From: Alteromonas naphthalenivorans
Lineage (GTDB): Bacteria; Pseudomonadota; Gammaproteobacteria; Enterobacterales; Alteromonadaceae
Assembly (NCBI RefSeq): GCF_000213655.1
Contig: NC_015554.1
Span: forward strand, 2,294,001 to 2,358,000
Length of the DNA stretch: 64,000 nt
Direction: 5' to 3'
In this document: positions 1 to 64,000 of the stretch, in pieces
How the letters are laid out: every line of letters starts with the position of its first letter
Position numbering within the stretch: the first letter of the stretch is position 1
Position numbers and translations under genes: made by a program
Notes under the pieces: generated by a model
Told to the model about the DNA's origin: nothing
Databases searched by the model: none
What the model saw: the letters and a program-made list of their open reading frames with translations, nothing else

Positions 1-1
1 C

Positions 2-1435
2 GTTGGTGAGAGACGGAACGCCGAAATAGAGTTTCGTATTCCTGAAGACGCAATGACAGCCAACCTTGTGATCACGTCACCCTACGGTGGAAAATCACCC
101 ACGATAAATACCATTAAGTCTTTAGCCTTAAAAAACAATATTCATCGAGGCCTTGGCTCACGCGTTATCGAAGCCATGTTAGTGGAAGCACGAAAATCAC
201 CTCCAGGCACCATCATCGAGCGTACAGTAGCAAAGGGCCTACCTGCTAGGAATGGCCGTTCATCGCGATTTATACCGTTAGTACCCAATGCGCTTGAACG
301 TATTTTAAAACCGCAAACCAACGAAGGTGAGCGGGTTGATATGCGCAATCTGGGTGAGGTTATCTGTGTAAAAGTAGACACCCCTGTACTTCGCAGAACA
401 GAGCCTACCTTAGGCAGAAGTGGTTTTGATGTGCGCGGTAGCAAGCTCCCTCCCATTCCTGGTGAGTGGGTAGAATTTCGCAAAGGTACCGGTACCGTTC
501 AGGCTGATAACGATCAAAATTTATTAATGTCATCCATTGCGGGTATGCCGAAATACCAAGACCAAACCATGAATATCGACGATACCTATATTTGTAACGG
601 GGTTAATGTGGGTACGGGTCACGTAAATTATGAAGGTGCAGTGCTGGTTAATGGCGACGTAACAGAAAAAATGCAAATAAAAGCAGAGGGTGACGTTACC
701 ATAAATGGTTTCGTCGAGTCTGCTCACATTGAGTCTGGTGGCGATATTATTATCACCGAAGGTGCAATGGGGAAAGTCAATGACAGCGCAGGTGAATTCA
801 ACTGCCACCTCATAGCGAAAGGCAGTATTCACGTTCAGCATGGTCAAGGTATCGAAATTCACTGTTCAGGCAACATTACCGTTGGCCGTCAATTAGCTTA
901 TAGTAAGCTTCACTGTGGTGGCGCCGTTATTGTGGGCCAAATAGACAAACCAATGGGGAACTTGTTTGCTTGCGATATTGTAAGTCAAGATAGAATAGAG
1001 GCCGGCACCCTTGGTGCAGTATCTGGTAGCATGCTTAAAGTCGATTTTAGCCCTGGCTTTGCTCAACTACTTGAACGTAAAGATGCGTTAGACGAACTTG
1101 TGCGCCAACTACGTGAAAACAATAGCAAGCACAAAGAAAAAATTGATATTTTGAAAAGTAAAAAAGTGCCTAAAGAACTTAAAACAAAAGTGGCTGAGGC
1201 GCTTGAAATGTTTAACAACGAAAACGCATTGCTTGATTGGATTGAGTCGAAAGTGCTAGAAATCAGCGATGCAAAAGTTCAGTACCAACAAGATATTAAG
1301 CTTATTGCCAATAAGAAGCTGTACCCTGGTGTAACAGCTAAATTGAACAATCGTAATTGGCGCTCAGAGCGTGAGTATGAGCGAGCCCATATTCACTATG
1401 ACTCGCACCAATGGCATTACGAACCTATTATTTAA
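2..1435 (+). CDS. FapA/DUF342-family protein, 5' end outside the window
   Basis: The reading frame is open to the left edge, and the codons before the first ATG (53) read like the FapA N-terminal domain (EIEFRIPEDAM), so the true start lies outside the window. The middle (about residues 160-340 counted from that ATG) is a glycine-rich beta-helical repeat region (GDVTINGFVESA, GGDIIITEGAMG) typical of the FapA/DUF342 family. It is followed by a charged coiled coil (about 345-420). Named members are linked to flagellar assembly or surface polymers, but the exact role is unknown and nothing beside it specifies one. The gene converges with the next gene, leaving an 89-bp gap. Confidence 0.8.
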   Translation, partial: VGERRNAEIEFRIPEDAMTANLVITSPYGGKSPTINTIKSLALKNNIHRGLGSRVIEAMLVEARKSPPGTIIERTVAKGLPARNGRSSRFIPLVPNALERILKPQTNEGERVDMRNLGEVICVKVDTPVLRRTEPTLGRSGFDVRGSKLPPIPGEWVEFRKGTGTVQADNDQNLLMSSIAGMPKYQDQTMNIDDTYICNGVNVGTGHVNYEGAVLVNGDVTEKMQIKAEGDVTINGFVESAHIESGGDIIITEGAMGKVNDSAGEFNCHLIAKGSIHVQHGQGIEIHCSGNITVGRQLAYSKLHCGGAVIVGQIDKPMGNLFACDIVSQDRIEAGTLGAVSGSMLKVDFSPGFAQLLERKDALDELVRQLRENNSKHKEKIDILKSKKVPKELKTKVAEALEMFNNENALLDWIESKVLEISDAKVQYQQDIKLIANKKLYPGVTAKLNNRNWRSEREYERAHIHYDSHQWHYEPII

Positions 1436-1524
1436 AGCGCTAGCAATTGCATCGCAAATCTAAACCGCCAAGCATGGTTTGAGAAAGGTTTACTGCAGCA
1501 GGCTAAGCGTCACTTTGTCCCACG

Positions 1525-2994
1525 CTAGTCTGCTATTGATACCTTCGCTATGCCCAATCTTTTTGAGTGATACAAGGCCTTCGTTGTGCGCTCAAACCAA
1601 TCGGTGAAGTTTTCACTCTCTTTTAGTTCAGCTAAGCCCGCACTGACTTGCATTTTAGTATTTTTGGTAAGTACGTCTTCGTCGATACATTCCACTAATC
1701 GATCAGCGAGAACCCGTCCTGCATCTAAGGCGGTTTGTGGGCATAAAATGATGAACTGCTCACCTGTGAAGCGTGACACAACATCGACTTCTCTTACGGT
1801 CGCAAGACATTGGGACGCAACCTGTTTTAAAATATTTTCTCTATCGAACTCGTTTAATTCGCCCCGGCAATCGCGCTTAACCTCAATCTCCACAATAATT
1901 AACGATGCAGTAGTATGAAAGCGGTGGAAGCGAGAGATTTCTTCTTCCGCTTTTTGAATCATATGATTGCGGTTGTATAGCCCAGTCAGAGTATCGTGGG
2001 CTGACAAAAATTCTAGGGTACGATTTCTGTCTAACAACGTCGTTTGCAACGATTCTATTTCATCATTCTTCTGCTTTGTTAAACGTTTAAATTGTGACAC
2101 TGTTCTATTGCGCCACACTAAGCAAACAATGGCCAGCAATACGAAGCACGTGGTTACCACAAGTTTAAAATAATTCCGCTCATAACGAACCTGAACGTTA
2201 TTCCACTGCTTATAAATATCAACCTTTCGATTCTCTGGAATAGTGGCAATTGCAGTGTTCAAGATAGGAATAATGTCGCGAGACGATTTGTTAACACCAA
2301 ACGCAAGTGAATCGAACGGCTCCGCGTAACCCACAATGCTCACGTTATCTATCTTTTGATTATTGATATGCGTGTTTACGCTTAATAACGAGCCCACCAT
2401 AACGTCGATGTCTCCTCTTGCCAGTTCAGCAAGCCCCTCACTTTCTGTTTGTACTAACTTAAGCCTTAACTCAGGATAATGCCTAGAAATATACTCTACT
2501 TGCCTGTAGCCCTTCACTACCCCAACAGTCCTGTGACCAATGCCTGCGTAACCTTGTAAAATAGGCGTGCCTGAACGGGCAACTAAAATATTGGGTGCTT
2601 CAAAGTATGGCGCGGAAAAATAAAGAAACTGTTTTCTAAAGTCAGAAACGTTCAGCATGGAGATAACTTGGCAGGTACCTTCCTGTACGAATGCCAAACT
2701 TTGTTCCCATGATTCAGTTGGCACTAGCTTGAAGGTTAAGCCAGAGAGCTCGGAAATAGTATTAATATAATCGGCAGAAATACCAACATGGTTATTATTT
2801 CGTATGGCTTCGTAAGGTGCCCAATCGGGATCGACACAATACGTTATCTCACGAGAAGCCGTGTTGTTTGTCGATTGCGGTTGAGAAATATTCTGTTGAA
2901 GCGCTTGTGCTGCTATTTCTACTGAGTAAGAAAGCGTAAGCAAAATTGCGAAGAAGACAAGGCGTAAACACCTGAAAGAAATCAAAAAGACCAC
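1525..2994 (-). CDS. Periplasmic solute-binding (SBP_bac_3) sensor with degenerate GGDEF domain
   Basis: 489 aa. A signal-peptide-like N-terminus is followed by a family-3 solute-binding domain (about residues 50-270, starting ITYCVDPDWAPYE), a membrane segment (about 277-295), a short coiled coil and a diguanylate-cyclase-like domain (about 330-485). The architecture suggests a sensor that binds an amino-acid-like ligand in the periplasm and signals through the cytoplasmic domain. The signature is TGEQF instead of GG(D/E)EF, and the usual metal-binding Asp near the domain start is replaced (IIVEIEV). The cyclase is therefore probably inactive and may act as a c-di-GMP or protein-binding module. 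It appears monocistronic. Confidence 0.8.
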   Translation of the reverse strand: MVFLISFRCLRLVFFAILLTLSYSVEIAAQALQQNISQPQSTNNTASREITYCVDPDWAPYEAIRNNNHVGISADYINTISELSGLTFKLVPTESWEQSLAFVQEGTCQVISMLNVSDFRKQFLYFSAPYFEAPNILVARSGTPILQGYAGIGHRTVGVVKGYRQVEYISRHYPELRLKLVQTESEGLAELARGDIDVMVGSLLSVNTHINNQKIDNVSIVGYAEPFDSLAFGVNKSSRDIIPILNTAIATIPENRKVDIYKQWNNVQVRYERNYFKLVVTTCFVLLAIVCLVWRNRTVSQFKRLTKQKNDEIESLQTTLLDRNRTLEFLSAHDTLTGLYNRNHMIQKAEEEISRFHRFHTTASLIIVEIEVKRDCRGELNEFDRENILKQVASQCLATVREVDVVSRFTGEQFIILCPQTALDAGRVLADRLVECIDEDVLTKNTKMQVSAGLAELKESENFTDWFERTTKALYHSKRLGIAKVSIAD

Positions 2995-3248
2995 CTAAAT
3001 ACAAATACGTAAAATGCGAAAAATCGCATACCAGAGTATCTAACTTAGCGCCTGAAAATGCAACATCGGTCTAAACTAAAAAATCACGATACCAACACAT
3101 TCAGCCAAAATTTAGGCAATTTACCCGCCATTTCGTTTCATAGTTGCTACTTGCTGAAAAATCCGTTTAATTATTCGACACTCGTCAATAATAAAACGAA
3201 TCTATGCAATGACGAATAATGAACGCTTTGTTAGGATAATTAAAACAC
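2995..3248. other. Intergenic region upstream of the SBP-GGDEF gene
   Basis: AT-rich non-coding stretch between the sensor gene and the terminator of the thiolase gene. It must carry the sensor gene promoter, but no convincing operator or repeat was recognised. Confidence 0.5.
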
Positions 3249-3275
3249 AAATGGCACCGGATTGTGGTGCCATTT
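3249..3275 (-). terminator. Rho-independent terminator of the thiolase gene
   Basis: Perfect 10-bp stem (AAATGGCACC / GGTGCCATTT) with a 7-base loop, 43 bp past the thiolase stop on the minus strand. It is followed on that strand by a T-rich stretch (GTGTTTTAA). Confidence 0.75.
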
Positions 3276-3317
3276 ACTTCAAAGTCATGCTTTTTTGACA
3301 TCAATCAAGCATGCTGC

Positions 3318-4493
3318 TTATAGCATTTCAACCGCTAGTGCTACGCCTTCCCCACCTCCAATACATAAAGAGGCAATGCCTTTTTTCGCATTCTTTTGAT
3401 TTAGCGCGTGCAGCAAGGTAACCAAAATTCGTGCACCCGATGCGCCAATCGGATGACCAAGCGCACATGCGCCGCCTTTTATATTCACTTTTCGCTCGTC
3501 TAATCCCAGCTTTTGAACTGCCAACATAGTAACCATGGCAAAGGCTTCATTAATTTCGAACAAGTCGACTTCATCTTTAGACCAGCCTGCTTTAGAAAGC
3601 ACATTTTCCATTGCTCCAACAGGCGCTACTGTGAAATTTTCTGGCTCTATAGAATGTGTGGCATGGGCTACCACTTTAGCAAGTGGGGCTAATCCCAGCG
3701 CGTGTGCTTTAGACTCACTCATCACGAGTAACGCCGCCGCACCATCTGAAATAGAGCTGGAATTTGCTGCGGTTACCGTGCCATCCTTTTTAAATGCAGG
3801 GCGAAGGGATGGGATCTTTTCTGGTCGTGCTGAACCCGGGCCTTCGTCAGTATCAACCACTACATCGCCTTTGCGGCCTGAGATAGTCACATTCACGATT
3901 TCATCTTTGAAACTACCGCTGTTAATAGCTTCATTGGCTTTTGAAAGCGAACTAAGCGCGAATTCATCCATTTGAGTTCGCGTAATGTTTTCAGCATCCG
4001 CAGTATCTTGCGCAAAACATCCCATCGCCTTTCCATCGTAAGCATTTTCAAGACCATCTAACATCATATGGTCGAGTACTTGTCCGTGCCCCATGCGATA
4101 GCCTGTTCTTGCCTTTGGCAACATATACGGCGCATTGCTCATACTTTCGAACCCACCAGCTACAACCACTTCAGCGCTACCGGCCTTGATTAAATCGTGA
4201 GCCAGCATTACCGCTTTTAAACCAGAACCACACACTTTGTTAATGGTGGTTACGCCTGCGCTAAGAGAAAGGCCTGCGCCTAACGATGCCTGACGAGCGG
4301 GCGCTTGACCTAAGCCAGCAGGTAGAACGCACCCCATAATAACTTCATCAACGTGGCTTACATCGAATGTATCGCACACCGACTTAATGGCAGTGGCACC
4401 TAGTTCGGTGGCGGCTACCCCAGACAGACTTCCATTGAAGCCCCCCATTGGTGTGCGCTTCGCTGCTACGATCACTACTGTTTCACTACTCAT
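3318..4493 (-). CDS. Acetyl-CoA C-acetyltransferase (thiolase)
   Basis: 391 aa thiolase. The nucleophile lies in NKVCGSG (about Cys88); the other catalytic motifs are NEAFA, GHPIGASG (His) and CIGGGEG (second Cys). It interconverts two acetyl-CoA with acetoacetyl-CoA. Its position divergent from the leucine-degradation operon suggests that it processes acetoacetyl-CoA derived from acetoacetate, the end product of LiuE. The start is placed at ATG 4493, six bases from an AGGAGGT Shine-Dalgarno; a GTG one codon upstream is possible. LiuR-type palindromes in the shared intergenic region suggest co-regulation with liu. It resembles AtoB/PhaA proteins, but a symbol cannot be fixed by sequence alone. 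Confidence 0.92.
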   Translation of the reverse strand: MSSETVVIVAAKRTPMGGFNGSLSGVAATELGATAIKSVCDTFDVSHVDEVIMGCVLPAGLGQAPARQASLGAGLSLSAGVTTINKVCGSGLKAVMLAHDLIKAGSAEVVVAGGFESMSNAPYMLPKARTGYRMGHGQVLDHMMLDGLENAYDGKAMGCFAQDTADAENITRTQMDEFALSSLSKANEAINSGSFKDEIVNVTISGRKGDVVVDTDEGPGSARPEKIPSLRPAFKKDGTVTAANSSSISDGAAALLVMSESKAHALGLAPLAKVVAHATHSIEPENFTVAPVGAMENVLSKAGWSKDEVDLFEINEAFAMVTMLAVQKLGLDERKVNIKGGACALGHPIGASGARILVTLLHALNQKNAKKGIASLCIGGGEGVALAVEML

Positions 4494-4560
4494 CACTTGA
4501 CCTCCTAACCACTTGTAATTTATGGAATAATATTCAACTAACTTTACTTTCGTATAAAAA

Positions 4561-4580
4561 TGTAGACACCCATGTTTAGA
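4561..4580 (+). repeat. Single GACACCCA-family repeat
   Basis: One exact core (GACACCCATG, 4565-4574) with the usual downstream context TTTAG, in the thiolase-liuR intergenic region. Same family as the clusters around the RAYT gene. Confidence 0.65.
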
Positions 4581-4628
4581 TAAGCGAACTATCTCACATA
4601 TGAAAAATTGACGTTAGCAAAATGTTAC

Positions 4629-4666
4629 TTTACCTTAACGTAAAAGGTAATTAACGTTAACGTAAA
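4629..4666. promoter_or_regulatory. Two tandem LiuR-type operator palindromes
   Basis: Two 16-bp near-palindromes centred on TTAACG occur 22 bp apart: TTTACCTTAACGTAAA (4629-4644) and TTAACGTTAACGTAAA (4651-4666). They lie between the divergent thiolase and liuR genes and fit the style of MerR-family LiuR operators described in gammaproteobacteria. A weaker related half-site (TTGACGTTAGC) is near 4607. Binding by LiuR is inference. Confidence 0.6.
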
Positions 4667-4761
4667 CCTCAATATATTTAGTGTCAAGAATCCCCTTTCA
4701 TTCAGGGAAAGTCTTTTTGTAAACAGCACAAGACAACGACATAAGACCAAAGGTACGTGTT

Positions 4762-5169
4762 ATGAATAACAACGAGAAAGAGTCGGTATTCGCGATAGGT
4801 GAACTGGCAAAAGAGTTCGATATAACTCACCGATCCATTCGCTTTTATGAAGAGCAAGGGCTACTTAGCCCAAAGCGTACCGGGCAAAACCGTGTGTATG
4901 ACAACAAAGATAGAGTGAGATTAATGCTCATTCTTAGAGGGAAACGATTGGGGTTTTCCTTAGCAGAAGTTAAAACCTTATTCGAGATGTACGACACCAA
5001 TGGCAATTCCGCCGTTCAGCTAGGCACCATGTTGGAAATGACCGCACAAAAACGGGCTGTACTTCATCAGCAACTTGAGGATATTCAAAGCCTGATGCAA
5101 GAACTCGATGAAGTAGAAGCGCGATGCCGTGAAGAGCTAGCGGAATTAGAACAAGGAAAAATTGCATGA
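4762..5169 (+). CDS. liuR: MerR-family regulator LiuR
   Basis: 135 aa. N-terminal winged MerR helix-turn-helix ([26 protein letters not shown], residues about 10-36, signature present) followed by a long dimerisation coiled coil. It is the first gene of the liu operon; its stop overlaps the liuA start (ATGA), so the two are translationally coupled. In gammaproteobacteria LiuR controls branched-chain amino-acid degradation. Placement upstream of liuABCDE, with palindromes in its own promoter region, supports autoregulation. Confidence 0.88.
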
Positions 5170-6335
5170 ATACCTCCTACCCTACATTAAACTTTGACCT
5201 TGGCGAAGATATCGATTTATTACGCGAGCAAGTCTTCCAGTTTGCACAAAATGAAATTGCCCCGTTAGCAGAAGAAGCCGACGCTAATAACCAATTCCCC
5301 AATGCATTATGGCCCAAGCTGGGTGAAATGGGTTTGTTGGGGGTTACGGTATCAGAGCAATATGGCGGCGCCGATATGGGTTATTTAGCCCATACCATCG
5401 CAATGGAAGAAGTGAGCCGCGCATCAGCAGGTGTTGGCCTGAGTTATGGTGCGCATTCTAACTTATGCGTAAACCAGATTTTTAGAAACGGCAACGACGA
5501 ACAGCGAGAGAAATATCTGCCTAAATTAGTGTCTGGTGAGCACATTGGCGCGTTGGCCATGAGTGAGCCTAATGCGGGTTCAGATGTGGTGAGTATGAAG
5601 CTGCGTGCACAAAAGCGCGGCGATAAGTATATCTTGAACGGCAACAAGATGTGGATCACCAATGGTCCAGACGCCCATACCTTTGTCATTTACGCAAAAA
5701 CAGACCCACAAGCCGGACCCAAAGGGATCACCGCATTCATTGTAGAACGTGATTTCCCAGGCTTTACCCGCGCACAAAAGCTAGACAAATTAGGCATGCG
5801 CTCTTCAAACACCTGTGAACTTGTATTCCAAGACTGTGAAGTACCTGCAGCAAATATTCTGGGTAAAGAAGGCGAAGGCGTTAGGGTGCTCATGAGCGGG
5901 CTAGATTACGAGCGATTGGTACTGTCTGGTGGCCCCTTGGGCATTATGCAAGCCTGTATGGATGTGGTTGTACCCTATATTCATGACAGAGAGCAATTCG
6001 GTCAATCTATTGGTCAATTTCAACTTGTTCAGGGCAAAGTGGCCGATATGTATACCCAAATGAATGCCGCCAGAGCCTACGTGTACACCGTTGCAAAATC
6101 TTGCGATCGCGGTGATACCACCCGAAAAGACGCCGCTGGCGCCATTTTATATTCTGCAGAATTAGCCACCAAGATGGCCTTAGACGCCATTCAGCTTTTA
6201 GGTGGAAACGGTTATATCAATGAATATTCCACGGGCAGATTATTAAGAGATGCCAAGTTGTATGAAATTGGTGCGGGTACCTCAGAAATTCGCCGAATGC
6301 TTATTGGCCGCGAGTTGTTTAACGAATCAAAATAA
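5166..6335 (+). CDS. liuA: Isovaleryl-CoA dehydrogenase
   Basis: 389 aa acyl-CoA dehydrogenase. FAD/substrate motifs ([23 protein letters not shown]) and the C-terminal signature ([33 protein letters not shown], given here in part: GGNGY..GAGTSE) are all present. The Glu in GLDYERL matches the catalytic base position of isovaleryl-CoA dehydrogenases, which differs from that of most acyl-CoA dehydrogenases. It oxidises isovaleryl-CoA to 3-methylcrotonyl-CoA in leucine degradation. It overlaps liuR by four bases, and an 85-bp gap separates it from liuB. Confidence 0.93.
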
Positions 6336-6420
6336 TAATTATAACGTGTCAGTTCAGCTTTTTGCTCTTAACGACAGACTGTGCGGCTCATAAGGTCGCA
6401 CTGAACAAACAGGAGGGGGT

Positions 6421-8028
6421 ATGCCCGTTCTACGTTCAAAGATAAATACAAAATCAGACACCTTTGTTGCCAATGCGCAGCATATGCAAGCACAAGTAAA
6501 TGACTTGGTTGCAAAAATAGAACAAGTTTCATTAGGCGGCGGGGCACAAGCTGCCCAACGCCATCAATCACGCGGAAAATTACTTCCCCGAGACAGAATT
6601 AACGCCTTAATTGACGACAACACGCCCTTTTTGGAAATAGGCCAATTGGCGGCGTGGGATGTGTACGACGATTATGTACCCTGCGCGGGCGTAGTAGCCG
6701 GTATAGGTTGCGTGGAAGGTATTGAGTGCATGATAGTGGCTAACGATGCCACGGTAAAAGGCGGCAGTTACTACCCGCTTACCGTGAAAAAACACTTACG
6801 CGCACAAACCATTGCAGAAGAAAATAACCTGCCGTGTATTTACTTGGTAGATTCAGGCGGTGCGAACCTACCCTATCAAGATGAAGTGTTTCCCGACAAA
6901 GAACACTTTGGCCGTATTTTCTTTAACCAAGCCAACATGTCGGCAAAGAATATTCCACAAATTGCGGTGGTAATGGGGTCATGCACAGCTGGCGGTGCCT
7001 ACGTGCCCGCCATGGCAGATGAGAGCATAATTGTAAAAGAGCAAGCCACCATCTTTTTAGGTGGACCACCACTAGTGAAAGCAGCGACAGGTGAAGTGGT
7101 AACTGCCGAAGAGCTTGGCGGCGGTGACGTGCATACCCGAATTTCAGGGGTAGCAGACCAATTAGCCAATAACGACCATCACGCACTATCTCTTGCAAGA
7201 AATGCAGTTTCTAGGCTTAACCGTACCAAACATGTCGCATTGGATGTGGCAGAGCCGAAGCCCCCGCGCTTCGATGCTAAAGAGATTTACGGCATCGTGC
7301 CTGCCGACTCAAAACAAACTTACGATGTGCGAGAAATTATCGCACGGGTAGTAGATGATTCAGACTTTGATGAATTTAAACCCTTATACGGCACTACGTT
7401 AGTGTGCGGATTTGCGCGCATCTTCGGCTATCCGGTGGGCATCATCGGCAATAATGGCATTTTATTCGGCGAAAGTGCACTAAAAGGCGCACACTTTGTT
7501 GAGTTGTGTGCAATGCGTAAGATTCCCCTCGTATTTTTACAAAACATCACTGGTTTCATGGTGGGTAAACAGTACGAACATGGCGGGATAGCTAAACACG
7601 GCGCCAAGATGGTTACTGCCGTTGCGTGTGCCCAAGTGCCTAAAATTACCGTATTAATTGGCGGTAGTTTTGGTGCAGGAAACTACGGGATGTGCGGCCG
7701 TGGGTACGACCCCAGATTTCTATTCATGTGGCCAAATGCTCGCATATCGGTAATGGGCGGCGAACAAGCCGCTGGCGTACTCGCTCAAGTGAAGCGGGAT
7801 CAAAAAGAACGTGCAGGTGAAGCCTGGACCGACGAACAAGAGCACGCCATCAAACAACCGGTTATCGACACCTACGAGAAACAAGGACATCCATATTATG
7901 CCTCAGCCAGATTATGGGACGACGGCGTTATCGACCCTGCTGATACCCGCACAGTGTTAGGCCTATCGTTATCTGCGGCATTAAATCAACCTATACCCGA
8001 CACCCGCTTCGGTGTCTTTCGCATGTAG
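6421..8028 (+). CDS. liuB: Methylcrotonyl-CoA carboxylase, carboxyltransferase (beta) subunit
   Basis: 535 aa. A two-lobed carboxyltransferase of the crotonase fold, with typical motifs: [10 protein letters not shown] near residue 50, [10 protein letters not shown], and [16 protein letters not shown] and [14 protein letters not shown] in the C-terminal half. With LiuD it carboxylates 3-methylcrotonyl-CoA to 3-methylglutaconyl-CoA. Strong ribosome-binding site (AGGAGGGGGT) directly before ATG 6421. Length matches the family. Confidence 0.95.
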
Positions 8029-8044
8029 TTGAGGGGAATTTATT

Positions 8045-8839
8045 ATGGAACAAGCAGTTACTTATCACGTAGATGAAAGAAACGTTGCCCTTATTACGTT
8101 AAACCGCGCTGACAAACACAATGCATTTAACGATGACATGATAGCTACGTTAACCGAGCTATTTACGCGCGCCGGCAACGACAGCAGCGTTCGCGCCGTT
8201 GTTTTACAAGGCAAAGGAAAGAGCTTCAGTGCTGGTGCCGACTTAGAGTGGATGAAGCGCATGGCGCAGTACGATGAAGCCAAAAATCATATCGACGCAA
8301 TGGCGCTGGCTACTATGTTACACACCTTATACACCTTGCCAAAGCCCACTATTGCCCGCGTGCAAGGGGCGGCATTTGGCGGCGCGGTTGGTCTTATTGC
8401 TTGCTGCGATATTGCCATTGGAAGCAAATTAAGCAAGTTCTGTTTAAGCGAAGTAAAAATAGGCTTAATTCCCGCCACTATCAGCCCTTACGTGATAGAA
8501 GCCATGGGGGCACGGGTGTGTCGACGCTATTTTCAAACCGCAGAAGTCTTCTCTGCCCGCCGAGCTCGCAGGCTAGGACTGCTTAGCGAGGCTGTGACCG
8601 AAGATGAACTTGATAGCACTATAGACGATATTGTCACCCAAATTTTAAAAAACGGACCCGTGGCGGTATCGCAAGCCAAAGCCTTAGTGCAGCAAGTTGC
8701 CAATGCGCCTATTAATGCTGAATTGCTTGATGATACAAGCAAACAAATTGCCAAAATAAGAACCTCGAAAGAAGGGCAAGAAGGCTTGGGGGCGTTCATC
8801 GAAAAGCGCGCCCCAGCGTGGCAGGAGAAACAAGCATGA
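8045..8839 (+). CDS. liuC: 3-methylglutaconyl-CoA hydratase (enoyl-CoA hydratase family)
   Basis: 264 aa crotonase-fold protein. It has the CoA-binding/oxyanion motif FSAGADLEWMKRM and the GAAFGGAVGLIACCDIAI region of the family. It hydrates 3-methylglutaconyl-CoA to HMG-CoA. It lies 16 bp after liuB with a GAGGGG ribosome site, and its stop overlaps the liuD ATG (ATGA). Confidence 0.92.
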   Translation: MEQAVTYHVDERNVALITLNRADKHNAFNDDMIATLTELFTRAGNDSSVRAVVLQGKGKSFSAGADLEWMKRMAQYDEAKNHIDAMALATMLHTLYTLPKPTIARVQGAAFGGAVGLIACCDIAIGSKLSKFCLSEVKIGLIPATISPYVIEAMGARVCRRYFQTAEVFSARRARRLGLLSEAVTEDELDSTIDDIVTQILKNGPVAVSQAKALVQQVANAPINAELLDDTSKQIAKIRTSKEGQEGLGAFIEKRAPAWQEKQA

Positions 8840-10926
8840 TCAAAAAATTACTGATTGCTAATCGCGGCGAAATTGCATGCCGAGTGATGCGTACAGCCAA
8901 AGCCATGGGTATTCAAACGGTGGCGGTTTATTCAGACGCTGATGCAAATGCCTTACACGTTTTACAGGCGGATGAAGCGGTTTATTTAGGCCCTGCCCCC
9001 TCGAAAGATAGCTACTTGCGCGGAACTGCAATTATTGAATACGCCAAAAAGCTTGGTGTAGATGCCATCCATCCTGGGTATGGTTTTTTATCTGAGAATG
9101 CCGAATTTGCTAAAGCATGTGCCGCGCACGATATTATATTTGTGGGCCCACCTGCGTCTGCCATAGAAGCCATGGGATCTAAATCTGCGGCCAAGAAAAT
9201 TATGGAAGATGCCGGCGTGCCTTTGGTGCCAGGTTATCACGGAGATGATCAAGATGAGGCTACCTTAAAGCAAGCCAGTGATGCAATGGGCTATCCTGTG
9301 TTGCTTAAAGCTGCTGCCGGCGGCGGCGGTAAAGGCATGCGTCAGGTGTGGAAAGAAAGCGAGTTTTCGGCGGCGCTAAGTGCAGCAAAAAGAGAGTCGA
9401 TGGCAAGCTTTGGCGATGAACATATGTTGGTTGAAAAATACCTCACCCGGCCGCGCCATGTTGAGATACAAGTTTTCTGTGACACCCATGGTAATGGCGT
9501 GTATCTATTTGAACGTGACTGTTCAGTGCAGCGTCGTCATCAAAAAGTGATAGAAGAAGCACCTGCCCCTAATTTTCCTGCCAATATTCGGCAGCAAATG
9601 GGCGAAGCGGCCCTTCAAGCAGCAAAAGCGATTAATTATGTAGGTGCGGGAACCGTTGAGTTTTTGTATGACGAAGACGGCTCGTTCTATTTCATGGAGA
9701 TGAATACCCGCTTGCAAGTAGAGCACCCTGTTACGGAAATGATTACCGGTGAAGACTTGGTTCGCTGGCAGCTTGATGTAGCAGAAGGAAAAACCCTGCC
9801 CAAGACCCAATCAGAATTAACGCTAACGGGACACGCATTCGAAGCGCGTATTTACGCCGAAGATCCAAACAATGATTTTCTGCCCGCCAGCGGCACGCTC
9901 TCGCTTATCAAGACACCCATGCTATCAAGCCCGACGTCCTATCAAAATAGCCAGTCGCTAAACAAGACACCCACGTTATTTAGCCAAGGATCAACAAGTA
10001 AAGTCCGTATCGATACCGGCGTGCAGCAAGGTGACGACATTAGCGTTTATTACGACCCGATGATATCTAAACTCGTTGTATGGGGTGAGAACAGAGAAGC
10101 TGCTTTAAAACAATTAGTTAGTGCACTTAAGCAATATCACCTTGACGGCGTAACCACGAATATTGATTTTCTTATCGACGTGGCTTCAAGTGCGCCTTTC
10201 ATTAGCGCTGAATTAACCACAACTTTTATTGATAAACATACTGACACCCTGTTCAACAATCAGAGTCAATCAGTTGATGCTGAGCTTCCCGCAATAGCAC
10301 TTTTGTCTGTACTTTCACGTAATCAAAGTACAGCGAAGAGTAATTCACTGCCCTCACCTTGGGGGATTGTTGGCTCGTGGCGCCCCAACATGGGATATCA
10401 AGAATCCCTTTCGATTATGATGGGTGATGAAGTTCATTCACTCACAATAAGACATATCGCCCAATCAGGTAATAGCCTGAATCAAAAAGGTATTTCCCTT
10501 GAGGTAATCACGGATACGGAAAGCATTGAAGCAACTGGTCATCTTGCTGGTGATGAATTAATTGCCTCTGTAGATGGAGTAAGACGGACATACCATTTCT
10601 CGAACAACGAAGGTCAATTTGGCTTATTTAGTCAAGACTCAACCTGCAATTTTAAGGTCTTAGCACCTGATATGGGGGATGACGACAACCACAGTGGTGC
10701 AAGCTTAGATGCACCAATGAATGGTACCGTGGTGGCTCACTTAGTTGAGGTTGGTAGTAGCGTCAAAAAAGGTGCACCGCTACTTATTATGGAGGCCATG
10801 AAGATGGAACATAGTATTACAGCGCCTTGCGACGGTGTGGTGCAAGGCTATTATTATCAACCTGGTGAGTTGGTAGATGGAGGCTCAGTGCTAATTGATT
10901 TCGATTCTGAGTCAGAAGTTGAATGA
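8836..10926 (+). CDS. liuD: Methylcrotonyl-CoA carboxylase, biotin carboxylase (alpha) subunit with repeat-derived insertion
   Basis: 696 aa from ATG 8836, which follows an AGGAGA site and overlaps the liuC stop; a GTG at 8818 is unlikely. Biotin carboxylase domain ([16 protein letters not shown], about 1-450; ATP-grasp glycine loop [24 protein letters not shown]) and a C-terminal biotinyl domain (EAMKMEH, about residue 660). It is the biotin-carrying partner of LiuB. Between GTLSLIKTP and VRIDTGV there are about 25 residues that are normally absent (region 9905-10005). Two GACACCCA repeats (9912 and 9966, 54 bp apart) lie there and read Lys-Thr-Pro in frame. The insert is in a loop, so the enzyme is probably still active. 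Confidence 0.93.
9905..9980 (+). repeat. Two GACACCCA repeats inside liuD
   Basis: Cores at 9912-9919 and 9966-9973, in contexts ATCAAGACACCCATG and AACAAGACACCCACG. Spacing is 54 bp (18 codons), both in the same orientation and reading frame. The encoded stretch interrupts a biotin-carboxylase motif pair that is normally nearly adjacent. Confidence 0.75.
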
Positions 10927-11885
10927 GTGTGGAAACCGCTATGAAGACACCCATCGTAAATTCACCCTCTAACCCTGCGACTCACTTTCCCTCTAAAGTG
11001 AGGATCGTGGAAGTTGGTGCTCGTGACGGGTTGCAAAATGAAAAGGCGATTCTTAGCGCTAAAGACAAAATACATCTCATCAATTTGCTTAGCGCAAGTG
11101 GTTTAAAGCGTATTGAAGCTGGCAGCTTTGTTTCTCCCAAGTGGGTTCCTCAGATGGCAGATTCTGACGCAGTTTTCAATGGAATTAGCCGTTCCAATGA
11201 TGTTATCTATTCAGCCCTGACCCCTAACCTAAAAGGGTTTGAAGCTGCGCTGTCTGTTGGCGTTGATGAAGTTGCTATATTTGGCGCGGCTTCTGAATCT
11301 TTTTCTCAAAAAAATATTAACTGCTCAATCAGTGAAAGCCTAAAAAGATTCGAGCCCGTTATTGCGGCCGCAAACACGCATAATATCCCAGTTAGGGGCT
11401 ACGTATCTTGTGTGATGGGCTGCCCTTATGAAGGAGAAATATCTAGCGACTCGGTAGCGCAGGTTTCCAAGGGTCTACATGATATGGGCTGCTATGAAAT
11501 TTCACTTGGCGACACCATTGGAACCGGCACTCCAGCATCTACTGCTCGTTTGCTCGAAAACGTTTGCCACCACGTACCAGTTGCCGACTTAGCTGTCCAC
11601 TTTCATGACACCTATGGCCAAGCATTAGTCAATATCTACACCGCGCTACAATTTGGTATATCGAGCATAGATAGCGCTGTCGCAGGCCTTGGGGGCTGCC
11701 CATATGCTAAAGGCGCCAGCGGAAACGTGGCGACAGAAGACGTTCTGTATATGCTAAATGGACTTGGAATTGAAAGTGGCGTAAGTATGGATAAGTTGCT
11801 TGTTGCCACTGAATTTATCTCTTCTGTATTAAACAGAAAACCAGTGTCTAAGGTAGCTAATGCATTGCTTGCCAAGGTAAATTAG
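10923..11885 (+). CDS. liuE: Hydroxymethylglutaryl-CoA lyase with repeat-derived N-terminal extension
   Basis: 320 aa TIM-barrel lyase. It has [14 protein letters not shown], the Cys-containing signature [12 protein letters not shown], and the metal-binding HFHDTYGQ. It splits HMG-CoA into acetyl-CoA and acetoacetate, the last step of leucine degradation. It overlaps liuD by ATGA. The core normally begins only a few residues before RIVEVG; here about 20 extra residues precede it. They include Lys-Thr-Pro encoded by a GACACCCA repeat (10946-10953) just after an alternative ATG at 10941. Whether ATG 10923 or 10941 is used is not decidable here. Confidence 0.92.
10940..10962 (+). repeat. GACACCCA repeat at the 5' end of liuE
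   Basis: Context ATGAAGACACCCATCGTAAA matches the family consensus. It lies in frame, in the N-terminal extension of LiuE, with the same Lys-Thr-Pro reading frame as the two liuD copies. Confidence 0.7.
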
Positions 11886-11910
11886 ATTCACTTCCTTCGG
11901 CATTTAGCGC

Positions 11911-12024
11911 AACCAAGACATCCATTGTAAAATAAAGGGTCAATTCAATAGTACTATCAAGACACCCTTAGTAAAGTACTATCAAGACACCCTTAGTAAA
12001 GGTCAGCTAACCGGACACCCACGA
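11911..12024 (+). repeat. GACACCC repeat cluster between liuE and the RAYT gene, with a 25-bp perfect tandem
   Basis: Degenerate copy GACATCCA (11917), two perfect contiguous 25-bp units (11951-11975 and 11976-12000, each containing ATCAAGACACCC) and an exact core at 12014-12021. All are plus-oriented, like the copies in liuD and liuE. They lie in the 232-bp gap between liuE and the transposase gene. Confidence 0.8.
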
Positions 12025-12117
12025 TAATACAAAGAATCAATTCGATTAATTCACACCTAAGATACAGGTTCATCAATTGCAATTGATTGCTAGCATGGAC
12101 GTATATGAATTTACTGG

Positions 12118-13107
12118 ATGTTAGCCGTGCCGCAATCAAGACGCAGCCAAATCAGCCTTGCTGATACTCCTTATTATCACTGCGTTTCACGCTGCGTTAG
12201 GCAATGCTACCTATGCGGTGTTGATCAGAATTCGGGAAAAAGCTTCGAACATCGAAGAGGCTGGGTCGAGCGCCGCTTATTAGAGTTAGCTTCGGTGTAC
12301 TCCATTAATATTTGTGCTTATGCGGTGATGAGCAATCACGTTCATGTAGTCCTGCATGTTGATAAACAAGGTGCCAATTCATGGAATCTAGAGCAAGTTC
12401 TAACCCAATGGCACCGTATCCATAAAGGCACTCTACTTACCCAAAGGTATCTTAAGGGTGAGCGCCTCTCGGAAGCCGAATTACAAACAGTAACCGATAC
12501 TGCTGAAGTTTACCGCCAGCGCCTGTACGACATTAGTTGGTTTATGCGAAACCTTAATGAGTTCATCGCTAGGGCAGCTAATAAAGAGGATGAGTGTACA
12601 GGACGATTTTGGGAAGGAAGGTTTAAATCCCAAGCTTTATTAAATGAAAGCGCCCTACTTTCCTGTATGGCTTACGTGGACTTAAATCCGGTTAGAGCTA
12701 ATATAGCGACAACGCCTGAAAATTCTAGGTACACCAGTATTCACTCACGAATACAGGCAATGAAGTGCAATTCGAATACTTCTGAATTACTACCGTTCAC
12801 AGGAGAGTGTGAACAACACGACTCCAAACTATTATCCGTTGGCCTACCCGACTACCTTGAACTCGTCGATACAATGGGAAGAATCATTCGTGACGACAAA
12901 CCAGGTTACATAAATAGCAATTACGCCCCGATATTGTCTAGATTAGGGATAAAACAGATGCATTGGCAGACGCTTACCACTAGCTTCGAAAAGTTATTTA
13001 GTTATGCGGCTGGGTGTGAAGTTACAATGAGAAAGTTTAAGCAAAATACCAATAGGCAGCGAGTAAGGGGAATAAAGAACGCAAAATTGCTTTCCCACGC
13101 AAGTTAG
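12118..13107 (+). CDS. REP-associated tyrosine transposase (RAYT, Y1/HUH family)
   Basis: 329 aa. The N-terminus has the Cys-rich start of this RAYT subfamily (YHCVSRCVRQCYLCG). The HUH motif is HVH at residues 74-76 (AYAVMSNHVHVVLH). The C-terminal family blocks are TGRFWEGRFKSQALL and YVDLNPVRA. RAYTs are single-copy, domesticated relatives of IS200 transposases that act on REP sequences in single-stranded DNA. Flanking GACACCC repeats on both sides support a link, by inference. In the helix expected to carry the catalytic Tyr the sequence is LNEFIAR (Phe149); the nearest Tyr residues are 132 and 137. The start has only a weak ribosome site; GTG 12127 is an alternative. Confidence 0.85.
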   Translation: MLAVPQSRRSQISLADTPYYHCVSRCVRQCYLCGVDQNSGKSFEHRRGWVERRLLELASVYSINICAYAVMSNHVHVVLHVDKQGANSWNLEQVLTQWHRIHKGTLLTQRYLKGERLSEAELQTVTDTAEVYRQRLYDISWFMRNLNEFIARAANKEDECTGRFWEGRFKSQALLNESALLSCMAYVDLNPVRANIATTPENSRYTSIHSRIQAMKCNSNTSELLPFTGECEQHDSKLLSVGLPDYLELVDTMGRIIRDDKPGYINSNYAPILSRLGIKQMHWQTLTTSFEKLFSYAAGCEVTMRKFKQNTNRQRVRGIKNAKLLSHAS

Positions 13108-13330
13108 TTACTGTCTTCTGTTCGTAAATATGAGCTAAATTGATAAAAGTCTCCCTTTTTGACTCTCCAACCCATTAACGTTAAAGGTTAATTTGTAGCC
13201 CTACCTTAGTGGTAACACTACGTCCTTACTAACCTTTTTTAAACTGTCTAAATAAGCACATCACATCCATAAATAATCGCCGAGTCAAATACTTGGGCCT
13301 TTTTAAACTTCTGCTCGGCTAATAAAACTA
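13108..13330. other. Non-coding stretch downstream of the RAYT gene
   Basis: AT-rich, with no open frame of interest and no clear terminator. It leads into the repeat cluster from 13331. Confidence 0.5.
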
Positions 13331-13553
13331 ACGAGACACCCACTGTATTTCCTTGAGCAGGAATGAGATTAAAAACCTTCATTAGGGTGGATGTCCTCAT
13401 ATCTTTTATATTTTCACCACAAATCCTAGTTAAATGTAAACTTGGGTGTCTTCGTAAAATTAAGTAGTCTTATAAGCTAAGGTTTCCCTGATAACCTTCT
13501 TAAGATGGGTGTCCTGTTAGCTCTCTGATAGCGTTATTAAGTTGGGTGTCTTG
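13331..13553. repeat. Inverted cluster of GACACCCA repeats right of the RAYT gene
   Basis: Plus core at 13335-13342 (AACGAGACACCCA). Then minus-oriented copies: degenerate GGATGTCC near 13389, exact TGGGTGTC at 13443, 13506 and 13543. Polarity flips between 13342 and 13389, so plus and minus copies can pair as an imperfect hairpin. The cluster lies between convergent genes (RAYT and the GGDEF-EAL gene). Confidence 0.8.
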
Positions 13554-13596
13554 ATAACTCTCTTGATAACTCTTATAACGTCTGAGAATTCTTAAT

Positions 13597-16230
13597 CTAA
13601 GCAGGTTCTCGATTACCACTTAATGCCAACCAAGACTCATTAGCTTTCCAGGTCGTTAGCCATTGTGAAACTTGATTAGCTGGCATAGGCTTAGCAATGC
13701 CATAGCCTTGCGCTAACACACATCCCAAGTGGATAAGCGCAACGCCGTGTTCAACTGACTCTACGCCTTCCGCAATCACTTCTCGTTTAAATGCTTTTGC
13801 TAATCCCACAACACCTTCAACAATCGCTAAGTCATCGGTGTCATCTAACATGTCTCGTACAAAGCTTTGGTCAATTTTGATTAAGTAAGCTGGCAAACGT
13901 TTAAGGTAAGTAAGTGATGAGTAACCAGTACCAAAGTCATCTAAAGCAAAGCTAACCCCTAAATCGTGACACGCATTCATTGTTGATGATACTTGAAAGG
14001 TATCTTGAAGCGCGCTGGTTTCCAAAATTTCCAGCTCTAAATAGCCTGGGTCTACGTCGGGGTGCGCCGCTAAAAGTGTTTGTAACCGAGAAGTAAAGTT
14101 GTCTTGCTGCAGTTGATGTGCACTAATATTCACACTTACGGGCAATGAAATACCGCGTCTCTGCCAATGCGAAATTTGTGTTAAAGCCGCATCAATAACC
14201 CACTCTCCTACTTTCAAGCTGATACCATGTCCTTCAATAACTGGCAAAAATTCGAGCGGTGGAATCAAGCCGCTTTCAGGGTGCTCCCAGCGGAGCAAAG
14301 CTTCTACACCAATCACTTCACCAGAGCGCATATTCACCTTAGGTTGGTAGTGTAAGACAAACTCTTTGCGATCCAACGCAACCCGAACATTATCAATGCT
14401 CTTGTTATAGGAATTAATCGCGTTATCTTGCTCTAAATCGAACTGATGATATCGGTTTTTCCCCCCCTGCTTTGCAACATACATGGCTTGGTCTGCGTGG
14501 CGTATCAACTGATCCGCATCTACGTTATCTTGAGGGAAAACAGTCACGCCAATACTGGCCGACACTTGCATAACCGCCTCAGCAATATTGACGGGGGCCG
14601 ACGCAGATTTAAGAAGTCGATTTAGAACATGCTCACAGTCACTAAACTCATCCAAATTAGCCATAATAATAATGAATTCGTCACCGCCAATACGTGCAAT
14701 TGTATCTCCTGCTCTCAAGCTAGCTTTTAAGCCATTGGAGACTTCAACCAAAAACTGATCACCAATGTCGTGTCCGTAATTATCATTAATCGCTTTAAAA
14801 CCATCTAAATCCATAAATGCGACGGCCAGTGAATTTTGTTGTAGCTGACTGTGCTTAATGGCTTGATTAAGTCGCTTGGCAAGCAACACTCTGTTAGGTA
14901 AGTTGGTCAGCAGATCATAATGCGCTATTCGTTCTAACTTACCTTCATTGAGCTTAATTTCGGATATGTCGGTTGAGAGTGATACATAGTGTTGCACCTG
15001 CCCTTCCGCGTCTTTGACCGCACTAATTGTGACCATCTCAGGATAAACTTCACCATCCTTACGACAGTTCCAAATCTCACCTCTCCAGTGCCCATCGGTG
15101 TTCAACGTATTCCACATGTTTTTATAAAACTGCGCGCTGTGTCGTCCAGACTGAAGAATTCTAGGGTTCTTCCCTAGCACTTCCGATTTGCTGTAACCGG
15201 TGATTCGGCACAACGTATCGTTCACTTCAATAATAGTCGCTGAGGCGTCGGTTATGATAATTCCTTCGTTCGCATGAGTGAAAACGCTAGCAGCACGCTT
15301 TAGTGTCTCTTCGGAACGATTCTTTTCGATAGCGATACTCGCTAAACTTGCAGTTTGCTCAATTAGCGCAAGATCAGTATCCGAGGGATTATTAATACTA
15401 GAGTGATAAATAGCAAAAGTACCGAGCACAGCGCCTTGCGTAGAACGAATTGGTTCAGACCAACAAGCTCCTAAATTAGCGCGTTCAGCTAACGCTTTGA
15501 AATTTTCCCAGTAAGGGTGTGTTTGAATATCTGCCACGATGACACGTTCGTTAGTAAACGCCGCTGTACCGCAAGAACCCACGCCCATACCTATCTCTAC
15601 ACCATCAATAGCATCGGTATAAAATTTAGGAAGACTAGTTCCAGTTCCGTTGCGCAGATGCCCCCCTGAATCCTCAAGGATCAAGATGCTGCACATCATT
15701 TCTGGGTTATTAAGCTCAACCACGCTGACAATGGCGTCTAGCACCTTTTTTAGAGGTTCTCCGCTGGTAATGAGTTCTAATACCTCGCTACGCGTTGTTT
15801 CTCTTAACTCGTTCTGCCTGCGTTTAGTAACGTCTCGGATAACACCAACAATAAATCGTCTATTATTGCGGTCGATAAATCGGCTCAGTTTAGCAAGTAC
15901 TACCCGTGCCTGGTTGCCCTTACCTTGCAGGGCTTGCTCTATGACTTTATCTTCTCCGGTATCTAAAACATACTGATCGCTGTGCGCTAACTTCACCAAT
16001 TCTTGTGGGTAAATTTTATTTGAGAAGGTTTTTCCAATGAGTTTTTTTCGAGAAACGTTTACAAGCTCACAAAAGGCGTTGTTAGCAACTAAAAGTTTAC
16101 CCTCCCCGTCTTTTATAAATACAGGGTCAGCTGATATATCCAAAAACGCATTAAGATAACCCTCTAATTCCTCGGGATCTTTTACTGGCAATGCTGCCGG
16201 GCCATTGTTTTCTTGCTGTTTATAAGACAT
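13597..16230 (-). CDS. PAS-GAF-PAS-GGDEF-EAL bifunctional c-di-GMP protein
   Basis: 877 aa from ATG 16230; a TTG four codons upstream is the alternative. Order: PAS (about 25-140), GAF (about 150-300), PAS with PAC (about 305-430), GGDEF (about 440-600, intact RIGGDEF), EAL (about 615-870, intact GVEALLRWEHP, DDFGTGYSSLTYL and EGVES). There is no membrane segment, so it is probably a cytoplasmic sensor. Both catalytic sites look complete, so it may make and degrade c-di-GMP. It is isolated, with repeats at its 3' side. Confidence 0.9.
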   Translation of the reverse strand: MSYKQQENNGPAALPVKDPEELEGYLNAFLDISADPVFIKDGEGKLLVANNAFCELVNVSRKKLIGKTFSNKIYPQELVKLAHSDQYVLDTGEDKVIEQALQGKGNQARVVLAKLSRFIDRNNRRFIVGVIRDVTKRRQNELRETTRSEVLELITSGEPLKKVLDAIVSVVELNNPEMMCSILILEDSGGHLRNGTGTSLPKFYTDAIDGVEIGMGVGSCGTAAFTNERVIVADIQTHPYWENFKALAERANLGACWSEPIRSTQGAVLGTFAIYHSSINNPSDTDLALIEQTASLASIAIEKNRSEETLKRAASVFTHANEGIIITDASATIIEVNDTLCRITGYSKSEVLGKNPRILQSGRHSAQFYKNMWNTLNTDGHWRGEIWNCRKDGEVYPEMVTISAVKDAEGQVQHYVSLSTDISEIKLNEGKLERIAHYDLLTNLPNRVLLAKRLNQAIKHSQLQQNSLAVAFMDLDGFKAINDNYGHDIGDQFLVEVSNGLKASLRAGDTIARIGGDEFIIIMANLDEFSDCEHVLNRLLKSASAPVNIAEAVMQVSASIGVTVFPQDNVDADQLIRHADQAMYVAKQGGKNRYHQFDLEQDNAINSYNKSIDNVRVALDRKEFVLHYQPKVNMRSGEVIGVEALLRWEHPESGLIPPLEFLPVIEGHGISLKVGEWVIDAALTQISHWQRRGISLPVSVNISAHQLQQDNFTSRLQTLLAAHPDVDPGYLELEILETSALQDTFQVSSTMNACHDLGVSFALDDFGTGYSSLTYLKRLPAYLIKIDQSFVRDMLDDTDDLAIVEGVVGLAKAFKREVIAEGVESVEHGVALIHLGCVLAQGYGIAKPMPANQVSQWLTTWKANESWLALSGNREPA

Positions 16231-16345
16231 ATGTGAAACCAAACTTGATTACTAAAGCCACGTTCGCCCAATATCGACTGATATATAAATTGGGTTTCAG
16301 AAATGCAATCACGGTAATTTGCACGGCGTTCGACCTCCTATTCCC

Positions 16346-17506
16346 TTATTTTTCCCTTGGTAACATAAGCGTAGTACAAATCGCCATAGTGAGCATTGCT
16401 ACCATAATGTACACCACTGAAAAGTCGATAAAAGACGATAAAATCGCGTACAATCCACCAAAGCCAAGTAAAATAAGGCCTATAGCTGTATTTGAAAAAC
16501 CGACTAATTCAGTCCTGTCTTGTCCATCTTTAATATCTAAACTGTAAGTTTTGCGCCCTGTTCGCACACCCGCATGAGCAATAGAAAGAATAAAAAACAA
16601 CCCTGCAGACATCCACAAATTTTCAGGCTCCATAGCAAGTAAGCCAACACAGGCAATTATTGCCAAGGCACCTGACAATTGAAGGGTGAATCGAGCGCTT
16701 TTATCTGCAATTTTTCCCCAAAGAAAAGAAGAAAGCATAGAAGCTAAGGCTTGTGCAGCAAGATAAAACGGGAGCAAAGATTTAGCGCTTTGTGAACTTT
16801 CCAGCATAAAGTATGGCGCCACTAGCGCAGAGTGGACGAACAACCCCCTCACAAAAACGAACCGATATACCGTGTTGTCAAAACGCCAATTAAACAAAGA
16901 CTTATTTTTAGATTCTTCTATTTCAACATGGGTTTTTATTGAAAACATTAAAAATAGCGTGACACAAAATGCAAGCGCTGATGACCCTAGCAAAATATAA
17001 AGTGAATAGCCTTCAAGCTCTTTTTCAAAATACACCAAAGGTACTGCGGCGCACAACGTCATCACACCAGACGCCGTGGAAGCTAACCCTACTAACTTCC
17101 CCCGTTCCCCTTTTTGACTGACATCGGCTTCCATGTCTTTTACGGTAAGTGAGCTTGCAGAGCGGCCTAAACTAAGAAATACAAGCGAAGCGAGTATAAT
17201 TAGCCCAGCCACAAAACCTTCGGTGACAAGCGCGGCAGCTAACATGGTACATATGGCCGATACCTGTACAACCATACCCAATCGCCAAACGTGGTGTCTA
17301 GCGCTTTTCCTGCGTAAATACATACCAATTAGGGCTTGGGGTAATAGTGCGCCAGATTCGCGAATTGGCACCAACCACATCACCATCCAGCCAGGAGCCC
17401 CTAAAGAGATTAATAGTGCGGGTAATGTAGTTTTTGCAGACGCCAGTAAATCGGCCAATTTATTAAAAGCTAGGCCTACAATTAGACGACGTTTATTTCC
17501 CAGCAT
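16346..17506 (-). CDS. MFS transporter
   Basis: 386 aa, about 11-12 hydrophobic segments in two halves around a charged central loop (KTHVEIEESKNKS, near residue 205). Fits the major facilitator superfamily; the substrate is not recognisable. Good ribosome site (AGGAAAGGAC) before ATG. Monocistronic. The cluster of GACACCCA repeats lies in its upstream region. Confidence 0.75.
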   Translation of the reverse strand: MLGNKRRLIVGLAFNKLADLLASAKTTLPALLISLGAPGWMVMWLVPIRESGALLPQALIGMYLRRKSARHHVWRLGMVVQVSAICTMLAAALVTEGFVAGLIILASLVFLSLGRSASSLTVKDMEADVSQKGERGKLVGLASTASGVMTLCAAVPLVYFEKELEGYSLYILLGSSALAFCVTLFLMFSIKTHVEIEESKNKSLFNWRFDNTVYRFVFVRGLFVHSALVAPYFMLESSQSAKSLLPFYLAAQALASMLSSFLWGKIADKSARFTLQLSGALAIIACVGLLAMEPENLWMSAGLFFILSIAHAGVRTGRKTYSLDIKDGQDRTELVGFSNTAIGLILLGFGGLYAILSSFIDFSVVYIMVAMLTMAICTTLMLPREK

Positions 17507-17699
17507 GTCCTTTCCTAAGGTAATTTCACGAAATCACAAATGCGACTACTCAGCAAGCGTACCAAAATCAATTTTAGCATTACTTAAAGAACTTTATACT
17601 AAAAACCCTTGATACTTGATCATGCTGCGTTTATGGGCACTATATCGTACTAACACACTGAACAATCTTAACAATTAGGCCAATTTAGAACTAAAAGCT
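17507..17699. other. Upstream region of the MFS gene
   Basis: Non-coding, AT-rich, presumably containing the MFS promoter. No operator was recognised. Confidence 0.4.
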
Positions 17700-17918
17700 T
17701 ATCGAGACACCCATTATAAACTGACTGACCCACTAATTTGTTCAAGTACGATCGCGAGGGTTCCATCAGAGTTTTACATTATATTTTAAACACTATCATG
17801 GGTGTCTCGTTAACGCTTTTAAGACGACCAAAGCATGGGTGTCTCGTTAACGCTTTTAAGACGACCAAAGCATGGGTGTCTTCATAACGATGTATTGTTT
17901 CTAAACGTGGGTGTCTCG
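17700..17918. repeat. Inverted GACACCCA cluster with 37-bp tandem repeat
   Basis: Plus core at 17706 (CGAGACACCCAT) faces minus cores at 17799, 17836, 17873 and 17908. The first minus copy gives a perfect 12-bp inverted match to the plus copy. Units 17797-17833 and 17834-17870 are identical 37-bp tandems, and a third starts at 17871 and diverges after about 10 bases. Confidence 0.82.
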
Positions 17919-17956
17919 ATAACGCCATCTCTATAACGCCAATAACATCAGCTAGC

Positions 17957-17990
17957 AGCACTAGAAAATCCATTTGGATTTCTAGTGCTG
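17957..17990. terminator. Hairpin distal to the SRPBCC terminator
   Basis: 15-16 bp stem (CAGCACTAGAAAATCC / GGATTTCTAGTGCTG, one bulge) with a 3-base loop. It is probably a second or back-up terminator for minus-strand transcription. It has no good T-run of its own. Confidence 0.45.
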
Positions 17991-17995
17991 AAAAC

Positions 17996-18046
17996 GAAAA
18001 AAGCCGAGTTCGCTTTGGAAAATATCCATATAAGCGAACTCGGCTT
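17996..18046 (-). terminator. Rho-independent terminator after the SRPBCC gene
   Basis: Perfect 15-bp stem (AAGCCGAGTTCGCTT at 18001-18015 with its complement at 18032-18046). On the minus strand it is followed by TTTTCGTTTT. It lies 58 bp past the SRPBCC stop. Confidence 0.85.
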
Positions 18047-18104
18047 AGTCTGTAGTGAAAACCATTTGGCGCTTTTGCGCTAAGGTAAAAGCTAGACTAA
18101 ATTA

Positions 18105-18638
18105 CTACCCTTTATTTTCTACAACCGTTTTCAAATTTTCTAATCCCATTTCGAAATCTGGGCCAATCATGCCATCCATCATAAATACGAAGTAGCGGCT
18201 GATAATATTGTTGCCTACGTCGCCGGAGTCAACCCACGTCACTTTGGTAGCCTCACCTGCGGGCGATATTACCAATGAACCCGTCGAACCCATTTCCCAT
18301 TCAGGAAAAGCCAATGAGTAAACCACCTTTTTATTGTGTTCTAAATCGGTAATTTTCATCTCCCCATAGCCTTCCGTCACGCTTGTCCAAGATGACATCA
18401 TTCCAATAGCTCTATCAGGTCCAGAGTAATCGATTTCCATACTAGGGTCCCGTTGAAACCAAACGCCCCAGTTTTGCCATGCCCGTAAATCGACAACATC
18501 GGGATAAATTTCTTCAGGTTGTGCATTAATCAAAATGCTTCTTTCAACTGTGTATTGCTTTGGCAGGAACAGCCCAACCACAACTACCAAAGCAATCAGT
18601 AAGCCCACACCTAAAACTATCTTCTTTAAAACTGCCAT
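18105..18638 (-). CDS. Membrane-anchored SRPBCC (polyketide cyclase-like) protein
   Basis: 177 aa. One N-terminal membrane helix (about 5-25) followed by a START/SRPBCC-type domain beginning YTVERSILINAQPEEIYP with the typical RAWQNWGVW segment. Such domains bind hydrophobic ligands; the ligand is unknown. TGGAG ribosome site. It lies 44 bp downstream of the nucleoside hydrolase gene on the same strand and probably shares its transcript. Confidence 0.75.
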   Translation of the reverse strand: MAVLKKIVLGVGLLIALVVVVGLFLPKQYTVERSILINAQPEEIYPDVVDLRAWQNWGVWFQRDPSMEIDYSGPDRAIGMMSSWTSVTEGYGEMKITDLEHNKKVVYSLAFPEWEMGSTGSLVISPAGEATKVTWVDSGDVGNNIISRYFVFMMDGMIGPDFEMGLENLKTVVENKG

Positions 18639-18682
18639 CTAAAACTCCATGATAATCACATAGGATTAGAAATATATAACAA

Positions 18683-19654
18683 TTATTTAACAAATGGCAC
18701 TGATGATTGACTAAATTCTCCGCTTAAATAATGAATTACCATTTCGCGAACATAATCAGCATCAACACTTGCCACCCAAGAAATTGAGCTCCCCGATTTG
18801 CCGCAGAGGTAAGTATGTCCCGCATTCGGCGTGGTTGTGCTCACTGCAACTTGACCGGTTTCAATACGTAACTTGTCTTCTGGCAACGCTAAGATACAAG
18901 TAGAAAGAATATCCCATAAAAAATACGTAAATTCATAAGACGGAATAGACGTTACCGTAGACGCCCAGAATTGACCAGATAGGTCTGATACTGGCGTATT
19001 TTTTACCGCAAGTTGCCGCAAGAAATCCCAACTAACTGGCAAATCGTTGGTGGCATCTAAAGGCACCAATAGCAAATTTACACCACTATCTACCAATGCT
19101 TTAGTCGCCTTAGGATCCCAATATGCATTCCATTCCGCTGAACCGTCGTGATCATGCATAGCCACATTGCCTTTAACCTTCACCGCTCCACCCATCCACA
19201 CTACCTTTTGTACGTTATCTACCAGGTCTGGACTTTGGGTCAGCGCGGCGGCTAAATTGGTTGCAGGGCCAGTCATTAACACGGTGACAGGCTCAGCAGC
19301 ATGAGCTAATGCATCTTGCATCCATTCATGAGCGGCCTTGGTTTCTACTTTCACTTCATCATGAGACGTACGTAACATTAAAGGTGTAGCATGGCACATT
19401 TTAGGCTGAGCCCGCCATTCAGGCGGAAACGGATTTGGGCCGGCTAACTGCCCTACACTCACGGGAATATGAGTGTTCCCTGTCAATGTTAAAATTTTAC
19501 GAGTGCTAAGCAAAGCATCATCAGGATAACAATCGGCCGGCGTAATGGTGACACCCACCACATCAATATTAGGCAAACGCAGCAAAAGTATTAACGATAA
19601 TAAATCGTCAATACCACCATCGTGGTCAAAAATAACTGGGGTAGTAGAAGACAT
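18683..19654 (-). CDS. Nucleoside hydrolase (IU-NH family)
   Basis: 323 aa. N-terminal metal-binding motif DHDGGIDD (residues about 10-17) and the family blocks VLMTGPATNLAAAL and VWMGGAV are present. It hydrolyses the N-glycosidic bond of nucleosides for purine or pyrimidine salvage; specificity cannot be read. AAGGGA ribosome site. It is the first gene of a likely two-gene unit with the SRPBCC gene, divergent from glgC. Confidence 0.88.
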   Translation of the reverse strand: MSSTTPVIFDHDGGIDDLLSLILLLRLPNIDVVGVTITPADCYPDDALLSTRKILTLTGNTHIPVSVGQLAGPNPFPPEWRAQPKMCHATPLMLRTSHDEVKVETKAAHEWMQDALAHAAEPVTVLMTGPATNLAAALTQSPDLVDNVQKVVWMGGAVKVKGNVAMHDHDGSAEWNAYWDPKATKALVDSGVNLLLVPLDATNDLPVSWDFLRQLAVKNTPVSDLSGQFWASTVTSIPSYEFTYFLWDILSTCILALPEDKLRIETGQVAVSTTTPNAGHTYLCGKSGSSISWVASVDADYVREMVIHYLSGEFSQSSVPFVK

Positions 19655-19876
19655 AAAAAATCCCTTAAGAAAAAAATAACGTTTTTTTTACATAGTTCAG
19701 TAAAACGCCGTGGCTTTATATTTATTCTTGTGTAATATGAAGTTAGGTTATCATAAAACCTAATTTTCAAGGGCAATATTCTACTTACTACGCCCTAGTG
19801 CAATCGGTATGAATTACGGTTTTTACACATTCATCGACACCGCAAAATTGTGTCTTAAAAAATGGAGAACGAGGAC

Positions 19877-21151
19877 ATGGCAGATCAGAGTCCACGCTAT
19901 ATTAGTAATCTGACTCGCGATACCTACGCATTGATTCTGGCCGGCGGCCGAGGGTCACGTTTGCATGAGCTAACAACATGGCGTGCAAAACCTGCTCTCT
20001 ATTTCGGTGGTAAATTTAGAATTATCGACTTTCCCCTTTCCAATTGTATCAACTCAGGTATTAGGCGAGTTGGTGTAGTTACCCAATACAAATCACACTC
20101 CTTGATAAGGCACTTAGTGCGCGGTTGGGGGCACTTCAAGAAGGAACTTGGCGAGTCGGTAGAAATTCTACCCGCTTCTCAACGATTTTCAGATAGCTGG
20201 TACGAAGGTACCGCCGACGCAGTATTCCAAAATATCGACATTATTCGAGACGAACTCCCCAAGTACGTAATGATTTTATCTGGCGACCATATCTATCGCA
20301 TGGATTACGGTACTATGCTAGCTCGTCATGTTGAAAGTGGCGCAAAAATGACCGTGTCATGTATGTCAGTGCCTATCGAAGAAGCTGCCGGTTCATTTGG
20401 TGTTATGTCCGTTGACGAAAACTTCCGTATTAATGGTTTTGCAGAAAAACCTGAGCATCCGGCTCCCCTACCTGGCGATGATACCCGCTGCCTAGCATCA
20501 ATGGGCAACTATGTTTTCGATACTGAGTTTCTTTTCGAACAATTACGAAGAGACGCTGAAACCTCTGGCTCACAGCGTGATTTTGGTAAAGATATTATTC
20601 CGTCGATTATCAAAGATCATCCCGTGTATGCGTTTGAATTTGAAAGCACCGGCGGTGGCGATGCCTATTGGCGCGATGTAGGTACCATTGATTCATTTTG
20701 GGAAGCCAATATGGAAATGGTTGCGCCGGTTCCACAGCTTAATTTGTACGATCAGAAGTGGCCTATCTGGACCTACCAAGAACAATTACCGCCTGCAAAA
20801 TTTGTGTGGGAAGATCACGACAGACGCGGTGAAGCGATTAATTCGGTTGTGTCTGGCGGCTGTATCATTTCTGGTTCAACCCTTCGCGGCACAATTTGCT
20901 TCTCTAACGTAAGAGTGCACTCGTACGGGCTTATAGAAGATGCGGTAATTTTACCTGATGTAGAAATCATGCGTCATTGTAAGCTAAGAAAAGTACTGCT
21001 AGATAGAGGCTGTGTTATTCCAGAGGGCACCGTTATCGGCTACAACCATGACGATGATAGAGCTCGAGGGTTCCGTGTTTCAGAAAAAGGCGTGGTGTTA
21101 GTTACAAGAGAAATGCTAGGCCAACCTGTTGGCGGCCTATCTCCTAACTAA
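19877..21151 (+). CDS. glgC: Glucose-1-phosphate adenylyltransferase
   Basis: 424 aa from ATG 19877, chosen because GAGAACGAGGAC lies six bases upstream; ATG 19862 is the alternative. Nucleotide-binding motif [11 protein letters not shown], then [28 protein letters not shown] and the C-terminal left-handed helix region. It makes ADP-glucose for glycogen synthesis. No other glg genes are adjacent. It ends three bases from the convergent hydrolase gene. Confidence 0.95.
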
Positions 21152-21154
21152 AAG

Positions 21155-21958
21155 CTAGTTATTCCATTTTGAAATAGTGGTTGAAATAAGTTCGGCCACT
21201 GCTTCAGGATGTTCTAGCGGAAACATATGCCCACCTTTAAATTCAGTATGGTCAATGTTGTTATGCTGAATTAACCTTTCGTACATAGCCGGCCTACACA
21301 CGGCACCATCTTTAGCCGTTACCAGCAATGCCGGGCACTTCAATTTACCTTTATACTTACCTAAATTGTGCGGTACATTTCGAAATAGCGACGCTTCTAC
21401 CTCGGCTTTAAATGTTAGCGATGTCATCTCACCTTTAGTGTGGGTTACATGCTTTACATAATCACGAATACACCGCTTATCCATATTACGAAACAATGCT
21501 TTTCCTTGAAAATACGCTTCCATATCAATATGAGATGGCCATTGCGTATTTCGAGTTTCAGCTAGCTTTGCTGGGGTTAATTTATTAATTAACGGCGTCC
21601 TCTTTGCAAAGCGAAAAAAGTAACTCATGGGCCCCATCACTAACGGAGGGTCAAGCATGATAAGCCCTCGGAACAAGCTGGGCTCCTCGCAGGCTGCCAT
21701 GTATGAAATCACCGCACCAAAAGAATGCCCTACCGCATAAACACCTCTACTGTCGGTGTTTTCGGCTTTTACGTATTTAATAAGCTCATTAACTTGATTG
21801 CGCCAATTCGCATTTACTGGCAATTGAGGATCGTGACCAAACCGGTCGACATGAAGACGATGAAAGTGCTCAGGTAATGAAGAAAAAAGCGCGTTATAAC
21901 TACCTGCAGGAAATCCATTTGCATGGGCAAAGTGAAAACTTATATCGGTTTTCGACAA
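21155..21958 (-). CDS. Alpha/beta hydrolase
   Basis: 267 aa. Nucleophile elbow GHSFG (about residue 78) and a late His in GGHMFPLEHP, typical of the alpha/beta hydrolase fold. The substrate is not recognisable. TTG start with AAGGAG upstream. Tail-to-tail with glgC, and a short inverted repeat spans the junction. Confidence 0.8.
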   Translation of the reverse strand: MSKTDISFHFAHANGFPAGSYNALFSSLPEHFHRLHVDRFGHDPQLPVNANWRNQVNELIKYVKAENTDSRGVYAVGHSFGAVISYMAACEEPSLFRGLIMLDPPLVMGPMSYFFRFAKRTPLINKLTPAKLAETRNTQWPSHIDMEAYFQGKALFRNMDKRCIRDYVKHVTHTKGEMTSLTFKAEVEASLFRNVPHNLGKYKGKLKCPALLVTAKDGAVCRPAMYERLIQHNNIDHTEFKGGHMFPLEHPEAVAELISTTISKWNN

Positions 21959-22024
21959 TGAAATACTCCTTCACGAAAAGCGGTACTAAAGCTATACGTA
22001 CCGATAGCAAAGCGGGAAAAGTAA

Positions 22025-22042
22025 GGGCTGGTAAACCAGCCC
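22025..22042 (-). terminator. Hairpin downstream of the MFS gene
   Basis: 7-bp GC-rich stem GGGCTGG / CCAGCCC with a 4-base loop. It is followed on the minus strand by a moderately T-rich stretch (TTACTTTTC). Confidence 0.6.
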
Positions 22043-22080
22043 TCAATTAAAACAACATGTTATTTATGAAGAAGATAGTA

Positions 22081-23400
22081 CTACAGCCCTCTCGACTCTG
22101 CCATCTCCCAATCTTTAACAATTTTAGTACTGGTCCATAAGAACACGATAATAGAAAGCGCATAAGGCACAATCAAATACAGTAAAGATTGACGAAGCGC
22201 TTCAACTTCACCCAACGACGGCACTAACGCTTGGCTTATAATACCGGTAATCGTTGGCCCCCCGCCCAATGCAATTATATTCAGCACAAAGAAAAACAAT
22301 GCAGTAGACATAGCGCGAACATTGATAGGTGCAAGGGTTTGCGCCATGGCAAAGCTTGGGCCTAAATAGGAACCACTGGTGAAGAGTAAGAACGTCATTA
22401 AGCCTACTGACAACCATAAGTCGTTAACTTGAAGCGAAAAATACAACGCTGGTACGCCAATGATTAGCGCAATAGCAGGTAGCAACGCATACGCTTTCTT
22501 GTTTTGCTTACCCCATCTATCGGCAATATAACCACCCAGCCATACGCCTATCGCATAAGCAGAGCCATTGATAATACCGAACGCAATAAGCAACTGCGTT
22601 ATATCTAGCCCTGCAAAGGCACGTACATAATAATCGATGATCCATGTTGAAATGGCGTAGTTACCGAACGAACCAAAAGAAATGCCTAACGCCATTCCCC
22701 ACCACGTTGGAATCTTCAATAAAGTTTTGAGTGAAGCTGAAACACTGGGCTTTTCAGCGTCATCGGTTTGTACTGACTCGGTGCGTTTTGGCTCTTTTAC
22801 CGTAAACTTGAGTAGTAGCGCTAGTATTACGCCTGGTAACCCCACACTAATCATTACGGTGCGCCAATCAGCGGAACCGCCTTGTAAGAAGAATGCAGAA
22901 GCAAAGAATGCCAACATCACGCCAAACGGAATACCCAATGAGTACACTGCCAATGCGCCAGCACGTTTTTCTTTAGGAAATAGGTCGGAAATAATACTGT
23001 GTGATGGTGGGCTACCACCTGCTTCACCAATGCCCACACCTATTCTAGCCAGCGCCAGTTGGGTGTAGTTCATGGCAAGCCCAGAAGCAGCGGTAAATCC
23101 ACTCCATAGGGTGAGCGAGATAGCAATGATATTCACGCGACTATAACGATCGGCAAGCCACGCAATAGGAATGCCCACCACGGTATAAAGAATGGCGAAA
23201 TATACCCCCTTTAATAACCCTAACTGCGCGTCATCTAAACCCAAATCAGCTTTAATGAATGGAGAAAGGATACCTATGATCTGTCTATCAATAAAATTAA
23301 ATGCGTAAACCAGCGTTAGTATCACTAACACATAATTTCTGTAGGCGCGGGACGTATCCGCTTTCTCTACTGGTGCCGTTTGAACCTGACTATGGGCCAT
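22081..23400 (-). CDS. MFS transporter, spinster-like subfamily
   Basis: 439 aa, 12 predicted membrane segments. The family opening YAFNFIDRQIIGILSPFIKA, then WLADRYSR and GIGEAGGSPPSHSIISD, matches spinster-type MFS carriers. The substrate is unknown. AAAGGGAATGAT ribosome site. Monocistronic, with a terminator hairpin 40 bp downstream. Confidence 0.85.
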   Translation of the reverse strand: MAHSQVQTAPVEKADTSRAYRNYVLVILTLVYAFNFIDRQIIGILSPFIKADLGLDDAQLGLLKGVYFAILYTVVGIPIAWLADRYSRVNIIAISLTLWSGFTAASGLAMNYTQLALARIGVGIGEAGGSPPSHSIISDLFPKEKRAGALAVYSLGIPFGVMLAFFASAFFLQGGSADWRTVMISVGLPGVILALLLKFTVKEPKRTESVQTDDAEKPSVSASLKTLLKIPTWWGMALGISFGSFGNYAISTWIIDYYVRAFAGLDITQLLIAFGIINGSAYAIGVWLGGYIADRWGKQNKKAYALLPAIALIIGVPALYFSLQVNDLWLSVGLMTFLLFTSGSYLGPSFAMAQTLAPINVRAMSTALFFFVLNIIALGGGPTITGIISQALVPSLGEVEALRQSLLYLIVPYALSIIVFLWTSTKIVKDWEMAESRGL

Positions 23401-23570
23401 ATCATTCCCTTTAAATTCAATGAAAACTCAGTCTACGCGGCAGGTTAAAAGATTGACAACTTATTGTTACTTATTTGTAAATATAAAAAGGAATGTTAGC
23501 CTAGGCTTTCTGTTAGCTTGAGCTTAAGGTAGGATATTGGCACCCTTACTCATCAGACCAGACAAACACC

Positions 23571-24386
23571 ATGACGGTAGACGAGCTTTTAACTCTTTCT
23601 TCATTAGAGGCACTTTCTGAAAATCAGTGGAAAGTAGATAACCTCATTATTCCCAGTAATTGGGCGCAAGGGCGTACAGCATTCGGCGGTATTTCAGCAG
23701 GCATGGCGTACAGCGCTATTCGTCAAAAAGTCAGTGAAGAACGCGTGCTGCGTTCATTTACCACTAACTTTGTAGGTCCACTTTCACCAGATACGCCATT
23801 TTCAATTGAAGTAACCTTGTTGCGTGAGGGCAAAAACGTTTCTCAATATACCGCTCATGCGAAGCAAAACGGAAAAAGCTGTGTGTTCGTGCAAGCCTGC
23901 TTTGGTATTGGCAGAAAATCAGGCATTAAAGTAGAAAACCAAGACACCCATGACATGCCGGTGCCCACCAAAGGCAAGTTCATACCGCAAATTCCAAAGG
24001 TTACCCCTAAGTTTTTGCGTCATTTCGATTTAGCCATCGATAAGGGAGGCATTCCCTTCACCCGCAAAAAGACCAGCGTTTACCACGGGCACATGCGTTT
24101 TAAAAAGCCACCCGCGAAGATCACAGATGCACACATCATTACCATGATTGATGCTTGGCCGCCCACGCTGTTACAAATGATGAAGTTGCCTGCCCCAGCA
24201 AGTACCGTTAGTTGGAATTTAGAATTTATCCACCCGCATAAGCAGGTAGACCCTACAGACTGGTTTGCTTACCAAGCGCATACCCGTCAGGCAGAAGATG
24301 GCTATGGGCATACTGAAGCCACTATTTGGGATAAAGACAACGAAGTTGTTGCCATAAGTCGCCAGACCGTGGCAATTTTTGATTAG
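23571..24386 (+). CDS. TesB-like acyl-CoA thioesterase family protein
   Basis: 271 aa double-hotdog protein. FGGISAGMAYSAI near residue 43 and the C-terminal SWNLEFIHPHKQV..WFAYQAHTRQAEDGYGHTEATIW (in part) match the TesB-like family. It probably hydrolyses acyl-CoA esters. A GACACCCATG core at 23943-23952 lies in the linker and reads Gln-Asp-Thr-His; it may be a decayed family repeat or chance. Confidence 0.78.
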   Translation: MTVDELLTLSSLEALSENQWKVDNLIIPSNWAQGRTAFGGISAGMAYSAIRQKVSEERVLRSFTTNFVGPLSPDTPFSIEVTLLREGKNVSQYTAHAKQNGKSCVFVQACFGIGRKSGIKVENQDTHDMPVPTKGKFIPQIPKVTPKFLRHFDLAIDKGGIPFTRKKTSVYHGHMRFKKPPAKITDAHIITMIDAWPPTLLQMMKLPAPASTVSWNLEFIHPHKQVDPTDWFAYQAHTRQAEDGYGHTEATIWDKDNEVVAISRQTVAIFD

Positions 24387-24443
24387 TTAGAACGTAATTT
24401 TTGAACGAGATGCTTGTCTAGAAAGGCATTAATAGTAGATAGT

Positions 24444-24480
24444 AAAAAGGGGCGTACTGCATAAATGAGTACGCCCTTTT
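24444..24480. terminator. Bidirectional terminator between thioesterase and HDOD genes
   Basis: Stem AAAAGGGGCGTACT / AGTACGCCCTTTT with one bulge and a 9-base loop, A/T runs on both sides, between convergent genes. Confidence 0.85.
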
Positions 24481-24482
24481 CG

Positions 24483-25328
24483 TTAATAAAGCATAAACGC
24501 GTTAGGGTTGAACAGGGAAATAACTGAAATACACTGCAAGTTGGTAATATCCAATGCATCTTCTAAATCGTCGCGATTAAGCGATAGGCTCTCGTGCAAT
24601 TCAGGTTTTAAGTTATTGTAGCTAGGATAAATTTCTGAATTCACGTTATCTAAAGCCAAAACGTATGACAACTGCAAGATTTGCTCTTCCACATCAGAAG
24701 TGGTGTTTTTGTCGCCGTGTATATTTGCAATAGGCTTATAGATTGTTTCAGGGATACCCCACTCTTTGATGATCCCCGCAGACACGTTCGTAAATGTGTA
24801 GCCCAAAACACCAGCTTGTAATTCAGCAGGACTAACTCTTGCGTTGAACGCCTGACAACGTTTCGCGCTATCTGGCAACATGTCTACGACCACCAGCTCA
24901 CCAATATTATGCAGTAAGCCCGCAACAAATAAGCGTTCCGGCTCTCTGATATTTCGCATTTCAGCAAAATACTTTGCTAACAGACCGCAAGAGACACTTT
25001 GCTCCCAAAATTTATCTAAGTCGATAACTTGGCCATCTATTTCTTTGAACGCTTGGCTAACACCAAATGCAAGTGCTAGATCGTACGTAGAGCGCGTACC
25101 CACTACTTGTAGCGCTTTAGTAATAGTATCTATTTTATTTGGAAAACGGTACAAGGCCGAATTCGCCACTCTTAATAGCTGTGTCGCTAACGAAGGGTCA
25201 AAAGAGATGATGTCTGCAATATCGTCAATATTAGATGCTCCATCATCCATGCACGCTTTTAAACGCGTTACCGAGTCGGGCAGCACAAACAACGTACTCG
25301 CGTTACTGATAATATCTTGTAGGGTCAT
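24483..25328 (-). CDS. HDOD-domain protein
   Basis: 281 aa, one HDOD domain over about residues 15-215 (DPSLATQLLRVANSALYRF; FVAGLLHNIGEL). It carries HN in place of a metal-binding HD pair, as is common in HDOD proteins, so it is probably a signalling scaffold and not an enzyme. Monocistronic. Confidence 0.85.
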   Translation of the reverse strand: MTLQDIISNASTLFVLPDSVTRLKACMDDGASNIDDIADIISFDPSLATQLLRVANSALYRFPNKIDTITKALQVVGTRSTYDLALAFGVSQAFKEIDGQVIDLDKFWEQSVSCGLLAKYFAEMRNIREPERLFVAGLLHNIGELVVVDMLPDSAKRCQAFNARVSPAELQAGVLGYTFTNVSAGIIKEWGIPETIYKPIANIHGDKNTTSDVEEQILQLSYVLALDNVNSEIYPSYNNLKPELHESLSLNRDDLEDALDITNLQCISVISLFNPNAFMLY

Positions 25329-25652
25329 TTAGGTGTACGCTCCTGATATAACCTACTCTATTTAGAAGAGGGTATCTCGCAATCAAGTCTTAAAATAAAA
25401 CGGTAACTATAAAACATGATTAGCTTTTTCACTACTAGCTACATTATAGCGCGATTATTTAGCCTAGCTAATTAGAATTCATTATCTTTCGTATAGTATG
25501 CGATAAATTACATTACATTTTATTCAGTCCCAATAGGGGTTCCCCCTTAAAAGCAGAAGGTTTTAAGCACTTTTATTCGCGATAGAGTTTCATTTTCTTT
25601 ATTTCCTGCTGTGCTACTATTTCGCGCTTTACACATTTAAGCACAGGTAATC
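25329..25652. other. Intergenic region between divergent HDOD and glycosyltransferase genes
   Basis: 324 bp, AT-rich, no repeat of the GACACCCA family, no open frame and no operator recognised. It must hold both promoters. Confidence 0.5.
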
Positions 25653-27032
25653 ATGTTACAAGGCATGTCACAAGGCATAATGCAGGTTGTAGTCATTGGC
25701 TACGTGTGGCCTGAACCCAATTCCTCCGCCGCAGGTCAAAATATGCTGGCCTTAATTAATCAGTTTCTAAGCTACGGCCATAACGTTACTTTTATGACCG
25801 CGGCAACAGACAGTATTCATAAAACAGACCTAGATAATATAGGTGTAAGTAGTGAAGCAGTTGCACTTAATTGCAGCAGCTTTAATGAACGAATTGAGAA
25901 ACTGTCGCCTAACGTGGTTATTTTCGACAGATATATGACCGAAGAGCAATTTTCTTGGCGAGTAAAAGACGCCTGTCCTTCTGCTATCCGCATTTTAAAC
26001 ACCGAAGACCTGCACAGTTTACGACAAGCTAGGCACGATGCCGTTAAAGCACACGATAATGCACTGCGGGCATCCAAAGAAACTGCAGCCTCTCCTGTTG
26101 TGGCGCACATTGCCAACGCCGCGAAAGAGGCTGACTACAATACGCCTTTAGCCCAGCGGGAAATTGCTGCTATTTTACGCTGCGACCTTACGTTGGTCAT
26201 TTCTCGCACAGAGTACGCACTGCTTACCGATTATTACCACGTTCCCGCAAAACAGCTTTATTACCATCCGCTTAATCTCGCGACGGTAACTGACAAGGCT
26301 CCAGATTTTGAAAAACGCACCGACATTGTCACTATTGGCAATTTTCGACATGCGCCAAATTGGGATGCCGTCTTGCAGCTAAAGCAAACCGTTTGGCCTG
26401 CTATTAGAAAGGTGCTCCCTCAAGCAAATTTACATATTTATGGGGCCTACCCACCTAAAAAGGCAACGCAATTACATAACCCCAAAACTGGATTTTACGT
26501 AGATGGCTGGGCTGAAAATGCACACGATGTGATTGCTAACGCTAAGCTTCTTATAGCGCCGCTGCGCTTTGGTGCAGGTATTAAAGGCAAAATACTAGAA
26601 GCTATGCGATGTGGTACCCCTACCCTTACAACCTGGGTTGGCGCTGAAGGTATTGCTGAAGAAATGTCCCCCATAACACCATTCGCGGTAAGTTCTTCGT
26701 TGAAGAGTACAGAAGCAACAGAGAATAGTGCTACGCAGCCTGCATGGGGAGGCGCAATTTGCGATACCGCAGAAGACTTCGCGAAGCACGCCGCTAGGCT
26801 TTACAACAGCGAAGAGAGTTGGTCGTTAGCAAGTAAATTAGGGTTAACCTTGTATCACGGTTTTGAAAATGACAGCGAGAGTGAAACCTTGGCAGAACGA
26901 GTTGCCATTATAGCTTCAGATGTAAATGACCATCGCAAGACCTTGTTTTTACAAGGGCTGCTATGGCATCAAACCTTGAATGCGAGTAAATACATGTCGC
27001 AGTGGATTGAAGCTAAAAACCAAAACTTATAG
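25653..27032 (+). CDS. GT4-type glycosyltransferase
   Basis: 459 aa. GT-B fold: N-terminal VIGYVWPEPNSSAAGQNM, C-terminal nucleotide-sugar site with the FGAGIKGKILEAMRCGTP block (about residues 305-325). Acceptor and sugar unknown. Possible starts are 25653, 25665 and 25680; the last has ACAAGG six bases upstream and begins directly at the fold. Stop overlaps the convergent sufE-like gene by six bases. Confidence 0.8.
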   Translation: MLQGMSQGIMQVVVIGYVWPEPNSSAAGQNMLALINQFLSYGHNVTFMTAATDSIHKTDLDNIGVSSEAVALNCSSFNERIEKLSPNVVIFDRYMTEEQFSWRVKDACPSAIRILNTEDLHSLRQARHDAVKAHDNALRASKETAASPVVAHIANAAKEADYNTPLAQREIAAILRCDLTLVISRTEYALLTDYYHVPAKQLYYHPLNLATVTDKAPDFEKRTDIVTIGNFRHAPNWDAVLQLKQTVWPAIRKVLPQANLHIYGAYPPKKATQLHNPKTGFYVDGWAENAHDVIANAKLLIAPLRFGAGIKGKILEAMRCGTPTLTTWVGAEGIAEEMSPITPFAVSSSLKSTEATENSATQPAWGGAICDTAEDFAKHAARLYNSEESWSLASKLGLTLYHGFENDSESETLAERVAIIASDVNDHRKTLFLQGLLWHQTLNASKYMSQWIEAKNQNL

Positions 27033-27431
27033 CGTATTTAAGCGGCGCAATACACTTAAGATACCATTGCCTCTAGATTGGCTTAAATGGCGCTGCAAAT
27101 TACACGCGTTCATGTATTGCTCAAAATCGTACGCCTTTCTTTGTTCATCTGAAAGGCTATTTGCTTTTTCTAGTAGTACCGCCAGTACACCTCGAATAAT
27201 TTTGCTGGGTGAATAGGCTGCAATAACAAGGTCGCTCGAGGGCTGTGAAGGTGTGCACGCTACCCACACTTTACTTTCACAACCCGGTACCAATGAGTCT
27301 TCTGTGCGTGCCGACTCAGGTAAAGTCAACAACTGCTTGCCAGCCAGCATTATGGCGCGAGTGGCGCCATCCCAGCCTTTAGCCGTAGCCACGGTTTGCC
27401 CCAAAGGCAACAATTGGGTAGATTCTGTCAT
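27027..27431 (-). CDS. SufE-family sulfur acceptor
   Basis: 134 aa. Active-site Cys51 in LVPGCESKVWV matches the SufE/CsdE signature. These proteins accept persulfide sulfur from a cysteine desulfurase for Fe-S assembly. No desulfurase is adjacent, so SufE versus CsdE cannot be decided. Confidence 0.82.
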   Translation of the reverse strand: MTESTQLLPLGQTVATAKGWDGATRAIMLAGKQLLTLPESARTEDSLVPGCESKVWVACTPSQPSSDLVIAAYSPSKIIRGVLAVLLEKANSLSDEQRKAYDFEQYMNACNLQRHLSQSRGNGILSVLRRLNTL

Positions 27432-27491
27432 CGTTATGAGGTTACAGCGTGGTTGTTCATATCAACGTTTTCAGAAAACTGAGCCCAACAG

Positions 27492-27896
27492 CTAGGCACT
27501 AGCATCTGCACTAAATTCTGCGCTTAACTCTTCTGCCGTCATCACTAAATTTTCAGCATCGGCAGAGGTAGGAAACATAACCAATTCCACCCCATTTTTA
27601 GTTAAACCAGGTAACCACGTTTCGGTAAACTCATCAAATGGCACTGCCACACATGTACCTGTAATTTGATTTTCGTCCAACCACGCCTGCGCTAAGTTAT
27701 TGTGAGGAAAAACGGGTAGTCGAGTGATGTCGTTGTCTTCCAGCATGACAAAGCCTTCTGTACCTTGGATTAGCCAAATTTCTTTCGCTTTGGGTACGTA
27801 GCTGATCACTAGCATTTGTCGGTCTTCAGCAGACAAATTTTTAGCTTGCGCTAGCACAGTATCATTCAGGGTGGCTGTTACAGTATCTGGAAACAC
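27492..27896 (-). CDS. DUF2750-like protein
   Basis: 134 aa, no signal peptide or membrane segment. The segment LPVFPHNNLAQAWL...VPFDEFTETWLPGL...VELVMFPT matches my memory of the DUF2750 pattern; function unknown. It lies 60 bp upstream of the sufE-like gene on the same strand and is possibly co-transcribed. Confidence 0.65.
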   Translation of the reverse strand: MFPDTVTATLNDTVLAQAKNLSAEDRQMLVISYVPKAKEIWLIQGTEGFVMLEDNDITRLPVFPHNNLAQAWLDENQITGTCVAVPFDEFTETWLPGLTKNGVELVMFPTSADAENLVMTAEELSAEFSADASA

Positions 27897-28176
27897 AAAA
27901 AATTACCTTATATTTAAGAGGCGCCGATAAGAGGCGCTAAGTATACCCTTTGCAAGCTTCTCCGCCAAATAGCAAAGCCTCTTTAATCTTGTAAATTCAA
28001 GTTGAAAACATTCCCTACGGCTAATATTATTGCGAGCAGTTTTGTGTAGTGTTGCCTAAGTCTTAAGCTGAGGGTTCAAAACGCACTCCAAATGCTTCTT
28101 GTATGTTAGCAATCTGCATTTCATGGTAGTACATTACATCTGCCTTTCTTTCAAAAAACGCAAAGCTTAAAACTTC
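27897..28176. other. Divergent intergenic region
   Basis: 280 bp between the DUF2750 gene and the heme-oxygenase-like gene. An imperfect direct repeat (AGAGGCGCC / AGAGGCGCT) lies near 27915. No operator was recognised. Confidence 0.4.
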
Positions 28177-28854
28177 ATGCAGAACTTATTTAGCGACCTA
28201 AAAGCAAAAACTTACAACAAACATGACGAGCTAGAACAAAGCACGCCTTTTGCGCTTTTTCATAATATGGTGGGGTGTAACGACAGTGAAGCTCATGAAG
28301 CTCACCGGGGAAATTACCTTAATGTGCTTTGCGTTATGCGAGAATTCCACCAACGTTGCACGTTAGTCATTAACGATGCGACTGAGAAATACCCTACTCT
28401 TCAGGCTTTAGCAAATCAGTTTGAAACCCAAGCAGTGATAACGGCGCTTAATAACGACTTAGCAGAGCTAAATTCAATCAGCGCACAATGTACTAGTGAA
28501 TTACAAAACGTTGACTTACCTAATTTTGAAACTCCACTTTCTGCTACCATTTCTGCGATGTATGTATGGTTAGGCTCATCGATGGGCGCCAATATTATTA
28601 GCCGTAGGCTTGAAAAGGCGGGGTTCGGTTTTCCTACACATTACTACCAATCCATGGCAAAACAGGCCAAAGCTTGGCCCGAATTTAAGCAAGAAGTAGT
28701 ACGTATATTACCCCTAATAATTGAAGGGCCGGATGTTGAGAACCAAAACAGTGAAACGTTAAGCGTGGCTATTATCAACGATGCGAACCTTTGGTTTGAT
28801 CATCTTATATCGCTAGGAAAAAGTACAAATTTGCCACCACAAACGTTAAGTTAA
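28177..28854 (+). CDS. Heme-oxygenase-like protein
   Basis: 225 aa, all-helical. KHDELEQSTPF near the N-terminus places a His where the proximal heme ligand sits in bacterial heme oxygenases. AMYVWLGSSMGANIISRRL resembles the distal-helix Gly-rich segment. It would open heme to biliverdin. Assignment is by pattern only; no phytochrome or iron-uptake gene is adjacent. Confidence 0.55.
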   Translation: MQNLFSDLKAKTYNKHDELEQSTPFALFHNMVGCNDSEAHEAHRGNYLNVLCVMREFHQRCTLVINDATEKYPTLQALANQFETQAVITALNNDLAELNSISAQCTSELQNVDLPNFETPLSATISAMYVWLGSSMGANIISRRLEKAGFGFPTHYYQSMAKQAKAWPEFKQEVVRILPLIIEGPDVENQNSETLSVAIINDANLWFDHLISLGKSTNLPPQTLS

Positions 28855-28903
28855 ACCCAGCATTCTGTTAATATTCATTAATTCGTTTTTTTAAGAAGTT
28901 CTT

Positions 28904-29713
28904 ATGAAAGTAATCTCATTTAATATCAATGGTATTCGTGCCCGCCTTCACCAACTTCAAGCATTAATAGATGCACATCAGCCTGACATTATTGGCCTAC
29001 AGGAAATAAAAGTTCATAACGAACAGTTTCCTGTTGAAGCAGTTGAAGCGATGGGTTACCACGTTTATTTCCATGGTCAGAAGAGCCATTACGGCGTTGC
29101 TTTTCTAGCAAAAAAAGAGCCTGAGTCTGTGCTTATGGGCTTTCCCACTGATGAAGAAGATGCGCAGCGTCGCATGATTATTTTGAAAACCACTGACAAC
29201 GACGGCCAGCCAGTAACGGTATTAAATGGTTACTTCCCACAAGGCGAAAACGAAAAGCACGAAACCAAATACCCCGCAAAACGTAAGTTCTATAAAGATT
29301 TAATGACTTATCTAGACACCCACCATACTCCAGATGAAAATGTCATTGTGATGGGCGATGTGAACATCTCTCATACCGATTTAGATATTGGCATTGGCGA
29401 AGAAAACAAAAAACGCTGGTTGCGCACGGGCAAGTGTAGCTTTTTACCCGAAGAAAGAGTGTGGTTGAACACACTAATGGATTGGGGATTTGAAGACAGC
29501 TTTAGAACCTTGAACCCTGACACTACCGACAGGTACTCGTGGTTCGATTATCGTTCAAAAGGTTTTAATGATAATCGTGGTCTTCGTATTGATCTTATTC
29601 TGGCTACCCCTTCTATGCATAAACGATTGAGTGATGCCGGAATAGACTATGAACTTCGCGGCATTGAAAAGCCGTCAGATCATGCGCCTATTTGGGCTAC
29701 TTACAGTAAATAA
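28904..29713 (+). CDS. xthA: Exodeoxyribonuclease III
   Basis: 269 aa. [20 protein letters not shown] (catalytic Glu), [24 protein letters not shown] and the final SDHAP are the exonuclease III motifs. AP endonuclease and 3'-5' exonuclease of base-excision repair. A GACACCCACC string at 29325 falls in YLDTHHT; it is probably ordinary coding sequence. Confidence 0.95.
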
Positions 29714-29745
29714 GAAATCGACAGTAGATAAATAACGGAGAGTAC

Positions 29746-30387
29746 GTGACAACGCTACAGTGGCTTGGCCTAGCTTTATATTGTTTAACCCTAGTTGGCG
29801 TTATTAAACAAATTTCTGTTGTAGGCCTAATGGGTGATAAACACCAACAGCACCTGTTGTTTGGTAGCGCTGCCGCATTGTTCGCTTTTTGGATCTTCAA
29901 AGTGGGAATTTTTGAAGGGCTAGATGTACATTTTGTAGGTTTGAGTGTGGTCACACTTATGCTCGGCTTTCGTTACGCCATTCTGGCAGGCACCCTCGCG
30001 TTATTGGGTGCTACCGCCGCTGGTTTTGCACAGTGGCACACCTTAGGTGTAAATGGCGTATTAGGGGTTATGCTGCCTGTCGCGGTAACCTACTTGGTAT
30101 ATTTAGTGTCTTTTCACCATTTACCCCGCCAGCTGTTCGTTTATATTTTTGTGTGCGCTTTCTTTCCAGGCGCACTCAGCATTGCTCTTAAAACCGGCGC
30201 ACTTGCGGGTTATTATTTTGTTGATGGCATTTATACGTGGGATGTTATTTACGATAATTTTGTACTTCTCATTCCACTTTTGGTCTTTCCAGAAGCCTTA
30301 CTCAACGGAATGGCCATCACCCTACTTGTTATCTATCAACCCACTTGGGTTTACACCTTCCACGATAAGTTTTATTTCGATAACTAA
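29746..30387 (+). CDS. Integral membrane protein, CbiM-like (energy-coupling permease family)
   Basis: 213 aa, six or so membrane segments, GTG start with a strong GGAG site. The layout, with FPGALSIALKTGAL and FPEALLNGM, fits the CbiM/COG3235-type membrane proteins. No ATPase partners are adjacent, so a transport role is inference. It lies 32 bp after xthA on the same strand. Confidence 0.6.
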   Translation: MTTLQWLGLALYCLTLVGVIKQISVVGLMGDKHQQHLLFGSAAALFAFWIFKVGIFEGLDVHFVGLSVVTLMLGFRYAILAGTLALLGATAAGFAQWHTLGVNGVLGVMLPVAVTYLVYLVSFHHLPRQLFVYIFVCAFFPGALSIALKTGALAGYYFVDGIYTWDVIYDNFVLLIPLLVFPEALLNGMAITLLVIYQPTWVYTFHDKFYFDN

Positions 30388-30399
30388 GCAATAACTAAA

Positions 30400-30630
30400 C
30401 AAGACACCCATGTTTTTCGTCTCACCATTAACGAGACACCCATCATTTGCACTCAAGTAAATTACATGGACACCCACGTTTGTAACCCGAGCGTTATGAA
30501 GACACCCACCTTTAAACCTTGATGAATTATCTGGACACCCACCCTAATTCATAAACTCCTTACGGAGACACCAACTCCTTACGGAGACACCCATGTTTTT
30601 TCAAATCCAGATTTATGAAGACACCCACGT
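30400..30630 (+). repeat. Plus-oriented half of the 30.4-30.9 kb GACACCCA cluster
   Basis: Exact cores at 30403, 30435, 30469, 30501, 30534, 30586 and 30620, plus a one-base variant at 30567. Spacing is 32-34 bp for the first five, close to the 33-bp period of the facing array. Typical contexts: AACGAGACACCCATC, ATGAAGACACCCACC, ACGGAGACACCCATG. Confidence 0.85.
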
Positions 30631-30682
30631 TTGCAGCCTTAAATATAACCAAGAGCATCCACCTTATAGTGATAAGCATAAA

Positions 30683-30895
30683 GATGGGTGTCTTGATAAT
30701 AGAATGTCGAAATAACATGGGTGTCTTGATAAGAGAATGTCGAAATAACATGGGTGTCTCGATAAGAGGGTGACGAAATAACATGGGTGTCTTGATAATA
30801 GAATGTCGAAATAACGTGGGTGTCTCAATAAATGCATTGATAAAAGCTAGGCATAAAAAAACCGCCTGGTTGGCGGTTTTAGAATGGGTGTCTTT
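30683..30895 (-). repeat. Minus-oriented half: 33-bp tandem array
   Basis: TGGGTGTC cores at 30685, 30718, 30751, 30784 and 30817 are exactly 33 bp apart in near-identical units (ATGGGTGTCTTGATAAT, then a GAATGTCGAAATAAC-type tail). A further copy at 30885 follows the terminator. The whole unit is repeated, with no unique spacers. It lies between convergent genes. Confidence 0.88.
30857..30880 (-). terminator. Rho-independent terminator of the phosphoribosyltransferase gene
   Basis: AAAACCGCC / GGCGGTTTT stem with a 5-6 base loop and a run of seven T on the minus strand, embedded in the repeat cluster. Confidence 0.85.
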
Positions 30896-30916
30896 GTAAA
30901 AGCTAGCGTGTTGCGC

Positions 30917-31483
30917 TTACTTTTTGTCGAATAAGATATCCATAACGTCGGCTAGTTCGCCTTTGCCTTCACGAATTTCTTCTTCGCTTAACCCAGCGAT
31001 TTCGTGTGGGAACACTAACCATTCGTCACTTTCGTTAACGTAGTAGTCAGGCACGATGTCAGTAGTGTTGTTCTGAGGCTTGTACCAAGGGCATGCAATA
31101 CGAATATCTTTTGGCATATTCAAACGCATTAGTTTGCGAATTTGCTGAATAAGCGCATCAACACTGCGGCCCGAATCAAAAACATCATCAACAATAAGTA
31201 GCTTATGTTCAGCGTCAGCGTTTTCCACTAAGTAGTGTAAACCGTGAACACGAATTTCTTTAGATTGCTTATTAATGCCATAGTAAGAAGAAGTACGCAC
31301 CGCAATGTGGTCGGTAGAATAGTCTTTAAACTCAAAAAATTCTTGTACCGCTATGCCGATAGGTGCACCACCGCGCCAAATACCAATGATGAAATCGGGG
31401 CGAAACCCGTCATCATACACCTTTGCTGCTAAACGAAAGGAATCCTGAAGCAACGCTTGCGAGGTGATAAAATTCTTGTTCAT
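30917..31483 (-). CDS. Hypoxanthine-phosphoribosyltransferase-like protein
   Basis: 188 aa type I phosphoribosyltransferase. PRPP motif LLIVDDVFDSGRSVDAL (about residues 95-111) and N-terminal IIGIWRGGAPIG. Likely purine or related base salvage; the exact base is uncertain (COG2236-like). Monocistronic, with its own terminator. Confidence 0.8.
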   Translation of the reverse strand: MNKNFITSQALLQDSFRLAAKVYDDGFRPDFIIGIWRGGAPIGIAVQEFFEFKDYSTDHIAVRTSSYYGINKQSKEIRVHGLHYLVENADAEHKLLIVDDVFDSGRSVDALIQQIRKLMRLNMPKDIRIACPWYKPQNNTTDIVPDYYVNESDEWLVFPHEIAGLSEEEIREGKGELADVMDILFDKK

Positions 31484-31559
31484 GACGTCTCACTGGCCGA
31501 AATTTAAAGACCGCGATTATAGTGAATTTTGCCGCAATTTGCACGGCAATTTCACTAAC

Positions 31560-32774
31560 TTATTCGTTTTGAAGTGCTTGCGAAGGTTGGGTTTTCATGG
31601 CACGCCTAGCAGGGTAAATACTCGCTACAATACAAAGCAACAATGAAAACAGGGTCACAAAAACTATTTGCAGCCAGTGCATATCAATCGGTAACCCCTG
31701 CCCATCTGACGACAACGCAATAGGCACATTCAGTAAACTCATGACGGGGTTTAGTAGTAAAGTAATCACCACACCAGCCACCAATCCAATACCCGCGCCT
31801 TTCACGCCATTAAACAATCCGTTTAAAACAAATACCGTCATAATGGTGCCAGGCAGCATACCTTGGGTTTGCAGTACTGCAATGTCGCCTTGTTTTTCAG
31901 ACACCACCATCACTAACGATGAAACCAAATTAAACGCTGCCACGGCTATAATTAATAGCAGCATTAAGAACATCATATTCTTTTCCATTTTTACCGCATC
32001 GAACAAAGGGCCTTGGCGCTCACGCCACGTACGTACAGGCAAATCAGCCTCAACAATAGGCTTTAGCGTGTCTTGATACAAAAAAGCATCGTCTAAAAAT
32101 AATCGAGTAGCTGTATTCTTGCCTGAAACATCTCGCAGTAATCGATTCACATCATCAAGCTGCATATAAATAACTTTGTCATCCATTTGCGAGCCCATAT
32201 CGAATACACCCGAAATAGTGACCAACCGTTGGCTTGGCATTCTACCAAATGGTGTGTAAACACTAGCGCCAGCCACCATCACCCGAAGTTTGTCGCCAGC
32301 GCGCACATTCAACTGTATAGACAACGCCCTGCCAATAATAGCGTTATAGCTACCTGCCGTTAAACTTGCAAAATCGCCCTGCTGCATTTCGTGAGCAACC
32401 ATGGTGTGCTGCACCATGCTGTCTGCTTGCACACCATGTAATTGTACACCTCGTAAATCGGAACGAGATTGCACTACCGCTTCAGCTTCTCTAAACGGCA
32501 TGCTTGCCACCACATTGGGCAAGCCCATTACAAAGCTATCTTCAACAGGGGCATTAATTTCAATATGCGGCACTATGCCCAAAATACGCTGCTTTAACTG
32601 GGCTTCAAAGCCGTTCATTACCGAAAGCACAATAATAAGCGCCGTTAGGCCAAGTGCAATACCGGCTACCGAAAAGCGATTGATAAAGGAAACAAAGCTA
32701 TTTTGGCTAGACGACTGCGCCGGGCCAGATTTCGCATACCGATAAGCAATAAAAGCGGGAAGAGGAAAATACAT
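31560..32774 (-). CDS. LolC/LolE-family lipoprotein-releasing permease
   Basis: 404 aa. N-terminal membrane helix with FINRFSVAGIALGLTALIIVLSVMNGFE (in part), a periplasmic domain, then three C-terminal membrane helices ending SIYPARRAMKTQPSQALQ. This is the permease of the Lol ABC system that extracts lipoproteins from the inner membrane. The lolD ATPase is not adjacent on this side. Placement near mfd matches the mfd-lol neighbourhood of enterobacteria. Confidence 0.88.
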   Translation of the reverse strand: MYFPLPAFIAYRYAKSGPAQSSSQNSFVSFINRFSVAGIALGLTALIIVLSVMNGFEAQLKQRILGIVPHIEINAPVEDSFVMGLPNVVASMPFREAEAVVQSRSDLRGVQLHGVQADSMVQHTMVAHEMQQGDFASLTAGSYNAIIGRALSIQLNVRAGDKLRVMVAGASVYTPFGRMPSQRLVTISGVFDMGSQMDDKVIYMQLDDVNRLLRDVSGKNTATRLFLDDAFLYQDTLKPIVEADLPVRTWRERQGPLFDAVKMEKNMMFLMLLLIIAVAAFNLVSSLVMVVSEKQGDIAVLQTQGMLPGTIMTVFVLNGLFNGVKGAGIGLVAGVVITLLLNPVMSLLNVPIALSSDGQGLPIDMHWLQIVFVTLFSLLLCIVASIYPARRAMKTQPSQALQNE

Positions 32775-32881
32775 AATGCGCGCTTAGTCCAAAGGTGTGA
32801 TGACGGGGCAATCTCAAAATAGTAAAGTGCGTATACTACGTGTAAGCTACTGGCCGTACAAGATAAGTGGCGGGAGATATG

Positions 32882-33481
32882 ATGGAAAACCTAAGCCTAG
32901 AAGAAAAAAAAGCCCAGTTCGATGAGTATTTCTCTATTCAGCACAACGTTAACATTAACGTGAAGCCACTTGCTGAAAGTGAATCCGTACCTTCTGAAGC
33001 GGGTTTAGAGCAAGCCATGCCCTATGCTTTTCGCGTAGCGAGCGAAATGGCAAGTATTGAAGCTCAAGCACTTCGCCCGTTGCGCCATTTAAGCGACCAT
33101 GCTGAATCGTTGGCGGAATACTTAAATCACCAAGCTCGTAAAATAGATTTGATGATGTCATTTATTTTGCACCAGCAAGATGAACCAGATCATCGTTTTA
33201 GCACAATAAAGCTCGGTGGCGGGGGCGTAATTATTAAAAGCTCAACCGCCATGAACATCGGCAGCCAAGCTGAACTCAAATTATTTCTTGATACTGAAGC
33301 GGCCGCTATATTTTGCTACGGGGAAGTTATTACTTGCGAGAACGTCGAGGATGACTACCATATAGCTTTTGTTTTCAATAGCATCCGAGAGCAAGATCAA
33401 GAATTGCTTGTTCGAGCCAGCTTGCATTTGCAAACGCAGCAATTGAAAAAACGCGCGCAAGACAAGGCTTCCGGAGCCTGA
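32882..33481 (+). CDS. Atypical PilZ-domain protein
   Basis: 199 aa from ATG 32882, placed five bases after GGGAG; in-frame GTG 32867 and ATG 32879 are alternatives. N-terminal helical part; a PilZ-like beta-barrel lies over about 105-175 (FSTIKLGGGGVIIKSS...GSQAELKLFL). The c-di-GMP-binding RxxxR is not visible, and the second motif reads LGGGGV instead of DxSxxG. It may therefore bind no c-di-GMP. It sits directly before mfd, 57 bp upstream. Confidence 0.68.
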   Translation: MENLSLEEKKAQFDEYFSIQHNVNINVKPLAESESVPSEAGLEQAMPYAFRVASEMASIEAQALRPLRHLSDHAESLAEYLNHQARKIDLMMSFILHQQDEPDHRFSTIKLGGGGVIIKSSTAMNIGSQAELKLFLDTEAAAIFCYGEVITCENVEDDYHIAFVFNSIREQDQELLVRASLHLQTQQLKKRAQDKASGA

Positions 33482-33537
33482 CGCTATAATAAAAGCCAGC
33501 AACACACTTAAACCGAATAAGTAGTTTATAGGACGAC

Positions 33538-36500
33538 ATGACAGCAACTCTTTTATCTTTGCCTTTGCCGACCCAGAAAAAATCCGCCTCTGTGCAAGAC
33601 CACAAGCAATGGGGTCAGTTACAAGGCAGCAGCGCCGCACTGTGCATTACTCAAGCACAAGCCCAATACAATGGCCCTATTGTGCTGGTGACCGCCGACA
33701 CTCCATCGGCGCTAAAACTAGAAAAAGAGCTGGCGTTCTTTATGCCTGGCGGCGCCTCTGGTGATAAAAGCGGTGAAACCAACGTACCTATTACAGTGTT
33801 CCCCGATTGGGAAACCCTGCCCTACGATTCGTTTTCGCCGCATCAAGATATTGTCTCGCAGCGCTTAGAAACCTTGTACCGCTTCACCCAGCAGGTAAAT
33901 GGCATTTTCATTGTGCCAGTAAACACGTTAATGCAACGTTTGGCACCTACCGATTACCTCGCTAAGTACCTGTTGATGCTGAACAAGGGAGACACCCTTG
34001 ATAGAGACCAATTCAGACGCAACTTAGAACAAGCGGGCTATTTGCACGTTAGCCAGGTGATGAGCCACAGTGAATTTTCGGTGCGCGGTAGTATTATCGA
34101 TTTATTCCCCATGGGCAGCGACAAGCCGTTTCGTATTGATTTGTTCGATGACGAAGTAGACTCTATTCGCTTTTTCGATACCGAAACCCAGCGCTCTGGC
34201 GATACGGTTGAAAAAATAAAGTTGCTACCAGCACGGGAATTCCCCACCGATAAAGAATCTATCACCCTTTTCCGTCAGCGCTTTTTAGAAAAGTTCGATG
34301 CAAACAACGCCTCAGAATCGGTGTTTTCTCAAGTAACTAAAGGCACCATGCCTAGTGGTGTGGAATATTACTTGCCGTTGTTTTTTGATAAAACCGCTAC
34401 CTTATTCGATTACCTACACCCTAAAAGTGTGCTGTTATTACATGGTGATGTACAAGATGCCAGCGAGTTTTTCTGGGCAGACATTCAAGAGCGTTACGAA
34501 CAGCACAGATACAACCCAGCAAGGCCATTGCTGCCACCTGAAGATTTATTTTTACCAAAAAATACCTTGTTTGGTGAAATTAAACAGTGGCCGCGGGTAA
34601 CTTTGACCAAAGACGTGATTGAAGAAAAGCCGGGCAGCTTTAACTTAGGCTGCGACAAGCTTGACGACATTGCTATTAACACCCAAAAGAAAGTACCGGC
34701 AGAACAATTAATTGCCACGGTGAACAATGCCAAAAAGCGCGGTGCCAAGGTACTGTTTTGCGCTGAAACCCAAGGCCGCCGTGAAGGGCTACTTACCGTT
34801 TTACAAAAGGCGGGTATCAAGCCTAAAGCGGCTGAATCGTTCAATACCTTTGTTAGTGCCAGCGACAACATCGGTATTACCGTGGGCATGGTTGAAAATA
34901 GCTTTAACTGGCGAAGTGACAGTGGCGAACTGCTATTTATCACCGAAACCGAGCTATTAGGTCATAAGGTAAGCCAACGCAGACGCCGAGACAAACGCTC
35001 CGCCACTGACGAAAGTGCCATTATTCGTAACTTGGCCGAGCTAACCACCGGCCAGCCCGTGGTACATTTAGATCATGGTGTAGGCCGTTATATTGGCATG
35101 CAAACTCTTGATGCTGGCGGTGTAACCACCGAATACTTATGCATTGAATACGCCAAACAAGCTAAGCTGTATGTGCCTGTAGCGTCGTTACACTTTATTT
35201 CTCGTTATACCGGCGGCGATGCCGATCATGCACCGCTTAACTCGTTAGGCTCTGATGCATGGAGCAAAGCAAAACAAAAAGCGGCTGAAAAAGTACGCGA
35301 CGTTGCCGCAGAACTGCTTGATGTATACGCCCGACGCGCCGCTAAACCCGGCTTTGCGTACAACATTGAATGGGACGAATATCAAAAGTTCGCCGACAGC
35401 TTCCCGTTTGAAGAAACGCCAGACCAAGCCCAAGCCATTGCTGCCGTTATTCACGACATGGGCAGCCCGCACGCAATGGATAGACTGGTATGTGGCGACG
35501 TAGGCTTCGGTAAAACAGAAGTGGCCATGCGCGCAGCATTTTTAGCTGCAAACCAAGGCAAACAAGTCGCTATTTTGGTGCCCACCACCCTACTTGCCCA
35601 ACAGCATCACGAAAACTTTAAAGATCGCTTTGCCGCATGGCCGTTTGAAATTGAAGTGATGAGCCGCTTTATTAGCGCCAAGGGCCAGAAAGAAACCATG
35701 CAGCGCCTTAGCGAAGGCAAAGTAGACATTGTAGTAGGTACGCACAAGCTATTGTCGAACGATATTAAATTCAAAGATTTAGGCTTGCTGATCATCGATG
35801 AAGAGCACCGTTTCGGGGTTCGCCAAAAAGAGAAGCTAAAATCGCTGCGTGCCGACGTAGATATTCTTACCCTTACCGCTACGCCAATTCCTCGAACGTT
35901 GAATATGGCCATGTCGGGCATGCGTGATTTATCGATAATCGCCACTGCGCCAGCAAGACGCTTATCGATTAAAACCTTTGTGCAGCAACGTAACAAGGCC
36001 ACTATTCGCGAAGCGATAATGCGGGAAATTTTACGTGGTGGGCAGGTTTATTTCCTTCATAACGAAGTAGATACCATTGCCAGAACCGCTGAAGAAATTG
36101 CCGAAATTGTACCTGAAGCACGAATTGCCATGGGCCACGGCCAAATGCGCGAACGTGAACTAGAAGGTGTGATGAGCGACTTCTACCACCAGCGCTACAA
36201 CGTGTTGGTATGTACCACCATCATTGAAACCGGCATTGATGTGCCAAGCGCCAATACCATTATTATGGACAGAGCCGATCATTTAGGCCTTGCCCAATTG
36301 CACCAATTGCGTGGCCGTGTGGGTCGTTCACACCACCAGGCTTACGCGTACTTGCTTACTCCGCACCCTAAACGCATGACCAAAGATGCGGCGAAGCGAT
36401 TAGACGCCATATCGAAATTGGAAGACTTGGGTGCAGGCTTTGCGCTAGCAACCCACGACCTTGAAATTCGTGGTGCAGGTGAATTATTAGGCGACGACCA

Positions 36501-37056
36501 ATCTGGGCAAATTGCCAGCATAGGTTTCAGCCTTTACATGGACATGCTAGATAGAGCGGTAACATCGCTGAAAGAAGGTAAAGAGCCTTCGCTAGACGAT
36601 GCCATGGCAGGCCACACCGAAGTAGAGCTTCGCATTCCTGCCCTACTGCCAGATGACTATATTGCCGATGTAAACACCAGGCTTTCGCTATACAAACGCT
36701 TAGCCAGTTGTAAAAATCAAGACGACATAGACGAATTCCAAGTAGAATGTATCGACCGCTTTGGTTTATTACCAGAACCGGCGAAAAACTTAGTAGAAGT
36801 AGCGGAAATAAAAATAAAAGCAGAAGCCATAGGCGTGCTTAAAGTAGACTTGTCATCACAAGGCGGTACCATAGAGTTTACAGATACCACCAAGGTTGAC
36901 CCTGGCTATATTATTAAGCTGGTACAAACCAAGCCAAATACCTTCAAATTTGAAGGCAGCCAGAAACTACGATTAGTAAAACAGACTGATACTGCAAAAG
37001 CGCGTATTGCGTTTATTAGCGATATCATTGCCGACCTTGCAAAGGAGTCGCGATAA
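33538..37056 (+). CDS. mfd: Transcription-repair coupling factor
   Basis: 1172 aa. UvrB-like N-terminal module (TVFPDWETLPYDSFSPH), RNA-polymerase-interaction CarD-like domain (LAELTTGQPVVHLDHGVGRY in part, about 490-590), superfamily 2 motor (Walker A GDVGFGKTEVAMRAA; DEEHRFG) and C-terminal TRCF domain. It displaces stalled RNA polymerase and recruits UvrA. Length matches the family. Confidence 0.97.
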   Translation: MTATLLSLPLPTQKKSASVQDHKQWGQLQGSSAALCITQAQAQYNGPIVLVTADTPSALKLEKELAFFMPGGASGDKSGETNVPITVFPDWETLPYDSFSPHQDIVSQRLETLYRFTQQVNGIFIVPVNTLMQRLAPTDYLAKYLLMLNKGDTLDRDQFRRNLEQAGYLHVSQVMSHSEFSVRGSIIDLFPMGSDKPFRIDLFDDEVDSIRFFDTETQRSGDTVEKIKLLPAREFPTDKESITLFRQRFLEKFDANNASESVFSQVTKGTMPSGVEYYLPLFFDKTATLFDYLHPKSVLLLHGDVQDASEFFWADIQERYEQHRYNPARPLLPPEDLFLPKNTLFGEIKQWPRVTLTKDVIEEKPGSFNLGCDKLDDIAINTQKKVPAEQLIATVNNAKKRGAKVLFCAETQGRREGLLTVLQKAGIKPKAAESFNTFVSASDNIGITVGMVENSFNWRSDSGELLFITETELLGHKVSQRRRRDKRSATDESAIIRNLAELTTGQPVVHLDHGVGRYIGMQTLDAGGVTTEYLCIEYAKQAKLYVPVASLHFISRYTGGDADHAPLNSLGSDAWSKAKQKAAEKVRDVAAELLDVYARRAAKPGFAYNIEWDEYQKFADSFPFEETPDQAQAIAAVIHDMGSPHAMDRLVCGDVGFGKTEVAMRAAFLAANQGKQVAILVPTTLLAQQHHENFKDRFAAWPFEIEVMSRFISAKGQKETMQRLSEGKVDIVVGTHKLLSNDIKFKDLGLLIIDEEHRFGVRQKEKLKSLRADVDILTLTATPIPRTLNMAMSGMRDLSIIATAPARRLSIKTFVQQRNKATIREAIMREILRGGQVYFLHNEVDTIARTAEEIAEIVPEARIAMGHGQMRERELEGVMSDFYHQRYNVLVCTTIIETGIDVPSANTIIMDRADHLGLAQLHQLRGRVGRSHHQAYAYLLTPHPKRMTKDAAKRLDAISKLEDLGAGFALATHDLEIRGAGELLGDDQSGQIASIGFSLYMDMLDRAVTSLKEGKEPSLDDAMAGHTEVELRIPALLPDDYIADVNTRLSLYKRLASCKNQDDIDEFQVECIDRFGLLPEPAKNLVEVAEIKIKAEAIGVLKVDLSSQGGTIEFTDTTKVDPGYIIKLVQTKPNTFKFEGSQKLRLVKQTDTAKARIAFISDIIADLAKESR

Positions 37057-37057
37057 C

Positions 37058-38677
37058 ATGAGGTTTTTTCGTTGGAGCCCACTACTTGCTGTATTGGCTT
37101 CTACCCCGTTGTTGGCAAATGACGACTGGTGGTTCGATGTTGAAGTTATTGTTTTTGAAAGAAAGGTGGCAATGTCTGCCCTTGAAGAACAGTTCGATTT
37201 AGCTGATTCATTAGCCGTTCCGGCTACCGATGCCGATGTAATAGGCGCGGTTATTACCCCCGACATTAGCATGCTAAAACAAGGCATTGCGGTTTGTGGT
37301 GAAAACAATGCGCTTGAGTGGCCAGAATTCGATTATTTTGCCAGTGCGTCAAGTGAGACGGATGCGCAAGCAACAAATCAGACATCAAAAGTAATATCTG
37401 AAGAAACCAATTCATATCAACTTCAGTCTACTCAAACCAACTTTGCCAATGAGCTGGGCTCCCAATCATTAATGGGCACCCAGGCTTTAACCGACACGTT
37501 ATCAAATGACGATTTATCAGATAACGGCTTATCGGCAGAAGAAATAGCCGGTTATTGGATAGAGTTTCTAGGTTTAGATGAAACAGAAACCGTTACGGTA
37601 CCTAACCAGCCGTATTGCGTAGTGCAAAAGCCTTGGTTGAGCTATTACGACAGTAAATGGCATATTCATCGCCCAGACAACCGCTTACCAGCGCCTAAAG
37701 AGCTGCCCATTACCCCTGAAGGGAGCGATTGGCCATACGCCAGCCATGCCCATTTATTAACGAAGAACGCACAAGAAATGGCGTCTTTATCGCGCCAAAT
37801 TAGACAAAACCGCGATCTCACTCGCTTATTACACGTTACTTGGCGTCAGCCTGTAAAATTCGGTAAAGACGATGCATTCAACGTTCGCCTTTTTGCCGGC
37901 AACAACTTTTCAGATGAATTTGACCAAGACGGCGTTCAGCGCCCGCCGCAGCCACCACTACGCTTTGGCAACACTGCGTCAATCTCTGGCAGCTCTGGTT
38001 CAAACGGCTTTGATGAAAACAGCTCTGGTTCAAACAGCTCTGGTTCAAACGGCTTTGACGAAAACAGCTATCAAAATTTAGAAGATAAAATCCAAAGTCT
38101 AGACGCTACAACCAGTGGCACCAGTGGCGTTAGCGGCATTAGTGAAACTAACGGTTTAAATGAAAACCAAGGTAATAGCCAGCCATTTGGGCTGAATGCC
38201 ACCAGCACTGAAACTATAACAAGCGACTTCTTTTACGATTTAGATGCGCGGCTTGCTAGTCCAGCGCCCATCTTATTTAAAGATTTACTAGCGTTAGATA
38301 ACGCCGATGTTATCGACGACGCTGACGAAAGTAATATAAGTGCAGCATTTCGTGCGCCTATTTGGAAAGTAGACGGCAACATGAAAGTATTTTTGAAATA
38401 CATTAACCGTGTGCCTTATTTGCATATCGATAGTGAGCTTTTCTATCGCCAGCCTATTCCTGTTGAAGGGCAAGCGGCAGCCAGCTCATCAAGCTCTATT
38501 ATTAGCGCAAGCAGCAATGAAGATGCCAACGCTACGCCAGAATATCAATTGGTGTCGTTGCCCTTTAGCGAACAGCGCCGGGTAATCAGCAACCAGCTTC
38601 ATTACTTTGATCACCCCTTATTTGGCATGGTGGTACAAATTCGTCGTTACAAACGCCCAAGCGCACCTGAAGAGTAA
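37058..38677 (+). CDS. CsiV-family protein with in-frame minisatellite
   Basis: 539 aa from ATG 37058, which has AAAGGAG upstream and follows the mfd stop by one base; a start at 37007 inside mfd is unlikely. Signal peptide (about 1-20, ending PLLAND), then DDWWFDVEVIVFERK, the opening of the CsiV peptidoglycan-binding family. The C-terminal domain (about 425-535) is rich in basic and aromatic residues. The middle is a low-complexity Ser/Asn/Gly region with repeats at 37991-38065. Periplasmic, probably cell-envelope related. Confidence 0.75.
   Translation: MRFFRWSPLLAVLASTPLLANDDWWFDVEVIVFERKVAMSALEEQFDLADSLAVPATDADVIGAVITPDISMLKQGIAVCGENNALEWPEFDYFASASSETDAQATNQTSKVISEETNSYQLQSTQTNFANELGSQSLMGTQALTDTLSNDDLSDNGLSAEEIAGYWIEFLGLDETETVTVPNQPYCVVQKPWLSYYDSKWHIHRPDNRLPAPKELPITPEGSDWPYASHAHLLTKNAQEMASLSRQIRQNRDLTRLLHVTWRQPVKFGKDDAFNVRLFAGNNFSDEFDQDGVQRPPQPPLRFGNTASISGSSGSNGFDENSSGSNSSGSNGFDENSYQNLEDKIQSLDATTSGTSGVSGISETNGLNENQGNSQPFGLNATSTETITSDFFYDLDARLASPAPILFKDLLALDNADVIDDADESNISAAFRAPIWKVDGNMKVFLKYINRVPYLHIDSELFYRQPIPVEGQAAASSSSSIISASSNEDANATPEYQLVSLPFSEQRRVISNQLHYFDHPLFGMVVQIRRYKRPSAPEE
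37991..38065 (+). repeat. 15/30-bp coding minisatellite in the csiV-like gene
   Basis: A 30-bp unit (AGCTCTGGTTCAAAC plus GGCTTTGATGAAAAC) occurs at 37991-38020 and 38036-38065, with the first 15-bp half repeated alone at 38021-38035. All steps are multiples of three, so the frame is kept. Confidence 0.8.
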
Positions 38678-38697
38678 GAACAAGGATTAATACCAGC

Positions 38698-39213
38698 ATG
38701 AAAATTTATACCCGCTCGGGCGACAAAGGCAGTACGCAAATATATGCCGATAAGCCAGTAAGAGTAGAAAAAGATGATGCGGTAGTACAAAGCTACGGTG
38801 ATATCGATGAACTTAACAGCCACTTGGGGCTATTGGCTTCAATGGTAGCCGTGCATTTGAAAGAAGACATTTACACCATACAGCGCAACCTGTTTCAGGC
38901 AGGTTTTGCTATTTCAGCTAGCTCTACCCTAACGCAAGACGATGTTGTTAAGCTTGAAAGTGATATTGATAAGATGACAGCCACACTGGGCCCGCAAACT
39001 ACCTTTGTACTACCTGGCGGCAGTAAAGCGGCTGCCCAAAGCCATGTATGCCGTGCGGTATGCCGACGAGCCGAGCGGGCTGTTATAGTGCTTACCAAGC
39101 ACTACGATGTACCTGCCGTAGTGCCTGCTTACTTAAACCGGTTGTCTGACTACTTGTTTACCTTCGCACGCTTCTTAAATGCCGAAGCCGGTTTTGATGA
39201 AGTGGCCGTATAA
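38698..39213 (+). CDS. Cob(I)yrinic acid a,c-diamide adenosyltransferase, PduO type
   Basis: 171 aa. MKIYTRSGDKGSTQIY, then QSYGDIDELNSHLG, and the ATP/cobalamin segment CRAVCRRAERAV with NRLSDYLFTFAR. Adenosylates corrinoids to adenosylcobalamin. It starts 20 bp after the csiV-like gene, so a transcript shared with mfd is possible. No other cobalamin gene is adjacent. Confidence 0.92.
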   Translation: MKIYTRSGDKGSTQIYADKPVRVEKDDAVVQSYGDIDELNSHLGLLASMVAVHLKEDIYTIQRNLFQAGFAISASSTLTQDDVVKLESDIDKMTATLGPQTTFVLPGGSKAAAQSHVCRAVCRRAERAVIVLTKHYDVPAVVPAYLNRLSDYLFTFARFLNAEAGFDEVAV

Positions 39214-39254
39214 ACACGGCTAACGCTTCACGGCATTCAGGTAAGTGAAATTTA

Positions 39255-39298
39255 CGCTAACTAAGCGCTAACTAAACGCTAACTAAACGCTAATAAAT
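39255..39298 (+). repeat. 11-bp tandem repeat
   Basis: Four contiguous units of CGCTAACTAAR (the last is CGCTAATAAAT) in the gap between convergent genes. A short inverted CGCTAAATAGCG follows. Confidence 0.75.
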
Positions 39299-39335
39299 AG
39301 TCGCTAAATAGCGCTTTCCTGTACAGATAAGAAAA

Positions 39336-40727
39336 CTAAGTTCGCGTTAACAGCACACCAGCGGTTACCACAAACGCCACAATAATATTTAGTACTACGC
39401 CCTCGCGCACCATGGTTTTCACCGTAAGTTCACCACTGCTATACACAATGGCGTTTACGGGTGTTGCCACCGGCATCATAAACGCGCAGCTTGCACTAAT
39501 GGCTGCTGGCATCATGAGAATAAGCGGGTCTACATCTATAGCCACCGCCGCGCTGGCTAAAATGGGCATTAATAAGGTAGCAGTAGCCGTATTTGATGTA
39601 ATTTCTGTTACAAAGCTTACCGACAAGCACAGCACTAACACCAATAAGAACAAGGGTAACACCGCTAAGCCCGTTAATCCCTGCCCTAGTAATTCACTTA
39701 AGCCCGACGCAGTAAACGCTTGGGCCAAACAAATGCCCCCAGCAAACACCAACAGCATTCCCCATGGAATTTGCTGCGCGGTATTCCAGTCAAGTAAGCA
39801 ACCTTGTTTGCTGCCAGAAGGAGTAACTTCACGCTCGCCATTGGGAATAACACACATTAGTACCACACCCGCTAAGGCTATGGTGCTGTCTCCCACGAAG
39901 TCCATACCGAACCACGCTGTCCAATAAGGCCTAAATACCCACGCCATCGCCACTAAAGTAAAGACTAACAGCACCCGTGCTTCTGCGCTTCGCCAAGGGC
40001 CAACATCGGGAAGCCCACCGGTTTTCACTCCCTTTAAATGCCGAGTTAACCACAACGCCATTAAGGGCAATGCTACCAATACAATAGGCACTCCGGTTTT
40101 CATCCAGTCAATAAAACTAATTTCTGTGCCCGTAGCTTGCTGGTACACACTCATAAAAATAATATTAGGTGGCGTACCAATAGGCGTACCTACACCGCCC
40201 ACACTAGCAGCGTAAGCAATACCCAGTAACACGGCTACACCCAGTTTAGGTGAATTAGATGCATGAATAATGGCAAGCGCAATAGGAAGCAGCATAAGCG
40301 TGGTGGCGGTATTTGAAATCCACATGCTTAATATGGCCGAGGTAAACATAAAGCCAAATACCAGCCTGCGGGCACTGTTCGCACCGGTTAGCCGAATAAG
40401 GTACACCGCTAAACGTTGATGAACGCCAGATTTTTCTAGCGATTTAGACAACATAAAAGCGCCCATCAGTAACAAGATAACGTGGTTACCCAATGCCGAT
40501 GCTGCGTCTTGATAGCTAATAACCCCCGCCATAGGAAAGGCGAAGAAAGGAATGAGTGCGGGCAGCGCAATGTGTAGCGCTTCGGTAACCCACAACATGG
40601 CCACCAGCACAGTAATGGCCGCACTAATGGCCATAATATGTGACAGGCCTGAAAACAACAGCACTCCATACAGAGCAACTGCGCTAACGAAGGATATTAT
40701 TATTAGTTTCGGTTTAACCGATTCCAT
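39336..40727 (-). CDS. DASS/SLC13-family anion symporter
   Basis: 463 aa, 11-12 membrane segments. It has SISNTATTLM-type Ser-Asn-Thr motifs twice (WISNTATTLMLLP and TSNTATATLLMPI), the hallmark of sodium-coupled dicarboxylate/sulfate carriers. The substrate is unresolved. Its start overlaps the end of nagZ by 14 bp, so translation may be coupled. Confidence 0.87.
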   Translation of the reverse strand: MESVKPKLIIISFVSAVALYGVLLFSGLSHIMAISAAITVLVAMLWVTEALHIALPALIPFFAFPMAGVISYQDAASALGNHVILLLMGAFMLSKSLEKSGVHQRLAVYLIRLTGANSARRLVFGFMFTSAILSMWISNTATTLMLLPIALAIIHASNSPKLGVAVLLGIAYAASVGGVGTPIGTPPNIIFMSVYQQATGTEISFIDWMKTGVPIVLVALPLMALWLTRHLKGVKTGGLPDVGPWRSAEARVLLVFTLVAMAWVFRPYWTAWFGMDFVGDSTIALAGVVLMCVIPNGEREVTPSGSKQGCLLDWNTAQQIPWGMLLVFAGGICLAQAFTASGLSELLGQGLTGLAVLPLFLLVLVLCLSVSFVTEITSNTATATLLMPILASAAVAIDVDPLILMMPAAISASCAFMMPVATPVNAIVYSSGELTVKTMVREGVVLNIIVAFVVTAGVLLTRT

Positions 40728-41817
40728 AGCGCGACAACACCTTTAATGCGTTTTTATAAGCTGCACTGGCATGCACAACTGCTTTGCGCCCGTAAAGTGA
40801 GGTTAAAGCCTCGAAAGAGTCTGTTGAATGGGGCAGCGCATCTAAAATAGATTCCGCCCCTTTCGGGTTATTACATGCCAATACCATATGGCAACCTGCT
40901 GATAATGCAGCCATGGCACGATCGACATAATTGCCGGCAACACTGGCACCGTGCATAGACAGGTCATCAGAGAACACGGCACCGTTAAAACCCAAGTCTT
41001 GCTTTAATATTTTTTGTAACCAGTGCTCGGAAAAGCCGGCTGGCTTGCTATCAACTTGAGAATAAATAACGTGCGCTGGCATTACACCATCTAGCAACTG
41101 TTTAGAAATTAATCTTTCAAAAACAACCATATCAGTTTGTTTAATTTCTTCAAGCGGTCTTTCGTCTACAGGTAACGCCACGTGAGAATCTGGGGCCACA
41201 CTGCCATGCCCAGGAAAGTGCTTTCCAATGGCTGGCATATTGGCAACCTGTAAACCTTCAATTAGCGCCGAGGCTAAGGGGATCACCTTTTCTGCGGTTT
41301 CAGCGAAGGCTCTGTCGCCAATCACTTTCGATACCCCGTTAATATCAAGCACAGGGGCAAAACTAAAATCGATGTCTATCTGTTTTAGCTCATGAGCCAT
41401 AATGGTACCGCAGGCTTTAGCTAGTTCTAGCGTGGCATCGTTGACTATTGTCTCTTCTGCTTCTGGCTCTATTTCCAGTAAATCTGCCCAGTCGATATCT
41501 TTTCCTGCCGCTTTCGCCTGTACCAACCCGGATAACTTACCCATAGCAGGTAACTTGGTAAAACCTTCACGAAAGCGTTGAACCCTGCCCCCTTCGTGAT
41601 CGACCGCTATTAATAAAGGCTTTTTGGCACTTTCTCGAATTTCTTTTACTAACTGAGTAAGTTGCTCGCGATCGTGATAATTACGGCTAAATAGTATGAC
41701 GCCGCCCACCACAGGATGTGCTAATTTTTCTCTCTCTTCAGGCAATAAACGCTCTGTCTGACAATCAAGCATTAACGGGCCCATAGTGTTTCTCGCAAAC
41801 GTGTCATAAAACATCAC
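40714..41817 (-). CDS. nagZ: Beta-N-acetylhexosaminidase
   Basis: 367 aa GH3 enzyme. KHFPGHGSVAPDSH and the nucleophile region FSDDLSM are intact. It removes GlcNAc from muropeptides in cell-wall recycling, in the cytoplasm. Several starts are possible: GTG 41817, ATG 41814 and the ATG at 41784 (MGPLMLD), which matches the usual NagZ start and would give about 356 aa. Confidence 0.93.
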   Translation of the reverse strand: MMFYDTFARNTMGPLMLDCQTERLLPEEREKLAHPVVGGVILFSRNYHDREQLTQLVKEIRESAKKPLLIAVDHEGGRVQRFREGFTKLPAMGKLSGLVQAKAAGKDIDWADLLEIEPEAEETIVNDATLELAKACGTIMAHELKQIDIDFSFAPVLDINGVSKVIGDRAFAETAEKVIPLASALIEGLQVANMPAIGKHFPGHGSVAPDSHVALPVDERPLEEIKQTDMVVFERLISKQLLDGVMPAHVIYSQVDSKPAGFSEHWLQKILKQDLGFNGAVFSDDLSMHGASVAGNYVDRAMAALSAGCHMVLACNNPKGAESILDALPHSTDSFEALTSLYGRKAVVHASAAYKNALKVLSRYGIG

Positions 41818-41870
41818 TTCAAATTTGTAGATAGTGTGGTTAGGATAGAGAAAAAAATGGAGTAATACAC

Positions 41871-44396
41871 GTGTTAAATTGGATTAAGTGGTTGGTTTTA
41901 GGTGCAATTGCATTAGTCGTTTTAGCACTAGGTGGCGTGTATATGGCGTTGCACCTAAGTTTACCTACATTAGACGGCAATCATACCACGTCTCGTATTA
42001 CTGCGCCCGCTACCCTCGCCCGCGACAATATGGGCCATGCGGTAATAAATGCACAAGACAAATTCGATGCCGCATATGCCCTAGGCTTTGCCCACGGCCA
42101 AGACCGCTTCTTTCAAATGGACTTACAACGAAGAAGTGCATCGGGCCGCTTATCAGAATGGGTAGGCGATGTGGCGCTAGAGATAGATAAAAACGCCCGC
42201 TTTCACCAGTTTTCAAAACGCGCTGTAAAAGTTTTCGACAGCCTACCATTAACGCAAAAGCAGTTGCTGGTAAGTTACTCTCATGGCGTAAATGCTGCGC
42301 TAGACGAATATACCGTGCCCCCCTTCGAATACATTGCAGCCGGGTTAACACTATCACCTTGGCAACCCACCGACAGTATTTTGGTGGCCTACAGCATGTA
42401 TTTAGATTTACAAGGCGGGCAAATTGAAATTGATTTGGCGCGCACCGCACTAAAAGAAACCTACGGCACGCCGTTATATAACTTCATTACCCAGCCCAGC
42501 CGTTATCAAGCCGCTTTGGATGGCAGCGAGCTGGCGCTTTATCACGCCGACGTACCGCCCTACCCTGTATTACCAGAGCCTGTATTACCAGAGCCTGTAT
42601 TACCAGAGCCTTTAGTACCAGAGCCCGCTTTAACAGAGCCAGCTTCTCCTGATTCTACCCCGTCTGAGTCTAGCCCTTCTGAGCAGGCCCCAAAACATAG
42701 TGACGGCATTGATGATTCGGCCCCCCCAATTACCGCAAAAATAGCACTGCAGTCTTACAACGCTGAAGAGCTGCCTGATATAGGCAGCAATAACTGGGCG
42801 GTTACCGGAAACCTTACGGCAACAGGAAGCGGTTTACTGGCTAACGACATGCACCTAGGTTTGCGTGTACCTATTATTTGGTATCGCACACAGCTGAATT
42901 ATAAAGACACGCCCCGCGCCCCCGTAAGCGAAGGGTATGATAGCCTTGCTGTATCAGGCATAAACTCATCAGTGGCTAACGTGTCGGTAACAGGGGTGTC
43001 ACTGCCTGGATTACCTGGCGTAATAGTTGGCACAAACAACAAGGTAGCGTGGGGCTTCACGAATGCCAATCTAGATAACCTTGATTGGATAGCCCTTGCC
43101 GACGACACGCCTACCCATATGGTAGATGAAGTAATAGTAAGCAAAGAGGTATCGCATACCTATACCCTAGCGCTTAGCGAGTACGGCCCGGTAAAACTCG
43201 TTAACGGTAAGCGTTACGCATTAAACTGGGTGGCACATCACCCTTTTGCAGTAAACCTTGCCATTGTTGATATGGGCACCGCGAATACCGTAGACGATGC
43301 TATCGCCGTAGGCAAAGAGATTGCCATTCCTACCCAGAATATGGTGATAGTTGATGATGCTGGTAGCGCTGCATGGTTACCCGGCGGCGCAGTAATGAAC
43401 AGAGAGCAAGCTTCGTTTACCGCCGTTGATGAAAGTACCGTTGCGCCAATAGCCCCTTCACGCACGACTAACCTTCCGGTAGTAAAAAACCCAAGCAGCA
43501 ACAGAATATGGACCGCCAATGCGCGGGTAATTTCCGCCAATGACATAGCAAGACTGGGTGATGGTGGTTATGCCCTTGGTGCCAGAGGCCAGCAAATAAG
43601 AGATCGCTTATTTGAAAAAGACACCTTTAACGAAAACGACTTTTACGCCATTCAGTTAGACAACCACGCGCAATTTTTGCTGCCGTGGCAGCAGCTGCTA
43701 TCGGGTTTGTTATTAAACGATAATATTGAATTTAAGGCCGACCTTGCCTATTTGCGTAAATGGGGTGAGTGCGCGTGCGAAGACTCTGTAGGTTACACGC
43801 TAGTAAAGCATTTTCGTAAAGAGGTGGTAAGCCAACTGTTTGGTAAAATACTGTCTAGCATTGATGACCAAGGCGTACAAAGCCGTTCGTTACTTCGCGG
43901 CATCGAGCCTGCGGTATGGCAACTCATTCACACTCAGCCAGATAGCTGGCTACCCGAAGGCACTGAATCTTTCGATGATCTACTGGTTGATGCCTATCGC
44001 CGTGCCAAACACACGCTATTAGATGAGCACTCCCCTATTGAAGCCAATATGGAAGACTTACGTTGGGGCAGTGTAAATGCACTTACGGTAAAGCATCCGT
44101 TTGCCGCGCAAATTCCTTTTGTAGGGCATAAGCTGAATATGGATACTGTTGAAGGTTTTGGGGATACTTATATGCCAGCCGTTCAATCATCGACGTTCGG
44201 CGCATCAGAACGCTTTTTTGTTAGCCCAGGTCATTTAGATGACGCCATTCTAACGCTGCCTGGGGCTCAATCAGGCCACCCGCTATCACCCTTTTTTAAA
44301 GCGGGCTTTAGCGACTACGCCACACAAGCCGCTACCCCGTTACTGCCAAGTGAACTTATTCACTTACGACAATGGTACCCAAAGGACGAAGGATAA
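41871..44396 (+). CDS. Penicillin acylase (Ntn-hydrolase) family protein
   Basis: 841 aa, GTG start. N-terminal hydrophobic anchor (about 8-28), alpha-chain-like part, then a Pro/Glu-rich spacer and the autocatalytic Ser306 in DIGSNNWAVTG that would become the N-terminus of the beta chain. Substrate unknown; family members include penicillin and acyl-homoserine-lactone acylases, so quorum quenching is possible but unproved. The spacer carries five PVLPE-type repeats at 42564-42638, in the peptide normally removed on maturation. Confidence 0.87.
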   Translation: MLNWIKWLVLGAIALVVLALGGVYMALHLSLPTLDGNHTTSRITAPATLARDNMGHAVINAQDKFDAAYALGFAHGQDRFFQMDLQRRSASGRLSEWVGDVALEIDKNARFHQFSKRAVKVFDSLPLTQKQLLVSYSHGVNAALDEYTVPPFEYIAAGLTLSPWQPTDSILVAYSMYLDLQGGQIEIDLARTALKETYGTPLYNFITQPSRYQAALDGSELALYHADVPPYPVLPEPVLPEPVLPEPLVPEPALTEPASPDSTPSESSPSEQAPKHSDGIDDSAPPITAKIALQSYNAEELPDIGSNNWAVTGNLTATGSGLLANDMHLGLRVPIIWYRTQLNYKDTPRAPVSEGYDSLAVSGINSSVANVSVTGVSLPGLPGVIVGTNNKVAWGFTNANLDNLDWIALADDTPTHMVDEVIVSKEVSHTYTLALSEYGPVKLVNGKRYALNWVAHHPFAVNLAIVDMGTANTVDDAIAVGKEIAIPTQNMVIVDDAGSAAWLPGGAVMNREQASFTAVDESTVAPIAPSRTTNLPVVKNPSSNRIWTANARVISANDIARLGDGGYALGARGQQIRDRLFEKDTFNENDFYAIQLDNHAQFLLPWQQLLSGLLLNDNIEFKADLAYLRKWGECACEDSVGYTLVKHFRKEVVSQLFGKILSSIDDQGVQSRSLLRGIEPAVWQLIHTQPDSWLPEGTESFDDLLVDAYRRAKHTLLDEHSPIEANMEDLRWGSVNALTVKHPFAAQIPFVGHKLNMDTVEGFGDTYMPAVQSSTFGASERFFVSPGHLDDAILTLPGAQSGHPLSPFFKAGFSDYATQAATPLLPSELIHLRQWYPKDEG
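42564..42638 (+). repeat. 15-bp coding minisatellite in the penicillin-acylase gene
   Basis: Five contiguous 15-bp units. The first three are identical (CCTGTATTACCAGAG), the last two diverged. They encode Pro-Val-Leu-Pro-Glu. Confidence 0.85.
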
Positions 44397-44429
44397 AGGG
44401 CAAAAGAAAGAAGGAAAAAGGATAACGCG

Positions 44430-44900
44430 ATGACTCCTGCTATTACTCTGTTAAAGAAAAAGCGTATTGCGCATACTATTTTAAAGTACGACCACGACAG
44501 CAAGGCGCCCTCTTATGGTTTAGAAGCCGCCGATAAGCTAAGTCTTAACCCAAGTGCAGTATTCAAAACCTTGGTGGTGTGCGATGAAACTAATAAATTA
44601 GCCGTAGCGCTGGTGCCCGTAAACACCACACTAAGCGAAAAAAAGCTGGCAAAGGTACTTAGGGTTAAAAAAATTACCATGGCACCTAGCGACACCGTGG
44701 TTGCCAGTACCGGCTATTTATTAGGTGGAGTAAGCCCATTAGGGCAGAAAAAACGCCTAGCAACTGTGTTGCATGAAAGCGCATTAGCACACGAGATGAT
44801 TTACGTAAGTGCAGGTAAGCGGGGTTTAGAACTAGAAATACCCCCGCAACGCATCATTAACTTAACGCAAGCTAAGACCGCTCAGATTGCCGCCGACTAG
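44430..44900 (+). CDS. ybaK: Cys-tRNA(Pro)/Cys-tRNA(Cys) deacylase
   Basis: 156 aa YbaK/EbsC fold protein. TPAITLLKKKRIAHTILKYDHD, FKTLVV and GGVSPLGQKKRL match YbaK. It hydrolyses Cys mischarged on tRNA(Pro). It starts 33 bp after the penicillin acylase gene. A perfect AACAATAAGCTTATTGTT palindrome at 44909-44926 follows and may act as terminator. Confidence 0.9.
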   Translation: MTPAITLLKKKRIAHTILKYDHDSKAPSYGLEAADKLSLNPSAVFKTLVVCDETNKLAVALVPVNTTLSEKKLAKVLRVKKITMAPSDTVVASTGYLLGGVSPLGQKKRLATVLHESALAHEMIYVSAGKRGLELEIPPQRIINLTQAKTAQIAAD

Positions 44901-44908
44901 CAAAGTAA

Positions 44909-44926
44909 AACAATAAGCTTATTGTT
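44909..44926. terminator. Palindrome between ybaK and the toxin gene
   Basis: Perfect 18-bp palindrome AACAATAAGCTTATTGTT without loop or strong T-run. It is only a weak candidate terminator for the two converging genes. Confidence 0.35.
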
Positions 44927-44938
44927 ATACGTAATTTG

Positions 44939-45228
44939 TCAGAATAATTTTTTAACATCGCGGTAAAAGTTTTCATGAGAGCCAAGTGCTATCAATTCAA
45001 GTATTACAGTGCCATCCTCGTAGCTGTAGCCGAGTAAGGTTAACTGTTTAACCATCTTGAACTTGTACACGCGAAGAAAGGCTAGGTCGCCTTTTTTTTG
45101 CTCTCCTAGTAGAGGATCGTCCATCAGTTCCTTTACAGCTTTATCCAAGTCTTTTTTTGGTTCTGATGTAACTTCTTTACTGCTCTCTTGAAATTAGCTG
45201 TCTGTAAAACACTGGAAATCTTAGCCAA
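44939..45228 (-). pseudogene. RelE/ParE-family toxin, split by a -1 frameshift (pseudogene or recoded)
   Basis: The C-terminal part (DLDKAVKELMDDPLLGEQKK...GSHENFYRDVKKLF) is the standard RelE-type toxin end. It lacks its N-terminus in frame. The missing part is encoded upstream in the +1-related frame from TTG 45228: ISSVLQTANFKRAVKKL then HQNQKK. The two frames meet at A AAA AAG (minus strand, + 45151-45157), and a -1 slip there gives the expected HQNQKKDLDKAV. Without the slip, translation ends after TWIKL. The start overlaps the antitoxin stop. It may be an inactivated toxin, a sequencing error in the A7 run, or programmed frameshifting. Confidence 0.7.
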
Positions 45229-45442
45229 AATCGTAAGGCTCTAACTTTCCTGCCTCTTTTTCCGCTTTGGAAATAATTGCCTGTTTTACGAATTCGTATG
45301 GTAAATCAGGATTATCTTCCATCATTTCGCCTATCTTTGCCCAATGCTCAATCTGTTTTGGCATAGTTCGGTTTAATGCTTTTCCCATAATGGTCGCTTT
45401 CTCAACTAAATTCTGGTCTAGTCTTACGCTCGCTGTTGCCAT
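45221..45442 (-). CDS. ParD-like antitoxin
   Basis: 73 aa. Starts MATASVRLDQNLVEKATIMGKAL, a short ribbon-helix-helix-type DNA-binding start as in the ParD-like antitoxin family, and ends EPYDFG. Strong AGGAGG ribosome site. It precedes the toxin with overlap, the normal antitoxin-toxin order. Inverted TTGTAGC sites upstream suggest autoregulation. Confidence 0.78.
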   Translation of the reverse strand: MATASVRLDQNLVEKATIMGKALNRTMPKQIEHWAKIGEMMEDNPDLPYEFVKQAIISKAEKEAGKLEPYDFG

Positions 45443-45470
45443 AACATGCCTCCTAATAGTTCACCATAAC

Positions 45471-45497
45471 ATTGTAGCAATGCGCTACAATTGTAGC
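45471..45497. promoter_or_regulatory. Probable antitoxin operator
   Basis: Perfect 8-bp inverted repeat ATTGTAGC-aatgc-GCTACAAT (45471-45491) followed by a third half-site TTGTAGC (45491-45497), immediately upstream of the antitoxin gene. This is a typical layout for autoregulatory binding; binding is inferred. Confidence 0.55.
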
Positions 45498-45504
45498 AAA
45501 TTGC

Positions 45505-45575
45505 GCATAACAAACGCATTAACACTCGCTGCGCTTCGCTTGGTATTTTAGCCTACGTATTTTTGCCCGTTATGC
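45505..45575 (-). other. attC-like element
   Basis: Outer 7-bp boxes GCATAAC (45505-45511) and GTTATGC (45569-45575) are perfect complements 71 bp apart. Read on the minus strand the element ends GCGTTTGTTATGC, like Vibrio-type integron repeats, and has a GCGAAGCGCAGCGA-like centre. Inner L boxes are not clearly complementary. No integrase gene is in the window. Toxin-antitoxin pairs are common integron cassettes, which raises plausibility. Confidence 0.35.
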
Positions 45576-45645
45576 GGGTGTTAATGACATTACGCTTATC
45601 GTTTATTTTTTAGGTCTACTTGCTTTGGGTTCAATTTCTTTGGCT

Positions 45646-46248
45646 TTACTTTTTATTTGATTGGGGCTCATCTATGGTCAGCGATAACGAATCACCTTCG
45701 GCACGTGCCAGCCAGCGTTGTTTAGCTTCGTTCAACGCCGCGTCACTTGGCGGGTTAGTGCCCGACAAAGCTTGTGCCATTTGAACAATAATCGCATCGC
45801 GTTTTTCAAGCAAAGCTTCAGTACGTTCGAACAAGTCGTACGCCTCTGGGTATTCATCTTTTAAATTACCCATATCTTCCAGCGCATAATAACGCGCTTC
45901 AAACGCTTCGTTAAACAACTGACGCTTAGCGTTAAACACTACATAATCATAGGCTTGCTGCGAATCTAAATATTCAATGTGAGTTTGCGCTAAATGGCCG
46001 GCTTCAGCCACCACTTGCGCTTGTTCCATCCACTGATTAATGGCGTCTTTATCGCCGTTTTTAACCGCTTCTTTCACCCCAGCTTGTAAGTCGCTGGCGT
46101 GCAGAATTTCCATTAGGGTAATAACAGGAACTTGTGCCGACGCTTGATCGCGCTGATCAGTATCTTCCGCCAAATAAACAAACCAACCCGCAATGGCAAA
46201 AACAATACACGTGAAAACAGCAACAATAATCAGAAGCGCTTTAACCAC
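45646..46248 (-). CDS. Membrane-anchored protein of unknown function
   Basis: 200 aa from GTG 46248, chosen for the GGAGGAA site just upstream; the open frame extends 13 codons further. One N-terminal membrane helix (about 5-25), then an Ala/Glu-rich helical, probably periplasmic domain. No family recognised. It lies after ihfA but beyond the ihfA terminator, so it is likely transcribed separately. Confidence 0.6.
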   Translation of the reverse strand: MVKALLIIVAVFTCIVFAIAGWFVYLAEDTDQRDQASAQVPVITLMEILHASDLQAGVKEAVKNGDKDAINQWMEQAQVVAEAGHLAQTHIEYLDSQQAYDYVVFNAKRQLFNEAFEARYYALEDMGNLKDEYPEAYDLFERTEALLEKRDAIIVQMAQALSGTNPPSDAALNEAKQRWLARAEGDSLSLTIDEPQSNKK

Positions 46249-46316
46249 ACTTTCCTCCAGACAAAATGAAATGAAACGCAGTAACAAGGTTACTGGTTTT
46301 TAATAGGCAATACAAA

Positions 46317-46340
46317 AAAGAGCGAGTTACCCCGCTCTTT
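46317..46340 (-). terminator. Terminator of the pheST-ihfA operon
   Basis: AAAGAGCG / CGCTCTTT stem with an 8-base loop. On the minus strand it is followed by six T (CTCTTTTTTG). It lies 26 bp past the ihfA stop. Confidence 0.85.
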
Positions 46341-46365
46341 TATCAGTATTGTAACGACCGGTAGA

Positions 46366-46665
46366 TTACTGGTCGATAGGCGAAGAGTTTTCTACGCGAC
46401 TCTTCAATTTCTGACCCGGGCGGAAAGTTACCACCCGACGCGCTTTAATTGGAATGTCTTCACCGGTTTTAGGGTTCCGGCCCGGACGTTCGTTTTTATC
46501 ACGCAAGTCGAAGTTGCCAAAACCTGACAGTTTTACTTGCTCACCAGCTTCTAAAGCGCCTTTTATCTCTTCGAAAAAAAGCTCTACCAGATCTTTAGCA
46601 TCACGCTTGTTAATGCCTAACTTTTCGAATAGGTGTTCAGCCATCTCGGCTTTGGTCAATGCCAT
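46366..46665 (-). CDS. ihfA: Integration host factor alpha subunit
   Basis: 99 aa. [39 protein letters not shown] (in part) and [17 protein letters not shown] are diagnostic. DNA-bending nucleoid protein that pairs with IhfB. Three bases after pheT, the conserved pheST-ihfA order. Confidence 0.97.
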
Positions 46666-46668
46666 AGT

Positions 46669-49056
46669 TTACTCTCTTAACGCGGCCTCAAACTCAGATT
46701 CCAGACCTTTAACCACAGTATCTACAGCCTGCTGAATTTCAGCTTCTTCCAAGGTTTTTTCCGGATCTTGTAAGTGAAGTGACAAAGCAAGGCTCTTGTA
46801 ACCAGGTTCAATTCCCTTGCCTTTGTACACGTCAAACAAGTTTAAGCCAACTAGTTGATTTACGCCAATTTTTTCTATGTAAGAAAGAATATTTCCTACA
46901 CTCACTTCATCTTTCACCGTAATAGCAATATCACGGCGGTTCGATGGGAAGCGCGATACAGGCGCGGCAGACGGTAATTTACGTGCGACAACAGCTTCCA
47001 CTTCAAGCTCGAACACAAATACCCGACCATTAACACCCAACAATTTTGTAAACTGTGGATGTATAGCACCAATATAGCCAACTTCTTCATCATTAAGCAA
47101 AATTTTTGCAGTCATACCTGGATGCAACGCACTATGTTGAGCACTTACAAAACTAAACTCACCGGTTTTACCCGTTAAGGCCAGTAATGCCTCTACATCT
47201 GCTTTTGCATCAAAGAAATCTACTGGGTTGTCGCCTAAGTCCCAGTGCTCTTCGTTACGACGCCCTGCTACAACACCACCAATAACCTGCTGTTGCAATA
47301 CACCATTAGGCGTATCTTGTTGAGGAATAAAGCGTAATCCAGTTTCAAACAAACGTACTCTGCCCTGTTGACGCTTTTGGTTGTAAGCCGTTGCACCTAG
47401 TAACCCAGGCCACAAGCTAACACGCATCACAGACATGTCTGACGAAATAGGATGCGGCAATACCATGCTTTTCGCATCAGGAAATAGTGCACTTTGAATT
47501 TTAGGGTCGACAAACGAATATGTAATCGCTTCATTATAGCCACGGCTCAATAATAACGACTTCATGGTGTTAATCGGCAACACCGCTTCTTGAGAAGGCA
47601 ACATAGACAATGCAGCGGTTGGCGCAACATGTGGAATGTTGTTATAGCCATACACACGCGCTACTTCTTCTATTAAGTCTTCTTCAATCGCAATGTCGAA
47701 ACGATAGCTTGGCGCCTTCGCTTCCCAACCTTCATTGGTTTGGACAACGTCTAAACCAAGACGTTCAAGCATTTCAAGCACTTGAGCATCATCAATGGTT
47801 ATACCCAACACGCGGGCTAAACGATCACGTCGTAATAAAACACTGGCCTGCTTAGGCAATTTGTCTTCTTCACAGGCTTCAACAACCGGCCCTGCTTCAC
47901 CACCACAAATATCTAAGATAAGGGCAGTAGCACGCTCCATAGCGTTACGTTGAAGTTGTGAGTCTACGCCACGCTCGTAGCGGTGCGACGCATCGGTATG
48001 TAAACCATACTGACGTGCACGGCCCATAATGGCATCGCGGCTAAAGAACGCACTTTCTAGCAAAATATCTTTGGTTTCTGTGTTTACACCTGAATGTAAA
48101 CCACCAAAAATACCCGCCATAGCAAGGGCTTTGTTGTCGTCAGCAATCACCAAGGTATCGTCGTTAAGCTTAGCTTCGGTTTCATCTAGCAACGTAAGGG
48201 TTTCACCCTTATTCGCCATACGCACGTTTACGCTACCTTCAATAGACGCAAGGTTAAACGCGTGCATAGGTTGGCCAAGCTCTAACAAGATAAAGTTGGT
48301 GACATCTACAATAGGGTCGATGCTACGAATACCACAGCGGCGAAGCTTTTCGCTTAACCATAGCGGCGTAGCGGCTGCTACATTAACGTTACGCAGCACA
48401 CGACCTACATAACGTGGGCACGCTTCTGGCGCGCTTAAGTTAATAGCAATGCTATCGTCAATAGTGGCTGCCACAGGGCTAATAGCCGGCTCGCATACAT
48501 CTAAGTTGTTCAACACGCCTACTTCGCGGGCAATACCACGAATACCTAAGCAGTCTGCTCGGTTAGGGGTTAAATCAACTTCAATAGAAGTATCGTCTAG
48601 GTCTAGGTATTCACGAATGTTCGTGCCTACTGGGGCATCGGCTGGCAATTCAATAATGCCATCGTGATCGTCGCTAATGCCTAGCTCAGAAAAACTACAC
48701 AACATACCCATAGAAGGTTCGCCACGTAGTTTTGCTTTTTTAATTTTAAAGTTACCAGGCAGTACCGCGCCTACTACAGCAACGGCTACTTTAATGCCTT
48801 CACGGCAATTCGGGGCACCGCAAACAATGTCGCGAAACTCACCGTCACCTACGTTTACTTTAGTAACACGTAATTTATCGGCATTCGGGTGCTGGCCACA
48901 TTCAACCACCTCACCTACTAATACGCCGCTAAATTCGCCAGCAACAGGTTCAACACCATCAACTTCAAGGCCAGCCATGCTTAACTGTTCAGACAGTTCG
49001 TTAGCCGACAAAGCAGGGTTAACCCATTCTCTTAACCACTTTTCACTGAATTTCAT
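46669..49056 (-). CDS. pheT: Phenylalanyl-tRNA synthetase beta subunit
   Basis: 795 aa. N-terminal tRNA-binding domain ([19 protein letters not shown] in part), B3/B4 editing region ([15 protein letters not shown]), B5 and the C-terminal anticodon-binding FDX-ACB domain. Forms alpha2-beta2 with PheS. AGAGAG ribosome site. Starts 14 bp after pheS. Confidence 0.97.
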
Positions 49057-49070
49057 GCTTACTCTCTGCC

Positions 49071-50471
<1,401 letters not shown>

Positions 50472-51080
50472 TTATTTGTGGCGTCTAAGTAAGGCAATCA
50501 GGGTTTGTTGTGTTGGCTCACCCTTTCCATCAATTCCTTGTTCAATTTGAAATTTAACCAACGCTTTTTTTATGTCTTCTAGACTTGGTAAAGGATCCTC
50601 AATAAAACCCTTGCTCTTTAATTCACCCGCAATCCAATCGATTGTTTCCTCATAAAGCTTTAACTTAGATTGCCCGGGAAACGTTATCATTTTTGAATTT
50701 TGTTTAACTCGATTATCACTAAAAGACTTTAATATTGCCTTCACAGCAAACAGAAAACGATGACTCGGATAGGCTCTACAATATTTTGTTACGTACACAA
50801 GCAACGTATCGGGTTCTTCGAAACTGACTAAGTCAAAAGTATCTTGCTGGAATTCATTTGAGGCTGAAATATACCCATTCATCCACCCACCAAACTGAAA
50901 CACGGCTTCAGATTCACCAGCTTGCATTAAGTCCAGATATCTAGAACAAGTACTTGAACCAATTCCCTTAATTGCAAAGCTACCATCTTCATTTGCGGCA
51001 TTAACATTGAAAATTAAACCAAGATAGAAAATTGACAATACAAAAAACTTAATAATCAATCCCATAAAATTATTAATCAC
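50472..51080 (-). CDS. Secreted protein with Rap1a/HdeA-like region and C-terminal PG-binding-like segment
   Basis: 202 aa, GTG start; ATG 51065 is an alternative. Signal peptide ending VNAANEDG. A two-Cys helical segment (CSRYLDLMQAG...YVTKYCRAYPS) is reminiscent of Rap1a/HdeA-like folds. The C-terminal IKKALVKFQIEQGIDGKGEPTQQTLIALLR has the spacing of a peptidoglycan-binding repeat. Function unknown. It overlaps the upstream gene by eight bases and is the third gene of the PEP-CTERM metalloprotease unit. Confidence 0.6.
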   Translation of the reverse strand: MINNFMGLIIKFFVLSIFYLGLIFNVNAANEDGSFAIKGIGSSTCSRYLDLMQAGESEAVFQFGGWMNGYISASNEFQQDTFDLVSFEEPDTLLVYVTKYCRAYPSHRFLFAVKAILKSFSDNRVKQNSKMITFPGQSKLKLYEETIDWIAGELKSKGFIEDPLPSLEDIKKALVKFQIEQGIDGKGEPTQQTLIALLRRHK

Positions 51081-51633
51081 TTGAAATATCTCCGTGTAAA
51101 TCTATGAGCAAGTCTTTGCCACCAATGCCTAAAAGAACCTCATTTGCCGTGATAAATTTAGGTTCGGTAGATATCCACCCTCCGAAACGCGAGGATTTAA
51201 GTGCTTCATCTCTCGCCGCGCCAGCCATGTCGAAAACTGCATCCAGTGTAGTCGACTTTACTTTCCCTAATTGATCAATAATCATTAGTGCATAGTCAGT
51301 CTGACGCTTTCGAATCCATTCATCCACAAAAAGGACGACACCGTCATCTGCAACCAAAATGTATCTCGGACCGACATGAATTGGCAGATCTAAGGACCAA
51401 ACAATTTCCTTTTTACCTTCGACATACCTAAATAACGTTGCAATGGGAAAGATATCTGGCGCAATTTTTTCCGGACGCTGCACTAACACCTTAAAGTTTC
51501 TATCCTTAGACCAAACACACCGCTGCTTATCTGGAAGCAGAATGCTATCAGAGGAATACGCCATATTATTAATGCCTGTTAAAAAGAATACAAAAAGAAC
51601 ATTAACTAATATGGCACGAAACATATATATCAT
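51073..51633 (-). CDS. Secreted protein of unknown function
   Basis: 186 aa from ATG 51633; TTG 51642 and ATG 51624 are alternatives. Signal peptide, then a beta-rich domain with KVLVQRPEKIAPDIFP and VADDGVVLFVDEW, no family recognised. Middle gene between the metalloprotease and the 50.5-kb gene, with near-zero spacing on both sides, so a shared transcript is likely. Confidence 0.6.
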   Translation of the reverse strand: MIYMFRAILVNVLFVFFLTGINNMAYSSDSILLPDKQRCVWSKDRNFKVLVQRPEKIAPDIFPIATLFRYVEGKKEIVWSLDLPIHVGPRYILVADDGVVLFVDEWIRKRQTDYALMIIDQLGKVKSTTLDAVFDMAGAARDEALKSSRFGGWISTEPKFITANEVLLGIGGKDLLIDLHGDISSD

Positions 51634-51643
51634 ACTGAGCAAG

Positions 51644-52897
51644 CTAAACTTTAGACTTTCGAGAAAAAGCGAGCATTATTCCGAAAACAAAGAGTGTTAG
51701 AGTTCCAGGGGTAGGAACGCTTGTTAGTACTGGTGTTCCAGCTACTAAATTTGTACTCCCAGGCGGAAGTTGTCCAGCAGAAACTTGAGGGCCAAATGAT
51801 ATAGGGCTACCAAAAAATGAGTTTAATTGTGAAGGGTCAAGAGAACCGGTGACGAGATCGCTGTCTAGAACCGTTTCCAACGAAAGGCCGATATCGAATT
51901 CAAAGCCAAATTTAATACCAACTAATTCTGAAGGGGTTGCACCATATCGATCGATTGCGCTGAAAAGATCTATATCAGAGCCGAACGCAAACGAATCGCC
52001 AACCGTAAATTTACCAGGCGCAATATCTATTGACATAGACTGACTGCCATTGGTCATGCCGTTAAATACCATATCAGCCAAAGAGACGCCCGTAAAACCA
52101 CTTGTTCTTAACCCGCTACCAGAGTTTCCAGGCGCATCATTCGTTGTGTCAAAAAAAGCATTAGCGGGAGCTAAATCAATTGTGAATTTAGTTAAGCTAA
52201 TTCCAGCTGGACCTGTATCAAAACTAATGTCGAAAAAATCATCAGTATTGAAGGGTGTAGAACCTCTTAAATCTACCGTTACTTCTGGTGCATCATTTGT
52301 AAACCTGCTAGCTCGAATTTGGTCAATTTGGGCCTGCGTTAGTTGATCTGCCGGAGCATCACGGTTAGAGCCAGTTGTAAGTACATTATCAGCATCACCG
52401 GCACCAAAATTGGAATGACCAAGCCCTAAATTATGGCCAATCTCGTGTGCTACAGTATCCGACCTACCTGTGGCCGTAACAGCATCTGAATTGATGACAG
52501 CTCCATTCCCATTAATATAAGCTTGTCCAAACAAAGTAGTATTAGGAGCGGAATTGAGTGAGTCGACAAACCAGACATTTAATGTGTTCGCATTACTCGA
52601 CTGGCCATTCCCCAATAAATTTACGTCAGTTATACCATTTACAGTAAGGAGGCTAGAATCATTGATTGACTGCGTTGGTAAAAATATTGACGCTACACCA
52701 GCTTGCTCATAAATTTCTTGTGTTTTTTGGATAGACAAAGGTGAACTTGCACAGTTCGCACCATTATCATCACATATCTGTATAGGATTGATTAACATAA
52801 ACTGGTCAATCGGCACACCGTAAACATAATTAGTTGCAGCCCAGAGTACACTGCCAAAAATCAATTTTCTTCCGGTAAAAATTTTAAAGCTAGCCAT
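51644..52897 (-). CDS. PEP-CTERM-anchored zinc metalloprotease (metzincin type)
   Basis: 417 aa. Signal peptide, catalytic HEIGHNLGLGH (about residues 150-160) matching the HExxHxxGxxH metzincin site, and a C-terminal sorting signal: VPTPGTLTLF, hydrophobic helix, then SRKSKV. PEP-CTERM proteins are processed by an exosortase, which is not in the window. AAGGACGAC ribosome site. First gene of a likely three-gene operon. Confidence 0.85.
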   Translation of the reverse strand: MASFKIFTGRKLIFGSVLWAATNYVYGVPIDQFMLINPIQICDDNGANCASSPLSIQKTQEIYEQAGVASIFLPTQSINDSSLLTVNGITDVNLLGNGQSSNANTLNVWFVDSLNSAPNTTLFGQAYINGNGAVINSDAVTATGRSDTVAHEIGHNLGLGHSNFGAGDADNVLTTGSNRDAPADQLTQAQIDQIRASRFTNDAPEVTVDLRGSTPFNTDDFFDISFDTGPAGISLTKFTIDLAPANAFFDTTNDAPGNSGSGLRTSGFTGVSLADMVFNGMTNGSQSMSIDIAPGKFTVGDSFAFGSDIDLFSAIDRYGATPSELVGIKFGFEFDIGLSLETVLDSDLVTGSLDPSQLNSFFGSPISFGPQVSAGQLPPGSTNLVAGTPVLTSVPTPGTLTLFVFGIMLAFSRKSKV

Positions 52898-53417
52898 TAG
52901 TCGTCCTTAACTTATTTGATTTAATTTAAAATTTGCAACAGGAATTATCAGCTAGAGCCAACACGTTCTTACTGCAACTTGTCAAAAATCTTGCAAGCTT
53001 CGAACCAAAAACCAAATACACTTAATTTTCAATAACTTATGAAAAAAATAGAATTCAAATTGAAAAGATATGTAAATATACTTGACATCTTAATCGCTGC
53101 ATTGGTTAGTAACATTCTGGTAATTTTCAATAATGTAAATTATAGCCTTCCGTTTTCAAAGCTAACTATCTACTTTATTAAGGCTTTACATTCAGACCGT
53201 TATGTCAAAATACGACAACACATGTATTTAAAGAGATGCCAATGCCGTTTTATCCCTTGCCCAGCAGCTAAAAAATACTTATCTGGGTAGTTACCCAAAA
53301 TTTTAATAGACAATAAAACAAATCAACTGTGCACTTTATATACAGTTCATGCTATCAATATAGACGTACCTAAGCAGTTACAAAATCTTCTTTCATTTTG
53401 CGTAAAAAGGGGCTTTT
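52898..53417. other. 520-bp AT-rich intergenic region
   Basis: Divergent promoter region for the metalloprotease operon and the next PEP-CTERM-like gene. A small open frame at 53039-53290 has no ribosome site and no recognisable protein features; I do not call it. No repeats of the GACACCCA family. Confidence 0.5.
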
Positions 53418-54227
53418 ATGCTTACCAAGATATTAGCTGTACTCTTATTATTTACTTCCTACAACGCGCATTCTGCGTTCATGCATTTCAATTTCACAGG
53501 CTTTGTTTCTAGTGTTGAAAATTATGAAGCAACGTTTTTCGACGAAGCTACTTTACTCGGCCAGCCTGTAAGCGGTTCGTTCACATTAGATCTTTCTAAC
53601 GAAGTACGAGGCAGACTGGAAACTGGCTGGTACTGGTGGGGGCAAGTGGAAACTGGCTTACCCGTACTAACTTCCCAATTAAAACTAGGTAGCAAAATAT
53701 ACAGCCTTGCCAATCAAGGTATTTACAACGCCTTTGAAGATGACTTCTTTCCTGAAGAGCACATTGAAATGTATAACGGGCCATATTATGACGGCGGCCC
53801 TATTGGTGACGGCGAATATTTTAGCGATTTTGCTAGGTTTACAGAAACGGCCCCCCTGGGTGAAACAAACTTAACCTACGATTTAAGCATTTATTTTTTC
53901 GATTTAATTAATGACTTTCTGGTATTCAGCGAAGAAACTGAATTATTCGATAAACAGCCCGACTTTTCGCAATCGTTTTTCTGGGAAGATACAGATTTCA
54001 CTGATGATAACCAAGAAGGTTCGGGTACGTTTGACGTATATGAGAGCTTTTACCCTACGGCAGGTGGTTTTGAGCGCAACATTGATTCAAAGCTAGAATT
54101 TACGCTAGCTAGTGTTAGTGCTGTTCGTGTAGATTCGCCTAGTACTTGGTTGATATTTATCGTTATAGGAATCGCATCATGTGCAAGAAAGTATTTACTT
54201 ACTCGAATTAAAAGGCCAATCGAGTAA
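53418..54227 (+). CDS. Secreted PEP-CTERM-like protein
   Basis: 269 aa. Signal peptide (about 1-19, ending YNAHSA), then an acidic, aromatic beta-rich domain (FTGFVSSVENYEATF; GSFTLDLS) of the kind seen in PEP-CTERM proteins. The C-terminal signal has Val-Asp-Ser-Pro-Ser-Thr-Trp, a hydrophobic helix and basic KYLLTRIKR: a PEP-CTERM variant. AAGGGG ribosome site. Function unknown. Confidence 0.7.
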   Translation: MLTKILAVLLLFTSYNAHSAFMHFNFTGFVSSVENYEATFFDEATLLGQPVSGSFTLDLSNEVRGRLETGWYWWGQVETGLPVLTSQLKLGSKIYSLANQGIYNAFEDDFFPEEHIEMYNGPYYDGGPIGDGEYFSDFARFTETAPLGETNLTYDLSIYFFDLINDFLVFSEETELFDKQPDFSQSFFWEDTDFTDDNQEGSGTFDVYESFYPTAGGFERNIDSKLEFTLASVSAVRVDSPSTWLIFIVIGIASCARKYLLTRIKRPIE

Positions 54228-54833
54228 ATTTCGCACTAAAGAAATCGACGATATATATAATCAAAAACTCAACTTTTCACCAATAAGGTGCATTTAACTC
54301 AGCTCTTTTATTTCTAGCACTACTCGACACAACAGAAGCCCCCTTGCGTCACGGGGATCACGGCTGAATTCATACGCACATTTAAAGTTGGCAGCAAGCT
54401 TGCTTTATTTGGTGTTTGTTAAATACAGCCTATCCTTGGGCCATACTCTCTCGACTATTAGTGATTTCTATAAGACAATAGCGAGCATAAATAAGTAAGC
54501 TGTGCTTAACCTTTTAAGCCCCTTAAAAATGAAGTAAATGCAAATAAAAAGTTTTAGTTTCAACAAGGCCCTTTGTTAAATCGCTTGTAATACTATTTAG
54601 CAGTAAAAACGCCAAGTTGGATTTAATGTCGTTGAGACAAACCTGCAAGCAGAGTAAGCTGTGCAAATAACTTATTAAAAGTATCGATTTAGAATCTTCA
54701 AGTTTCCAAAAAACTGACTCAAGGGTAAAATAATCAGCGCACACAAATCTATTAAATTATTTGACCGCATCACCTCTGAGTTAATCAAAAAATAGAAAAC
54801 ACATTAGCTGTACTAGTATATAAGGATATAAAA
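54228..54833. other. 606-bp AT-rich intergenic region
   Basis: No supported gene. An 11-bp word GTAAGCTGTGC occurs twice (near 54497 and 54655). The lower GC than the left part of the window marks the start of the polysaccharide region. Confidence 0.45.
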
Positions 54834-56348
54834 TTGGCTCTTTACTTAGCGATAATAATGCTTTTTTCTTTAGTTTTGATTGCGATAGCCTCTTCTAACT
54901 CAAAAATTAGAAGCTCTATTAGCGGTTGCTACGCATCGACGAAATTAGTAGATACTTATAATATAAAAACCAAAAGTGACTATAAGTACCTGTTATTTTT
55001 AACGCTTACTTTTCTATTAAGTATTTCTTTAGTCCTTTCTAACTTAAAAGGTTTTTTTATCGACTATGACTCGATGTCGGTTCAGCTAAACTTTTTAATA
55101 AAAAATAATATCAGCTTACAGATATGGGAGGGCAGGTTTTTCCCTCTTTCGCACGTAGACAACGCTGTAATTCTTAAGATTTTTGGAAATTTCAACGCGT
55201 TAAAAATTTATTTAGTTGCTCATTTGTTAGTTGTAACTGTATTAGCTTTCGTGGCTTTTAATTTTTTAACAGTAAAGCAAAGGGTATTCTTACTTTGCTT
55301 ATTTTTACTTTGCCCACCAATTGTCAATATTTACTCCTCCCCTATTTATTCAGAAAGAAATATACTGTTGCTATTTTTACTTTCTTTTTATTGGTTGAGA
55401 AAAGCAGTTAAATCTGAAAACCGTTATAAAGAAACTCTTTTTATTTTCTTAAGCGTATCGGCAGTTTACCTAACAATATTTTTTAAAGAAACAACCGTAC
55501 TATTTATCGCGAGCTTTGCAGCATCCAGCCTCTTGTTTAAAGCTATCAAAGTTTATTCAGATAAGCCGGACTGGAAGTTAACGCTATTTAAGAGTATTCA
55601 TAGCTTAGAAACGCTATATATATTTTCTTGCTTCCTATGGTTTATCGCATTTATTCTTCTTGGGGGAGACGTGAACCCTGACTACGTAGCCAAAAGGGCA
55701 GATTATTCTTCATTGGAGCTTATCTTAAATAATATAGCTGAAATTACACTTTTTGTACTCATGTCTATAGTTTTTATCTATCGTAGAAAACCTGACTTTT
55801 ATAGCTCGTTATACATCGCTACAATACCAATGATGCTGTATAGCGTTTTCGTATATAAAGCTCCTGGCGCTTTCAACATTTATCCTTACTATAATTATCT
55901 TTTCTATATATCCATGATAATTTTTGCAAACTCTTTGGTCAGAAAAAAGTTTAGTTTCTACTTTCTAAGTGTGCTTACTATTTTTATAGCTTTAACGGTC
56001 AACGGCTTTATTAAATTTTCTTCACAAGTAGATGATAGACAGCATGTCATAGACAGATTAATCGAACTTTCATATGCTCCCGATTTCGCTTTGACTATTG
56101 ACCTTGAGAGTGAGTGGAAAGAGAAAAACTTAGCAAGGTTTTTAATTTATAAAATTGAAAACATCAAGCTTTATCATTTACATCAAAGTAGTCTATTTTG
56201 TAATGATTCTTTACTATATTCAGCTAATAAAACATGTACAGCTGTACCTATTAAGAATACAGACTACTTCTTGACGGATATAGAACAAGATTTACCTGAC
56301 CGGGAGTTAATTTCAACTAATGAACTTAAATTGTACAGTGGAAGATAA
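54834..56348 (+). CDS. Polytopic membrane protein, probable GT-C/Gtr-type glycosyltransferase
   Basis: 504 aa, ten or more membrane segments and a C-terminal soluble domain with two Cys (about 430-500). An acidic motif FIDYDSMSVQ follows the second helix, as in GT-C transferases that use polyprenyl-phosphate sugars. It lies 46 bp upstream-to-tail of nothing similar, but is convergent with a gtrA-gtrB-like pair, so it may be the serotype-specific third Gtr component. TTG start with AAGGA upstream. Assignment is inference; very AT-rich. Confidence 0.55.
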   Translation: MALYLAIIMLFSLVLIAIASSNSKIRSSISGCYASTKLVDTYNIKTKSDYKYLLFLTLTFLLSISLVLSNLKGFFIDYDSMSVQLNFLIKNNISLQIWEGRFFPLSHVDNAVILKIFGNFNALKIYLVAHLLVVTVLAFVAFNFLTVKQRVFLLCLFLLCPPIVNIYSSPIYSERNILLLFLLSFYWLRKAVKSENRYKETLFIFLSVSAVYLTIFFKETTVLFIASFAASSLLFKAIKVYSDKPDWKLTLFKSIHSLETLYIFSCFLWFIAFILLGGDVNPDYVAKRADYSSLELILNNIAEITLFVLMSIVFIYRRKPDFYSSLYIATIPMMLYSVFVYKAPGAFNIYPYYNYLFYISMIIFANSLVRKKFSFYFLSVLTIFIALTVNGFIKFSSQVDDRQHVIDRLIELSYAPDFALTIDLESEWKEKNLARFLIYKIENIKLYHLHQSSLFCNDSLLYSANKTCTAVPIKNTDYFLTDIEQDLPDRELISTNELKLYSGR

Positions 56349-56464
56349 TAAAACTTATCCGACTGTAGCCAGTCCGTAATTTTTGGTAGAAATAGCTTTC
56401 TTGGCAGGCGCTCGGCAATCTCAAACATATGTTAAAGATTGCTGAGCCTGTTTATTAGTGAATG

Positions 56465-57394
56465 CTAACTATTTTTATCAGGTCTTTTGTTTCTCAGCAA
56501 ATACCTAGGCCTTCTCTTTGTTTCTACATATATTCTACCGATGTATTCGCCTAGAACACCAATTCCTATGAGTTGAATTCCGCCCAAGAACAGAACCGAG
56601 ACAATTAAGGAGGGGTAACCCTGAACTTCATTTCCCCAGATTAGCTTATCAATAATCATGAACCCACCATAAAGGAAAGACATAAATGCGATAAATAGAC
56701 CTACATAAGTCCAAACTCTTAAAGGTACTGTCGAAAAGCTCGTAATCCCTTCTAAGGCTAAGTTCCACAACTTCCAACCATTAAACTTTGTCTCACCAGC
56801 CGCACGTTCTTCTCGTGAGTAAGTTACAATGGCGGTGTTCCCCCCTACCCACGATAGCACTGCTTTCATAAATAGGTTTCGCTCGTCGAGCATTATGATG
56901 TTTTCGACGATACTCTTGTCCATTAAGCGAAAGTCACCCACATTTTCTTCTATCTTCGTGTAACTAATTTTATTGTGTAACGAGTAGAACCACTGAGCTG
57001 TCTTTTTCTTCAAATAAGTATCAGAATTTCTACTCACGCGCTTAGCGAGAACAACTTCAAACCCTTCTTTCCATTTTTCAATAAGCTCATGAACTACTTC
57101 AATAGGGTCTTGTAAATCTACATCTATAGGAATTATTGCGTCGCCTGTAGCATGTTCCAATCCAGCAAATAAAGCCGCTTCTTTCCCAAAATTTCTTGAT
57201 AGTGATAGAGGTACCACTAATGCATCCTCAGAAGCCAGTTTTTCAATAATACTTAAAGTACTGTCGGTACTGCCATCGTCTACAAATACGATTTCCGTTT
57301 GGTACTGACTAAGCTCCGCCTTTACCTTGTTGTAAAAAATCTCTATGACTTCCTGCTCGTTCAATACTGGAACGACTAATGTTATTTTACTCAC
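56465..57394 (-). CDS. GT2 polyprenyl-phosphate glycosyltransferase, GtrB/DPM1-like
   Basis: 309 aa from GTG 57394, which overlaps the end of the gtrA-like gene; an upstream extension is spurious. [31 protein letters not shown] and two C-terminal membrane helices define the GtrB/bactoprenol glycosyltransferase type. It would load a sugar onto undecaprenyl phosphate on the cytoplasmic face for flipping by GtrA. Confidence 0.87.
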
Positions 57395-57782
57395 TCTTAG
57401 GATCCTTAAAGATAAATACTTTGGAAATGATGAAACCCAATACAAAGCTTGTTGCAGAGAACGCAATTAAAGTATAGATACCAGCTACCGAAAAATAATC
57501 GGCGATTAGGCCAAATGTAAAAGCGATAATCCCCATTAGCCCCGTAAACAACACGTATTTAATGAATGAATATTGCGAATTGAACGTAACTTTGCTGTTT
57601 ACGAAATAAGAAAAGGTGACAGCGACAAGAAACGCTAAAAGATTAGACATAGCCTGAGAAAGACCTAAACTTACTAACAAATAGAAAATTACCCAGTGTA
57701 ATAGGGTATTGATAACCCCCACTGAAAAATAACGCCTAAACTGAAACCACCCTATCGAGCTCACAAAAACGTCCCTATTCAA
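57387..57782 (-). CDS. GtrA-like flippase
   Basis: 131 aa, four membrane helices, [19 protein letters not shown] and [10 protein letters not shown] typical of GtrA. Probably flips polyprenyl-linked sugar made by the GtrB-like neighbour, whose start it overlaps by eight bases. TTG start. Confidence 0.85.
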
Positions 57783-58231
57783 AATTAAAATCTCGCTATA
57801 TTTTTTAATAGCGATAACACAAGTCTATTATTTTCGACGTCTTAGAACCACTAGTTTGATCGTTTAATAGAAGTATATGCTTAGCAAAGGCGAAGCCACC
57901 ACACTGGTACACTAATTTTTATTTATTTTGCATCATTCTATTAACTTAAACGCATTTTGTGTAACACGTTATTGAGTAAGGCCGTTTAAAAAGCAGTCTC
58001 TCAGGTGAAGTGCAGTATGACTACGCGACCTCGTTGAGCCCCAAACTCGTATCGGGCGGAAAAGGTAAGCAACCAACTCTTTAGAATGTACACTATTATT
58101 TCTCGTCCTTAGCTATATTTTTATGTTTTTTATATACACTTCGACGTAATATTACTCCACTGAAACTGAAGGCTGTTTGGCTAAAACTTTTAGCGCTCCA
58201 ATTACATTTATGAATATAAGTGATTACTTTA
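57783..58231. other. Divergent intergenic region
   Basis: About 449 bp between the gtrA-like and acyltransferase genes. AT-rich; no repeat, terminator or operator recognised. Confidence 0.4.
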
Positions 58232-60139
58232 ATGGAAATTAGTGATAAACCCAAAATTAGTTACAGACCGGATATTGATGGGCTAAGAGCCTTTGCCGTT
58301 TCTGCAGTAGTACTATTCCATTGTGGTTTTTATGGCTTATCTGGTGGATTTATAGGCGTCGATATATTCTTTGTTATTTCCGGTTATCTCATAACTTCAT
58401 TGCTGATCCGTGACCTAACTAAAGGTGATTTTAGTCTTACAGCGTTTTACGCTAAAAGAATTAGACGATTGTATCCCGCGCTTGTTTTTACGTTATTCAT
58501 TACTCTTATTGGCGGTTATTTCATTTTTATGCCTGACGAATTCAAAGAGTTGGGGCAAAGCGCTGTCAGTGTAGTAACGTATCTATCCAATATTTTTTTC
58601 TGGTTAAAAAGTGATTATTTCGATGGACCCTCTGAACTAAAACCACTTCTCCACACTTGGTCTCTTGCTGTGGAAGAACAGTTTTACATCATATTCCCTC
58701 TTATAATGATTCTTGTTTTTAAATTGCACAAAAAGTTTAGAAACCTTGCACTATTTGCTCTGCTATTACTTTCTCTAATCGCCTGTACTTTATATGTACA
58801 TATCGATAACAGCGCCGCATTTTTCTTTATGCCATTTAGAATTTGGGAATTTTTAGCTGGGGCGATGTGTACGCTAGTGGTAAGGCTAGTCGTAAAAAAC
58901 ACTATTCGAGAAATTATTACGCTAATTGGGCTATTATTAATCGCGCTTTCGGTAATTGTCATTGATGAATCTATGCTTTTTCCTGGTATTAGTGCCATAC
59001 CCGTTTGTTTAGGAACAGCTTTAGTCATAGCCTTCAATAATAATGAAACTTATATAAGCAAATTTCTAGCAGCAAAGCCTATTGTATTTATAGGCAAAAT
59101 CTCTTACTCAACTTACTTAATACATTGGCCATTAGTAGTGTTTTATACCTACTACATCATTCGTGAAATTAATTTAGTTGAGAAAATCACTCTTGTTTTC
59201 CTATCATTTGTTTTTGGTTACATTATTTATTCCACCGTTGAAAATAGATTCAGGAAAGGGAAAATCACTTCAAAAGAATCGAAAACAACGTTTATGTACA
59301 CCATCGCTTTTTCAGTATTTGTGGCTTGCATTGGTGGGTTAATACACCTTCAGGATGGCTTTAAGCAAAGATTTGCTATTAATGAAGTAGTTAGCGAAGA
59401 AAGACCAGTATTCCGCGCTTTTTCAGGTAAGTGTTTCCTGTCCACTAATGAAAGCTATGAAAAATGGTCTGGCGATAATTGTTTTATTGGCGCTAAGCAA
59501 GAAAGTAACCATAATACCCTTTTGTGGGGTGACTCTCATGCGAACCATTTGGTTTACGGCATTCATAGTCAGAAAGAAAAAATTAAAAGTAATATTCTTT
59601 TGTTTGCCAGTGCAGGCTGCCCTCCTATATTCGATGCGCAACCTAACAATCGACCAAATTGCGCTTACAATAATAGTAATGTAATTCAAGTTATTGAATC
59701 TCATAATATTGACCACGTAGTACTTGCATCTAACTGGCAATATGCAGCCACTCAAGGTGTAGAACTAAATAAGTTAGGCGACACAATAAAGACACTTAAA
59801 GCATTAAATGTGAAGGTGTCCCTGGTTAATCAACTACCTATCTACCCTATCAATAATCCAGAGTATTTAATTTTGCGTTTGTCCAACGGCAAACCCTTGA
59901 ATGAAGATTGGCACTTAAAACCAAGTAAAGGCCAGAAAGAAAGCAAACAGATTAAACAAATTGCATACACCTCTAACATTCCAGTTATAGATAGTATGAG
60001 TACATTTTGTGATCACGGAGAATGCAAGATAATTCAGAAAGGTAACCTAATGGTGAAAGACGCTGGTCATTTATCAGAGCTTGGAAGCAGCTATTTTATT
60101 TCCTCTATGTTGAACCAAAATATAGGCTTCTGGGATTAG
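58232..60139 (+). CDS. Acyltransferase-3 / SGNH O-acetyltransferase (OafA type)
   Basis: 635 aa from ATG 58232; a GTG four codons upstream is possible. N-terminal acyltransferase-3 domain with about ten helices (YRPDIDGLRAFAVSAVVLFH in part; RRLYPA; HTWSLAVEEQFY). The C-terminal SGNH domain has LLWGDSHANHL and DAGHLSELG (catalytic Ser and Asp-His). It acetylates cell-surface polysaccharide or LPS. Confidence 0.9.
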   Translation: MEISDKPKISYRPDIDGLRAFAVSAVVLFHCGFYGLSGGFIGVDIFFVISGYLITSLLIRDLTKGDFSLTAFYAKRIRRLYPALVFTLFITLIGGYFIFMPDEFKELGQSAVSVVTYLSNIFFWLKSDYFDGPSELKPLLHTWSLAVEEQFYIIFPLIMILVFKLHKKFRNLALFALLLLSLIACTLYVHIDNSAAFFFMPFRIWEFLAGAMCTLVVRLVVKNTIREIITLIGLLLIALSVIVIDESMLFPGISAIPVCLGTALVIAFNNNETYISKFLAAKPIVFIGKISYSTYLIHWPLVVFYTYYIIREINLVEKITLVFLSFVFGYIIYSTVENRFRKGKITSKESKTTFMYTIAFSVFVACIGGLIHLQDGFKQRFAINEVVSEERPVFRAFSGKCFLSTNESYEKWSGDNCFIGAKQESNHNTLLWGDSHANHLVYGIHSQKEKIKSNILLFASAGCPPIFDAQPNNRPNCAYNNSNVIQVIESHNIDHVVLASNWQYAATQGVELNKLGDTIKTLKALNVKVSLVNQLPIYPINNPEYLILRLSNGKPLNEDWHLKPSKGQKESKQIKQIAYTSNIPVIDSMSTFCDHGECKIIQKGNLMVKDAGHLSELGSSYFISSMLNQNIGFWD

Positions 60140-60253
60140 CTTAATGCTTTACCTTAACTATATGCGTGCGCACCTATTAGCGGTGTTCTCGAGCTTAACG
60201 TAGCTTTTAACATTATTATTTTTAAATAGCCTCTGCCGTAAAAAGGAAGTTAA

Positions 60254-61390
60254 GTGAAGAGAGTTTTGTTTGTTATAAATTCTATTGGGTATGGGGGTGC
60301 AGAAAGGGCACTGGTGAATTTATTGAGTAAACCTTCATTCTACTCTGAGTTTGATGTACATGTTGCTCTTCTAGATGATGAGCCCATCGTTCGCACGCTT
60401 CCTGATAACATCACGCTACATCAATTAGAAAGTAAAAGAGGTTTATTTCGTAGTTTTATTAATTTAATGCGCCTTCAGCGCGAGTGTAAACCTGATTTAT
60501 GCGTTAGTTTTCTGGTTAGGGCTAATGTCGTGAACGCTGCACTTAAATTGGCTTCTAGAAACAGGAAGGTCGTTTTATGTGAGCGCATGCATTTAAGTAG
60601 TCATCTAGACGGGCAATTTAAAAACATGAAGCGGGTGTTGGCGGGTATATTACCCAAATTAACCTATCGCCTTGCCGACGCTGTAATTGGTGTATCAACT
60701 GGGGTAACAAGTGATCTTGTTGAAAACTTCAGCGTTCCAGCTACCAAAGCCACAACCATATTTAACCCCTACAATCTTTCACAAATTGAAGAGCATTCAG
60801 ATATTGAACCTGAATTTGCATTGCCTGACTCTTTTGTTGTTAGTACAGGAAGGCTAACGCCAAGCAAAAACGTAAAAGGTCTGATAGATGCTTACTTGGC
60901 ATCGAACGAGAGCGCTCCCCTATGTATTTTAGGGGAAGGTGAGCAAAAAGAAGAAATAGAAGATTACATTATACTTAAAAATGCGAAGCAGAAAGTGTTA
61001 CTACTTGGGTATGCTGAAAACCCCTTCGCCATTGTATCAAAAGCCAAATATTATGTTTCCGCATCGTTGAATGAAGGTTTTCCCAATGCGCTTGTAGAGG
61101 CCATGGTTTTAGGTTTACCAGTAATAATGACAAACTGCCCTTCTGGACCTGCCGAAATACTAAATGAAAACCCACAATATACGAGTGATGAGCTCACAGA
61201 AGCCAAACACGGCTTGTTAGCCCCCCTGAATAACACCTCAGAATTAACTCGAGCCTTTAATCTGTACAGCGAAGAACCTATTCGCGCCAATTACGCTGAA
61301 AAAGCTAGGAAACGAGCTGAAGATTTTTCTATAGAAACTATTGCTAATGAATATTGGCAATTTTTGCGACAAACGTTACTACAGCATTGA
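60254..61390 (+). CDS. GT4 glycosyltransferase
   Basis: 378 aa, GTG start with AAGGA upstream. N-terminal FVINSIGYGGAERALVNLL; C-terminal EGFPNALVEAM (E-x7-E) and VSTGRLTPSKN. GT-B transferase, probably of LPS/exopolysaccharide assembly. It converges with the next GT4 gene, overlapping 12 bp. Confidence 0.9.
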   Translation: MKRVLFVINSIGYGGAERALVNLLSKPSFYSEFDVHVALLDDEPIVRTLPDNITLHQLESKRGLFRSFINLMRLQRECKPDLCVSFLVRANVVNAALKLASRNRKVVLCERMHLSSHLDGQFKNMKRVLAGILPKLTYRLADAVIGVSTGVTSDLVENFSVPATKATTIFNPYNLSQIEEHSDIEPEFALPDSFVVSTGRLTPSKNVKGLIDAYLASNESAPLCILGEGEQKEEIEDYIILKNAKQKVLLLGYAENPFAIVSKAKYYVSASLNEGFPNALVEAMVLGLPVIMTNCPSGPAEILNENPQYTSDELTEAKHGLLAPLNNTSELTRAFNLYSEEPIRANYAEKARKRAEDFSIETIANEYWQFLRQTLLQH

Positions 61391-62491
61391 GTTGAATAAA
61401 ATAAGGTGTTCGTGTGCGTTCGCTTCCCATGTATTATTCGATTGCAGAAATTCAGCCGATTTACTTCTGTAAATCGAATAATCTTCAGCATTTAGTTTTG
61501 CAGTAAGCGCGAGTACGTCGCCCTTTTTTACATAGCTTTCTTCATTGAGTTTGAACTCACGGTGGGCTGGTATATCACTGGCCACTATAGGTGTGTTGGC
61601 CGACAAAGCTTCAGCTACTACTAGGCAATACCCCTCCATAAATGAGGGATTCACTAGAAGTGCAGCATTTTGGTAAATGGTAGCCAGATTAGCACCAGTA
61701 TGAGGACCTGCAAATATAATATTCTCGCTTTTATACTGAGTAATCTTTTTCACGTAATCATTAGCGATGTAATTATCGCCTACAATCACTAACTTTAACT
61801 GAGTCGGATGCATTGCTAGGTAAGCATCTATAAGGTTATCAAAGCCTTTTGTTGCGTCTAACCTTCCAACCGCTAAAAGATATTGTTTTGGTTCTAAACC
61901 TAACTCCTTCAAAAGCGCATCTTGCTCGGTTCCAGCGGTCAAGTTATTGAGTGAGCCAGCATTACGAATGACAAGGCGTTTTTGTAATAGAAACGGAAAG
62001 CGAGCATCTAACTCTTCTTTTACCGAAGCGCTTACGCAAATAATTCGTGAAGCAAACAGAACAGTAAACAACTCCCCTATTTTCAATATTAGCTTGGCGT
62101 ACCATTTCCATTTAGGCCGTTTATAGTCAGGTGAATGATGTGTAACTACGGTTTTAAACCCTAATAGCCGCGAGAACAAACTAAAGAAGCCAGGACCTAT
62201 TCCATGAAGGTGCATAATTTTAGGATGTATGAAGATACGGGCGTAACACAAAGCGACAAACGTATGAAAAAAAGTTTCAAACCCGGAAATTTTAAGCGCC
62301 TTTATTACTTTTATATCAACTTTTTCGTATTGGTAACTTTCTTGCTGCTTATAAGGCAACCTAGTAATTATTGTTATTTTATATGAAGGGCTCTCTTTGC
62401 GTATCAAGGGATACAGCTTTTGACAAATTGTTTCAACACCGCCGACAAAGTTGGGCACCCCTCTTGTGCCAACAACACACACATGTGACAT
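61379..62491 (-). CDS. GT4 glycosyltransferase
   Basis: 370 aa from ATG 62491 (AGGA upstream). CVVGTRGVPNFVGGVETICQ is the opening of the rhamnosyltransferase-like (DUF1972) GT4 group. C-terminal PSFMEGYCLVVAEALSANTP (E-x7-E). Probably adds a sugar to surface polysaccharide; the sugar is unknown. Confidence 0.88.
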   Translation of the reverse strand: MSHVCVVGTRGVPNFVGGVETICQKLYPLIRKESPSYKITIITRLPYKQQESYQYEKVDIKVIKALKISGFETFFHTFVALCYARIFIHPKIMHLHGIGPGFFSLFSRLLGFKTVVTHHSPDYKRPKWKWYAKLILKIGELFTVLFASRIICVSASVKEELDARFPFLLQKRLVIRNAGSLNNLTAGTEQDALLKELGLEPKQYLLAVGRLDATKGFDNLIDAYLAMHPTQLKLVIVGDNYIANDYVKKITQYKSENIIFAGPHTGANLATIYQNAALLVNPSFMEGYCLVVAEALSANTPIVASDIPAHREFKLNEESYVKKGDVLALTAKLNAEDYSIYRSKSAEFLQSNNTWEANAHEHLILFNSML

Positions 62492-62763
62492 CAATCCTTT
62501 CCCTATTAGCCTACGTTACCCGAGTTTTCCCTAAGTTTAGTATGAACTGGATTCGGATACACAAAATAATTGCACACCACACTGAATAAAATAACGAAAT
62601 AGTTATATAAGTCCGTAATTAGTACTTTTTTTGTTCCGACTAATCGCTTGTGGAGTTTAAAACGTATTATCATATAATTTAAAACTCCGAGTGATTCAAA
62701 ATCTTGATAACACAAGATTTCTGATATATTTAAAATACAACTTATAGATGACGGAGGGCAATA

Positions 62764-63832
62764 GTGGTAGGTAGAGATTCACGGATAGATTTTATTAGGG
62801 GTTATGCAATGATTACTATCTGCGTCAACCATGTAACTTGGTTGTTAGAAAAAGCGGGATACAATGAATCTCGATTCCCTACTTTAACACATTATGGATA
62901 CTCTTCAGCAGCTGAAATTTTTATTTTCATGTCTGGTTGCATGGTAGGTATGGTTTACTTGAATAAACCAAAAGTTAACAAAAAACTATGCAGTAGAGCC
63001 ATCTATTTATATTTATCTAATATTGGTTTGTTTACGTTACTAGCAATTATTGGAATGTTTTTTTCCTTAAATCTTCTCTCTGAGCAGACTCAATTAATTA
63101 CTTTATACGCACATCCAGTAGATAGTCTTAAGAACTTTTTGACATTAAAGTACTGCCCCTTATTTACAGAATTACTATATCTATATTTTTTACTACTATT
63201 AATGTCTATACCATTCACGTATATCTTATAAAAGCACCCTTTTATTTATCACTTTATCTCTAGCTCTATATTTTCTTTCCCAGCTTTTTCCCAATATAAA
63301 ATTGGTCAATATTTCCTCACCCGATGAAATGTGGAGCTTTAATATATTTTCTTACCAGTTTTTATTTATGCTAGGAACTTTATTTGGCCACAAATCCGGT
63401 TTCAAGCAATTATTTTCTATAGTAACGAAAAACAAAATAAACATCGCAGTACCTTTTATACTTTTGATTATAGGATATTTCATACAGCGGCACGATCTAT
63501 TGTCGATTAGTGGGACTTGGCTTGTTGATAAAGGAGGGTTGGGTCCTATCAGGATTATGCATTTTTTCATAGTACTAACGTGCCTTATGAGCGGATTGCA
63601 CCTAACTAAAAAGTTTTCAAATACTCCATTGTTCAAATTGATAGAAACAATTGGCCGTCAGTCTCTCTCCTCATTCATTACAAGTGTAGTATGTGCATAT
63701 GTGAGCCTGGGAATATGGATTAAAACTTCTCAACCCACTACTTTATATTTACCACTAGTTCTATCATCGTTGATAATAATGCTAGTTGTGGCTGTGATAA
63801 TAGATCGTAAAAATATGATTAAAAAATCATAA
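62764..63832 (+). pseudogene. OpgC-like acyltransferase split by a frameshift
   Basis: Two frames of one membrane protein. Part 1 (62764-63231, GTG start with GGAGG) has the OpgC opening RDSRIDFIRGYAMITI and AAEIFIFMSG. It ends in TYIL then TAA. Part 2, offset by +1, resumes as YKSTLLFITLSLALYFL and runs to 63832. Joined, about 350 residues, which fits OpgC. OpgC succinylates osmoregulated periplasmic glucans, or acylates related polymers. One extra base or two missing bases near 63215-63230 explain it. AT-rich. Confidence 0.7.
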
Positions 63833-64000
63833 GCAGCTTCATTATTCATTTATATATTTGCTTAGATCGCATGTAATCATATCAAGAAATTTAGGTCACC
63901 TTCTTCGTAGGATATAATTGGCTTAGCCAAAATAACGAATAGAGCACTATGTAACTACGAACCTAGCTCCGAAGTGCGGCAGCATCTAAATTAGTTAAAA
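63833..64000. other. Right edge, no gene seen
   Basis: AT-rich non-coding sequence to the window end. Confidence 0.4.

Follow-up and report, generated by a model that had tools for sequence, protein, structure and literature searches.

The window analyzed here, a 64-kb stretch of DNA (C1:2294001-2358000 of a 4.97-Mb genome), carries a RAYT-like gene amid many copies of a short repeat. This raises the question whether gene and repeat belong together and, if so, what kind of element they form.

The RAYT gene and its product

The gene lies at a locus that carries a conserved leucine-type catabolic operon.

12118..13107, plus strand: RAYT-like gene (TnpA_Y1, 329 aa), HUH motif N73-H74-V75-H76, Y186 in YVDLNP

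H74, H76, Y186, N190 and P191, which make up the HUH motif and the catalytic tyrosine in Y---NP, are invariant in 35 sequences. The protein has the TnpA_REP fold, which is closest to that of E. coli TnpA_REP (4er8); Y1_Tnp is the single Pfam domain found, in 10 of the 35 family members. In the accessible text of the survey of this superfamily, subclass 2.3 is described as about 325 aa long with WE and YVDLNP motifs and several diverged copies per genome, occurring in Alteromonadales (Quentin et al., 2018; PMC6006769). Our protein shows the corresponding length, F-W165-E166, Y186VDLNP, several copies per genome and an Alteromonadales host, while the HUH motif reads NHVH here, NHTH in the majority of the family and NHYH in the published table. 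Judged on these published features, most of which agree, the protein fits TnpA_Y1 subclass 2.3.

Besides its five full RAYT genes of this family, the genome has two N-terminal fragments and a further, marginal match. Its copies are 50-59% identical to the query gene, and a RAYT match is present in 51 of 59 genomes of the genus. Among five species, dN/dS amounts to 0.06-0.17 for the RAYT (with the ORFs of G018 and G058 taken from a later ATG, 259 codons) and 0.07-0.30 for HMG-CoA lyase.

Number, arrangement and structure of the repeat units

A sequence-only reading of this DNA had described a repeat family of about 27 exact cores around the RAYT gene. This family is real: the window contains 31 exact GACACCCA on both strands, against a mean of 1.13 and a maximum of 6 in 100 dinucleotide shuffles, none of which reaches 31. 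Five cores are single (4565, 9481, 19550, 23943, 29315) and 26 are clustered (9912 and 9966; 10946; 12014; 13335-13550; 17706-17915; 30403-30892), with a common consensus of about TTAWCRAGACACCCAYGTT. All are located left of 30.9 kb, as had been read, but the description of the clusters as mostly intergenic must be qualified, as 9912, 9966 and 10946 lie in frame inside coding sequence. The units discussed below are the following.

4558..4582, plus strand: possible single unit between genes, with its core at 4565
9905..9990, plus strand: two in-frame units (9912, 9966) in a carboxylase (MCC-alpha-like) ORF, peptide LIKTPM...LNKTPT
10939..10962, plus strand: unit 10946, in frame and close to the N-terminus of the HMG-CoA lyase ORF
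11910..12034, plus strand: units upstream of the RAYT, placed as in relatives; GACATCCA near 11917, GACACCCT at 11961 and 11986, and the presumed left end, GACACCCA at 12014
13328..13557, both strands: presumed right end and extra units downstream of the RAYT; 13335 (plus), 13443, 13506 and 13543 (minus)
17699..17922, both strands: cluster; 17706 (plus), 17799, 17836, 17873 and 17908 (minus)
30396..30899, both strands: largest array, with seven exact plus-strand units followed by six on the minus strand

Within the clusters of the window, plus-strand units precede minus-strand units, which is also the polarity of the RAYT gene's own ends. Over three sets of units, neighbors less than 300 bp apart are arranged plus-then-minus in 32 cases, minus-then-plus in four and on the same strand in 229. 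Spacing on the minus side of the largest array is mostly 33 bp, and the number of units in the 17699..17922 cluster varies from species to species.

The unit consensus has no GTAG-type foot, and a single unit has no strong stem. The sequence-only reading, which saw no internal hairpin, was correct to this extent, but the idealized unit, which folds at -1.9 kcal/mol, does have a weak, AT-rich dyad with its core in the middle (TTANC...GNTAA). The arms show no covariation in 71 units of the own genome (494 of 2000 shuffles are as good) or in 132 units of relatives (268 of 2000), and a classical REP hairpin is therefore rejected for the own single unit. At the gene ends of many genera, the arms do covary (on both sides, 0 of 2000 shuffles are as good). 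The mean number of pairs there is 2.58 out of five, where slid registers reach no more than 1.89, and 28 of 117 ends have at least four pairs. These ends show a weak dyad around the core, which is not a GTAG hairpin.

Paired inverted ends and core types

Related loci were taken from Paraglaciecola, Aliiglaciecola, Alteromonas, Marinomonas, Colwellia, Shewanella, Pseudoalteromonas and others; 77 of the best 80 contain a full ORF and were used, and three with a short ORF were dropped. The core G[ACT]CANNCA, which has a background of 0.74 per kb and strand, is found 15-130 bp upstream on the plus strand in 68 of these 77 genes and 170-260 bp downstream on the minus strand in 63. Both inverted ends are present in 57, so that these genes are flanked by non-GTAG inverted repeats as TIRtrons are, and one or both are missing from the windows searched in the remaining 20. 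Typically, the left end precedes the start codon by 65-105 bp and the right end follows the stop codon by 180-235 bp. Strong folding immediately inward of the core is seen in two gene ends from other genera.

The core varies among genes (GACACCCA, GCCACCCA, GACAGGCA, GCCAGCCA, GACAGTCA, GCCATGCA), as do the end units of related genes (TGGGTGTC, TGGGTGGC, TGCCTGTC). The two ends of one gene agree at position 2 and NN in 42 of 57 cases, with 15.4 expected and no more than 27 in any of 10,000 shuffles. The figure is inflated by the relatedness of the genes, but rare cores agree as well. Core type is grouped by RAYT clade in a tree of 103 proteins, 71 of which carry a core label (32 rows have none, and the tree raised long-branch warnings). 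The own gene is labeled ATC there, through a tie.

A local halo around RAYT genes

The repeat continues beyond the interval given in the sequence-only reading (9905..30895), and the genome contains 188 exact GACACCCA. Eighty-eight of them lie in 244 kb (4.9%) near RAYT genes or fragments, where 9.2 are expected; these 244 kb are all stretches fetched near such genes and fragments, some of them picked for earlier core matches. No exact GACACCCA occurs in the stretches around one full RAYT (L047, L048) or in two 20-kb stretches far away in the same genome. In the 20-kb stretch of the fifth RAYT, GACACCCA is absent, and seven GACACACA and five GACAGTCA occur.

Grouped by core type (49 of the best 80 loci, three cores, assigned from the first 300-450 bp), the density of the like core falls with distance. 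At 0.5-2, 2-5 and 5-10 kb it amounts to 0.23, 0.13 and 0.07 per kb for GACACCCA-type loci, 0.27, 0.13 and 0.03 for GCCACCCA-type loci and 0.50, 0.44 and 0.10 for GACAGGCA-type loci, with non-matching cores at these 49 loci at 0.034 per kb or less. Outside Alteromonas, the fall is seen for the like core at GCCACCCA-type loci; at GACACCCA-type loci there, the like core is not clearly in excess at distances above 5 kb (four of the own core versus five of the two others).

Two longer patterns, RAGACACCCAY (CC) and RAGACAGGCAY (GG), were followed in nine genus genomes, those with a listed RAYT among G001-G012 (G013 onward was left out), covering 25 of their 31 RAYT copies. Of the 121 CC sites, 60 are no more than 25 kb from a listed RAYT (4.5 expected), as are 52 of the 115 GG sites (4.4 expected); the other sites are elsewhere, partly by chance. 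Well-populated halos are of a single core type, and RAYTs within one genome differ in their halo. In G012, one RAYT has 22 CC and no GG sites and another has no CC and eight GG sites. In G007, the counts are 13 CC and one GG for one RAYT, no CC and seven GG for another, and 13 GG without any CC for two neighbors together. For eight of the 25 listed RAYTs in these nine genomes, the surrounding 25 kb contain no site of either type; other cores, such as those at the fifth RAYT of the own genome, may explain this.

Across the 59 genomes, RAYT number and unit excess are correlated (Spearman 0.67). The 51 genomes with a RAYT match contain 1057 CC sites versus 388 for the reversed-pattern control and 606 GG sites versus 88, with 10 or fewer CC sites in 21 of them. 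Equal abundance of the repeat where the gene is missing would have spoken against the proposed link and is not observed: across the eight genomes that have no RAYT match, CC sites number 39 versus 78 in the control, and sites of GG, the GACAGGCA variant, 40 versus 24.

Shared loci with and without the RAYT

In many species of the genus the RAYT directly follows the HMG-CoA lyase gene. Thirty such loci were compared, 18 with and 12 without a RAYT. All 18 loci with the gene have two to four G[AC]CACCCA cores more than 600 bp away from it, and 10 of the 12 loci without it have none (G038 has one, G001 two). A second site beside an hpt-like gene, about 17 kb off, has five to 14 cores in 17 of the 18 RAYT genomes; the exception, G033, has a RAYT but no unit there. 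The same site has zero to two cores in five genomes known to be without the RAYT and zero or one in seven genomes in which the lyase locus was unread. As the species are related and not independent, these counts exceed the true number of events.

In five related species, clusters occupy the same sites as in the window but differ in unit number, and other species have arrays at other sites. Fixation of the copies at all sites thus holds for the cluster sites common to these five relatives, but not for the number of units or for arrays elsewhere. The cluster sites of the window are old and common to relatives and are therefore no proof of present movement. Another clade (L178, L179, L186, L189) has a different gene on the array side of the hpt-like gene, and the relatives' loci provided no clean empty site for the 30.4-kb array.

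Units inside coding genes

The carboxylase segment that contains the units 9912 and 9966 was readable in 28 of 30 genomes. It is 33 aa long in 22 of these, 38 aa in G055 with one unit, and 56-60 aa in five others with two units. The units in this gene are on the same strand, in frame and without an opposite end. Between G047 and G046, this gene differs by a 12-bp in-frame duplication of the kind described below for the gene ends. Alignment of the HMG-CoA lyase with genomes outside the window's group begins at residue 15 or later.

A MacB/FtsX-type, LolC/E-like permease is encoded next to the hpt locus and was readable at 24 of 30 loci. In 13 of them, one segment is expanded in frame and contains KTP or ETP units (69-126 aa; decayed in G033), and in the other 11 this segment measures 36-47 aa. 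Twelve of the 13 expanded permeases occur with a RAYT beside HMG-CoA lyase, the exception being G001, where no RAYT is found at that place. Of the 11 short permeases, six belong to the window's own group, in which the RAYT is present and the array lies between genes instead.

A duplication footprint at the gene ends

The outer flank is tandemly repeated (11 of 12 bases) at 37 of 129 gene ends versus one of 1270 control places. In these 37, the upstream copy reaches into the core by exactly two bases in 11, by fewer or by three in 10, and by eleven or more in 13. Known TnpA_REP enzymes cleave at C|T or C|A, according to the accessible part of PMC8266576. As a lead only, GTGTC|TTG on the bottom strand of the Alteromonas unit, at the outer edge of the core, is a candidate cut site.

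Proposed mechanism and alternative explanations

The link between RAYT and repeat is strongly supported by paired inverted ends with matching cores, by the halo and by the near absence of units where the gene is missing, and in-frame entry and a duplication footprint are observed besides. We consider it probable that the locus is a TIRtron-like element, in which a RAYT fitting subclass 2.3 has the GACACCCA unit as its recognition end and units have multiplied near the gene, partly by tandem duplication. The RAYT gene and its two inward-facing inverted ends would form the element, and the protein would recognize the core of its own lineage, G[AC]CANNCA, and nick at or beside it. New units would then accumulate around the gene, and the halo so formed would thin out across roughly 10-25 kb. 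Growth would in part be tandem duplication of outer flank and core, by about 10-22 bp or by 20-80 bp when a whole unit is added, as staggered nicks with fill-in would yield. The local action might reflect cis preference or the confinement to one replication fork. From sequence patterns we infer the nicking by the RAYT, the position of the nick and the cause of the local action; the earlier claim that the RAYT spreads the repeat is likewise upheld as regards the link to the gene, with movement or copying by the RAYT itself as its inferred part. Rather doubtful is a wider version of this model, in which RAYTs of the subclass would be short-range genome editors: lineage-specific single-strand nucleases acting mostly no further than tens of kb from their own gene, producing staggered-nick arrays, including the KTP and ETP expansions in adjacent genes, and maintained over long times at one locus through purifying selection.

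If the units were instead a host repeat, that is, operator sites or a minisatellite grown by slippage, the RAYT would be incidental. The 33-37 bp spacing and the tandem copies do resemble minisatellite growth, and a leucine-type catabolic operon might, at a guess, have a regulator of its own. We nevertheless regard this as unlikely, as like cores bracket RAYTs at set distances in many genera, the core changes with the RAYT clade and every halo matches its RAYT in core type, some units are in frame within coding sequence, and the locus is poorer in units where the RAYT is absent. The clusters could also be the ends of former whole RAYT insertions from which the gene was deleted, units never having spread independently. 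Such remnants would have the cluster polarity observed, which is that of the RAYT's two ends, and would agree with the two RAYT fragments in the own genome and with the few units that G001 retains at the locus without the gene. They would hardly produce a carboxylase gene that carries a single unit in G055 and a pair in five sister species, on the same strand, in frame and with no opposite end, or permease arrays varying in frame from 69 to 126 aa, which makes this explanation unlikely as well.

The least likely account is a classical REP/REPIN system with a degenerate hairpin, in which two facing units fold together and spread genome-wide. The few cases in which two units face each other at about 20-40 bp and the weak dyad at gene ends of several genera are compatible with it, but the unit has no GTAG foot, the arms covary neither in the 71 own nor in the 132 relatives' units, and about half of the CC and GG sites have a listed RAYT no more than 25 kb away. 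The REP/REPIN-like character assigned by the sequence-only reading is accordingly retained for the pairing of gene and repeat and dropped for foot, stable own-unit hairpin and range, as the spread is local.

Comparison with known systems

Returning to the TIRtron-like element, the nearest known kind is the TIRtron. TIRtrons (TIRYTs) consist of a RAYT-like gene between inverted repeats that are not GTAG REPs; their TIRs, for some of which the motif GGGGWSAS is stated, are also found elsewhere in the genome as dimers or groups (Di Nocera et al., 2013; PMC3733652, as far as its accessible text goes). The accessible part of PMC6006769 places 20 of 26 TIRtron proteins in subclass 2.1, typically about 238 aa long with a C-terminal HTH. 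Our element shares with them the RAYT-like gene with non-GTAG inverted ends and the repeats elsewhere in the genome, but has TGGGTGTC and variants in place of GGGGWSAS and a protein of 329 aa instead of the mostly subclass 2.1 type, and shows a distance-limited halo and a lineage-matched core switch, neither of which is described in the accessible TIRtron text. Subclass 2.3 agrees in length, WE, YVDLNP, several diverged copies and Alteromonadales, and differs in the NHYH of its published table versus NHVH here and in the inverted end unit found here, whereas the accessible text of the survey reports no cognate REP-like sequences for it (PMC6006769).

REPtrons with GTAG REPs and REPINs likewise combine the Y1 fold, a repeat paired with its own transposase and inverted flanking units (PMC8266576, PMC3116915, in their accessible parts), but the unit described here is without GTAG foot or stable own-genome stem and its spread is local, not genome-wide. 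IS200/IS605 elements (IS608, ISDra2) have subterminal hairpins and are handled as one strand (PMC6006769, accessible part). Our RAYT protein has the Y1 single-strand nuclease fold in common with them, but the ends are inverted instead of forming subterminal hairpins, and the RAYT copies of the genome are 50-59% identical to the query gene.

Among the papers listed in searches of the open-licence literature, none was recognized as an earlier account of the GACACCCA unit. The unit is a candidate partner sequence for a RAYT subclass that the prokaryote-wide survey, in its accessible text, lists as having none (PMC6006769), and its many natural core variants are available for pairing with protein variants. 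Several RAYT-repeat pairs with separate halos occur in single genomes, and specificity and range are therefore directly testable. The entry in frame into permease and carboxylase is a visible effect at the protein level, and the local limit contrasts with the genome-wide spread usually attributed to REPs. Relative to the accessible literature on TIRtrons, subclass 2.3 and REPs, the new features of this system are the cognate unit, the lineage-matched core, the local range, the in-frame arrays and the duplication footprint.

RAYT copies and fragments in the source genome (G000, contig C1)
G000:C1:584565-584741, RAYT N-terminal fragment
G000:C1:589312-589476, RAYT N-terminal fragment
G000:C1:2627082-2628035, fifth RAYT of the source genome, inside stretch L047

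The two N-terminal fragments are separated by about 5 kb and perhaps stem from a decayed element. Near the fifth RAYT, an additional core pair was found, with GACACACA occurring seven times and GACAGTCA five times (L047, 20 kb). In the genus genome G043, strict sites are few for its 18 RAYT matches, with 13 of the CC and three of the GG type; cores of other types are probably involved there.

The permease gene adjoining the hpt-like gene contains KTP/ETP peptide arrays, the length of which varies from species to species (L178-L191).

The RAYT loci L131 and L092, originating from other genera, both have a strong stem immediately inside the core at their upstream end (-11.3 and -5.6 kcal/mol, respectively, folded as DNA), which distinguishes them from the Alteromonas unit.
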